This document shows, in pieces, positions 1-64,000 of a stretch of 64,000 nt of DNA; position 1 is the stretch's first letter; each line of letters begins with the position of its first letter. The notes below the pieces were generated by a model. That model had not been told where the DNA came from, made no database searches, and was given only the letters and a program-made list of their open reading frames with translations. This DNA is from Niebla homalea (lineage: Eukaryota; Ascomycota; Lecanoromycetes; Lecanorales; Ramalinaceae), in contig JAHGAU010000039.1 in the NCBI GenBank assembly GCA_019925105.1, forward strand, positions 62,001 through 126,000, read 5' to 3'. A program made the translations under genes and the position numbers.

Positions 1-1650
1 ATAATATGGAAATAATAGGTAAATAAAAGGGTAAGAAAGCCGGTATAATATTAATAACGAGGGGTACGGGCGAAAAAAAGGGGCAGGAAAACCGCGGCAA
101 AAATATTATTAAGGATATATAAAGGGGAAATAAGGTTAATAAAAAGGATAAAACCTTAAGGAATTAAAGGTAAAGGGCAGAAACGGTATATCGCCCAATA
201 AATAAAGGTAAAAGGGCAGTAAAAAAGGCGGTAAAAACCTTAAAAAGACTTTTTACGGTAAAGTAAAAGGATATTACGTTAAAGACCTAGCCGATACTAC
301 GGATTAAGCTAAAAAACGTAAGGGACTTTTATATAAAGGTAGGGGTAAAATTAAGGGAAACAGAGCGGTTATAGGGCTTTTAAGGGGCGGTAATAAAAAC
401 GTTAATAAAAAGTAAAGATAACGGCTTAAAATTAAATATATAAGGTAAAAGTATAAAAACGGCGGCCTTTTAAATAAAAAAAAGTTAAGCGATAAAAGTA
501 ATAAAAAGGGTATTTACGGTAAGAAATAAAAAGATAACGGAGGAAAAAGCAATTATATTAAGGAAAATAAAGATAATAATAATCCGCTTAATTAATAACG
601 AGGAAAAGAATACGGTTATAAAAATAAACTTATTATAATTAATAAAGGTTTTTAAAATAATAATAGAATCGTTAATAAAATAAATTATCGCGGTATGTAA
701 ATTATAAAGTAGATATATCCTTTTTAATATAACGTTTTTAAAGGTAAAAGAAAGCTTAAAAAGGTTTAAGGCTTAAATTAATAAAGAAGAATATAAATCG
801 GTTAAGGTTTTAAGGTAATTATTTACCGTTATAATAAATAAAATATATTTATCGCATTTTAAAAAAGTTTAAAAAAAAGGCTATATTAAGGAATATAGAA
901 AAAAAAATACAATATTTTACTTAAGGCTTAAGATTATTAACTATAAACTTTTACCGGTAACGAAAAGATTTAACTCCGTAAAACGTATAAAAAGGTACTT
1001 TACCGTTATATTAAGTATAACGTTAATAAAAATATATAATAATATCTTAAATAAAAAAATTATTAAAAAAGGATCTCTTAAGATAACTTAATTATAGGAT
1101 AAAATAATTAATATTTATTAATATTTTAAGTATTAAAGTTATAAATATATTAATATGAAATATTTTAATATTATAAAGTATATAGTTTACGTTAAAGGCT
1201 ATAATACTTATAAGTATATAAAGTTAATAATTAAAAAACTTATAAAGGATATATTTAAATATATTACGTATAATAAGAAAAGATATTTAATATAGGATTC
1301 TAAATATATAATAAAAGTTAAAAAGATTAAACGTAAAGAAACCCGGATAACCGTGAAAATTTAACGGTATAATACGTATAAGATTAATTTAACGGGTTAA
1401 TTAAAGGCAGCCTTAAGATATAAACTTAATTAATTAAATAATAAAAAGTAAATAATAATAACGGATAAAGTAAAAAAAAAAGAAAGCTCTTTATAATCTT
1501 AACCTTAAAAGCCGGCCGTTTTACGTCTTTAATAATAGCCGGGAAGGTATTAAGCTAAAAAATACTTAAATTTAATAAGAAATCCGTAATATAAATAAAT
1601 ATAAAAAAAGGAACCCTTATAAAGGTTAATATATAATATATTAACGTTTT
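1..1650 (+). pseudogene. LINE-1 ORF1 (gag-like) remnant with zinc knuckle, 5' truncated by the window
   Basis: Degraded ORF1. Around 1105-1180 the reading YFKYQSYKYINMKY has the spacing of a CX2CX4HX4C zinc knuckle in which every Cys (TGT/TGC) and the His are now Tyr, as expected from RIP. A second Tyr-rich block with similar spacing follows to about 1300. In this family such knuckles bind the element RNA. The coding sequence starts before base 1. The family's intact N-terminus is visible in LINE-2 at 48693. Confidence 0.6.
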
Positions 1651-1659
1651 TAAGAATAA

Positions 1660-4534
1660 TATAATATAACATTTATAATAAAAAAATTAAAATAATAATA
1701 TCGATATTTAAGTTTAAAGAAATTAAAAATATTAACGTTATAATAATATAAGAATTACTATATAACCTATATATATATTTATTTATTAACTTAAAAGAAA
1801 GGTTTTACTTAACCTTTAAGGAAGATAAAATAATTAAAATATACTTCTTTATAAATAAGTAACTTAACGTAAATAATTAAGATATTACTTATTATAATAA
1901 AAAGCTTTATATATTCCGTATTATAAAAAAAGAGAACTTAAAAGGTAACCTTAATATTTATAATACGTATAATCCGCTGCCGGTTAATAAGGAAGGACTT
2001 TTTATAATATTATTATTTAAAAAGGTTTTAATTATTTTAAATAAATATATATTGCTTAAAGACTTTAATTTATATTATTATATATAGAATAAGAAAAAGC
2101 GTATAATAAATTATATTAAATTAAATAAATTATTAATAATTATTATTTAAATTAATTTCTTATTATTAATACTATAAAGGATTATTACGTAAGAAAATTC
2201 TAAATTTAAAATAACGATTAATTTAACCTTTAATACGGAAAAAGTTACCGGTATAATTATAATATATAGGTTATAAAAGGACTTAAAATATAGCTCGGAT
2301 TATATACCGATATAAATAACCCTGGATTAAACCGTTAATATAACCTTATTATTACCGGTAAGAAAAGCGTAAAAAACGGTTAAAGAAGTAAAGGTTTATA
2401 TAAAAACGGAGGAAATGGTAATATAGTTTACGGACCTCCCTTAACTAAATAATAAAGACCGGATCGACTTTTTATAAAGTAAATAATAAAGGTATTAAAT
2501 GAAATAATCGATAAGATAGGTAGTCCCGTTAATGAAATCCTCTTAAAGAATTAAAATTTATTAAAATAAAGGATATATAACCGCGACCGTAAAAGTGAAA
2601 AAACTAATTAAATAAGCTTTTAAGTATAAGAATTAAGAGATATTTAATTAATTAAAGATTACTTAAAAGGAAAAAAGGAAGATTATTAAGAAGGTTAAGT
2701 AAATATACTTTTAATCCACAATATATAACTTAATAATTTTATTTCGTAGTATTTAAAAGTTAATAAAATATAATAAAAAATAAAATAAGAAATTAAACTT
2801 TATCCTTAAATTCCCGCCTTTTAAAAGACTTAATAATATATTAATTAATACCTTTAATAATAAAATTAAAGCCCTTAAAAAAGTATTTTTCCCCTTTCCG
2901 TTAAAAGTTAATTTAAACGATATTAATAATATTATATACTTTAACCTTATATTAATAAATAAAATAATAATATAAAATATAATAATTAAAGTGATTAATA
3001 AATTAAAGAAGAATAAAACCCCGGGATTAAATAGGATTCTTAATAAATTCTTAATAATAATAACCTTATTATTTAAGAAGGTTTTTACTTATTTTTTTAA
3101 GTATATTTCGACGTTAATTATTATTTATATAAGTTTAAAAAGGCTAAAACGATTATTTTTAAGAAGTTTATTAAGTCAGATTATTTTAAAGTAAAGTCTT
3201 ATAAATTTATTATATTTTTATATACGTTAAAACCTTAAAAACGGTAATAATAAAGATCCTTAATAACTATATAAAAAATAATAAATTTCTCCCCGATTAA
3301 TAAATAAAAGTAAGGAAAAATCGGTTAATAAAAATAACCCTTAAAAGATTAATTAACGGCGTATAAACGGTATAAAATTACGGGAAAAAGTATATTATAA
3401 GTCTTCTTTCTTTTAATATTATAAGTATTTTTAATAAAATAAATTATTAAAGATTACTATATAACTTAAAGAAAAAAAGGATTTTATTTTTCTTAATTAA
3501 ATAAATAAAGAGTTTCTTAAGTAATTAAGTTACGTTAATTAACTTAAGATAAAAAATAAGTTTAATAAAACCTATTATAACGGGGATTCCTTAAGGATTT
3601 TTTTTATATTATTTTTATTTTTTAACGATTTATTAATTAAGGAATTTATTAAGTTAAGATAGAAAATTTAAGTTGGAGGCTTTATTAATAACGTTTATTT
3701 CTTAACTTATAATATTTTCATACGTATAAATTATCTAAAATTAAAATAAGTTTATAAAATTTATCTTTAATAAATAAAAACTTATAAGGCTTAATTTACG
3801 TTATATAAATATAAATTTATTTATATAATTAAAAGCCCGAAATTATACGATATAATAACTATAATAAACTTAAATAAAGTTATAATAAAGCCGGATATTA
3901 ATATTAAAGTCCTTAATTTTTAATTAAATAAAAAGCTTAATTAAAAGGATTATATAAGAAAGGTTTAAAAGAAAATAACTTTATAAGAAAAAAGCCTTAT
4001 TTATTTCGCTATATTAATATAAAGAATTATATTATAAAAGGCCCGGATTATTTATTAAGCTATAATAAAGTTAACTATAATATATATTATAGTTATTTAA
4101 TATATACTTAAAAATACTCCGGGATATAAAAAGGAACTTATTTAAATATTATAGAAAGTCTAAAACCAGTATTTAAAAATAAATAATAATATTTATAAAA
4201 TAACTTTTATCTTAATATTAAAGTTTAAGGTTTATATACCGTTAATCGAGGTTTTATTAAATTAAATAGTTATTTAAGTAAAATTAAAGAAATATATATA
4301 TTTAATTATAATAATAAAAAACGGGCGGATCCGCCAGAATCTTAATAAGTTATAAGTTAAAAGGAATAAATTAAAAATACTTGTTTTTTTTCCTATTAAA
4401 ATAAAATAAGAATAAATTAAAAAAATAATTAATTTTATTAATATCTTAAAAATTAATTTAAGCGTATATAAGCTTCCGTTAAATATAAAAAAAAACCGAG
4501 ATTAAAAGGATTTAAAAAAAAAATTATAACGATT
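1660..4534 (+). pseudogene. LINE-1 ORF2 remnant: endonuclease plus reverse transcriptase
   Basis: Degraded ORF2. The endonuclease (exonuclease-endonuclease-phosphatase fold) covers about 1665-2400, with the motif LLKDFNLYYY near 2050-2080 corresponding to the family's DFNxHH. The reverse transcriptase covers about 2880-3950. A fragment at 2991-3194 escaped stops for 67 codons and carries INKLKKNKTPGLN, the typical LINE 'KPNKAPG' motif. Near 3672-3700 GGFINNVYFLTYN matches the catalytic [FA]xDD box with both Asp turned to Asn. The C-terminal extension (to about 4534) ends abruptly at the Gypsy target site and resumes at 12189. Several frame changes and many TAA/TAG codons make it non-functional. 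Confidence 0.85.
4530..4534. repeat. Target-site duplication CGATT, left copy
   Basis: CGATT immediately precedes the left LTR (TGTTAG...) and is repeated exactly at 12189-12193 after the right LTR. A perfect 5-bp duplication shows one intact insertion event into LINE-1. Confidence 0.9.
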
Positions 4535-4867
4535 TGTTAGACTGACTCCGCTGGCGGCACGCCGGCGGGACTAGTAAAGGTAGGTATAGAAGACGTGACG
4601 TTATAATCTAGATACTTGGGTACTACTTTAATAAGTAAATTAATAATAAAATTAATTCTTAAGGAACTTAGAAAGAACTGGGGTATAACCTTTACTTAAA
4701 ATAAAGGTAATAACTACCCCGCTTTACGCCTATTAAGTTACGGCTTATAAATAACGTATACCAAGGCCATTACTAAGGCCCTTTACCAAGGCCTAACGGC
4801 CTACCTTAACGTAGCAGTATAGTATACTACTATAACGCCGGCGTAGAGGTAACGTTAATTATTAATA
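4535..4867 (-). repeat. Gypsy 3' LTR (left)
   Basis: 333 bp, aligning without gaps in the stretches compared to 11856-12188. It starts TGTTAGACTGACTCCG, barely RIPed, and ends ATTATTAATA, where the other copy retains TGCTAACA. The differences between the two LTRs are C/T or G/A. Confidence 0.92.
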
Positions 4868-4870
4868 ATT

Positions 4871-4883
4871 ATCTCCCCCTTTA
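4871..4883 (-). promoter_or_regulatory. Polypurine tract of the Gypsy element
   Basis: On the minus strand this reads AAAGGGGGAGAT, three bases from the 3' LTR. That is the position and composition of the primer for plus-strand synthesis, and it independently supports minus-strand orientation. Confidence 0.7.
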
Positions 4884-5759
4884 TACGTTGGTCTTTAGGG
4901 TATAAAGAGATATATCTAAGATATTAACGTAGAGCCGGCTAAGTATAAGGCTTATTAAAAACCCATTACTAAACCCAGTAAGAAAAGGGTAAAGGGAAAA
5001 AAGTCCTTAGGTATATATACGAGTGTAATAGTATCTATTTAATAGTAACATAATAGGGGCACCTTACGCTGGCGAAGAGCTAACGCGACTTAAAGAGTTT
5101 ATTAAAAACTCCTTTATAAAACCTAGTAGGAAAAGGTAAGTAGGAAAAGAGTCTTTATGGTATTAATTAATGGTTACCCAGGGCTTTACTATTGATTCAC
5201 CACGCTATAATAAAGGTAGACGTTATTATAAAAATAGCGCGCAATTATAATAAGGTTTTTATTTTATTTTAAACTTTTTCTTTTTTCTTTTTAATAATCT
5301 TAATCGCTTTTATAAATATAATATATTAAGGGTTTATACGAGTATTTATAAGCTAATACGCGTATAGCTATATACCCTTGTTATCCATATTATTATTATA
5401 ATAAATAATATTAGTGTTACGTAAGCGTTTTACTTACGTTAATAGTCCGCTTATTTTATTTATTAATACTATATATAAGTTAATCGATCTTAAATAACGT
5501 AACTTACGTTAATGTATCATTAATATAAACGTAAATATAATATTAATAATAAATATAATAACGCCTTATTTTATTTGCTTTTTATAGGGTAAACTACGCT
5601 ACGTACGTGGCCCGTTACCTTACTCGCGGTATCGCTATAAGCGATACCCTTCCCGTTATTTCCCCGTAAGTATCTTAACGCCGTCGTACCGCCGTTATTC
5701 TGATATATATATAGTTCCCGGACTAGCTATAATCCCGGGTAATTCAATAAATATATAAG
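4884..5759. other. Gypsy 3' non-coding stretch, no gene seen
   Basis: AT-rich interior sequence between the purine tract and the extra ORF. I see no conserved domain in either direction. The end of this stretch may hold the start of the extra plus-strand frame, but no start codon could be chosen. Confidence 0.4.
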
Positions 5760-6425
5760 CATCCTTCGATCGGTACGCGGTCTATTAAGGCGTAAGCCCA
5801 ATACGTACGGAAACGTAGCGAAATCCTTCAGGATTTTAAAGTTTTCCGGTTAAATACTGGCCAAACGTTAACCACCACCGGTTAAACGGAGCATACGTTC
5901 CGTTAAGTTACCTTAAAAGTTAAAGGGGAGGTATCAATCCTTTAAATTAAAAAAAAGGCGCTTACCGCCCGCGTTAAGGCGGCGGAAAGGGAGGTTATCC
6001 GGCTTAAAGAGCAGGTAAATAAATTATAATATAATAATAAAACGACGGCGTTAACGTTTAATAACTAAATCAGCTTAATACGGGGGGTCTAGGCCCTTCG
6101 TAAGAGTCGACTCCGTTAAGGAGTTATTCCTTATTTCCTAACTTTATATCCGGGGTAAAGAAAGTAAACCCCGAGCTTATAATGTCCGGTAACTTAAGAA
6201 ATAGAAAAAAGGAGGGAGATACGGGCTTTAGCCTATTTAAAGAAAAGGAAGAGGAGGTTATACCCTCTTTAATAGCGCCGTCGGAGGGGTTAACCTTAAC
6301 TTCTAGGAATAATACCCCAGAATTAAGTTAAGGAGCCTTTCCGGCGAACAATATTAAGGAGAGGCCTTTAATTAAGGCGGAGAAAAAGGCGGAGAAAAGA
6401 AGGAGGAAGAAAATAAAAAGGGTAT
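5760..6425 (+). pseudogene. Extra ORF inside the Gypsy element, opposite strand to gag-pol; coiled coil and basic tail
   Basis: One plus-strand frame stays coherent from 5760 to about 6425 if TAA/TAG are read as RIPed Gln/Trp codons. At about 5960-6030 it reads KKALTARVKAAEREVIRLKE, a strongly predicted heptad coiled coil. The downstream part is rich in Arg and Lys (about 6375-6420), like a nuclear-localisation or nucleic-acid-binding tail. Base composition here is less AT-rich than in the pol genes. It lies between the chromodomain and the 3' LTR, antisense to the element's own genes. I do not recognise the family. Coiled coils followed by basic tails also occur at the C-terminus of fungal pogo-type transposases, but the similarity is too weak to assign. 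Confidence 0.5.
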
Positions 6426-6980
6426 AACGCCCTTATACTTATCCTTAACCTTATTAATTTATTTATAAGAAGAAAAAGCCTATATTAATACGGAGTTATA
6501 AATTGTTCTTTTATTTTTATACATTAATATTACTGGAGTTCGGCGTTAAACGTTAAAATTAATGGCGTTAAACGTTAAACGCTTATAATCTATATATTAC
6601 TAAAAAGTAATAAGGCGGACGATATTATTAAAGCTACCGGTGCGCCAGCGTAAACCCAGTAAATATACTTATTAACCTTTCATTACCCTTAATAACTTCA
6701 TTTTTTTAATTTTATTTACTTAATAGCGCGTCGGGCGCTTATAATTTAACGCTTACGCTTCTTTACCTTTTCCGGTATTATCGCGGTTATTATTAAAGCC
6801 ACTTTTATTAATTACAACATTATAATAAAGACAATTGCCTCCGTAACGCCGGCTTATCCGTACGTATAGTACCCGTAATAGGTAAAGTTATTAGTTAAAG
6901 CTTAAACTCCAGTAATCTTACGGAAGGATAGCGTATAAGGGTTAAATAATTATAATATTAATTATATATATAATTATTAA
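6426..6980. other. Gypsy interior spacer, no gene seen
   Basis: RIPed sequence between the extra plus-strand ORF and the chromodomain end of pol. It includes a short direct duplication around 6955-6992 (ATTATATATATAATTATTA repeated). No domain was recognised. Confidence 0.35.
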
Positions 6981-9900
6981 TTATATATATAACCTCCGCC
7001 GTTACGGCGTTATAACCTTATTTACGTCTCCTTTTACTCCGTATTATCTCGTTATATTATTCCCGTAGTTCTTAAGAGTACTTTAAGTCCGCCTCCGGCA
7101 CTTATTAATTATATTTAAAGCCTTAATTAACTTACTTAACTTAATATTAAACGCCCTTTTTATTCTTAACCTTATTAATAATTTCTTTAACTACTTATTC
7201 TTCTTCGTTATTAATTAATTCAGGTACTTATATTATAGCCTCCGCCGTTTAATTATTAATATAAATATAATAAAGCTTTAAAAAAGAAATATAAATAATA
7301 AGGTAAATTTAATAAGCAATAAAGAGGAATAAATAATACGCTTACGTTCCAATTTTATTATTAATTCTAAAAGGTCCCATAAATCAGGGCGTAAGCTTTT
7401 TACTTAATTATTTTAGCTTAAAGTTTTTAATATTCAGTATTATTAAATTATTAACGTTATATAACTTTAACTTATATTTCTTATTATACGTTTTTTAAAT
7501 TGATTTAATAATATAGCGTTATTGGTTTATTAATATTAATTATATTTTATATAATATTTTAACCTTATTTTTTATTATAAATATCTTTTCTTTTATAAGT
7601 TTATCCTTAAGTTTAAAATAAATATCTAGATTATAACTATATATCGCTATAAAAGGACTATAATTTAAAGTTAAGTATTCCGAGTTTATATAAGTAAATT
7701 CGGTTAAAGGGAATAGTTTTACTTAATTCATTTACTTAAAGTTAATAAAAATCCTTAAATATTATTTAAAATCTTAATTTTAACGCTTTATTTAATTATC
7801 CGTTTACGGGTAAAAAGCGGTACTTAATTTACGCTTTATCTTTACGTAATAATATATTAAACCCCAGAATTTACTAATAAATAAAGATTCTCGGTTAATT
7901 ATAATTCCAGCCGGCGTATTATAGCGTAATACGATTTCTTTAAAGAAGAGATCCGTTAGCGTAACAATATCGATTTATTTTATAACGGGGAGGTATCTAT
8001 ATATCTTTATATATTTATCTATAATTATTAAAATCGAATTATAAACGTTACCTTTAACTTTACTTACGGGTAAGCCGGTAATAAAGTCTATACTGAGTTC
8101 TTTCTAAAGTATAGCCGGTTAAAGGAATAAAATAAGCTCGTTATAAGGGCGGTAATACGGTATTTTAATCCTTTAATAAGTATCATACGTTTTAATATAA
8201 TTATTAATTTAAGCCTTTAAGCCGTCCTAGTAATATTTACGGGCTAAGAGCTTATAAGTTTTTTTGGCTCTAAAATAACCCGTTAGCGGGTTATTATAAT
8301 ACTTATTAATCAGCTTTTCTTTAACCGCTTTATCCCGGGGGACGTATATACGGCCCTTATAGGTTATAAGGCCATTAAGATCAAGTTTTTAAGCATTATT
8401 ATAACTTTAACGAGAATACGTTAACGTTACGTTATCGTCCTTAATCTTATATATAAATATATCGTTAACCTATAAATCCTTAATAAGTAACTTAATCGGC
8501 CTAGATTCTTCGTAAAGCTTTTTAAGTAATTATTGAATCTCTTTTTACGGGATAATAATTTAAATACCTTTTAAAATAAGTAATAATTAATAATTAATAA
8601 CCGCCGTCCGCCGGCGTTTTACCGACTTATCGGATTAAAATACGAGCTTATTCTATAAGATAAATAATAAAATAATATTAAAAGATAAGACTCCTTTATA
8701 GTTTAAACGTCTTGATAAAGGATTAATAAGGTTTATTTTACCTTAATAATAAAATACTTTAAAGTTATAATTAATAAGTTTTAAGACTTACCTAGCTTAA
8801 TACGGGCTTAACGCCGGCTATTTTATAAACCTTTAAAGGTTATTATAATCTGTTTATATTTAAATAACTTTAAGGCTTTTTTTTTTAAATAATATTATTA
8901 TTACTTAAACGCCATAACGATAATAAAAAGCTCTTAATTATACGTTTTATAATTCTGTTCGGTAAAGGCTATTTTTCTGGATTAATACGTAATTAAGCGT
9001 TAATAACCCTTTTCAAACTATTAAGATAAGATGCCTATAATAGTAAAATTAAATATATTAGTCTTTACTTATACCCCCCGTTTTAAATTAAAATAACGGA
9101 GTAATAATACGTTAATAAATATTTCGTAGAGCCGGCGGAACGTTATATTAGCCGTATTATTTTACTTTAACGGGCCAGCCTTCTTCCCTTCCTTATTACT
9201 TTTAAGCAGATTAATTAAAGGCTTAATTATCCTTAAATATTCATAAATAAAACAACGATAAAAATTTATAAAGCTTAAAAAGACTTATACTTCCCGGTAA
9301 GTTTTCAGGATAGGCCAATCCTTAATAATTTGGATACGCTCCTGGTCTATTTAAATCTTTTTAATGGAAACGATAAACCCTAGGAACTTTACTTAAGTAA
9401 TATTAAACTAGCACTTCTTAAGGTTAACGTAAAGCTAAAATTAATAAAGTCGCTTAAAAACCTATTAAATATAACGTTAATAATCCGCCGGATTCTTATT
9501 AAATATTAAAATATCGTTTAAGTAAATTATATAAGTTATATTAATAAGGTTAATAAGGGCATAATTAATATAAGCTTAAAAAGTTATTAAGGCGTTAATT
9601 AACCTAAACAATATAACGAGATATTTAAAGTGGCCGTAACGTATATAAAACGCCGTCTTTTACTTATCGCCAGACTTAATCCGTAGCCGGTAATAAGTAT
9701 CCTTAAGGTCCAACTTAATAAACTATTTAAAGTTATTTAACTGGTTAAAAGTCTTAATAATTAAAGGTAATAAGTATCGATTTTTAACTATAACTGTATT
9801 TAACTTACGGTAATCGATATAGAGATGAAGGCCGCCGTCCTTCTTAAGTATAAAAAGGATCGGGGTGCTTATAAATAATATTAAGTAATAAATTTAACCC

Positions 9901-10680
9901 CGGGCTATAGTATCCTTAAGATACCGCCAGAGCTCCGTTAATTCTACCCGAGATAGGTTATATAGGGGACTATATAATAACTTTTTATTATTTAAGTTAA
10001 TAACATAATTTTCCTATTTTAATTTAGGTAAAGTATTAATTATATTATTGGAAAAAACATTTATATACTCGCTTAACTCTTTCGGGACGTTCCGGCTAAT
10101 AAAGTCTTTTATTATACTTATATGCGTTAAATTACTTTAAAAGATTCACGGTACTTTTAAGCGCTTTATTATTACGTTAACGTAAATAATTATAAAAACC
10201 TTATTAATCTCCGTTAAATTTTAATTAAAGTTATAGACGTTATTAATTTATAACTTATAAAAATTAATTTTAAAGCGTTATTTATCCGCCGCCGGATCGA
10301 TCGTTATTTATAAGGCGTATAAGGTTAATAAATTAAGGATTACGTTTAGACTTTTTTAATTAATAACGTAAAAAAGTATTTTATATTGCTTTTATTGCCC
10401 TTAATTATTAACCAGATAATACTATAATTAATAAGTATTATAATAAAAGATTTACTTATTATTAAGAAAAGCTACTTACGGCAAAACGGTAAAGGTTAAT
10501 TATAAGTTTTATTGGACCGTATATACTTATAAAATTAAATTTATTTAAGCTTTAATATTAATTAATATACTTAATAATTAAAGATTATCTTAAAAACTTA
10601 TTTAGCCTTTAATAATAAAAGTTAGGTATACTTTTAGTTATCTTTTTGTTAACTCCGACCTTAAGGCGCCGCCGGAACTT
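6980..10680 (-). pseudogene. Gypsy pol remnant: protease region, RT, RNase H, integrase, chromodomain
   Basis: Read right to left. RT is at about 9000-9950: PILFILKKDGGLHLYIDYRK near 9840-9900, LDLKDTYYRLRIKSGDKW near 9660-9720, and YLNDILIF for the YxDD box near 9510-9530. RNase H follows at about 8600-9000. The integrase zinc-binding region lies at about 8120-8340 and its core at about 7730-8110 (LSIDFITGLPVSKVKG, then LRYNTPAGIIINRES). The C-terminal chromodomain is at about 7080-7220 (VVEEIINKVKNKKG, then PEADL). Chromodomains of this type direct integration toward H3K9-methylated chromatin. Catalytic Asp residues are often Asn and Cys are Tyr through RIP. A protease must lie near 10300-10700, but I could not place its active site. 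Confidence 0.88.
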
Positions 10681-10699
10681 TATCGTTTTTTAACGCATT

Positions 10700-11850
10700 A
10701 TCTTTTTTACGGGATTTTACGTTTATTATTAAGACCTTATTTTATAAGACGGTAAGGCAATCGGATATATAATAACCCTTTCCGTGGTATATATAATATT
10801 TAACGTTTTTATTTACTTTAAGGGCGGCGTCGGAATTTTTAAATATAGCTTTACGCTTTTAACCACGAGAATTAATTTTAATAAAGGTACGCGTCAGCTT
10901 TAAGTTATTAAAACCAGGTTTAAATACCTTATTTTCAAGGGATTTATCCTTATTAACTTTCTGATTATTATTAATGGTACGTTCTAGGTTATTCTCCTAT
11001 ATAATCGCCGCCGTTACGATATCGTCCCGGGTTCTTAATACCTTATTAATTACGAGGATTTTAATTTTAAGTTCCGGTAAAAGCTTTATAAAGAATATAT
11101 AAATATAAAATTTATCTGGTAATAATAATAAGTCCTCTTTTATAATCTTTAAAGTATTACGGAACTACGTTACCTTTTAATTAAAACGTTATTTAATATC
11201 CTTAAACCACTTATAATAAGTAAACCAACGGTTTTCCGGATTAATTATTAAGTTTAAAAGCTTATCCTTAAGTTCTTAATAGCTTATTTTATTGATTTCT
11301 TCGTCCGATAGGTTAAAGATTTTATAAGAAATAGACCTTAAATAAAAAACTACCTTTTTTCTCTTAATAAAGAAGTACTTAAGATAAAGCATAAATTATT
11401 TCTTTAAGTTAATAAATTACATTTAATATTTACTTTTAAACTTATTTTAATATAGCTTAAACTTTTCCGGATAAAAAGATTTACTTTTATAAGGTAGGAT
11501 AAAAGCCGCCGGCGAAACGTTATCGGCATAAAGCTTAATAATAGGGTTAACGCGGGGAAAAGTCCCAGAGCGTAAACCTTTATATTACGCGTTAACGCGG
11601 TTAAATATATACTCTTAATAAGCATAATTTTCGGCCTTAAGCCGGTTAACTTTAAACTATAGTTTTAAAAGTTAAGCTTATTAAGCCGTAATATTACGGT
11701 AATATTCCGCCGCTTTAATTTACTTAATTATAATAAAAAGGTTCTTAATTAAAGGGCGAATATCGTTTTCTTATTTTAAGGTTTATTAAGTTAATCGAAT
11801 ATCCATTATAACGGTAACGTTAAGCCTTCTCCTTAATAAGGAAGAAGAAT
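10700..11850 (-). pseudogene. Gypsy gag remnant with zinc knuckle
   Basis: Minus-strand gag. Near 10755-10800 the reading YYIYHGKGYYISDC is a CX2CX4HX4C knuckle with two Cys and the His replaced by Tyr (the last Cys survives). A long coherent capsid-like frame lies upstream (to about 11600), containing SGTFPRVNPI and YADNVSPAAFILPYKS. A 73-codon open stretch at 11404-11625 is out of frame with this reading and is not the gene. Confidence 0.75.
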
Positions 11851-11855
11851 TAAAA

Positions 11856-12188
11856 TATTAAATTAACTCCGCTAACGGTACGCCGGCGGGATTAATAAAA
11901 ATAAATATAAAAAACGTGACGTTATAGTTTAAATACTTAGGTATTACTTTAATAAGTAAATTAATAATAAGATTAATTCTTAAGGAACTTAAAAAGAATT
12001 AAGGCATAGCCTTTACTTAAGGTAAAGGTAATGATTATCCCGCTTTACGCCTGTTAAGCTACGGCTTATAAATAACGTATACCAAGGCCGTTACTAAGGC
12101 CTTTTGTTAAGGCCTAACGGCCTACCTTGGCGCAGCAGCATGGCGCACCACTATGGCGCCGGCGCAGAGGTGGCGCTAGCTGCTAACA
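11856..12188 (-). repeat. Gypsy 5' LTR (right), RIP-spared at its outer end
   Basis: 333-bp partner of 4535-4867. The first part is RIPed (TATTAAATTAACTCC against TGTTAGACTGACTCC on the left), but the last 70 bases keep CA and TG, ending GCTAGCTGCTAACA. No primer-binding site could be recognised in the RIPed sequence just inside this LTR. Confidence 0.92.
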
Positions 12189-12193
12189 CGATT
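12189..12193. repeat. Target-site duplication CGATT, right copy
   Basis: Exact match to 4530-4534; LINE-1 sequence resumes here. Confidence 0.9.
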
Positions 12194-12470
12194 ACTTTAT
12201 AAACTATAATAAAGTAAATTAAGCGTTAACGGAAATATAAAGACTTTATACTTTAAAATCGTTATTATTTAACTCTTAATAATAAAAAGATTATTAATAA
12301 ATATCTCCGTTATTATAATATTATAAAAAAGGGTAATAATATATTAACGATTGAACTCCGGACGGATAAAAACGGTTTAATTTATTTCTCATTTATTATA
12401 TATACCGGAAATTAAATAAACGCCGGGTATAAATATAAATAAAAAAGCAAAATACTATATATATCTTTAT
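12189..12470 (+). pseudogene. LINE-1 ORF2 C-terminal remnant
   Basis: Continuation of LINE-1 ORF2 after the Gypsy insertion. Around 12355-12430 it reads ELRTDKNGLIYFSF and then an AGYKYK-type motif. This fits the 'QxRTGKIGLxxFL ... C.C' region near the end of fungal LINE ORF2 proteins, with Cys converted to Tyr. The frame degenerates after about 12470, probably near the original stop. Confidence 0.65.
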
Positions 12471-13170
12471 CTTTTATTTTTTATTTACGGAAATTAAGTT
12501 AAAATTTATAATAAAAATTAATACTTATAATTATTATTAAATATGATTTACGAAGTAAAATATCCGGGTAATTATTAAGTTTATAATATTTACCGGATTA
12601 TTATTATAGTTTAACCTTATTATAAAGATAAATAAGGTTATTAAAAATTTTATAAAAAAACTTATTACCGATTAAAAAAGAAAAAGAGAAACAGAAACCG
12701 GTTATATTAATTATATAAACCGGAAAGTATCTTTTATAACCATAAAAATATAATAATAAATACTTATTAAAAGTCTTTAAAGGAATTAACGGCGATAATA
12801 ATATAAAAAAGTATATATTAAATACGTAAGTATTAATAAAAATATTTAAAAGTATTATATAAAATTAAAATAATATAAATATATAAAAGAACGGAAGAAT
12901 AACGAACTTAAAAGTAACCTTTATAAAAATATAATTATAATATTATAGATTTTCTTAAAGGAATTAAAATATAAAAAGTATATAAATAAAATAATTTTTT
13001 TTAAACGGCCGTTAATATCCTTTACCTTAAGGGATAAAAGATAAAGGCTTAATAGATACCGGTTTTTATCTTAACGTTATAAGTATCAGGTTTTTACGGT
13101 TATTAATAAGGTTAAAAGGCCGCGTATTAAGGACCGCCGGAATTAACTTAACTAGAATTGTAGTATAAAT
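12471..13170 (+). other. LINE-1 3' untranslated region
   Basis: RIPed sequence without a recognisable domain. Its last part (about 13130-13170) is homologous to the inverted stretch just right of 36410, so it belongs to the LINE family. Confidence 0.55.
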
Positions 13171-13190
13171 CAATCAATCAATCAATATAT
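13171..13190 (+). repeat. LINE-1 3' tail of TCAA repeats
   Basis: Five tandem tetranucleotides (AATCAATCAATCAATCAAT) end the element in place of poly(A). The same tail ends LINE-2. CA dinucleotides here are intact although the surrounding DNA is RIPed. Confidence 0.8.
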
Positions 13191-17310
<4,120 letters not shown>

Positions 17311-17452
17311 TGTTGAAATGGTAGGGTATAACTTGCTTAGTTGAGTAAGTACTATGTAAGGTACTAAGCAATATCTATCTATAAGAAGTCTAGGAAATAG
17401 ATTAACCCTCTTTTAATAATAGCCGAAATCTTTACTTTCTATATTTCTAATA
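17311..17452 (-). repeat. 3' LTR of copia copy 2
   Basis: 142 bp, starting TGTTGAAATGGTAGGGTATA and ending TTCTAATA. It aligns to 19738-19879, 25781-25922 and 63324-63467. In element orientation the family LTR starts TGTCAGAAGTAC and ends TTTCAACA. Confidence 0.9.
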
Positions 17453-19737
17453 TTCTTATTTAATAAGTAGCTTTATAATATTATAATACTGTATTATTTA
17501 TTAAGTAAAAAGTAAGAATTCTTATTAAACCGTATTACCGTAATAACGGGTATATTTATCCTAACTTTAATAATAAAGGGTATATCTTAAACTTTAAAGG
17601 TATAATTACTTTAATCTTAAATAATTTTTAAATTTTTAAAAAGTATCCTTTAACAATAGCTTTATTAGGTTATCCGCTATTATATTATTAATAAAATAAT
17701 ATATAAACTTTACCTATTTATTAACTATATACTCCCGGAGGAAATAATACTTAATATATATATACTTTATCTTTAAGTAATTTATAAAATCCTTTATTAA
17801 TATAATCGCTCCCTAGTTATTATAAAAGATTACCGTAATAAAAGTAAAAGCCCCGGTATTATACTTAAGCCAGGTGAAAAAAGCGTAATTTTATATAATA
17901 TCCTTATCCTTAAGGGCCGGTAATACCGTTAAATTCAGGGTAACTTTAATAAGCTAAGTTAATAACCGTTTAAGTTAAATCGTTTCTTTAATAGCGTTAT
18001 ACTGTCTTACGTACTCGGCCTTATAGGTAAATAAAACCATAGTTAATTAACGTTTTAAAGATTAATTAATAACTATACTTCCCAGGTTAAAGGTATACCT
18101 AGAGGTAAACCGACGTATTTACGGGTTGCCGGCGTAATTTAAGTCCATATAATTATTAAGGGCCTTTAAAGGGCCTTAAAAGACGAACTTTAAAGAAACT
18201 ATATTACGGAAATAACGAAAGATTTTCTTAATAGCGGTTTAATACCCTTTATTAAGGTTAAATATATAACGTAATATTACCGATATTATATAAATTATTT
18301 TAAGCTTAATACTTATTATAATATATATAAGTAAGCCGATAACGGATTAATATTTAAGCCGGAATTATTTTAAGGCGGTATATTCTTTATTAACTGGCTT
18401 AAAACGGATATTTACGTTTATAAAGATAATTATACCGTTACCCTTAAAGAGAGGATCGTTATATATATTAAATTAAGTAAAAACTTATTTAATATAACTT
18501 TTTTAATTAAAAGTTAAAATTTAATTTTATCGATTACGGGTAATACTTATATTTAAGTATTAATTATATAAGCTTAAATCGGATATCTTAAACTTCTTAT
18601 TTAATTAAGCCTTTAAATTAATAATAATTTATTTATTAACTCTTATTATTAAGATATTATCGATATATACGGTAATAATAATATTAATATTTAGGTTTAA
18701 GAATATATTATAATCTTTATTAATATAACGGTAATTGAATTTCTTAAGCAATGTTAAAAAATATTAATATTAAATTTAAAATAATTATTTAAGCTTATAA
18801 AAAGCTTTATTTAATAAATAAATACGATTTAAATTATTATTAAAGTTCGTTAATTAATAAATATAAATTTTTTTAAGGATATTATTATAAAGGAATATTA
18901 TTTTAACGTTTATTTAATTAATTTCTAGGTTATATATAGCCGTTATAATAAATAAAGCTTTATAGCTTATAGGCTTAATAACCGTTATATAAGTATTAAA
19001 GAAGTTTAAGTTTTCTTTTTATTAAGATCTACGGATTATTTACTTAACTTTATACCGGGTAATATTACCGTTTAGTTTACGTTTATATTTATAAACTTAC
19101 TTATTATTTAGCACGTTAATATTAGGAAGTAAATTTATTAAAACTTAAATTTTATTCTTTTTTAAAAACTTAATTTTATTTTCTATAGTAAGCTTTTACT
19201 TTATCTTATAATAAACGTTTTTTATAGCTTATATATAAATCGTAAACTTAATATAGTCCGTAAGGATTACGGCTATAAAATATATAAACGTTAATTAAAA
19301 GCCGGCGGCTTAATAGTTAAAGTCTTAATTATATTAATAGCTTAAAAATTATATTTTAATTCCGTAAGCTTAAATAAATAAATCTAAAAATTCAGTAAAT
19401 TCTCTTAAAAACGGGTAATAATATAGAATTAAATCGTAAGGATTATTTAAGTTTAAGTTTATAAGGGTATATATACCCGGAGATTCCTCTATAATATTAT
19501 TATTAAAAATAAATAAGGATAATATAAATAAGTCCTTTTTATTAATATTTTCCTTAATGATTATAAGTTTTAAGGTTATATAAAACTTAAGTTATTTATC
19601 GGATACGAATTTAATTATATCCTTAATAATAATATTATCGGTTTTATCCGTAACGTTTATAATATAAAAGCCTTATATAATAATAATAGCCGGCTTGTTA
19701 TTTATATTTTTATTATTATTAAGATATATCCGTTTTA
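17453..19737 (-). pseudogene. Copia copy 2 pol remnant: RNase H, RT, part of integrase
   Basis: Minus strand. RNase H near 17900-18100 reads AEYVRQYNAIKETI, then LKRLLT, the typical copia AEYxA...KEAxWL motif. RT extends to about 19100 and the integrase side to 19737, where TTTTA (19733-19737) is the target duplication of copy 3. Stops are dense and all explainable by RIP. Confidence 0.8.
19733..19737. repeat. Target-site duplication TTTTA of copia copy 3, left
   Basis: TTTTA before the LTR at 19738, repeated at 25923-25927 after the LTR ending at 25922. Removing copy 3 restores the colinear sequence seen at about 22190 (CGTTTTAACGATAATT). Confidence 0.9.
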
Positions 19738-19879
19738 TGTTGAAATGGTAGGGTGTAACTTGCTTAGTTGAGTAAGTACTATATAAGGTACTAAGCGATA
19801 TCTATCTATGAGAAGTCTAGGAAGTAGGCTAGCCCTCTTTTAGTAATAGCCGAGGTTTTTATTTTCTGTACTTCTAATA
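19738..19879 (-). repeat. 3' LTR of copia copy 3
   Basis: 142 bp, little RIPed at the outer end (TGTTGAAATGGTAGGGTGTA). The next nine bases (19880-19888, CTCCCACTC) read GAGTGGGAG on the minus strand, a plausible polypurine tract. Confidence 0.92.
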
Positions 19880-19888
19880 CTCCCACTC

Positions 19889-22800
19889 GATTAATAGCTT
19901 TATAATACACTATAATACCGTATTATTTATTAAGTAAGGAGTAAGAGCTCTTATTAAACCGTATTACCATAATAACGGATATATTTATCTTAACTTTAAT
20001 AGTAAGGGGTATATCTTAAACTTTAAAGGTATAATTATTTTAATTTTAAATAATTTCTGAATTTTTAAAAAATATCCCTTAATAACGGCTTTATTAAGTT
20101 ATTTATTATTATATTATTAATAAGATAATATACGAGCTTTACCTATTTATTAATTATATACTCCCGGAGGAAGTAATACTTAATATATATATGCTTTATT
20201 TTTAAGTAATTTATAAGGTTTTTTGTTAATATAATTGCTCCTTAATTATTATAAAAGATTACCGTAATAAGGGTAAGGGTTTTAATATTATACTTAAATT
20301 AAGTAAGAAAAGCGTGGTTTTATATAATATCCTTATTTTTAAGGGCCGGTAATACCGTTGGATTCAGGGTAACTTTAATAAGCTAAGTTAGTAACCGTTT
20401 AAGCCAGATCGCCTCTTTAATAGCGTTATATTATTTTACGTATTCGGTTTTATAAATAAATAGGGTTATAGTTAATTAACGTTTTAAAGATTAATTAATA
20501 ACTATATTTCTTAGGTTAAAGGTATACTTAAAGGTAGACTAATATATTTACGGGTTATCGGCGTAATTTAAATCTATATAGTTATTAAAGGGCTTTAAAG
20601 GGCTTTAAAAGACGAGCTTTAAGGAGGTTATAACGTAAAAGTAATAAAAGATTTTCTTAACGGCTATTTAATACCCTTTATTAAAATTAAACGCATAACG
20701 TAATATTACCGATATTATATAAATTATATTAAACTTAATACTTATTATAGTATATATAAATAAGTTAATAACGGATTAATATTTAAGCTGAAATTACTTT
20801 AAGGTAATATACTCCTTATTAGCCGGCTTAAAATAGGTATTTACGTTTATAAAGATAGCTATATTATTACCCTTAAAGAAAAGATCGTTATATATATTGA
20901 ATTAAATAAGGACCTATTTAATATAACTCTTTTAATTAAAAGTTAAGGTTTAATTTTATCGATTACGGGTAATATTTATACTTAAGTATTAACTATATAA
21001 GCTTAAATCGGATATCTTGAACTTCTTATTTAGTTAAGCCTTTAAATTAATAATAACCCGTTTATTAACTCCTATTATTAGAATATTATCGATATATACG
21101 GTAACGATAATATTGGTATCCGGGTTTAGGAATACGTTGTAATTTTTATTAATATAATGGTAATTAAGTTTTTTAAGGAATATAGAAAAATATTAATATT
21201 AAATCTAAGGTAATTATTTAAGCTTATAGAGAACTTTATTTAATAGGTAAACCCGTTTTAAGTTATTATTAAAGTCCGTTAATTAATAAATATAAATCTT
21301 TTTAAAGATATTACCGTAAAGGAATACTATTTTAATATTTATTTACTTAATCTCTAGGTTATATATAATTATTATAGTAAAGAGGGCCTTATAACTTATA
21401 AGCTTAATAACCATTATAAAGGTATTAAAGAAATCCAAGCCTTCCTTTTATTAAAAACTACGGACTATCTACCTGGCCTTATACCGGGTAATATTACCAT
21501 CTAGTTTACGTTTATACTTATAGACTTACTTACTATCCAGTACGTTAATACCGGGAAATAAATCTATTAAAATCCAGGTTTTATTCTTTTCTAAAGACTT
21601 AATTTTATTTTTTATAATAAATTCCTATTTTATCTTACGGTATAAGTCCTTTATAGCTTATATATAAGTTATAAGCTTAATATAATCCATAAGGATTATA
21701 ATTATAAGATATATAAACGTTAATTAAAAGTTAACGGCTTAATAATTAAAGTCTTAATTACGTTAATAATTTAAAGGTTATATTTTAATTATATAAGCTT
21801 AAGTAAATAAATTTAAAAATTTAATAAATTTTTTTAAAAACGGATAATAATATAAAATTAAATTATAAGGATTAAATAAGCTTAAATTTAAGTTTATAAA
21901 GGTATATATACCCAGAAATTCCTTTATAATACTATTATTAAGGATAAATAAAAATAATATAAATAAATCTTCCTTATTAATATTTTTTTTTATAATTATA
22001 GGTTTTAAGGTTATATAAAGCTTAAATTACCTATTTAATATAAATTTAACTATATCCTTAATAATAATATTATTGGTTTTATCCGTAACGTTTATAATAT
22101 AAAGGCTTTATATAATAATAATAGCCGGCTTATTATCTATATTTTTATTATTATTAAAACGTATTCGTTTTAACGATAATTAAAAATTTATAATAATTAT
22201 CTCCCCTTATTTCGGTATTAAATAATAAACCGGTAAAGGGTTATCGGCCTTACGTTTAGGCTAAATAGCCTTATCCTTTAATTATTTAACGTAATTATAG
22301 CATTAAACCCGGTTATTCGGTATAAATATTTTATAAACGTAATAACCCTTAAAGCCGACTAAGTATCCTTTAATAACTTTAATTTAAAATTTTATTTAAT
22401 TTATACCCGGAAGCTTACGTTCTTAATATATATTGCGTTATTTAACCCTCTTAATAAAAGATTAATTGGGTTTCTTGAGACCTATAGCCTAATTTAATAC
22501 GTAATAAATACTTATAAATATTATATTATATATAAAGGCCGTTATAATAATAAGTTCGGTAATAAGAATATATAGTAAGCTACTATTTAGTAATATTATA
22601 TAAGCTTAAGTAATAAGGATTTAACTTATTTATTTAGAAATACCGTTTTATTAAGGGTAATAAAATACCGTAAATTCTTATTGAATCCCTTTAATATACC
22701 GTTAATTATTAAATTAAAAGCCACTATATATATTATTATTATTAATATATAGGCGGCGGATAAAGCAATTTAAGTAATGGATTCTTTTTATATAGCTTTA

Positions 22801-24707
22801 AAAGGCCTTAAGAACTATTTTATATAAAGAGTTTAATAATAAAATTATATAAATAACTTTAATAACGTTTTTAATAAATATAATAATTTATTTATAATCG
22901 GCTTTTATATTATTAATAAAATTAATTAAATCAGAATAAATAAGTTCGTTTTAATAAATACTAGGCTTAATATAACTTTTATTTAATTTAAGCTTTATTT
23001 ATATTTCTATATAAACGATATACTTATAGTCCCTTAATAAATTTAATAAGTTAAAAAAATTAATACTAATTATTATTTCCGGTAAAAGCTTAATATTTTA
23101 CTCTTTTATATATTTTATTATTTTATATTAATATTTTAAGGTTTCTTAATTTACGGGAGTAATATATAAGGCTATAAGTATTAAATTATTAATAACTTTA
23201 ATATTAACTTTAAAAAAATAGAGGGCCGCCGGTAAAAGTTTTATAAAGATATTATTATAATTAATAAATATATTTAAATCCTCCGGGTCGTTACTTTATT
23301 TAAAAGGATAATTAACTTATTATAATTATCCGGGGTTAATAAAATTAAAAGTATTATTAAAGATAAAAAAGATATTATAAACGATTAAATTATAAATACT
23401 TTTATTAAATTAATATAAGATTTTAATAACTTTAATATAAGTAAAAACTTTTCCCCCCGGAAAAGTTTTTAATAATAATAAGCTTAAGGAGGAGCTCCTT
23501 ACGGATAAAAATATAGTTATTATTAATAATATAATTTATATAACCGGTATTAAAGATATAAATAATAAGAATAAATATATTTATGGTTAAATATACTTAA
23601 TAATCCCGGTAAATAACGGGCGGTAAAACCGGTATAGTAACGGTAACGTATATAAAAGTTAGGTTTATTAAGGTTTTAGCCCTTAAAAAGGCTTTATATT
23701 CCTTATCCTTAGACTTATTATTACTTTTATTATTGTTTTTATTACCGTTATTACCGCCGTTACCGTAATACCGGCGTTTTTAATCGTTACCGGTATTTAT
23801 ATTGTTATTATTATTGTTATTACGGCGTTTATTATTATTATTATGGGTCGATTTATTATACCCGTAAAGTAAACAATAGCCGGTAACGATATAAAAACGT
23901 CTTTTTTATAGGATTTTAATATAATAACCTTAACGGATATTAAACTACGGAAAAATATAGAACGGAATAAAGTTATTTAAGCGGATATCGTCCCGAAAGC
24001 GTAAATCGGTAATAATAATTATAAAGGTTATAATATTAAACGTAAATATCTTATTTAAGGCTTTATATTAAAGAAACCAGTTAATTATATAAGTAAGTAC
24101 GTATTTTAAAACGTTAATATTATTATTAACCGTTTAAAACGGCTTATATTTATTATTATATTAATTAATATAAACTTTATATTCCGGGCCGAAGCCCTTA
24201 TAAAATTATTAAATAAATATATTATTATTAATAATAATTATACTTTAGAAATTCTATAATTTATTAAAAAGATCTTAATATTTATTATAGTACTTATTTA
24301 AATTTAAGTATTAATTAAGGATAAAAGAGGTAAAGCATTTAAAGGTTAACGTAAAGTAACTTAAACCCTTAAGTTAATATTAAGTACGGAGAATATTTTA
24401 CGTTATTTTAATATTCTTAATATTCTTAATAATATATTAATTAATCCTTTTAATCCTTATACGGATTACGGTATAAGTTATAAAATATCCTTAATCGTAA
24501 ATATTTTAAGCCTTTATAAGCTTATTATCCTTAAAAGTTTTAATCTTAATAAAGTATAAATTAAAATCTATAATTTAATAATTAAGCCGGGTAAACTTAA
24601 GTTTCTTACTTATTTTACGTTCTTATATAATATACTTAAGGTTATCCTTAAGCTTAATAACCTTATTAAAGGTACCGGCAATCTTAAAGGGGTCGGATAT
24701 AATAATA

Positions 24708-24742
<35 letters not shown>

Positions 24743-25100
24743 TTAGCTTAAAAACTAAAAAGATTTATATCGTTAAAGGGCGACGGGATTATAATTAATA
24801 ATATTAAGTCCTTAAATAAGGATAATTTAGATGGTAATAATAGTAAATAATACTCTAAATTATTATCTTCTGAGACTATAACCTTCCTAAATAAAATACG
24901 TATAAAACGGAACGTTTTATAAAGTATATAATAGCGGGCCCGGAGTTTTTTTTTACTTAATAAGAACCATAATTTAAAGGTTAATAATAAGTAATAAAGT
25001 TTTTTAATTTTAATAAATTATTTAAGACATAAAACTTATAGAGTATAAATAATATACCGGGTAAAAGAACGTTACTTAAAGATAGATAATTTAATTATAA
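19889..25100 (-). pseudogene. Copia copy 3 gag-pol remnant
   Basis: Single degraded gag-pol on the minus strand. Gag is at about 23500-25100, with an Asn-rich stretch and a zinc-knuckle-like CLLYGYNKSTH reading near 23840-23880. Integrase is at about 22200-22900, RT at about 20800-21600 and RNase H at about 20250-20500. It aligns to copy 1 (inverted) and copy 2 (direct). TAA/TAG codons replace Gln and Trp throughout, and no frame longer than 67 codons is open. Confidence 0.82.
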
Positions 25101-25766
25101 ATTAAAGTAATAGAACGTATAAATTAAAATAATCAATATATTCTTAATAATCTTAATAAAGAGTCTTTAAAAATAAAAATATAATTAATTTAAACCTTAA
25201 TAATTTTAATAAAAAGGAAAAAGCCCTTAAAGTAAATATTTTACTTTTCTTTATACTTAAACTTTATGATAATAATTAAGATAGTAATAGCTTAAATTAA
25301 ATAGTTAACTTAATTAAAAGGTTAAATATATATAATAATAAACTTTATAAGCCGTTTTAATCGCTTTAATAATAATAATAAATAAACGTTTATTTCCCCC
25401 CGTTTTTTAAAGGGTATTAACGTATTTAATAGGAATCCGCCGATTTAACGGCCCTATAAATATAATATAAGGTTATTATACCCTTATAACGTACGCGTAA
25501 ATCGGCATATAGGGCTACTATACCTTATAATTCTGCGTATAAATAATAATTAAATTAAAAACGTCTTAGTTTTCTCGTTTTTTCGTCTTAGTTTCCTTAT
25601 TTTTCGGGTAATTAAGGTTTAAATCGATAGGATTATTGGGCAGCTATAGTAATTATAATAATAATAAAAGTTATTATAATAATAAAACGACGGCTCTTAA
25701 GGTATTTAAGTTATATAACGTAATTAAGGTTTACTAAATTATTAAGCGTAATAATAAGTATATAAG
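25101..25766 (-). other. Copia copy 3 untranslated leader
   Basis: RIPed sequence between the primer-binding site and gag, with no domain in either direction. It contains AT-rich triplet runs near 25650-25690. Confidence 0.5.
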
Positions 25767-25780
25767 CCGGGCTTATAATC
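25767..25780 (-). promoter_or_regulatory. Primer-binding site of copia copy 3 (half initiator tRNA-Met type)
   Basis: Directly inside the 5' LTR the minus strand reads GATTATAAGCCCGG. With G-to-A RIP undone at two positions it is complementary to the anticodon stem-loop of initiator tRNA-Met, the half-tRNA primer used by many copia elements. Confidence 0.7.
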
Positions 25781-25922
25781 TATTGAAATAATAGGGTATA
25801 ACTTACTTAATTAAGTAAGTACTATATAAGGTATTAAGCGATATTTATCTATAAGAAGTCCAGGAAATAGGCTAGCCCTCTTTTGGTAATAGCCGAGGTC
25901 TTTGCCTTCTGTACTTCTGACA
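25781..25922 (-). repeat. 5' LTR of copia copy 3
   Basis: 142 bp, TATTGAAATAATAGG...TTCTGACA. Differences from 19738-19879 are G/A and C/T. The TTTTA duplication follows at 25923-25927. Confidence 0.92.
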
Positions 25923-25927
25923 TTTTA

Positions 25928-27733
25928 ACGATAATTAGAAATTTATAGTAATTATTTCCCTTTATCTCGGTATTAAATAATAAACCGGTAAGGGGTTATC
26001 GGCCTTATACTTGGGCTAAACGGCCTTATCCTTTAATTATTTAATATAATTATAAGGTTAAACCCGGTTATTTAATATAAGTATTTTATAAATATAATAA
26101 CCCTTAAAGTTAATAAGGCGTCCTTTAACGGTTTTAATTTAAAATTTTATTTAATTTATACCCGGAAGCTTATACTCTTAATATATACCGCGTTATTTAA
26201 CCCTTTTAATAAAAAATTAATTAAACTTCTTAAGACTTATAGTTTAATTTAATATGTTATAGGTACTTATAGGTATTATATTATATATAAAAACCATTAT
26301 AATAATAAGTTCGGTAATAAAAATACGTAATAAATTATTATTTAATAATATTATATAAACCCGGGTAATGAAGATTTAACTTATTTATTTAAAAATCCGT
26401 TTTATTAAGGGTTATAAGGTACTATAGACTTCCACTAAATCCCTTTAACGTACCGTTAATTATTAAATTAGAAGCCGCTATATATATAATTATCGTTAAT
26501 ATATAAACGGTATATCGGGTGGTTTAAGTAATAAATTCTTTTTATATAGCCTTAAAAACCCTTAAAAACCGTCTTATATAAAAAGTTTAATAATAAATCT
26601 ATATAAATAACTTTAATAACGTCTTTAATAAAAATAACGATTTATTTATAATTAGCTTTTATATTATTAATAAGGTTAATTAAATCGGAATAAATAAGTT
26701 CGTTTTAATAAGTACCAGGCTTAATATAACTTTTACTTAACTTAAGCTTTATTTATATCTCCGTATAAATAACGTACTTATAGTCCCTTAATAAATTTAA
26801 TAAGTTAAAAAGGTGGATACCGGTTACCGTTTCCGGTAAAAGCTTAATGTTTTGCTCCCTTATATATCCCGTTACCTTATGTTAATATTTTAGGGCTTCT
26901 TAATTTACGGGAGTAATATATAGGATTACGGGTATTAAATTATTAAGTAATAACTTTAATATCGACTTTAAAAAAATAAAGGGCCGCTAATAAGAATTTT
27001 ATAAAGATATTATTACGGCCGATAAATATGTTTAAATCCTTTAGGTCGTTACTTTACTTAAGGGGATAACCGGTTTATTATAGCTGTCCGGGGTTAATAA
27101 GATTAAAAATATTATTAAGGATAAAAAGAACGTAATAAACGATTAAATTACGGACGCCTTTATTAAATTTATATAGGATTTTAATAACTTTAATATAAAT
27201 AATACTCCTCCCCTTAGAAAAGCCTTTAATAATAATAAATTCGGGAAGGAGCTTCTTACGGATAAAAATACGGTTATTATTGATAATATAATTTATATAA
27301 TTAATATTAAAGATATAGGTAATAAGAGTAAATATATTTATAGTTAAATATACCTAATAATCCCGGTGAATAACGGGCAATAAAGCCGGTATAACGATAG
27401 TAACATATATAAAGGTTAAGTTTATTAAGGCCTTAACCCTTAAAAAGGCTTTATATTCCTTATCCTTAAACTTATTATTACCCTTATTATTATTTTTATT
27501 ACCGTTATTACCGCCGTTACCGTAACGCCGGCGTTTTTAATCGTTACTAATATTTATATTATTATTATTATTATTATTATAGCGCTTATTATTATTATTA
27601 TAAGTTAATTTATTATACCCGTAAAGTAAATAATAATTAATAACGATATAAAAACGTTTCTTTTATAAAATTTTAACGTAATAACTTTAACGGATACCGA
27701 ATTACGGAGGAATATAAAGCGGAATAAAGTTAT
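25928..27733 (-). pseudogene. Copia copy 2 remnant continued: integrase and gag part
   Basis: Colinear with 22191-23960 of copy 3, including the Asn-rich gag region near 27480-27610. It stops at GGAATAAAGTTAT, where the 162-bp-LTR copia begins. The equivalent sequence in copy 3 continues TTAAGCGGATATCG. Confidence 0.8.
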
Positions 27734-27895
27734 TATTGAATATGCAGGATCGCTACTTAAGAGATTACGTAACGCGGATCAGATTAGATAAGGCGGACGT
27801 GCTAAACTTAAGTAAGATAACGGTATATAGCCTTATATATAGTCTTACTTTATATATAATAATAATTAAGCAACTTATATTTCTTAACTTTAATA
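27734..27895 (+). repeat. 5' LTR of the 162-bp-LTR copia
   Basis: Starts TATTGAATATGCAGGATCGC (TG changed to TA by RIP) and ends AACTTTAATA directly before the primer-binding site. No second copy is in the window, so the 5' edge rests on the break in homology between copies 2 and 3 and the 3' edge on the primer site. Confidence 0.75.
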
Positions 27896-27909
27896 AATTA
27901 TAAACCCGG
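27896..27909 (+). promoter_or_regulatory. Primer-binding site (half initiator tRNA-Met type)
   Basis: AATTATAAACCCGG differs from GGTTATGAGCCCGG only by G-to-A changes and abuts the LTR, as in the other two copia families here. Confidence 0.65.
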
Positions 27910-30900
27910 ATTATACGTTTAAATACTTAAATAACGTTTTCTTAATATTTAATTTAACCTATAAACGGTAATAAACTTATAATATAAAATATACCTATAA
28001 ACGATACCTATACGTAAGCTATATTATTAAAAAATCGATTTAATTAAACGTATAATATTACGGTTATAAATAAAGAAACTTACTTAATTATTTATATTCT
28101 TAAATTAAGAAAAAAGAACGTTTTATTAATGAAAATATATAAATTATTATTTCTTAGCCTTATTAAAAGCTATAAACGCCTATACGCCGGAAAGTTAAGT
28201 TAACGTTAAGTTAACAGAATTAAGACGTAAGGTTTTTAAGGTTAATCTATATATATAGAGTTTTAACTAAGGTTTAAATAAGAAATTCAAAACGTTAAAT
28301 AAATATTAAATATATTATAAAACTTTATTAAGTTTAAAGCCTTAAAAACCGTATTAAAATTAAGTTTTTTTAAGATTAATTAAAAATAAATTATTTAGAT
28401 TTAAATATATTATAACTTAAAATTATTCGCTTTAATTTAATTTTAAAAAGTAAATACGGGACGGAATAAGTAATTAACGGTTAAATTTCTTAAAATAAAA
28501 ATTAATCCTTAAAAAAGGGGGTTAAGAATTAATTATTAAATTCTTTAATAAATATTTAAACTTAAAATAAACCTATTTATTACGGATCGTAAAGATTAAA
28601 GTTCTTAAGTTAAAATAAAATAATTAAAATAAACTTAAATATTTTAATTATAAAGATTAAGAGTTTTTAAATAAAAAAAGGTAATAATCTTAAGGATATA
28701 TATATAGCGTTATAATATATTATAAAGTTTTATTTTAAAATTAACCGGAATAAAGAATACTTTAATTAATAAAGCCTTATATTACTTATTACCTTAAAGT
28801 ATATAATAATCCCGTATAAATATAGTATTTAAACCTTATTATTTAGTAATATTATTATATATAAAGTACCCTTTTTCTTTTTATATTTAAAGACTTAAAA
28901 AAGGAAGATTATTATAATTTAATTAATAAAGATTAAGTTAAAGATAAGGATTACTTATTACCGTAAACGTTAAAGTTATATAATAACTTTAATTTAAAAG
29001 TATTTAAGGAACCTTTAATTAACTTATTAAATACTATTATTTTTAAGTTAAATATAAATATTAAAAATTAAATACCATTATTTAATATAAGTTACCCTTT
29101 ACCCTTAAATAATAAGTCTTTAATATATTAAACGTTGTTAAACTTAGACTTAAATATTAATAATAATTATAATATAATTAATATCTTATTAATATTATCT
29201 TCCGTATATTTTATTAATAATAATAATTAAAAAAGACTTTATTATAAAGGGATTTCCTTTAAGCTTAATCCCTTTATTAATAAATTAACGGTAATAAATA
29301 TCGTAAAGTTAATAAATAAAAAATTAAATAACGATTAATAACTTTTAAAAGTTAAAAAAGAAAAATACCCTTAAGATATATATAACCTTAAAAAACCGTT
29401 ATAATATTAATATTAAATATTTAATTAATATTATAAAAAGCCCGGATATAATTTAAAAATAACTTAAGGATTAATATAAATTATAAGGGTTTAAGTTATA
29501 TATAGAATTTATATAAAAGTTTATAAGCTTATAAAAAACCCCGGATATAATAATTAATAAATATAATAGCCGTTATTAAGAAGTTTATATTAAGATTAAG
29601 GCGATTAATAGCTCTTTAATTATCCCGGATGATTTTATTATTTAAATATTCTTAAATAAATTAAAGAAGTTATAATAAACGTAATATTTAATACTTACTT
29701 AAACGGCTATATAATAAGGCCCGGGTACTTTTAAATTTTACGATATTATATAAAAACCCGTAATAAAAAGGTTTAGGCAGTTATCCAGTAATTAAACGTT
29801 TCAATATAGGTTTATAAGGATATATTAAAGGGTTATAATAAAAAAACCTTTAATAAAACTTAAGAAAGGCTTATTTATTAATATTATACTTTAGAAAAAA
29901 CGTAATAATAAGTATAGTAAGGATAAATATTAAGATTTTTACTTTAAAAAAAAAGCCTATAAAGTTCCGTATTAAGAAGCCTAAAATTATTAAAGAAATT
30001 ATTATATTTATAAACCTTTTAATAATAAATTCTTACTTATTAATATATATATAATAATTAACAATAATAATATTAATTACTTTAATAAACTTATAGAAAT
30101 TAATAATCCTCGATAATAATTATAGTTAATATATTTTTTATAAGAAAAAATTCTTTTAAAAGGAATTAAAACCTTATTAATCCTCGTTTTTAAAACCCGG
30201 GTTAATAAAAATAAGCTATATAAAAGGTATAAATACTATTTATATAATATATAAAGTAAATAATAAGCCTATTAAGGTAAAATTTACGGATATAATATAT
30301 TCCCCGGTAAATTTGGTTAATTTTATATTTAAGATGTAATTTCTAAATTATAAGGTTTAACTTAATATAACGCGGACGGTTTAAACGGTAATATATGGTT
30401 AAAAAAAGCTTACTTATAATAAATAAAACGGCCTATTTATAATTAATTTATAGGAACTTACCCTTATTATAACGGTATTTAACGTATTTTCGGCTATACT
30501 TACTTCTTAATATATACGTATAAGCTACCTCGGAGCTTAAAAATTATTCTAATTAATAAACGTATTAATTAAAATGGATTTTAAATATAAATATTATAAT
30601 AATAATAAAACCGAAAACGCTTATTATATATATTATATTACCGGACGGTTATACTTTTAATTATAAAAGGGATACCTTAAACCTATAAAAAACCCGTTAA
30701 AGCTTATTTATATAGACTTTTTAAGGATAATTAATCCTTAAAGGTATAACGGAATAACGTATTATATTACCTTTTACGATAATAAAATTATAATATTAAA
30801 GGTTTATTTATTAATATATAAATTAAACGTAATTTAACGGTTTAAGGAGTTTAAAATTAAGTATAAATAACCCCCGGATTAAAAGATTAAACGCTTTTAA

Positions 30901-33345
30901 GTTAACGGTAAAGGTAAATATACGTTTAAGGCCTTTTTAAATTATTTAAAATAATATAAGATCATCTTTAAAATAATAATATATAAAAGTTTTAAATAAA
31001 ATTTAATTAATAAGAAAATTAACCGGAAGATTAATAAGAAGATTAAAGCTATACGGATAATAAAAAATATATTTAAAAACTTTTAACCGGAATTAATTTA
31101 AATAATAAATTATATAATTATATAAATATTATATATATAACTTAAAAAGGTAATATTATATTAAGCTTAATATAATAAAAAACCAGACGTATCCTATATA
31201 TAAACCTTAAAGTTAATTATATATATAAGAATTATAAGTTACCGGATTAAACTTAATAATAAATCGGAACTATATATCTTAATAGGTTTTAATAAAGGGA
31301 TTAATAAATACTTTAAAATAATTAATTTATAAATAAAACGGTTTAACCTTATAATAAAGAACGTATACAACGTATATATCGAAAAAAGATAGGTAATATC
31401 GTTAAATAATTTAGATTGTAAGGAGCTTATTAATTAAATTTAAGAACTTAAAAAGTAAAAAGGTTTTAATAAAACCTTAATTTAAAGGAGAAGTTTAAGA
31501 ATTACGGTTTAATTAAAACGGATATTATTAATATAGGCTTTACCTTTATTAAGTAACCTATACGTCCGGCTATAGTCCTTACTTAATAAATAATTTTACC
31601 GGACCCTTTAAGTTTAATAATTAAAAACTTAAAGATTAATTATAATTAAGGATAAAGTTAATAAATTAAAAACTTAATTAAAAATAACTTTAGCCTTATA
31701 TTTCCGGATAAACTATATAATATATTATTAAATTTACTCTTTTTCTTAACTTTATTAACTTAAGATAAGGATAAACCGTAATATCTTTTAACCTTAATAT
31801 TTTTTAAAATAACCCCGGAACTTATTAAGCTTAAAACCTATAAAAAAGCTATAATAAATAAGTATACTTAAATAAATTAAGAGTTAACGGAAGGTAATAA
31901 ATATAGTTCCTTTAAAGAAAATAATATTTAAATCTTAATTACGTAAAGTTAAATCCCCGCCGGCGTAATAATATTATAAAGACGGTAAGTTTATACCCTT
32001 AAATATAAAGTTAATAATAATATAATTTATTATAAAGCCCGGTAAATAATACGTAATTTTAAATAACGTAAAAGTATTAATTATAATAAAACGTTTACCT
32101 TAATAATAAAATTTATAAACTATAAGGTTCTTTTTACTTTTATAGCGGTTAATAATTAAGATTTAAAGTAAATAGACGTTAAAATAACGTTTTTTTTATA
32201 ATTTTATCGAGGAAAAAATATACGTAAAATAATTAAAAGGATAAAAAAAGATTAATAAAAATAATAAAAAGCTTTGTTATAAGCTTAAGAAAAACCTATA
32301 TAAATTAAAGTAATTACCGTGGTTATAATATAATTATTTCTGGGAATTTATAGCTATATAAGGTTTTAAACTTATTTATACGGATTATTACGTATTCCTT
32401 TATCTTAAAATTAATACGATTATAACTATATATATTAATAACGTTTTAATAATTAATCCGTTTAAGTAAAGGATTTATAACTTAAAGGCTATACTTAATT
32501 AAGAATTCCGTATATTTAATTTAGGTTTAATAAACTATTACTTAAATATTATTATTACTTAAGATCGATAAAATTAAATAATCCGTCTTAATTAAAAAGT
32601 TTATATTAAAATGGTAATATAAGATTATAGTTAATAAGAAGTTTACCCGATATATATATTTATATAAATTAATTTTAAACCGGAATTATTATTTAAAAGT
32701 TATTAAATAAAGCCGGAATTTAAATAATAATATTAATTGGTTATAAACTTATTAATATATATTATATTAAATATATAACCGGATATAACTTATACGGTAA
32801 TAATTATTAACCGGTATTCCGTAAATCTATTTTATTAATATTAATTATATATAAGGTAAATTATACGTTATTTACGGATTATTATATACTTTTAATTAAT
32901 ATATAAGCGTAAGCTTAAGGCTCTTAATAAATATATTAACTCCGATTTTACGGCCGATTTTACCCGTAGGTTAACTTTAGGTTACCTTTTTAACGTAAGG
33001 AATATACCGATTTATTGGTCTTTAAAAAAATAATTAACCGTAACGTTATTTACTTATAAAGTTAAGTATACGGGATAAACGTAAATTATTAAAGAAATTA
33101 TTTAATTAAAGGATTTATTAAAGTAAATATAACTTAATAAATCTAAATATATACTTATTATTACGATCTATAATAATAATTAAGGGGCTATCGTACTAAT
33201 TAAAAACACGATATATTACGTAAGGATAAAGTATATAAACATTTAACTATATTAACTACGGGAATAACTTAAGGTTAATATTATTAATCTCGAGTATATT
33301 TATATTACGGAATAGGTAATTAACGGGTTAATAAAGGCCTTATTT
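27910..33345 (+). pseudogene. 162-bp-LTR copia gag-pol remnant
   Basis: Integrase core near 30690-30830 reads KLIYIDFLRIINP and then NGITYYITFYDNK, the copia DxxG...F.DD pattern. RT near 32130-32470 reads QIDVKITFFYNFIEEKIYVK, CYKLKKNLYKLKQLPW and TIYINNVLIINPF. RNase H near 33170-33340 reads QGAIVLIKNTIYYVRIKYIN, matching the copia 'ENxGAIxLAKNPxxHxRTKHI' motif. Catalytic Asp pairs are Asn through RIP. The frame ends at the copia A LTR. Confidence 0.87.
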
Positions 33346-33497
33346 TGTTGAAAGTACTCACATCAGTTACCCGGCACTCGGGTAGATTAGATATGATCCG
33401 AAGCTAGACCCGATTGGGGTAGCCGGGATTTAAAAGTACTTAATCGCACTTCTATATATAGGAGATAATCAAGTAACTTATATTTTACATTTTAAGA
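33346..33497 (+). repeat. 5' LTR of copia A
   Basis: 152 bp, TGTTGAAAGTACTCACATCA...TTTTAAGA, aligning in reverse complement to 47797-47948 and 41411-41562. The 3' end is set by the adjoining primer site and by the target duplication of copia B. Confidence 0.88.
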
Positions 33498-33510
33498 GGT
33501 TATAAGCCCG
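33498..33510 (+). promoter_or_regulatory. Primer-binding site of copia A (half initiator tRNA-Met type)
   Basis: GGTTATAAGCCCG, differing by one G-to-A from the complement of the initiator tRNA-Met anticodon stem-loop, immediately after the LTR. Confidence 0.75.
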
Positions 33511-33975
33511 GTTTCGCAATGGCGATACCCTATAAGGATACCTTTTCTTTATTTAATTTTATAATTATAATATAGAGATCTTACCGTATAAAATATATTT
33601 AAAAGATGGAAGTATTTTACTTAAGAATATTATTAAACTATAATCTAAAGCCAGTTAATAACTTAATAATCTAAAATTCTATAAGGATAAAATGCCTTAA
33701 CCTTATTACTGCCGGGGTATACGTATTTATTAATTAAAAAATATAAATACTTATTTCTTACGTAATTTTATAAATTAATTATACGCCGGTATTTATACGC
33801 CGGAAACCGGCTACATATAAAGGCTTCGGCTCTATAATATAAAGCGTTAAACAGAGTTTTAATAAAAATCTTAATTAAGAAATTTTAATTATAATTAAAT
33901 TCTCTAAAGTTTAAACCCTTAAAAACCTTATAATTATAATAAGAAATTTTTACCCGATTTAAACTTTCTTTATAA

Positions 33976-34459
33976 ATATTAACGGGGGGACGGCTCAAGG
34001 GTCGCCGCTTCTGGCTGGTCCGGACGCCGCTTTTGACAGCCTTTTGGCCGGGTCGTTCCTGGCGAGTCCTTCCACCCTGGTCCCTAGTCCTTAGCAATAA
34101 CCCTACTAGCCCGACGTACAGCTCTCGCCCTTTGTATTCCTGTAATCAATATAATTATCGAAAAGCGTATTGTTACGGTTGGCGTTATACTTCAGTCATA
34201 TAACTCCCTTTTTATTATGCAAGCCTACTTTACTTATACTATGGACCGCCTCTTTTCCTTCGATTAATTAAGCCCAGATCTGGGCTCTTTACGGCCCTGC
34301 TTAAAACCGGCTCCCCCCCTTCTTCTTCCTGCTCCCTCGTTTCACAGCCCAGCATTACCCTCCCCATAGTTTTTATTGCTATTTTCCCTCCTTTATTTTC
34401 GATTATTTACCCTTATTAACTTCGCTTTCCTACCCTCCTCTTTATTACTTATTATTTAT
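33976..34459. other. RIP-spared, GC-richer lead segment upstream of the DUF3435 gene
   Basis: About 480 bp with normal CA/TG content (for example GGCTCAAGGGTCGCCGC near 33992 and CACAGCCCAGCATTACC near 34340) between two heavily RIPed regions. It sits between the apparent insertion edge and the start of recombinase-like coding, where a captain's 5' terminal region and promoter would be. A 70-codon minus-strand open stretch (33885-34097) crosses the boundary into the copia leader and is not a gene. Pyrimidine-rich runs occur at 34310-34340. Confidence 0.6.
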
Positions 34460-36388
34460 ATTACTTAACGTTATAACTACCGAAAGATATATAAAGTATA
34501 TTATAAGATAATTAATAGAATACTATAAATAAATAAAGGTTAAACTAAATATCTTAACCCTTATCTAATATATTATAAAGTAAATAATAAGGATTTATAA
34601 AGCTAAATTAAAAGCTTATAATATAAATAAAAAGGTTTCCTTTACTCCGTTAAGTAAATTAAATAAATTTAATTAACGTCCTTAAATATTATAAATTCAT
34701 AAAGAAAAATCTTTTTATTACCTTTAAAGGTATTTTAATTAACGTTTTTTACGTTTTTTTCAATTAGTTTTTCTCCGTTTAAAAGGATACGTTAAGTACG
34801 GTTAATACCCTATAAATATATAAAAACGTTTTTTATTTAATACGGAAAAAAGAAACGGGTTATTAAATAATTAATCCGCTCATAAAGAACTAGATATACG
34901 GAGTATATCGATCGGCGTTATAATATTAAGTTCTTTATTAACCGGTTATAAGTATAATAATAGCTTATTATTAAATATAATTTATATATAGAGAAAAGGA
35001 AAAAGTTAATTATATATACGGAGGATAAGTTTAAACTCCTTAAAATCTTATTCCTTTCCTTAAAGGTAATATTTAATTATAAACGGTATTATATATAATT
35101 AACTTTAATTATATAATTAATTAAAATTACGGGAAACCAGCCTATTACTTTCCTTACGGTTTATTATAAATATATTAGAATTATTTTATTTATAGATTCT
35201 AACGGAAGAGAACGGCCGTAAATAATATTAAAAATCGTATATTAATATATTAAGGGTTATCTTAATAATAAAAACGCGTTAATAATCCTTATTATACTTA
35301 ATACCCCGTTCCGTTATAATTCTATATAATAACTTATAACCGTAATAAGAATAAATTTAATATTCCCGATATACCGAATAAATTATATTTATTACTTTAT
35401 CTTTATATTACGATATTAATTTTAATCTTTATTAATTAAGCTTTTACCGCCTTTAAATTAATATTAATAAATTAACTATTCCGTCTTTATATTCCTTTAA
35501 AATAGAAATAATTGGAACTTCCGTTTAAAGAAAAGGTATAAAGGGTGCCTATATTTTACCGGTATAAAAGTATAATTTATAAAATATGAATATTAAAGAT
35601 AAAAGCTTTAATTAATATTATTTTCCGCCCATAAATAATCAGCTTAAATAACGTTATTAATATAAAGTTACCGATTAACCTATATACTTTTTAATATAAT
35701 AACGGGGAAGCTTTAAATAATAATAATAAATAGTATATAAATCTCCTATTTAAGAAGTTTATTAATTAATATATAAGCTTTATTATTAAATCGTAATAAA
35801 ACTTAATCTTATAATATTATAATTTTATTATCTTGTAAAAAAATTATATTTTAAGATATATACTTAATATTTAAGTTATTTACCGCGGCTTAAAGTTTTA
35901 AATTATATTAATACGAGTTATTAATAAAATAAGTTAGATAATTAACCCTTAACGTTTTAAATAACTTATAATTATTTAACGAATAAAGGTTTAATAATAC
36001 CTAAAAATAAAATTATTATACCGGAAACTATAATTGTTATAGAAAATTTTTTAAAATTAAAAGAAATTTATCGTTAATATAAAGGGAACGTCCTTTTATT
36101 ATAAATATTAAAACGCTTATTAAACTTATCGTAAAGTTTAATAACGATATAAAAGGGTATTCTTAAAAGAAGTTTAAGTAAAATATAAAATAAAATAGTT
36201 AATAATTAATATTTAACGGTAATTAAAAGGATTATTTATATTAAAAAAGGAAAAAAGGAAGGTAGAAGACTATATCTTTATTAAATAAGTCCGCGTAATT
36301 AATACCTTCTTTATTTTTATTACCGATTCTCCCAAAAAAGAGCGTTTATAATAAATAGTAATTATTAATATATTAATTACCCTATATT
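34460..36388 (+). pseudogene. DUF3435 tyrosine-recombinase ('captain'-type) remnant, first part
   Basis: Plus-strand frame segments match the DUF3435 family of fungal tyrosine recombinases. Near 35670-35730 there is NLYTFQYNNGEALNNN-like sequence where the family has its RRGxxNxL motif. Near 35880-35920 LNIQVIYRGLKFQI corresponds to the 'DVQAIYRGLxP' segment. From about 35940 to 36240 a long helical region ends KEVQVKYKIK, then INIQRQLKGLF, matching the family's 'DIQRQLxG'. (Q is written where the sequence has RIPed TAA.) The gene is interrupted at TTACCCTATATT by LINE-2 and continues at 48708. I could not place the catalytic residues or the start codon. RIP implies other copies existed in the genome. 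Confidence 0.72.
36377..36388. repeat. LINE-2 target-site duplication TTACCCTATATT, left copy
   Basis: Twelve bases repeated exactly at 48708-48719 on the other side of LINE-2. The exact duplicate length is uncertain by a few bases because the tail itself starts with similar sequence. Confidence 0.8.
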
Positions 36389-36410
36389 GATTGATTGATT
36401 CATTGATTTA
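36389..36410 (-). repeat. LINE-2 3' tail of TCAA/TGAA repeats
   Basis: On the minus strand this reads TAAATCAATGAATCAATCAA, the same tail as LINE-1 with one variant unit. The sequence just upstream (CGCCGGAATTAACCTAGC on the minus strand) matches LINE-1 at about 13137. Confidence 0.8.
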
Positions 36411-39400
36411 TATTACGGATCTAGCTAGGTTAATTCCGGCGTTCTTTAATACTCGGTTATTTAACCTTATTAATAACCGTAAAAACCCGATATTTATTAT
36501 ATCGGGAATAAAAACCGGTATTTACTTAACCTTTACTCTTATCTTAAAGGTTAAGAGTATTTATGGCCGTTTAAAAAGTAGGAATTTATTTATACGTTTT
36601 TTTTAAGAAAACCTATAATATTACGATTAAATCTATTTAAGGGTTACCTTTAAACTTATTGTTTTTCCGTTACCTTACGGGTCTATTTAATATTAAAATT
36701 TTAAAATCTTAAATATATTATTAAATATCCTTATTAATACATATATTATTATTATTTTATTTATATAACTTTACCGATTAATATAATATTGCTTTTTATA
36801 CCGCTCCGATATTTATAGCCCCTTTAGCCTTTTTTTAAGTATAGTTTTCCCGCTATTACTTTTTACTTTTAAATCGGTAATAAGGTTTCTTAATTAAATC
36901 TTTAATTATTTTATTTATTTCCTTAATTAAGCTAAATTATAATAATAAGCCCGTAATTATTATAAATTTAATAATTATTTTAATATCCTTTTTATTAATA
37001 AGTATTTAACGATAATTATTAATCCTTACTTTTTAATTAACCTTAATCTAAACTCCTTAAATAGTAAATAAGAAATTAATATATATATAACGTTTTACTT
37101 CCGTTATTTATATTCATAATTAACGTTAATCCGGTTATTAATATATATAATAAAAAAGAAATAAATTAAGCTGTTTTTATTTATTTAAAATTAAATTATT
37201 AATATACTATTATTTTTCCTTATAATCCTATAACGTTAAAGATATTTATTAATAACCTTATTATTATTTAAAGCCGGATATTATTATTTTTAAAGGATTA
37301 ATTCTTTATATTTATATTAACGTTCTGTTTATTTCCTTATAGTTTATAAAGTAATCGCCGTTAATTTTATTTTTACGGCCTTTTTTTCCTCCGCCGTTTT
37401 TACTTTAAGTAAAAGTCCATATACTTTTATGTTAATTTCTTAAACGTAAGTTAAATTAATTTCTTTCTTAATTTACTTTAATTTAATTTTTATAAAAAAA
37501 AGTAAATACCGTTTTTCTACGCCTTTTTATCCGAGGCCTTTTATAATTCTAATAAATACGTTCGTTTTTTATTAACGTAATTAAGTTTATATTTTTTTTA
37601 AGTTTTATTTAAGTAATTATTTAATTAAGGATTAACTTTATTAATAATATAAAAACCTTAAATTCCAGTATCGGGATAGGAATTACTTTATATACTTTAT
37701 TTATTATTCTTAAATATTGGTTTTAAACCTTTTATAATGATTAAACGGGTTCTTTTTTATATTTAAGCGTATTTTTAAATATATATTAAATAGTTACCAC
37801 GTATATTAACGTAAGCTTTATAATTATTTAATAAATGGTTTTAATCTTTTATAAGGTAACTTTTTACGTTAATACCGTAAAATAAATAAAACTTTTTTTA
37901 TATAAAATTATTTTCTTTTAAACCTTTCTTATATAGTCTTTTTAATCTAATTTCTTATTAATTTAAAAGTTAAATATTTTAATATTAATTTCCGGTTTTA
38001 CCGTTATATTATTTAAATTTACTATAATTATTATATTATATAGCTTTAAGCTTTTTATTATATAAATAAGCTTATACTTATATAAGGTAAATTAAGCTTT
38101 ATATATCTTTACTTATCGTAAATAAACTTTATAAGCTTATTTTAACTTTAAATAACTTATATAAATAAACGTATTATAGGCTAAAAAATAAATATTATTA
38201 ATAAAGTCCTTTACTTAAACTTTTTATTTTAATTTTATTAAGTTTTTAATAAGTAAACCGTTAAAAAATAAGAATAAAACCGGGGAGATAAATAACCTTT
38301 AAGGAATCTTTATTATTATAAACTTTATTATATTTATTTTTTATTTTAAATTAATTAATATCGTTTAATTACTTAAGAAACTCTCCGTTTAATTTATAAG
38401 GAAAAATAAGATCCCCTTTTTCTATAAATTATATAATAATCTTTAATAGTTTACTTTATTAAATGCCTTTATAATATTTAAAGAAAAAAAATTTATAATA
38501 TATTTTTTTTATAGCTTTATACCGTATATACGTTATTAATTAAGCCTTTAAAAACCGTTTCCGTTAATTATTTTCTTTTTATTTTTATTTATTAATTAAA
38601 AAATAACTTATATTTTTTTACGTAATTATTTAAGATCTTCATAATTACCGTCTTTAAAACCTTTTTTAACGTATAAAAAAGTATTATAATTTTATATAAT
38701 TTTACCTTTAAGTAATTTAACTTAACCGGCTTTTTAAAAATAATCGTTTTAACCTCCTTAAATTTATAAAGGTAATATCCTATATTAAGGTAAGCTTAAA
38801 ATAAGTAAACAAAAACCTTTTTAAATAATAACGTTATTATAGATAAAAATTTATTTAATATACTATTAAGTTTAAGGGTTTTATCCTTCTTTAATTTATT
38901 AATTACCTTAATTACTATCTTTTAAGTTATTATTTTATCTATTATTATTAATTTAAAATATATAGTACCGTCGATATTTATTAAATTAACTTCCGGTAAC
39001 AGGGGAAAAAATACCCTTTTAAGAACCTTAATTTTATTATTAAAAATGTTTATTACCGTACCGTTTAGTCTTTTTAAGGGTAAAAACTTAAAGATAAATT
39101 TAAGTCTTTTATTCTATTCTTTACCGTATTTTATTAGCTTCTAAATATTATAAAAAGAGACCGCCAAATTATATATTATAGCCCGGAAGTACGTCTATTT
39201 AACCTTCCGGATAATTTTTTCCTTTTTTTTAAGCTTCCTTTAACTATTAAAGCGTCTCCCGGTTTTTATATTTAATAATTTACTTTATAAGTACTTTTAT
39301 TTTTATAATTACTTTTATATATTTCTTATTTTAATAAGTTTTAATTTTCTTAAATAACTTTATTATTAAAATTATTACGTTAATTACTTTATTTAAAGCC

Positions 39401-40850
39401 TTTATTATCCGCTTTATAAAATAATCGATCTATTCCTTATTATTGAACTAAGGGAGCTCCGTTAATTAAAATATTATTTTTACCGCTTTTATAAATACCT
39501 TAACTTCCTTAACCGTCTTTTACGCTTATTTAAACGGTAAAAATAAAGTTACGTTAACGGATTAATTTAAAGTCGTTTATATTAAAACGTAATTTAAACC
39601 GTATTTTAAGTCCTTTTAAGGTCTATATATTATAATTAAGTTAATAATACCTTTTAAGTTAAATATTAAATTAATTATAATTTTAAGTTTATGGCTTTTT
39701 TATATAATAGCCTTTTTTAGCGTTAATAACGTAAAATTAAGTTATATAATAATTATTAATAACTCCTTAAATTCAGTATAATTAATTATATAACCCTCTT
39801 CGTTTTATTAAATATAATAAAGATTAAAATCCCTTATTAAGAAATACTTATTAAATATAATTATAATATCCTTAAGTAACGGGATCGTAAAGGGTTTTTT
39901 CTTATTAACCGGTAATAAATTATACGTATTATAAATATTTAAGTTACCTTTAATATACCCTTTATATATAATCCGGAGCGTATATAAATTCTTTTTATAA
40001 TAAATAATATCTTAACTATTTATATTTAACTTTTTATTAATAAAGAAGTACGTCTATATTATCTTATTACCTTTAAAGGTTAAATAAAAATCCTTTCCCG
40101 GGTTAATTAAAGAGTAAATATACGGATTATATAGCGGTTCTTATATCGTTATAATATTAATATCCTTTACTTCCTTAAATTTAAATATCGGTATTACGGC
40201 TTTAATTATTTCCTTATGTACGTTATATTATATTACCCTTAAAAGCGTAAATATATTAAATATTAACGTCCGTTAAATTCTTTTTATTAACTTTTATTTA
40301 TATAAATAATTTCTTTTTAAAATTAAGTATTATTTATCTTAATCTTTTTATTATAATATTAATCCCGGTTAAGTAATTAACCTTAAAAATTAATATTATT
40401 ATAAGCTTTTTCTTCTTTACGTTATTAATTACCGCGTTTTACCCTTCTCCGTTTAATAAACTCTATTTACGTCTTAAGATCGTTTTTAATTATTTTATTA
40501 ATTTAAATTTATATAAATTATAACGTTAAACTTTAACCGCTATTTTAATTTCTTTATATTAAGTTTCCTTCGCTTTTATTATATACTATAAGTTTTACGT
40601 TAAGTAATTATTATTATTATACGTTACGTATTTTAACGCGTCCTTCGTTAAGCCCTTTATTATTAAGTTAACGTATTTATACGTATTATACCCTTTAATA
40701 TATATCGCGTACTTATACTATTAAAGTACCTCGTAATAATATATCCGTACCCTTAATATTTAAAATATTAATAAATATCCACTGCCCGGTCTTAAAGTCT
40801 CGTTAATTTAAAGGATTTACCCTTTATTACCCCTTTATTAAGGATATCGT
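36411..40850 (-). pseudogene. LINE-2 ORF2 remnant: endonuclease, RT, C-terminal region and 3' UTR
   Basis: Minus strand. The endonuclease catalytic stretch near 39800-39845 reads LIRDFNLYYI (family DFNxHH). The RT entry motif INKLKKDKTLKLN is near 38868-38905, and DFINNIYFLAYNTF near 38170-38215 corresponds to the xxDD box with both Asp now Asn. Spacing of these motifs matches LINE-1. The last several hundred bases toward 36411 are the 3' region. Confidence 0.8.
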
Positions 40851-41410
40851 TATATATCCTTATTAATGTTACGTTTAAGATAACCATAAAGTATCTTTTT
40901 ATATAATTAAAGGCGTCTAATTTCTTTATTATAAAAAGGAAATTATAGTTAATAATCTTTAACTTAAAATAAAAAACCGTATTCTCTTTCTTTATTTACC
41001 TTAAAGTAATTTCCCCTTTTTCCTTTATAAATTTTATTAAGTATATCCCGTTTATTACGATAATAAAGGATTACCTTAATACCTTTACCGTCTTATACCC
41101 TTTCTTACCGGTTTATCCCTTTAATTTCTTTAACTTTTTCTTTACCTTTAATAAAGTTATATTAAGGAAAATATCCTTACTTTATAATTTATATACCGTA
41201 ATAATTTATTTTATTAATAATTCTCCCGTTACCTTAAACGCCTTTATTAATTATAACGGGTTTATTTTTACCGTTATACTTTTTTCCTTTTCGCCCGATA
41301 ATTATATAATTATTATCCTTATTTTTTTTAACGCCGTCGCCTTTTCTTCCGCCCTTATTTCCTTTATCGTTAACTTTAATGCTGCCTTTATAACTTTTAT
41401 TACTTAACTT
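40851..41410 (-). pseudogene. LINE-2 ORF1 remnant, C-terminal part
   Basis: Continuation of ORF1 left of copia B, ending near the ORF1/ORF2 junction. It is Lys/Glu-rich on the minus strand. Individual zinc-knuckle positions were not resolved here. Confidence 0.5.
41406..41410. repeat. Target-site duplication AACTT of copia B, left
   Basis: AACTT precedes the LTR at 41411 and is repeated at 47949-47953 after the LTR ending at 47948. This match sets the 152-bp LTR length. Confidence 0.88.
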
Positions 41411-41562
41411 TCTTAAAATATGAGGTGTAAGTTGCTTAATTATTCTCTATGTATAGAAGTGCGATTAAGTACTCCTGAATCCCGGTTACCTTAATCGGGT
41501 CTAGCTTCGGATTATATTTAATCTACCTGAATACCGGGTAATTAATATAAGTACTTTTAATA
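41411..41562 (-). repeat. 3' LTR of copia B
   Basis: 152 bp, TCTTAAAATATGAGGTGTAA...CTTTTAATA on the plus strand, aligning without gaps to 47797-47948. It retains several TG pairs lost in the other copy. Confidence 0.9.
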
Positions 41563-41571
41563 CTCCCCTTT
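41563..41571 (-). promoter_or_regulatory. Polypurine tract of copia B
   Basis: The minus strand reads AAAGGGGAG directly before the 3' LTR, the plus-strand primer position. Confidence 0.75.
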
Positions 41572-44500
41572 AAGCTTTAATATATATTACTTTTATATTT
41601 ATTTATTTATAATACTATATTTTATTACTTTATTTAAGCTTTAATCTTTATATAACGTATACCTTATTTAAATAATATTTTTTATAAGTTATTAAAGCTC
41701 TTTTATAATAATAATCTTTTATTTTTTTATACTATAGCGGTAATCCTTTTGCGGTAAAATACCTTAAAAGATTATATTTATAGCCCTAAATATATATTAT
41801 TTATTTCTTTAAGTTATAAAGTTAACGCGGTAACGGTAAGCTTCCCTATATCTTAAATTATCCTTTAATAACCCCTTAGGGTACGTAATTTTATCCGGGT
41901 ATATTCCGGGGTAAGTATCGTTTTTTACGATTTACCCCTTTTTTAAAATATTTTTTCAACCTTTTTATTTTATATATTAAATTTATTTTAAAAACGTATT
42001 TTTAGGTTCCTTAGGATTAATAATGGCCTTTTTATAAATAATTAAGAACTCTTTTTATAAATAGTTTAAAGCTTACTTTAAATAACTTAAAAATAAAGCT
42101 ATAAAATTATTAATATTATTAATAAGGCTTTAATTAATATAAGGATATCCTAAGGGTACTTTAAGGTTAAGTACTTTACGGAACCCCTTAAAAAGCTAAT
42201 ATAATAAAGGCTTTATTAAGCCGTTAACGACTTATTTATACGTCGGGATATACTTTAAATTTACTTAATTATCCCTTATAACTTCTTAAAGTTAGTATTA
42301 TTAAATACCTATATACTTAATCCGGGTATAGAATACAGGGTTCTTAATAAAAGCTATAATATTTTGGTTATTTCCGTAAATAATAATAACGGGGAGGTTC
42401 CCGGCTTAATATAGCTTAATTTTATTTAAAAACTATTTAAATTATTAATTAATTACGGTACTTTTTATATTAAATACGTAGCCTATAATAAACCTCCAGA
42501 TTAAGTTTATGGTAAAATCGGAATCGGTATAATTATTAAAAGTTTTTAATTTACTTTTATATATTAATTAAAAATAACGGTAATATAAAAGTAATATAAA
42601 ATTTATTTTATTAACTTTTAATAATACTTAATAAGATTTAAAATATATTAATTAATTATTAAAACGGAATAAGTAATATTTAAATAAGTTTTAAGTATAA
42701 TATATATTAAAGAGCTTATAGTTAATTAATATTTCTTACGGAAAATCGGGTCGGTTTTATAATTTTTAAGTATAAACTTTAATTTATATTTTAACTTTAT
42801 AAAAATATATATAAACGTAATATTTTATTACTTATATTCTTTAATAATTCTTTTTATATAAGTTTTTTAATTAAATCGGAATATTTTATTTTAATGGTTT
42901 CTTATAATTATTATATTTAAATAATAATAAATTAACCTTAAATTAAATATATAGAATTAATTATTAAGTATTTTTTTTAAGGTTATAATACTTTCTTTAA
43001 ATAAGTTAATAATTAAAATATTATTTACGTAAAGAATTATAATTATCTTATTTTCGGGATATATAAATATATAATAATCCGTAAGTATCGGCTTAAATTT
43101 TTATTTCTTTATAAAAGTAAAAAAATAATAATATTATAATTAAAAGGATTATTTTAATCCGTAAAGGATTTTATTAAGTTTATAATATATATTAATACCC
43201 TTTTCTTAATTATAAAATTACTTTATATAAACTTTTTATTTAATTAAATTATATAAAAAGGTTATTTTTATATTTATTTATTTTAGGTTTTAATCGTTAA
43301 CCGTTATTAATATAAAAAGTACTTTATAATTTATAGGTTTAATTATTAAAGTAAAAATTTTATTATAATCGATATTTTCCCGTTATTTATAATTATAGAT
43401 TATTTAATAGGCTTTATACCGAATAATTAAACCGTTATTACCTTTTTTAAGAATATAAACTTATCGTCCCTTTAAAATATTATACTTAAAGGTATTATAT
43501 ATTTAAGTATTAATATTTATATATTATTTTTAATATAAAAATTATATTTATCCTTTTCCGTTAACTATTAATTTATTTTATAATAAATATTTTTTATAAC
43601 TTCTTAATAAGTTTTTAATTTAAATAATTTTAACTTATTCTTAAATAATATTAACGTTAAGTAATAAATATCTTTTTCTTTATTTAAGATAATTATATTA
43701 ATAAAAATAAATAACGGATTTAAGGATATATTTTAAACTTTAAGTATTTAAGAATTTTAAGCTTAAAGTTATTTTAGAGAATATTTTTAATTTCCTTTTA
43801 TAATTTATTAAACTATTATTTATCTTAATCCGAAGGTTATTAAGTTTAAAAATAATTTTTTTATTCTTTAATTAAAAATATATTATTTATAAATATATCG
43901 TTTAAAATATTATCGATAAATATATTATTATGGACTTAATTCTTATAATTCTCCCTTAAAATAGGGATTTATTAAAACTATATATTTTTTTTTAAACGTT
44001 AAATCTTTTCCGCCGGGGTATCCTTATTAAAATTATTTAATAAAGTAATTTTCCGTTCTTTAATATAAATATTAAAAAAACGTTTTACCTTCTTATTAAA
44101 AGTCTGCGTTTAAGGGTTAAAGACTTAATATATCTTAATAGTCTTATTATTATAACTTAAAAATATAAATAAATTAACTTTTTTATTTAAGGAAATCCGG
44201 TATTTTATAATCTTAACTTATATTAATAATTTAATTACTTATAAATATAATAAGTCCGGTTCTTAATTATATTACGCTTAATATAAGGTAATCTTCTTTT
44301 TTAAGTTAAATATAAATTCTTTTATAATAAAGTAATTAATAATTATAACGATTTCTAATTATAAATTTTTAAATAAGTTTATATTATAAATTATTATATA
44401 AGTTTACTCTTTAATTTCCTGGTTAAATTTTTCACTTACGGGATTTTATTTAAAGTTATTTTATATTATTAGTTTATAAATAATACTATAGTTTTTAAAG

Positions 44501-47300
44501 TAATCTTAAAAGTCCTTTAATATATATTTACCCCCATTATTTACCCGTAAATACCTGATTTTCTGGTTAATAGTCTTATATTTAACTTAAAATTACTTAA
44601 ATTTACGGATTACGTCCGATTTATAGATTACCGGGTAAACTTTTAATATATAAATAAAGTTATCCCGGAAAGTAATAAAATATTTAATTATATTAAAGCT
44701 TATTAATTTAATAAACCTTATAACGTTTAAATAAATAAGCTTTAACGGAGTAATCTTTAACTTAAGATATCCCTTATAAAGTTAAAAGGTTATCTTATTA
44801 AAAATATAATATATATATATTACTTTTTTTAAAGGCTTTTCTTACTTTTTTTATTTACGTTTAAGGGATATCTTTATCGATATTATAATTAACTTAACGA
44901 TAAATTAAGGGTTAAAATACCTTATTTTTATATATTAAGTTAATATATCGTTTAATATATTAAATACCGTTATTATTAATTAAAATAATACCTATAGATT
45001 TAATATAAAGAGTTATCCTTACCGGGAGTATATAAATTTACCGGGTTTTTTAATTATTATCTATTTAACCCGGGAAGTTATTATTTTAGATTTATTATTT
45101 AAGAGTTAAGTCTTTAAAAAAAGGTTTATTTTATTATTAAGGGAGTAGATAGAGTTTAAAAATTTAATTATTATTTTCTTTTTATTAATATTATAAGTTA
45201 TCCGGGCGGTATTAATACCGCCCTTATAATTAATTTACGTTAAGTTTAACTTTAAGGATATTATTTAATAAAGCCAGAAATTATTATTTAAAAAAAAATT
45301 TTAATAAAAAAAATATTTATTATAGCCATTATTTAAGATTATTAACTTTTATAAATTAATTAAATTAATAAATATTATTATATATTTAAGCTTAATATTT
45401 ACGTTTATTATATTATAAACTTCCTTTAAAACCGATAAATTTATTAATATAATAATAATAATAACTTCCTTAATTTTTAATTTCTTTAACCCTTAATATA
45501 ACGTCTTAATCCTTTTCTTAAAGTAAAAAACTTAATAGTTATTTTCCGGGTATTTATTATTATAATTTTTTACGGTATAATAATTATACTTTTAATTATT
45601 ATATTTAATAAAAACCTATTTATTATTAACTTTTAAAGCTATTAAATAAAATTATAAAGTAATATTAATATGGGTTATATTAATTTATAATTTTTTATTA
45701 ATAACTTTTAATATAATTTTATTAAAATTAAGAGAATTTTGGCTTAAAATAATTTAATTTTAAGTTAAGTTAATATAAAAATATTATTAATTGTTACCGA
45801 AACTAAATAAGAAAAATTAAATAATTATTAAATTAAAGACCTTATATAACTTATTAATAACTAATATTTTAATAATATACTTACGGAATTTACGGGTAAA
45901 TTAATCGATTATTTTATTTAAACCTTTTATTATTATTTTAAATTCCCGGGTTAACTTAATATATAAACTTAAGTTTTAAAGTTTAAAATACGTAATAATA
46001 ATAATTTAGATTTCTTTAATTATATTTAATATATTTATAAGGTAATATATATTATCTTTATAGCGGATTTTAATAATTATTATAGCTTAAAGTTTATCTT
46101 TAATAATTATAAGCTTATAAAGATTATTAAAGATTAATTAATTTTTAATTTATTAATTTTATAATATTTATTAACGTTATTCAATTAATAAAGGAATTGA
46201 GTTAAAAAAAAATTCTTAAAAGAAAAGTTTTTTATTTTAAAGGTTATTTTTAATAAAAAAATAAAAACTTAAGGTCTTTAAATTAATACTTATATATAAA
46301 GAAATACTAATTATTTAATTAAATTTAAACTTAAAATTAAAATTAAATAAAAAGTTTAATAAGTTTTTTAATTCCGAAGATTTTAATTTTAATTAATACT
46401 TAATTAATAAATCGTTTAAAAATAAGGGATATTCCGTATTAAATAATGGGATTTAACTTTTTACCTTTAAATAAAGGCTAAAGATTAACTTATTAAACGG
46501 TAATATTAAAGGTTTTTTTTAAATATTTTTAAGTTAAAACTATTATAAGATTTTAACGTAAATAAAAATAAATACTCTTTATTTATATTTTTAGTTACCT
46601 TTTAAGTAATTCTTTAATATTTTTTCCGAAGGTTTCTTAAATAAAAACGGAAGAATTTACTTTTAATTTAATAATAAAAAATAATAAAAGGATTTCCGTA
46701 TTAATAAAATAAAATAATAATATACTTAAAGATTTTAATAATAAAGCTTAAATTTTAAATAAAATTTAATTTATTTTAATTAATAATAAATTAAAACTTT
46801 ACGGATATTTAGGTTATTTTTATATTTTTTTAAAAATTATTCGCCCCCCTTACGTTTAATATAATACGGAGAGTTAATTTTTATATTTAATTATTATTCT
46901 TTATTTTAAAAATTATAATCTTTATTTATAATTACTTTATCCTTAAACTTCCGGGCGTTAATTAAATTAAATAACCTTCCGGGTTAATTATAATATAAAA
47001 AATTTAATAATTAATTTTTAACCTCCTTTTTTAAAATATAAAATCTCGGTTTAAATAAATAAACTTCCTTCTTTTTAAATTTAATCCTTAAAGATAATTT
47101 CAATTAAATAATTTTAAAAGTAAAATTAAGTCGTATTTTTACTTATATAATTAAAGTTACCGTCTTAAAAATAAAAGTTTATTTTAAATAAGATTTTTTA
47201 TTATAAAAAGTAAAATTTTAAAGTTTTCTTAACTTTATAATATTCTATAATTTTTATAAAAGGTCTTAATTAAGTAATTTTAACGGTAAAATAGGGTTAA
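41572..47300 (-). pseudogene. Copia B gag-pol remnant
   Basis: Minus strand. The RT near 43000-43350 reads VYIKQFYN, then YKLNKILYGLK, then KPILTDYYIFIYPENKIIII and LYVNNILI, which is the copia 'KLxKALYGLKQ ... YVDDIL' series with Asp now Asn. The RNase H side lies left and the integrase region at roughly 44300-45200. Gag occupies the right third. There are no open frames, and stops are at former Gln and Trp codons. Confidence 0.82.
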
Positions 47301-47783
47301 AAATCCTTTAAATTATAAAGAGAGTTTAAATTAAGTAGAGATTTCTCGTTATAATTATAAGGTTTTAAGGGTTTAAACTTTAAAAAATTTAATTAAGATT
47401 AAAATTTTTTAATTAAAACTTTTATTAAGGCTCCGCTTAACGCTTTATATTATAGAGCCAAAATTTTTATATATAGCCGGTTTCCGGCATATAAATACCG
47501 GCGTATAATTAACTTATAAGGCTAAGAAATAAGTATTTATATTTTTTAATTAATAAATATATATACCCCGGTAATAATAAGGTTAAGGTATCTTATTCTT
47601 ATAGAATTTTAGATTATTAAGTTATTAATTAACTTTATAGTTTAAAGATCGTAATTTAATAATATTCTTAAGTAGAATATTTTTATTTTTTAAATATATT
47701 TTATATAGTAAAATCTCTATATTTTAATTATAAAATTAAATAAGAAAAAAAGGTATCTTTATAGGGTATCGTTATTGCGAGGC
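47301..47783 (-). other. Copia B untranslated leader
   Basis: Reverse complement of the copia A leader 33511-33975 in its right part. No gene is seen. Confidence 0.6.
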
Positions 47784-47796
47784 CGGGCTTATAACC
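47784..47796 (-). promoter_or_regulatory. Primer-binding site of copia B (half initiator tRNA-Met type)
   Basis: The minus strand reads GGTTATAAGCCCG next to the 5' LTR, identical to the site in copia A. Confidence 0.75.
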
Positions 47797-47948
47797 TCTT
47801 AAAATATAAGGTATAAGTTACTTAATTATTCTCTATATATAAAAGTACAATTAAGTACTCCTAAATCCCGGTTACCCCAATCAGGTCTAACTTCGGATCA
47901 TATCTAATCTACCCGAGTGCCGGGTAACTGATGTGAGTACTTTCAATA
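47797..47948 (-). repeat. 5' LTR of copia B
   Basis: 152 bp; ends GAGTACTTTCAATA on the plus strand, the RIPed form of TTTCAACA. It keeps CA/TG in its outer half (for example CGGGTAACTGATGTGAGT). Confidence 0.9.
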
Positions 47949-47953
47949 AACTT

Positions 47954-48693
47954 ATCCCCGCTTTTTTCTTTAAAGCTTCCCCCGTTATTTCCTTATTTTA
48001 TATATATCCTTTTTATCTTTTTTCACCTTTATCCGCCGGTACCCTTATTATTGCCTTTTAAGCTCCGCGTAGCCTCTTTAACTCCCTTAAATTTCTCCCC
48101 GTATTTACGTAAAAGTCTTTTATTCTTTATAACCCGATTTATAGTATTGACTAGGTTTTTAATATAATATTTTTTTATATAATTATAAAAAAAATTTCCA
48201 GTGTTTTTACCGCTTCCTCCTTTATTACTTTTCCCTTACGTATTTAACGGCTACTTTTTTTTATAACTTATTCCTATTTACTTAATATTTCCCTATTTTC
48301 CCTTAACTTTCTTTTAATTTATATATATTTAATAAAATTTTTTACGCCTCCGTTTACCCCCTATCCGTCCTTACGTACCGTTTTTACTTCCTCCGCTTTT
48401 TATTTATTATTCTTAATAATAATACCTTTATACGTTATATATATCCTTTTACGCATATCTTATTAATTATAGGCTCCTTATTCGATTTAAGGCCTTTTTA
48501 TTTTATATTTATTGCGTTATTTATATAACTTATTACCGTTCTTATTAATTTAAGCCGTTTACCCTTCCTTCCCTTTTACTTTTACTATTATTCTGCTTCC
48601 GCTTATCGTATTTAAGGTATTGTCCTTACTGTTACTTGAGCTATGCACGCGTATATCGTTTCTGACCTCTGGGGTCCCGTTATTCGTCGCCAT
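47954..48693 (-). pseudogene. LINE-2 ORF1 remnant, N-terminal part with intact start
   Basis: The minus-strand ATG at 48693-48691 begins MATNNGTPEVRNDIRVHSSS, then SNSKDN, and stays open for about 45 codons before the first RIP stop. The 5' end is thus far less mutated than the rest. It is followed by a Lys/Glu-rich gag-like region up to copia B. Only about 14 bp separate the start codon from the target duplication at 48708. The start is chosen because the frame is continuous and RIP damage increases downstream. Confidence 0.65.
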
Positions 48694-48707
48694 TTCCTTA
48701 ATTTCGT

Positions 48708-49080
48708 TTACCCTATATTAATTATAAGAAAATTAAAGCTTCCGTTGCCGGAAGTCTAATTAAGAAAAGGCCTTATTAATTATCCTTTAACTCTTAATTT
48801 TCTCCGATTCCTTTCCGATTAAATATAAGTTAATATAATATATTTTCTATTTAAATAATAAAGAATTACCGACGGTAAAACGCTTATAATTTTTCTTAAA
48901 TTATAATAATTTAAAACGGTATTTCTATTAAAAGTATTTCCGTTATTATCCGGATAAATAGTTAATCGCTTATTTTTATTTAAAATATAACGTTAATATA
49001 AATAATAAAGTTTATTTATAAAATTATATAAAAGTAACGTATAAAACCGTTACTTAACCTTCTTAAAAATGATTTTCACG
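48708..49080 (+). pseudogene. DUF3435 recombinase remnant, C-terminal zinc-finger part
   Basis: Continuation of the gene broken at 36388, starting inside the duplicated TTACCCTATATT. Around 48820-49050 it reads FYLNNKELPTVKRL, then LKRYFYQKYFRYYP, then YNVNINNKVYLQNYIKVTYKT. This has the spacing of the C2H2 zinc fingers at the C-terminus of many DUF3435 proteins (C..C ... L.RH....H ... CPHP.C ... HL.NH....H), with Cys and His turned to Tyr by RIP. The two halves together are about 2.3 kb, a normal captain length. Confidence 0.72.
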
Positions 49081-49699
49081 TAGTTACTCTTACGTTTACT
49101 TTACGTAAAGCCTCTTTTAACGGGCTTAATTTTAAGTTTATAATATTATTTAAATTTATAGATAATTTTATCTTAGTTTTAAAAAACTATAATAATGCTA
49201 AAGAATTATTATTAACTTTTATAGTTACTATAATATATAAGTTTAGAAACGGTTACTACCCCCGGTTAATACCCTCGGTTTAACCATTCGACTTCTTTAA
49301 TTAATAAGTAAAAACCTTATACGTATTATACGATTAAAACGATATAGTTTAAAGTTATATAACGATAAGATTTATAGTTAATACGGCTTAGCTTCTTATA
49401 AACAGCCTTATAAGGTTAACCGTAATAAATATAACGATTTAAGTATTTTATACTGCCTATCTTACGTAATTTAAATATATCTCCCTTTATTAATTTTAAA
49501 TTCATCTTAAATACATTTTCTTTATATTTATTAAGAATTAAAATTTTATTTAAATTAAAAAGCTTTTAAAGTTTAATTATAATTATTTAACGTTAATAAA
49601 TATAAGTAAAAACTTTATTCCGTTTAAAAAGATTAATAGTATTTAACGGATTCTTATATACTTTACTTTTAAAGCCCGTATTTTATCGTTATTACTATT
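49081..49699. other. Spacer between recombinase and NLR, no gene recognised
   Basis: RIPed sequence with a few RIP-spared patches (near 49250-49290). It probably contains the recombinase terminator and NLR promoter, but no motif is clear. Confidence 0.4.
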
Positions 49700-52600
49700 T
49701 TTATCATTTCAATCGAATTAAATTATTACGTTATTAATAATATAAATTATAAATTTATAATTTATTTAAAAGGTATCCTTTAATATAATATTAACCGGGC
49801 CGGTCCCTTATAATTTATTAACCGTTAAAACTACCCCCTTATTATTATTATAAACGACTTTAAACCGAAATTTTCTTTATAACGTACTTAAACGATTCTT
49901 AAATAATAATTAAATAACCCTTTAAGATTATATATTTAATAACGTTAACGATATCGATTTAACGCTTAAATAAATTTTAACCGCGGTAAAAGAAAAGTAA
50001 TGATATTATATTAAAAAGAGGTAAACGTTTATATTAACAAGGTAAACCGTCGTTATAAAAAAAGAAATTAATAAGGTAATCGGTTAATTAAACCGATTTA
50101 CGGCCGTTAAAAATATAATAATTAATATTAACCCCGTATATATAAGCTTATTATAAGTTAATATTCGTTTTTTACTTAAGATAAAAGCTTACGCTTTTAA
50201 ATAAATTATATAAAGATTTTACGCTTTAATTAATAAGTTACCGTATTTAAGGTAAATTAAATAACGTCGTTATTTATTGAATATAAAATTATTTTATATA
50301 TAATAAATTAACTTAAGGCGTATACTAAGCTTCTTTATTAATTATTAACGATATTAACCTAAATTAACTTAAAAATAGTTATAATAGAACTATATACTTA
50401 TATTCTTAAATTCCTAACTTACGTTATTCGGATCTATTAGACTTTAATATCCTACTGTATACTTTATACCTTTTAAATAATAGGCAATATTATAAATTTT
50501 AATAAAACTTATAATGAGCTCCAAGTTAAGGTCGAAATTAAGGTAAATAATTATGACTATATACTTAACGCTTAAGATTAAGAATATATCGGAAAATTAA
50601 AATAAGATTTATAGATAATACTTAAAGAGTTCCAATAGTCTTATCGGCTTTAAGAATCGTTAAATTAATTAAAAATTAAGATTAACTTAAATAAATTACT
50701 ATATATAAAAGGAGTACTATATAATTCCTATAAATATAATTATATTACTTGCTATCCTATTACCCGGGTTAATTTACTTTATAAAATTTACGATTAAGCT
50801 TAATATCTTATTAATAAAAGTATTTTTTAATTAAGCGGTTAAACGGGTATTAATAAATTAATAATTTCTTAAACCGTAATTAAGTAAGTCGCCGGTTAAG
50901 GTAGCCTTAATAATCTTAATTTTAATATTAACTTTTTTTTTAAACGTAATAAAGGTAATCGCGGCTTAACATTATAATTCTTTCTTATTATTACGCGTAA
51001 ACTTATATTAAAGATACCGGGGTTTAATATTTTAATTATAAAGGTAATTATTTAGGATTTATCTATTTATAATAAAGCGTTAAATGAATAATTTAATAAG
51101 TTAATTTATTAACCGTTATGTTAAATATAATTTACTATAAATAATCCTTTTACCTTTATCGTAATCGTTAATACCTTAGATAAATATAAGAAAAAACGGG
51201 ACGTAAAAGCGATTATTAACTTATAATTTCAATTAATCCTTCTTATTATTATCCGTCTTAAACTATTCCTTATAAGCCGGCCCGAATTGCTTATTTAACT
51301 AGGATTTAAAATAATATCTATAGTCAATTATCAGGACATAGTTCTTTAAAATATAGTTCCTTATATAATAATATAGTATAATATCCTTATTTATTTAAAG
51401 GATGTATTTAAAGAAATTCGTAGTTCCTATGACTTGGATTAAGACTAACTTAATAACGGTAGACTTTAAGTTCTAGTTAACATAACTATCCCCCTATTTA
51501 TCGTTACCGTTACTATATATCGCTTTATCGGCGACTCTAAATAAGACTTTTAAGAAAGATTAGAGAAGATTTTATAATTTTTAGGCTTTAAGAAGTTAAA
51601 ACAGATAATATAGATATATTTACCGGTTTTAACTTAGTTATCGGTACGATTAAACGATCTAGATAATAAGGATAAGTTATATTAAGAGTTTTATACGATT
51701 ATCGGATCTCTTATTTTACTCGCCGAATTACTTTCTAGATAGTCCTTAGCGGACCTTCTGAATATCTCTTTAAATTTGATTAAGTTCCGTGTCCGATTAC
51801 TAAATTCTATATTACGTATTCTTACTGATTTAAATACATTAATTCGCACCCTTTATTTATCATTTAGTGAATTTCTATTAAATAATTAGCTTCAGTAGGA
51901 ACCGTTTAGAATTAACGGTTAAGCTACATATAATACGTTATGCTTTAAATACTTAAAATTGCTATCTAAACCTAAAGGCTTATAGGAGAATTTATATAAG
52001 CTTAAGTATCCTAATAAACCATAATAAAAGATTAATTAAATTACGATTAATTATCGCCTTTCATCTATATTTTAATATGTATATCGGTACTGGATTTAGT
52101 ATATATAATATAGTAAGGTCGAGATTTATAATTAAAACGACGTACTTATATTGTTATAAAAGCACTTCTTCTATTAATTAAAAGCTACAAGCTTAATAAA
52201 TAAACTCATTAAAGTTATTAAATAATTATGCGTATTATAATTACTTATATTAATAAGTGGGTATTAAATAGGGACCTTTAGAGTGAAAATTAACTTCTAA
52301 TATATCTTAAGGTAGTTAAAGAATTCATCTTATCTATTAAACTTTATTTAAGACGCGTAATAAGTTATCTTAATTAACCAATATATTGTTAACTTTATAC
52401 CGCTTTAAATTTATTCGTTAACGATAATTTTTATATTATAAACCAGCGTAATAAGAAATGTCTATAGTCGAGTTCTATTATGGATATAGATATGCCCGAT
52501 TACTTTATTAATGTGGAGTCTGGAGCTATAAAAGCTCGAAAGATATATTAAAAGTATTACTATAGTAGCATTCTCATAGAACGGCTTATTACTCGCTTTA

Positions 52601-53960
52601 ATATTAAATAATCGGATTATCCGATTATAGAACCCGATAACAGGTTAAGAAATATAGAAGCTTAAAGGATATATTAATAAAGTTAATATAATAATATTCT
52701 TATAGGACGGTTTATTACTCGCTTTAATATTAAATAATTAAACTATCCGATTATAGAACTTAATAATAAGTTAAGAAATATAAAAGCTTAAAAAATATAT
52801 TAATAAAGTTAATATAATAATATTTTCATAAAATAATTTATTACTCGCTTTAATATTAAATAATCGGATTATTTAATTATAAAACCCGATAATAAGTTAA
52901 GAAGTATAGAAGTTTAAGGGATATATTAATTTTATCATTATAATAATATTCTTATAGGACGGTTTATTACTCGTTTTAATATTAAATAATCGGACTATTT
53001 AATTATGGAACTTAATAATAAGTTAAGAAGTATAAAAGCTCGAGGGATATATTAATAAGGTTAATATAATAATATTCTTATAGGACGGCTTAATACTCGC
53101 TTTAATATTAAATAATCAGACTATCCGATTATATAACCCGATAATAAGTTAAGAAGTATAAAAGCTCAAAAGATATATTAATTTTATTACTATAATAATA
53201 TTCTTATAAAACGGCTTATTATTTACTTTAATATTAAATAATTAGATTATCCGATTATAAAACCTGATAATAAGTTAAGAAGTATAGAAACTTAAAGGAT
53301 ATATTAATAGGGTTAATATAATAATATTCTTATAGGATAACTTATTATTTATTTTAATATTAATAGATTAAATTATCCGATTATAAAACCTAATAATAAA
53401 TTAAGAAATATAAAAGCTTAAAAAATGTACTTATTAAATTAATATAATAATATTCTTATAAAACGGTTTATTGCTCGCTTTAATATTATATAATTAAACT
53501 ATCCGATTATAGAACTTAATAATAAATTAAGAAGTATAGAAGCTTAAGGGATATATTAATTTTATTATTATAATAATATTCTCGTAAAACGGTTTATTAC
53601 TTACTTCAATATTATATAATCGGATTATCCGACTATAGAACCCGATAATAGGTTAAGAAATATAAAAGTTTAAAGATCTAAAATATATTAGAACGCTTAA
53701 ATTTATGAATAATAATAAGATTCTATATATTAACGCTAAAATTATAAATATTAAAAAACATCCTATTTTTATTTTAATAATTAAGTTTTCTTTAAATTAA
53801 ACGTTAATTATAAAAGATAATTGGATTTAATAAGATAATTATAATTTTCTTTAATTTCTATAAGAATATCGGAGCGGTCTTTTAACTTTTTATAATAATA
53901 CTTTCGTAATTAATTTATATTTAAGTTAAATTAATATCTTAAAAATTAATAATTTTTAAA
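49700..53960 (+). pseudogene. NACHT-WD40 NLR (HET-E/NWD-type) pseudogene
   Basis: NOD-like receptor of the fungal STAND class, which senses non-self and triggers heterokaryon-incompatibility-type responses. An N-terminal NACHT_N-like domain (about 49850-50420) precedes the NACHT NTPase. The P-loop at about 50840-50862 reads TGINKLIIS where AGTGKSTIS is usual. Walker B near 51155-51185 reads VIVNTLDKYKK. Then come SRPELLI (about 51270) and YLSFSEFLL near 51855-51885. WD40 repeats fill about 52440-53690. A typical NLR C-terminal tail (IIKDNWI, then SGLLTFYNNTFVI) ends near 53960. The length, about 1400 codons, is normal. Every disruption can be explained by C-to-T or G-to-A change. Confidence 0.85.
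52440..53695 (+). repeat. WD40 repeat array of the NLR: units of exactly 126 bp
   Basis: The anchor ACGG(C/T)TTATTACTCGC or its RIPed form recurs at 52581, 52707, 52833, 52959, 53085, 53211, 53337, 53463 and 53589, exactly 126 bp apart (42 codons). In the coding frame each unit reads like NGLLLALILNNRIIRL, then (W)NPITG, then KLKG, then VNIIIF: the WD40 consensus with TGG(Trp) now TAG. A more divergent unit precedes the first anchor. Units remain close to identical apart from RIP changes, as in HET-D/E/R-type NLRs whose WD repeats are homogenised within the gene. Confidence 0.88.
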
Positions 53961-54229
53961 ATAATTTTATCTTATAATCAGACCGTTTTATCGGTTAATA
54001 TAAAGATAAAAAGTTAATTATTAAGGGAAAATACTATTACGTTAACCCTTACTTATATAACCCTTAAGCGTTTATAATAATAGCTTTAAATCTTTTACTT
54101 TATCGGTAATCTATATATTTAGCTTATTATCTTTTTTTAAAATAGCCGTAAAATTAAAGTTTATTATAAAATAAATATTAATATTAAATAATAAATTTAT
54201 AAGGGCGTTTTATCGATAATCTATTAATT

Positions 54230-54650
54230 ATATAATATAATCCGTTATATATTATAAATTAAAATATATAGCTTTAAATTTTTATTAAGCTTATAAAGTA
54301 ATTTAATTAATATTTAACTTATAATTTATACGTTTACCGGGTTACTTATTATTATTAAAGATTATAATATCGTTATTATTAAGTTTATCGGAAACGCTCT
54401 TAATTAAATATAAAGTTATATAATATATCTTTTACCTCCGGAACGTAAATTTATTAGTTAATAATTACTTAAAAACTTTTACGGCTTATAATAACCTTAA
54501 AAAGCACTTTTATTATAAGTATTTCCGTTATTATTTAAAAGGTTAACTTATTATATGCCTTTATCCCCGGTATAACGTTATACTAACTAACAAAATATAT
54601 TTACAGAATATACGGCGTAGGTATATAAATCTTTTATTTAACGGTAATTA
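54230..54650 (+). pseudogene. Second DUF3435-type C-terminal zinc-finger fragment
   Basis: Around 54430-54620 the frame reads FYLRNVNLLVNNYLKTF, then YNNLKKHFYYKYFRYYLKG, then CLYPRYNVILTNKIYLQN. It is parallel to the C-terminal zinc-finger part at 48820-49050 but not identical, so it is a paralogue rather than a recent copy. The upstream 200 bases stay readable, but I could not align them to the DUF3435 core. Its full gene body is absent; the NLR tail lies directly upstream. It could be the end of another recombinase or of an unrelated zinc-finger protein. Confidence 0.5.
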
Positions 54651-54839
54651 AGCCTTAATTAATAGATTTACGTAACTTATATTTAAGCTCTTATAAATAT
54701 AATAAATAGGATCGTGAATCTTATTATTATATTTATCCTTTTCTCGTACGTTTAATATAAACTTTAAGTCCTATAAACCCTAAACTTTTTAATTCTTTAA
54801 GGTTAATAATAATTAAATAATAATAGCCCTCCTTGCCGT
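54651..54839. other. Spacer, nothing recognised
   Basis: RIPed sequence between the zinc-finger fragment and repeat R1. Confidence 0.4.
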
Positions 54840-55710
54840 TTATTAATATACCTGCTTTATTACGTTATCCGTTACCCTTATAGCCGGGTCGGAGGATTTT
54901 ATATTAAAAAGTATTAAATTAATAAATCGGCTTTATACTTTTTATAGAAAATAGGAAAAATATGATTAAAAATATCTTTTTATTACGATAGAAAATATAT
55001 CCAATATTAAATAATTAGGTTCAGAGTCTAATAGTTATTATTTTTAAATATTAATTTATTATTAATAATAATTTATATACGTTATATTAATTAATTTACC
55101 AAGTAATATTACTTTAAGGGAAGTTTTACCTTTAAGGGAAATTTAGAAAGGTCGTAATAACTAATAAAGCTTTCTTCCCTTAAAGTTATTAATAGGACTA
55201 AAGAAACTTTAAATTTAATATCTGAATATACGTTATAATAATAAATTTATTAACTAAAGACTTAAAGAAAGGAAGGAAATTGCTTTTTTTATATACCGGG
55301 TTTAATATTAAAGGTATCGATCTTTTCTATAAAAAGATTAAATTATATTTAATATTTCCGTTAAAAAACGTTTATAGACCGTAATTATTACGGGATAAAA
55401 GTTAACTTAAGATAATAAGCTTAAGATACTATAAGTCTTAATAAACTTAATATCCTTAAACGATAAGCTTAAAATATTTAATATCTTTAAATAATAAGCT
55501 TAAAATAGAAGTTTAATAAACGTTTCTTAACCCGTTTAAATTAAACTATTAATTTAAACATTAAGTAAGTTTAAACGCTTAGGGGGGTTTAAATAATAGG
55601 AGGACTTAGGTACTTAGGGAGTTTAAATACTTAAAGGGTTTAAATACTTAAGGAGTTTAAATACTCAAAGGGTTTAGATTCTTAAGGGGTTTAAACTTTA
55701 GGAAAGTTTA
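54840..55710 (+). repeat. Segmental repeat R1 (direct partner at 56594-57225)
   Basis: Shares many blocks in the same order with R2: AAATTAATAAATCGGCTTTA, TATACGTTATATTAATTAAT, AAAGCTTTCTTCCCTTAAAG and AATAAACGTTTCTTAACCCG. It ends in 17-bp minisatellite units. R1 has about 240 bp that R2 lacks (around 55200-55480). Confidence 0.8.
55600..55705 (+). repeat. 17-bp minisatellite in R1
   Basis: Imperfect tandem units of the type GGGTTTAAATACTTAAG, about six copies, with variants at the GG/AG and ACTTAA positions. Confidence 0.8.
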
Positions 55711-56593
55711 AATAATAAAATGGTTATTTTTTTTAGCTTATTAGGTTTAATTATATTTCTAGATAACCCTTTTACGTTAACGCGATAATAATTTATAAGG
55801 TATCTTTGATATTAAGGTTAAATATATTAGAATATATAATATATTAATAAGTAAATTAATATATACGTAGAATGTTCCGTTAAACTATTTAATCCGGAAA
55901 TTTAATTATTACGTATTAATTTAATTATTTTAAAGCTTAATCGCTTTATACCTTAAATACCTTAAAGAATTTTCAGACCGTAAGGTTATTTTTTACCTTA
56001 AGGTATTAATAAACCGTACGCTTTATATAAATTTTAAGGTTCATTTTAACCTTAAGGTCCTATAATCCTTAAGGTTTTCAATTCCTTAAGGTTATAAATA
56101 ATAAGGTAAAAACGTCTTAGATTAACGATTTAATATACGGAACCTTAAAACGTAAGGATATAAATTATACTATATAAGTTATAATAAAATCAACCTATAA
56201 CGATTTAAGGCTAATACTAAATATTATTATTAATATTAATTTAGATAGTCTAATTAAGTTAATAATAAATATCCCGTATCTATAAAAGCCGTATTATAGC
56301 TGTTTAATCGAAGAAAATATATATTCTCTTTAACCTTATATTTTCTATATAATAAGAATTCTTAAACCCCGATTTAGAACGTAAATTTCCTTTATATAAA
56401 AAGTCTTTATAAGTAATACTTTTTAATATATAAGACCTATATATATTTCCAATATTTATAATAATTAATAATTTATATTAATACGGAATAATAAAGGTAA
56501 TAGGATGCTTACGTTAAAGCGCTGAATTATTTTAATTTATAACTTCCTATTATACTTCTATTTTTATACCTTTTAAATAATAGGCTTCGCCGC
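55711..56593. other. Spacer between R1 and R2 with a cluster of CCTTAAGG palindromes
   Basis: No gene is recognised. At about 55975-56115 the core CCTTAAGG or its half sites TAAGGT/ACCTTAA recur many times, including TACCTTAAGGTA and AACCTTAAGGTCC. The rest is RIPed AT-rich DNA. Confidence 0.5.
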
Positions 56594-57225
56594 CTATTAA
56601 TATGTTTACTTTATTATATTATTAATTTTTATAATTAACTCGGAGGATATCGCGATAAAAAATATTAAATTAATAAATCGGCTTTAAAATTTCCGTAGGA
56701 AATAAGAAGAATATAATTAAAAATATCCTTTATTATAATAGAAAAATAATTTAATAATAAGTAATCGTATTTAAAGCTATTTTTAAATAATAATTTATTA
56801 TTAATAATTAATATATACGTTATATTAATTAATTTTCTTAAATAATATTAACTTAAAAGCAGCCTTATTTTTAAGGAAAAATTAGAACGGTTATAATGGT
56901 TAATAAAGCTTTCTTCCCTTAAAGTTATTAATAAGTTTAAAAGACTTTAAATTTAAGATGATAAGCTTAAGACCTTTAATTTCTTAAGACAATAAACTTA
57001 AGATAGAAAATTTAATAAACGTTTCTTAACCCGTTTAAACCGAGTTAAAACGCTTATTTCTACGATTATCTAAAGAGGGTTTAAACGTTGGGAGTCTTTA
57101 AATATTAAGAGGATTTAGATATTTAAGGGGTTCAGATACTTAAGGAGTTTAAATACTTAAAAAGTTTAGATATTTAAAGGGGTTTAAACTCCGGGAGGGT
57201 TTGAATATTAAGAGGGTTTAAACGC
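56594..57225 (+). repeat. Segmental repeat R2 (direct partner of R1)
   Basis: Second copy of the R1 unit, including the terminal 17-bp-type minisatellite (about 57070-57225, units such as AGGAGTTTAAATACTTA). Divergence from R1 exceeds simple C/T, G/A change, so the duplication is old or the units evolved separately. Confidence 0.78.
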
Positions 57226-57264
57226 TGGGTATTCTTACTCTTAATACGGATAAAAACAGAAACA

Positions 57265-57402
57265 TTTAATTCTAATACCCTTTAATTTTAGTATGCTTTT
57301 TAATTTTAATATACCCTTTAATTCTGGTATACCCTTTAATTCTAATATACCCTCCAATTCTAATATGCCCTTTAAGTTTAATATACCCTTTAATTCTAAC
57401 AT
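57265..57402 (+). repeat. 18-bp minisatellite
   Basis: Seven tandem units of ACCCTTTAATTCTAATAT (57277-57402), with a partial unit before them at 57265-57276. Variants at positions 1, 4-6 and 13-15 include un-RIPed forms with TG and CA. The length is a multiple of three, but no coding frame is evident. Confidence 0.85.
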
Positions 57403-58439
57403 TTTTATTATTTTATCGGGTTTTACTTAACTTTACTATATATAAACTCGGAGGCTATACCTTAACGTTATATATCTTTAAATAACTATTTATAAATATT
57501 ATTCCGTATAATAAATGCTTTAAGACTTAAATATCTATAGACTTATAATATCTTTTAATGAATATCTTTAGTTTTATAATGTTTTTCGATATTAATTTTA
57601 AACCCTTTTTACGTTATAAAACCTCCTTTCGTATTCTTACGTTTATAATTACGGTATATATTACGGGCATAATTTACGTTTATTCGTTATAATATATATT
57701 TAAATTAATTTATATTACCGTTAATAACTTGGATTATTTTTTAATATATAACGTAATATATATTTATTAATTATATATACCTTTTATAATTCGCTTTATT
57801 AAACCTTTTAGTATTTAATTTTAACTCCTTAAGCTTTAATTTTTACTTCTTTACTTTTCGGCCCTTTTTAAAATAATTCTTAATTTACCGGAAATTAACT
57901 TTAATTCTCCCTTTTCCGTCTTTATTTTAAGTCTTCGTTTATTTACCCTTTTATTTCCTTATAATTTTCTCTTTCACTTACTTCCCTTATTTTCTAAAAA
58001 CCGGACTTTATTTATATTATATAATACCGCTATTATCTTCTCCTTTAATCGCTATATTAAAAATGTTTTTAAGGGCCTTTTTACTTATATATCTTCCTCT
58101 GAAATTTCACTTTTTTATTATATATAATGATAAAATAATTAATTAATACCGTAAATTAATAAGTTACCGCCGATTACTATAAGAGGATTAATTAAAACCG
58201 GTAATTAAGTTTATAAATATTAATATAAGTATTTTTAATAAATAATTAATATTTAAAAATAATTATTATTCCGTACTTTTTAACTTTAAAAATACTTATA
58301 TATTATTAAAAAAGGTTTTCTATTATAATAGGAAAGTTTATTCTTATTATATTGAAATTTCCTCTAGATTATAAGGAAGTTTTTTACTTAATTATTTAAT
58401 TTACGGCTTAAAAACGTATGAATACGGATAGTAACTCTT
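57403..58439. other. RIPed region, possible minus-strand coding remnant, unassigned
   Basis: The minus strand has stretches rich in Lys, Arg and Glu codons (about 57560-58030) that look like degraded coding sequence, but I recognise no domain. Confidence 0.3.
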
Positions 58440-58640
58440 AATATTAAACACGGTTAATAACCTCGGCCTCCTCTATTTATCTCCACCTGCGACGTAGAGA
58501 CATAGCATTATAAGAAGTTTCGTGGAATCTCAAGTTATGACTTATAATTAAGGCGAGATTTTCATGCGTGGGGTCCTTGACTTTTGGTAAAAGAAAGACC
58601 GTTATTTTAAGGGTTATATATAAACCTAGGAACTCTATTG
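58440..58640. other. RIP-spared island
   Basis: About 200 bp with ordinary CA/TG content (for example CATAGCATTATAAGAAG and TTTTCATGCGTGGGGTCC) between RIPed flanks. No ORF or RNA was recognised. It may be single-copy DNA that escaped RIP. Confidence 0.5.
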
Positions 58641-59099
58641 ATAGTTATTATTAGGACCGTTTATAAGCCGGACCTATAATTAACACTTTTTTCCTTCCTC
58701 TATATTTTATATATAACTTAACTTTTCTATTTATCTTTTAAAAATCTCAATTTAAAATAATATTAACGGAGATATCCTAAAGTTTAAAAATACTTACTTT
58801 ATACCTTTATTATATTGGTTAAGCTGCCTTTCTGAAGCTTAATCTCTTTAAAGTTATGGTTATTTAAGTTAAGCTTTTTTAACGTAAAATCCTTAAATTT
58901 ATAATATTTAAAAGATAACCTTTTAAGAGCTCGGTCGTTTTAATAATAATACGTTTTCTGAATAAGTTATTATTTATTATAAATTTTAATTTTTATAAAA
59001 GTTCCTTAAGAAAATAGTTAAATTATTAAAAATAAAATATTAATTATTAAAGCGAAAAGCTTATTACGTTTATTATATAATAGAATTACTTAATATTAA
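58641..59099. other. RIPed spacer, nothing recognised
   Basis: AT-rich sequence without a coherent frame in either direction. Confidence 0.35.
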
Positions 59100-59480
59100 A
59101 ACTTAAGATATAAATCGAATAAAACGGAGGAATAGGAATAATAACTTAAGAATTAAAATTACGGCAGATAAAGGGTATTTAGAAAAGGAGCTTAAAGGGG
59201 ACTTAAAATAAACCGTAGCAATTAAATTAAGGGGAACTAAAATTAAAGCATATATAAAAGAAAAGTAAAAAGCTATAATATTTATTAAAAGTCTCGCTTT
59301 TTTAAATATTTCTTACTTAATTTTTAATATATATAATATCTTATCTTTAAAATAATACTATATCATATATAGTAAAAGTAAAAATTCATTAAATCCTATA
59401 ATAAAAGTAAGCTTTTATTATAGAAGAAAAGATATTTTTAAATGTGAATAAGGAAGGTTATCCGATAAAACCTTTTAGAA
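59100..59480 (+). pseudogene. Short coding remnant of unknown family
   Basis: Around 59150-59290 the plus strand reads KITADKGYLEKELKGDLK, then TVAIKLRGTKIKAYIKEK, then KAIIFIKS, with stops only at TAA/TAG codons. This looks like a RIPed coding segment of about 100 codons, Lys-rich and probably helical. I do not recognise the family. Confidence 0.35.
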
Positions 59481-59629
59481 TATTGGAGTTTTAGCTTTCT
59501 TAACCCTCCCTCCAATATAATTAGTCCATTCGATAAACTATTTATATCCGATATTTACTTATGTCGTTTAACTACTTACGCGCCTTAAATACTTATTTAC
59601 CTTGATTATTTAAAACCTTTGACCGCTTA
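59481..59629. other. Transition from RIPed to RIP-spared sequence
   Basis: CA/TG pairs reappear progressively from about 59500. No feature is recognised. Confidence 0.3.
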
Positions 59630-60180
59630 GCATTTATGATTATTTAAGGCTTTTAACCACCGACGCTGAACGTCTACTTATTCTGCGTGTTCACTCAGAA
59701 TACACGTCCGTCACCTTCATTTACTACCTATCTCCCGTGTTCGCTCCTCATCCAGGTGAACTCAGCTGTGCGGAGAGGAAGGATGCCTTTCGAAGGAACA
59801 ATAAGTTCAATGGCGTGGACGGCTATTGCCGGATACGACACTCCATAATTAACTACTCGTTAATAGCACCCGGCGAGCCATCTCATTCTAAGCCGGGACG
59901 GGGTCTTAATTCCATACCGGATGCTGGGTGTCTAGGAACATATGGCGTACCAGCAAGTAAATTAATATATACGCAGTTACCGGATTACGTAAATGCGATA
60001 AATAATTATTAAATAGCAAAGTAAGGTTAATAATTTATATGGAAATCGCATATAAAAAACCAGAGGTGGTGCGCGGAAAAAATGGATGCCAAGGAATTGC
60101 AAGTAACTTGAAATCACTAAATCCGGGTTAGTTGCTACTGCCATATTTTAGCGTACTTATTTTAATCACCCCTCGTCCTC
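59630..60180. other. Largest RIP-spared island, about 550 bp
   Basis: Normal base composition with abundant CA and TG, unlike all surrounding DNA. It contains the longest open frame of the window (59737-60012) and ends near the CACCCCTCGTCC stretch at 60170. It is probably unique sequence in the genome, or sequence gained after RIP. Confidence 0.65.
59737..60012 (+). CDS. 91-codon open frame in the RIP-spared island, doubtful gene
   Basis: Begins MFAPHPGELSCAERKDAF and ends LPDYVNAINNY. It is the longest ORF in 64 kb and lies wholly inside un-RIPed DNA. It contains three Cys, no signal peptide (the N-terminus is not hydrophobic) and no membrane segment. No family is recognised. It may simply be chance in sequence that lacks RIP stops. 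Its 3' quarter drifts into AT-rich DNA. It has no upstream neighbour that would suggest an operon or shared promoter. Confidence 0.25.
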   Translation: MFAPHPGELSCAERKDAFRRNNKFNGVDGYCRIRHSIINYSLIAPGEPSHSKPGRGLNSIPDAGCLGTYGVPASKLIYTQLPDYVNAINNY

Positions 60181-60559
60181 TCTTATCCTATATTTTATCC
60201 TTCTGTCCATCTTCGATAATTTTATATTAATTAATCGATACAGCCTTTTATTAAGTAAAATTAAATACTTAAAAGCTAGGCGTTAACCCTTATTAAGAAA
60301 AGATTTTAGTAAGTTATTTATTAATAGGTTTAATCTAATACCGGTCTATTTCTATGATCTTTCCTTAAAGCTTACAATTTAAACTTATAAATATAATAAA
60401 TAAAATAGTATAAATAATTATCGCGGTTTACTTTTTTTTTCTTTTTCTTTTAGATTATTCTTACTTATTTTATATTAGATTAAGGCGGGTTATATTTTCT
60501 TTAAATAAGTATACTTTAAACCGAATAAGTATATATATTTATTAACGGGCGCTACGTAA
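60181..60559. other. RIPed spacer, nothing recognised
   Basis: AT-rich with a long pyrimidine run at 60431-60451. It is probably the 3' flank of the kinase gene. Confidence 0.35.
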
Positions 60560-63250
60560 TCCTTTATTAAGAAATATTTAATCCGATTATCATTATTATC
60601 TTTTTCCCTATAAAGTATTACGTGAAATATACTTTATATACTTTTTAAATTCCTATTATTGAGCTTAACCGTATTTTTTACGGGAAGAGATATAATTTTC
60701 TTTTATTCCTTAATTTACTTATAACTTATAATCGTTAAGCGTATATTAATATATAAGAAGTCTTTTTTAATTGTAATTAACTAAACTACCGGTAAACGGA
60801 TTAAATTAACCCTTAATTATATATTAATTACGTTTTAGTTTGGATATTCCCGTATAACGTATTATCCAGATTTCTTAGTAATATTATATTAATTTAATAA
60901 CGCTTTTATTCTAATAATTACTTAACTATAAAAATACGTTTTATCGTTATTTAATATATAGAAAGACGGAGTAAAAAATATTCTTTAATTAGAAAGGAGG
61001 TTAATATATCTCCGTTATTATTAATTACTTTATATTATCGATTTCCTTTAAAAACCTCCTTAATAAGATTTATCTTACATATAATAATTAATATTAAATA
61101 AATATAAAATAGCTTAAAACGTTAATATAATCCAGAAACGCTAATAAATAAGTTAAATTATACTGGTAAGCGGTTAAGATTAATATATAATTATAAATAT
61201 TATTGATTATTTAGCTTTAAGAATAATTATTTTCTTTTTTAATATATACCCGGAGAATAAAGTCGTTTATTAATACCGTCGGTATACTTATTAATTAAGG
61301 TTTTTATAATTATATTACGTAAAGGAGACGTACCGTTAAGTTAATAATAGAGCTCGTTAGTTCGGAAGGGGTTAAGTTAATAAATATAATCTCTTAATAG
61401 TTTAAATAAATCGCGACGATAACTTAATTAAAGAGGTTATTCTGAGTAAGTTTTATCTTGGTGATCTTTAACCGGGCTAAATATTTATTAAGCTCTCCTA
61501 TTAAGGTATTAATGTAATCGTCTTTATTAATATTTTGACTTTTATTCCTTATAATATCCGTTAAGAGCGTAAGGATAATATCGTATATTATATTATATAG
61601 AATTAATTTAATTTATTATTATATCTTAAACGCCGGTTTAATATTTTAAAAATATAAGAGATAAAAACCTCTATGAAACGTTTAATCCGCTTATTCTCGG
61701 AAAAATTATTTATTAAGCCGATAACCAAAGATTATTATCGTTTATATCCTCCTAAATATACCGACCTAGCCTTAAAAAAACATAAGAGGTCTGCTGGTAA
61801 TTAAACGTTATTACTTAAATAGTTAAGGGTAGTTTTAAAGCTTCTTATTTATAAGCCGTAACTATATTTATTACTTAAAGGGTATAAGGCTTAAAAATTA
61901 TAAGACTTTAGAATTCCAGAAGTTTAATTGGGGGTATAATGTCTTATTCGGCTATTATTATTATAATTTAAATTCTTCTCCTCAGTATCTTAAAGAGCGC
62001 TTAATAAAATAGTAATAAAGCTATCGTTATCGTTAATTTTATCTTAAAGAGCCGTTTACCGTATTATTATAATACTTCCCAAGTTAATAAAATAACCGTT
62101 AAAAAGCCCCAAATCGCATCCTTTTATTAAGTAAATATTTATAAAGAGCCGCTTTTTGGGCCTTATCCGTAATATTTTAATAATAAGAAGATTTATTAGG
62201 GTATCTAAGTCTTAATCATTGGTATAATTAATAATACGCTGGTATTAAGTAAGGCCCTAATTTTTTAACGTTAATTACGGATTTTTCTGCTATTTATATT
62301 TCCGTTTAATTACTTTGAAAAGCTTATATATATATTATAATATAATTACTCTTAATAATTATAAATTTATTAAGGCGGTATACTTTTTCTTTAAGTAAAC
62401 CTTAAGCGTAATATAAAGTTAAGTATTATAAAGAGTTCTTAAGTCGGGCTTATCGTTTATAAGGCCGAAATTAATAAACTTAATACTTAAAAAAGATTGG
62501 GATTTAATTAAGATATTTTCCGGCTTTAAGTCTTAATATATTACGTTACGGGGATATAAATATTTAAGTATATTAAGGGCCCAAAAAAATAAATCTATAG
62601 TTTCTTTTATAATAATAAGGCTTTCGCTATATAGATCCTTTAGATTTCCGAGAAGAAAATAAGATATTATTAAAAAAAGTAGAAGGTTTTCTCGGAAATC
62701 TATAATTTAAACGGTATTTTCCTTTTTAACGGTTAGATTCTATTTAATCCACACGGATAATTATGCTTATATATGGATTCTCCCTTATAATACGGATCTC
62801 TCTGCGGATTTACTTTAATTAGTTTTTTTTCTGTTATTTCCTACGTTTTTTGCCCTTTTTTTTATTAAGGTTTATAAAATTCCTTACGGGCGTATATCGC
62901 GTTAGTACTTACGTTAATAACTTTATTTACTCCTCTGAATAAGTTATTTTTAAGATTCCGTTTATAAATATAAATAAAAAGTTACCTAAGAATAAAGGGT
63001 TAACTAGGCTATACGGTAATTAAGTGGCTATCGATCTTAAGTACGTTAAGCGGAGGAAGAGCTATATAATTATTTTTAAGAAACTTTTTTATTTTTTCGT
63101 TATATTTAACTTTATATATTTTATAATTAATTAACTCAACCTTAAAGTTAAGCCCCTAAGTATAAACCTTAAGTTCTTATTTCTTTTCCTCCTTTTTTAG
63201 GTTTAGAATCCAAGTAAAATAATACTATATTTCCTTTTTTATTTAACCGC
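60560..63250 (-). pseudogene. Serine/threonine protein kinase pseudogene with an APSES/KilA-N-like C-terminal region
   Basis: Minus strand. The catalytic loop near 62510-62550 reads NVIYQDLKPENIL (family HRDLKPENIL; Q is a RIPed TAA). Near 62430-62480 INFGLINDKPDLRTLYNT corresponds to DFG and the activation segment. Near 62570-62650 LGNLKDLYSESLIIIKETID matches the lobe linker region. The N-lobe lies toward 63250, where Lys/Arg-rich and RREIRIIREN-type readings occur. Toward the C-terminus, near 60770-60880, VIRYTGISKLKRNQ-like and FNPFTGSLVNYN readings resemble the DNA-binding APSES/KilA-N fold, seen in some fungal accessory kinases. The role is unknown; the combination suggests signalling to DNA. 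All breaks are RIP-type. Confidence 0.75.
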
Positions 63251-63323
63251 TATAATTAATAACCGTTTTATTTATTAACGAATCCCTTAATATAAAATAC
63301 TTTTCATTATCAATAATATTATT

Positions 63324-63467
63324 TGTTGAAATGGTAGGGTGTAACTTGCTTAGTTTTTTTTAAGTACTATGTAAGGTGCTAAGCGATATCTATCTATGAG
63401 AAGTCTAAGAAGTAGACTAACCCTCTTTTAATAATAGCCGAGGTCTTTGCCTTCTGTACTTTTAATA
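63324..63467 (-). repeat. 3' LTR of copia copy 4
   Basis: 144 bp, TGTTGAAATGGTAGGGTGTA...CTTTTAATA. It is two bases longer than the other copies because GAG in the TTGAGTAAG stretch is replaced by a T run (near 63354-63361). That is not a RIP-type change. Confidence 0.9.
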
Positions 63468-64000
63468 TTCCTACTTAATTAATAGCTTTATAATATTATA
63501 ATACCGTATTATTTACCAAGTAAGGAGTAAGAGCTCCCATTAAACCGTATTACCGCAGCAATGGGTATATTTATCCCAACTTTAATAGTAAAAGGTATAT
63601 CTTAAACTTTAAAGGTATAGTTATTTTAATTTTAAATAATTTCTGAATTTTTAAAAAACGTCCCTTAATAATGGCTTTATTAAGTTATCTACTATTATAT
63701 TATTAATAGGATAATATATAAGCTTTATTTATTTATTAACTATATACTCCCGGAGGAAGTAATACTTAATATATATATATTTTATCTTTAAGTAATTTAT
63801 AAGGTCCTTCGTTAATATAATCGCTCCTTAATTATTATAAAAGATTACCGTAATAAAGGTAAAAGCCTTAATATTATGCTTAAGCCAGGTAAGAAAAGCG
63901 TAATCTTATATAATATCCTTATCCTTAAAGGCCGGTAATACCGTTGGATTTAAAGTAACTTTAATAAGTTAGGTTAATAACCGTTCAAGTTAAATCGCCT
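63324..64000 (-). mobile_element. Ty1/Copia, 142-bp-LTR family, copy 4 (3' end only; runs off the window)
   Basis: LTR followed by sequence colinear with 19880-20410 of copy 3 (minus-strand RNase H side of pol), so orientation is minus and the 5' part lies beyond 64000. The predicted target duplication is TTATT (63319-63323); the partner is not visible. It entered just upstream of the kinase pseudogene. Confidence 0.9.

What the first reader, a model, noticed from the sequence alone, without database searches (positions are those of the whole stretch)
33976..63323. Buried Starship-like element: DUF3435 captain at the edge, NLR and kinase cargo
A DUF3435 recombinase pseudogene starts about 0.5 kb inside an abrupt break in copia A and points inward. 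It is followed by an NLR, a second DUF3435-type zinc-finger fragment and a kinase. That order (captain first, immunity-type cargo behind) is the Starship plan. Finding one fossilised by RIP, jumped into by a LINE and seated inside a copia nest would show how cargo elements decay inside heterochromatin.
Basis: partly seen in the sequence, partly recalled or inferred. Interest (0 to 1): 0.88.

Follow-up and report, generated by a model that had tools for sequence, protein, structure and literature searches.

The report
Fossil Starship transposon in AT-rich DNA
The window holds the first part of a dead, 137,000-base "Starship" (a giant fungal jumping element that carries passenger genes), sitting inside an older retrotransposon with both of its ends still readable; it is a well-preserved example of a known kind of element, probably from a lichen-type fungus.

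Summary
A RIP-damaged DUF3435 "captain" (matched 34666-36342, +) lies 0.7 kb inside a sharp break in a Copia element at 33975. The same Copia resumes 106.8 kb beyond the window (window-relative 170788) at the same Copia position, with TTTATAA on both sides. The insert is 136,805 bp (33983-170787) with terminal inverted repeats, the right one RIP-altered. The motif CGGGGGGACGGC marks 23 ends by my reading in this genome, including five further end pairs of 49-158 kb; three of those (C5, C14, C21) also interrupt other repeats with a 7-bp core. Captain plus NLR recur on C5 and C18. NACHT-WD40 NLR, kinase (minus strand) and a second captain's zinc-finger fragment are confirmed. A second captain and an un-RIPed CHAT-domain region lie in the same insert outside the window. 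A LINE-like repeat cut the captain gene, and a Copia cut that repeat. At 63323 another LTR-type repeat starts; it is not the end. All Starship criteria that I could test are met. Novelty: new, fossil member of a known kind; its ends suggest core exchange and perhaps a preference for RIP-made DNA.

The parts
33346..33975 (+). Left piece of the Copia-family element (family B) into which the Starship inserted; it reads as the reverse complement of the copy at 41411-47948
   Evidence: 86% identical to 47950-47313 (rc), 83% to the full copy at w79251-79884; RVT_2 of the copy at 41411-47948 lies on minus, so this piece is +
33969..33975 (+). Left copy of the target core TTTATAA (right copy at window-relative 170788-170794)
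   Evidence: unbroken Copia copies read TTTATAATTTAAAGG here
33976..33982 (+). 7-base AT spacer between core and inverted repeat (ATATTAA; most other left ends read similarly, ending in TTAA)
   Evidence: on C5 the repeat into which it is inserted stops right before this spacer
33983..33994 (+). Left terminal inverted repeat CGGGGGGACGGC; the right end (w170776-170787) reads CGGAAAGATAAT in reverse complement
33983..64000 (+). Part of the Starship inside the window; the element continues to window-relative 170787 (C39:232787), 136,805 bp in all
34666..36342 (+). Captain: DUF3435 tyrosine recombinase pseudogene, 44 stops in the three matched stretches
   Evidence: PF11917; tblastn E 6e-59 to P0002; stop counts 5, 4, 35
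48819..49033 (+). Probable 3' part of the same captain gene, cut off from the rest by the LINE-like repeat
   Evidence: 74% DNA identity to the stretch after the captain core in L003; in C18 and C5 the matches to 36387 and from 48711 overlap by 8 bp
36389..48707 (.). Later LINE-like repeat in the captain gene, itself split by a Copia at 41411-47948; TTACCCTATATT on both sides (36377-36388, 48708-48719)
   Evidence: no Pfam domain on either strand of 36384-41410
41411..47948 (-). Complete Copia-family LTR element (152-bp LTRs, AACTT on both sides) inserted in the LINE-like repeat; one of the paralogous empty sites
50816..51280 (+). NACHT domain of a decayed NLR (cargo)
   Evidence: NPHP3_N E 8.5e-4, below the curated cut-off; 12 stops
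52527..53690 (+). WD40 repeat array of the same NLR, 126-bp (42-aa) tandem units
   Evidence: self-BLAST offsets in steps of 126 bp; WD40 models E 2.5e-9 and weaker
54427..54609 (+). C2H2 zinc-finger end of a second captain-type gene
   Evidence: tblastn E 1.8e-12 to P0005 residues 588-648; 76-82% DNA identity to the stretch after sister captains
62146..62733 (-). Protein kinase fragment (cargo), 10 stops
   Evidence: Pkinase E 2.1e-10
63323..64000 (.). Start of another LTR-type repeat family inside the Starship (not the element's end)
   Evidence: 87.6% to 17310-17982 and copies right of the window

Best explanation
This is the first 30 kb of a 136.8-kb fossil Starship. A DUF3435 tyrosine recombinase encoded at the element's left end once moved it, with an NLR and other cargo, into the sequence TTTATAA of an existing Copia element (shown: borders, repeats, captain position, unbroken Copia copies; inferred: the recombinase did it). 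Relatives landed in other repeats. RIP then mutated the repeated parts, killing captain and NLR, while a single-copy CHAT-domain region stayed free of RIP. A LINE-like repeat later split the captain, a Copia split that repeat, and other LTR elements inflated the insert. Mechanism (inferred from the junctions): core exchange. The element carries its own core TTTATA beside its right arm (..CCGTCCCCCCG-TTTATA) and a spacer beside its left arm (AWTTTAA-CGGGGGGACGG..). It recombines with a similar 7-bp core in the target; the right junction then shows the element's core and the left junction the target's. In C5 and C21 the left core equals the unbroken target (TTAATAA; TATATAA) while the right core is TTTATAA, differing by one transversion, which RIP does not make.
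For: Copia break at 33975 and resumption at w170788 at the same Copia position with TTTATAA on both sides. Unbroken Copia copies: two in the contig and eight elsewhere whose left-flank and right-flank matches overlap by 7-12 bp (8 of the 19 left-flank-only matches; the other 11 have no partner's capped list). Left end shared with C5, C18 and others. Motif CGGGGGGACGGC: 27 sites against 5 for the reversed control; 23 judged ends by flank, 4 judged chance. Sites of other pairs resolved against the 250 kb: C5 in 6 unbroken repeats, C21 in 5, C14 in 1, always 7 bp of overlap; C1 and C16 unresolved. TTTATA follows all 7 intact right ends and the window's. Captain. Same cargo order on C5 and C18. 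In captain transversions the window differs from C5 by 0.2%, C18 1.6%, C10 1.8%. RIP.
Against: The right inverted repeat is degraded (CGGAAAGATAAT) and fits the motif only if C/T and G/A are taken as equal. Right-end similarity to relatives is 64-78% and none of the matches reaches the last bases. The two core copies differ by one base in C5 and C21 and in the seventh base in C14; I read this as core exchange, but it is weaker than a perfect duplication. Outside the captain core transversions are higher (C39-C5 25 of 920 and 42 of 2300; C39-C18 32 of 1019 and 101 of 4454), so the copies are not simply one element plus RIP. Pairs of ends were joined by orientation on the same contig; genome-wide only the motif's exact form was searched. 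A rearrangement inside 137 kb cannot be excluded. No isolate comparison, no active copy.
Confidence: 0.95

Rival explanations
1. Chance neighbours: a relic DUF3435 gene, an NLR and a kinase that independently ended up in a repeat nest; there is no single element.
For: The region is full of nested repeats and broken genes; 34 DUF3435 matches occur genome-wide.
Against: The same left end, captain and NLR order recur on C5 and C18; the Copia halves meet at the same coordinate with a 7-bp core.
Confidence: 0.03
2. A small Crypton-like tyrosine-recombinase element; the NLR and the rest are host DNA or other repeats that only lie beside it.
For: Cryptons also use this recombinase class (recalled); the captain is close to one end.
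Against: The only place in 250 kb matched by all four relatives' right ends is w169795-170728. End pairs elsewhere enclose 49-158 kb. The NLR travels with the captain.
Confidence: 0.02
3. The copies on C5 and C18 arose by segmental duplication, not by transposition.
For: Long collinear stretches at about 80-86% identity. The BLAST match on C5 starts 60 bases outside the motif, and C5 and the window score second-highest of 120 flank pairs (19; best 20).
Against: The C5 flank is a different repeat: 1052 of its 1059 bases match copies such as w71472-72524, and both sides of C5 fit the same unbroken copies with 7 bp of overlap. The window's flank is the Copia.
Confidence: 0.03
4. The insert is two Starships: a clade-1 element with a clade-2 element (captain on minus at w149501-152079) nested in it.
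For: The second captain belongs to the clade of C16, C1, C14, C8, C32 and C30 (13.1% transversions from the window captain, 0.4% from C16).
Against: No second end was recognised: a RIP-tolerant pattern gave three more weak matches (w10652, w88626, w148700) that agree with real ends in 21-30 of 40 bases when C/T and A/G are equated, against 33-39 among real ends. Where its left end should be lies the CHAT region.
Confidence: 0.35

Closest known systems
Starship giant transposons (captain = DUF3435 tyrosine recombinase)
   Same: First gene is a DUF3435 recombinase at the 5' end reading inward; direct repeats and asymmetric inverted repeats at the ends; large size; cargo; RIP damage and nesting also reported (definition and RIP-hit examples in passages of PMC12257634; nesting in passages of PMC12289983). 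NLRs as frequent Starship cargo is recalled
   Different: The copies whose letters I compared (C5, C18) are RIP-damaged too; core TTTATAA (CCCTA, TTTACT and ATTAC are given for other Starships in PMC12257634); host probably a lecanoromycete
Frontier, and Limos in Fusarium falciforme (RIP-hit Starships)
   Same: Starships whose captain or ends carry RIP-type transitions (passages of PMC12257634)
   Different: Here cargo is down to 21-24% G+C and a retroelement has split the captain
Captains of Lecanoromycetes (Teloschistes, Heterodermia, Psora, Xanthomendoza; P0002-P0007)
   Same: DUF3435; P0002 and P0005 also keep a C2H2-like end; 42-58% identity over 39-46% of the query, which was the C16 sister, not the window captain
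   Different: Annotated proteins of other species; their elements were not examined
NACHT-WD40 fungal NLRs (HET-E/HET-D type; names recalled)
   Same: NACHT followed by 42-aa WD40 repeats in a tandem array
   Different: No N-terminal effector domain recognised; decayed by RIP

Membership tests
Starship | DUF3435 tyrosine recombinase encoded as the first gene, at one end, reading inward | tested here: met
   Captain matched from 34666, left end 33983; no other Pfam domain in the three + frames of 33976-37400 (minus frames there not scanned). This copy is dead: 44 stops, and the arginine of the ITGNR motif reads Q (that it is catalytic is recalled)
Starship | Direct repeat at both borders | tested here: met
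   TTTATAA at 33969-33975 and w170788-170794
Starship | Terminal inverted repeats | tested here: met
   CGGGGGGACGGC left; right end RIP-altered here but intact in C1, C5, C14, C15, C16, C21 and C31
Starship | Large element with non-transposition cargo | tested here: met
   136.8 kb; NLR, kinase, CHAT domain; 54.8 kb of it matches other places within the 250 kb
Starship | Insertion boundary verified by an empty site | tested here: met
   Paralogous only: two plus eight unbroken Copia copies; C5, C14 and C21 likewise in other repeats
Starship | Presence/absence between isolates | not testable with these tools
   One assembly of the species held
Starship | Captain places in a named captain family by phylogeny | not tested
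   No named captain sequences were fetched; two captain clades in this genome were separated
Crypton | Short element with recombinase and no cargo (recalled) | tested here: not met
   Ends enclose 136.8 kb

The most novel reading that the evidence does not exclude
This Starship family moves by exchange of a loose AT core: it carries its own TTTATA at the right arm and accepts 7-bp AT targets, which makes RIP-damaged repeats its natural landing ground. RIP would then both create the target and kill the element, so landing pad and graveyard are the same place; and two captain clades (12.7-14.1% transversions between the window captain and the other clade) share the same ends and could have moved each other's elements. 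Four of four resolved sites (window, C5, C14, C21) lie in other repeats, though only sites in repeats present in my 250 kb could be resolved. TTTATAA (either strand) occurs 5.1 times per kb in the window and 0 times in two un-RIPed stretches of 3.6 and 3.3 kb; 21 of 22 end flanks have G+C of 0.30 or less. RIP spreading into flanks after insertion could explain part of this, and no genome-wide baseline was measured. I raised this from 0.30 to 0.35.
Probability: 0.35. Interest if true: 0.65.

Novelty: new member of a known kind. Interest (0 to 1): 0.54.

Why it matters
It gives a complete record, ordered by nesting, of how a cargo transposon dies: insertion into a retroelement, RIP of the repeated parts, survival of a single-copy cargo region, then retroelement jumps into the captain. 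The readable ends (12-bp inverted repeat, AT spacer, 7-bp core) turn a repeat-nest puzzle into a searchable family with six end pairs in one genome, and unbroken target copies show which core came from the element and which from the target. I found no Starship report from lichen-forming fungi in the open-licence library, which holds no preprints.

Tried and rejected
Rejected: the right edge at 63323 (an LTR-type repeat starts there). Rejected: reading the stretch right of w171657 as the same Copia; it is a related Copia-like family inserted there. Rejected: 4 of 27 exact motif sites (C6, C7, C17, C36) as chance, by their G+C-rich flanks without the AT spacer. Looked for further ends inside the 250 kb: three weak pattern matches (w10652, w88626, w148700) agreed with real ends less well than real ends agree with one another and were taken as chance. 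The C21 right-end query also matched many AT-rich places elsewhere in the contig, in its first 400 bases (one match at 421-519). Looked for the right inverted repeat of C18, C10, C48, C34 and C4 with a RIP-tolerant pattern and found it in none of the five. Thought that C39:443770 and C20:34249 might be miniature elements; they go on sharing sequence with the window element, so that was dropped. Suspected that C5 sits in the same Copia because its flank resembled the window's; it sits in another repeat. No unbroken site found for C1 or C16 within the 250 kb. Domain scans of the LINE-like repeat gave nothing on either strand. The host species was not identified: 6 of 7 captain relatives bear names, and the three species looked up are Lecanoromycetes; that these are lichen fungi is recalled.
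Full report
COORDINATES. The window is C39:62001-126000 of an unnamed 50.57-Mb, 52-contig genome. I fetched C39:1-250000 apart from the window itself (joined). 'w' means window-relative position (C39 position minus 62000), also outside 1-64000.

OBSERVATION. The window has 22% G+C and no frame of 120 aa or more starting with ATG, GTG or TTG; two stop-to-stop frames reach 144 and 129 aa. The RIP indices are extreme: TpA/ApT 1.34 and (CpA+TpG)/(ApC+GpT) 0.17. DUF3435 (PF11917) matches in two + frames (E 1.3e-16 and 1.7e-7), and tblastn with P0002 places the gene at w34666-36342 (E 6e-59). NACHT (w50816-51280, E 8.5e-4) and WD40 (w52556-53446, best E 2.5e-9), both under curated cut-offs, lie in one + frame; the WD40 part is an array of 126-bp units. 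A C2H2 zinc-finger fragment of another captain lies at w54427-54609 (E 1.8e-12). A kinase fragment lies at w62146-62733 on minus (E 2.1e-10).

LEFT AND RIGHT ENDS. w33346-33975 matches two complete copies of a Copia family, w41411-47948 (reverse) and w79251-85860; the first carries RVT_2 (E 1.7e-17). The match stops at w33975. The same family resumes at w170788 and runs to about w171657, where a related element is inserted. At base level the left side reads CTTTATAA|ATATTAA|CGGGGGGACGGC and the right side TTATCTTTCCG|TTTATAATTTGAAGG, while unbroken copies read TTTATAATTTAAAGG. TTTATAA therefore stands on both sides of an insert of 136,805 bp (w33983-170787). Eight further Copia copies (C17, two on C21, C44, C5, C29, C2, C6) appear in both the left-flank search (19 such matches) and the right-flank search with the two matches overlapping by 7-12 bp, so they are unbroken there. 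Each of these two searches scored only 40 of its candidates, of 115 and 370.

OTHER COPIES. The stretch from the left end through the captain matches C5:1238294-1240747 (82%) and C18:246438-248864 (81%), and less completely C10, another place on C39, C20, C23 and others. The stretch from w48711 on follows directly in C5 and C18, without the LINE-like repeat, and includes the NLR, on C5 split by an insertion. Right ends of relatives on C1, C14, C21 and C15 read GCCGTCCCCCCG|TTTATA, the reverse complement of the left motif. The exact motif CGGGGGGACGGC has 27 sites, against 5 for the motif read backwards. By flank, 4 are chance (C6, C7, C17, C36) and 23 are ends: 16 left, 7 right. TTTATA follows 7 of 7 intact right ends and also the window's; TTTATAA precedes the spacer at 7 of 16 left ends. 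End pairs, joined by orientation: C1 54.7 kb, C14 48.9 kb, C5 58.9 kb, C16 52.9 kb, C21 158 kb, and this one. The two cores agree over 7 bp in C1, C16 and here and over 6 bp in C14; C5 and C21 differ at one base.

TARGETS AND CORE EXCHANGE. Comparing 112-120 flank bases of the five other pairs with the 250 kb, both sides of C5 fit six unbroken repeats, C21 five and C14 one, with 7 bp of overlap each time; C1 and C16 gave none. C5's flank is the repeat family at w66496 and elsewhere, not the Copia. For C5 the unbroken sites read TTAATAA (6 of 6), the left core TTAATAA and the right core TTTATAA; for C21 the unbroken sites read TATATAA or TATATAG, the left core TATATAA and the right TTTATAA. In both the right core departs from the target by a transversion towards TTTATA. 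The simplest reading is that the right core comes with the element and the left core is the target's, as in core exchange by a tyrosine recombinase. In C14 the cores are TTTATAA and TTTATAT and the one unbroken copy reads CTTACGT, which RIP could turn into TTTATAT; this neither supports nor opposes a 6-bp core clearly. The window's own target was TTTATAA, so it is uninformative on this point.

WHAT HAPPENED. In transversions only, the window captain differs from C5 by 0.2%, C18 by 1.6% and C10 by 1.8%, and from C1, C14, C8, C32, C30, C16 and the second captain by 12.7-14.1%. Outside the captain core, C39 and C5 differ by 365 transitions and 42 transversions over 2300 bases, and C39 and C18 by 659 and 101 over 4454; at the left ends by 112 and 25 over 920 and by 131 and 32 over 1019. 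Most change is RIP-type, on top of some older divergence. The LINE-like repeat (w36389-48707) lies in the captain gene with TTACCCTATATT on both sides; the Copia in it has AACTT on both sides. 54.8 kb of the insert matches other places within the 250 kb at 75% or more over 300 bp or more. A region with a CHAT domain (E 1.2e-10) lies in an un-RIPed island at w152190-155600; whether its gene is intact is open, since the pieces lie in different frames. Beside it lies a second captain on minus (w149501-152079) that groups with C16. Apart from its last 135 or so bases the island has no other listed match in the genome (40 of 92 candidates scored), which fits RIP hitting repeats only.

COMPARISON. 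PMC12257634 (passages) gives the Starship definition used here (DUF3435 first gene, direct repeats, asymmetric inverted repeats) and reports RIP-hit Starships. PMC12289983 (passages) reports nested Starships, and that most TEs in Starship regions of Verticillium dahliae lack a RIP signature. PMC12134995 (passages) mentions likely RIP in Gaeumannomyces elements. One search listed all 20 papers holding three of its five terms; one search listed 20 of 132; one search listed 10 of 227, none of the ten with the word Starship. Two papers of the list that hold both Starship and Lecanoromycetes were checked by passages, which report no Starship from that class. One search found 23 papers with two of its three terms and none with TTTATAA. 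The library holds only open-licence papers and no preprints, so absence here is weak.

VERDICT. Supported, with the right limit corrected. It is a new, fossil member of a known kind, with unusually legible ends.

Noticed in passing
w152190-155600 (L025:4190-7600): An un-RIPed region with a CHAT domain and a cysteine-rich end sits at about 50% G+C inside 20% G+C DNA; its last 135 or so bases are a high-copy, little-mutated short repeat found on many contigs.
   Followed up: partly
L053 (C10:902733-902892): The left end on C10 directly follows what looks like another element's right end (GCCGGAAAGCGCT...CCGTCCCCG), so two Starships seem to lie head to tail there.
   Followed up: no
C16:212557-213876 (L007): A DUF3435 gene matched in three pieces without stops inside, in G+C-rich DNA with no TTTATAA in 3.6 kb; possibly a younger Starship.
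   Followed up: no
w149501-152079: Second, near full-length captain on minus, of the other captain clade, without recognisable ends.
   Followed up: partly
C39:443770-448900 and C20:34249-28801: Two further elements (and C23) share a junction that skips window cargo of about 49250-58180; the first two continue into sequence like w139887-137981 reversed.
   Followed up: partly
w59623-60009: A stop-free frame of 129 aa in a 42% G+C island inside the decayed cargo.
   Followed up: no
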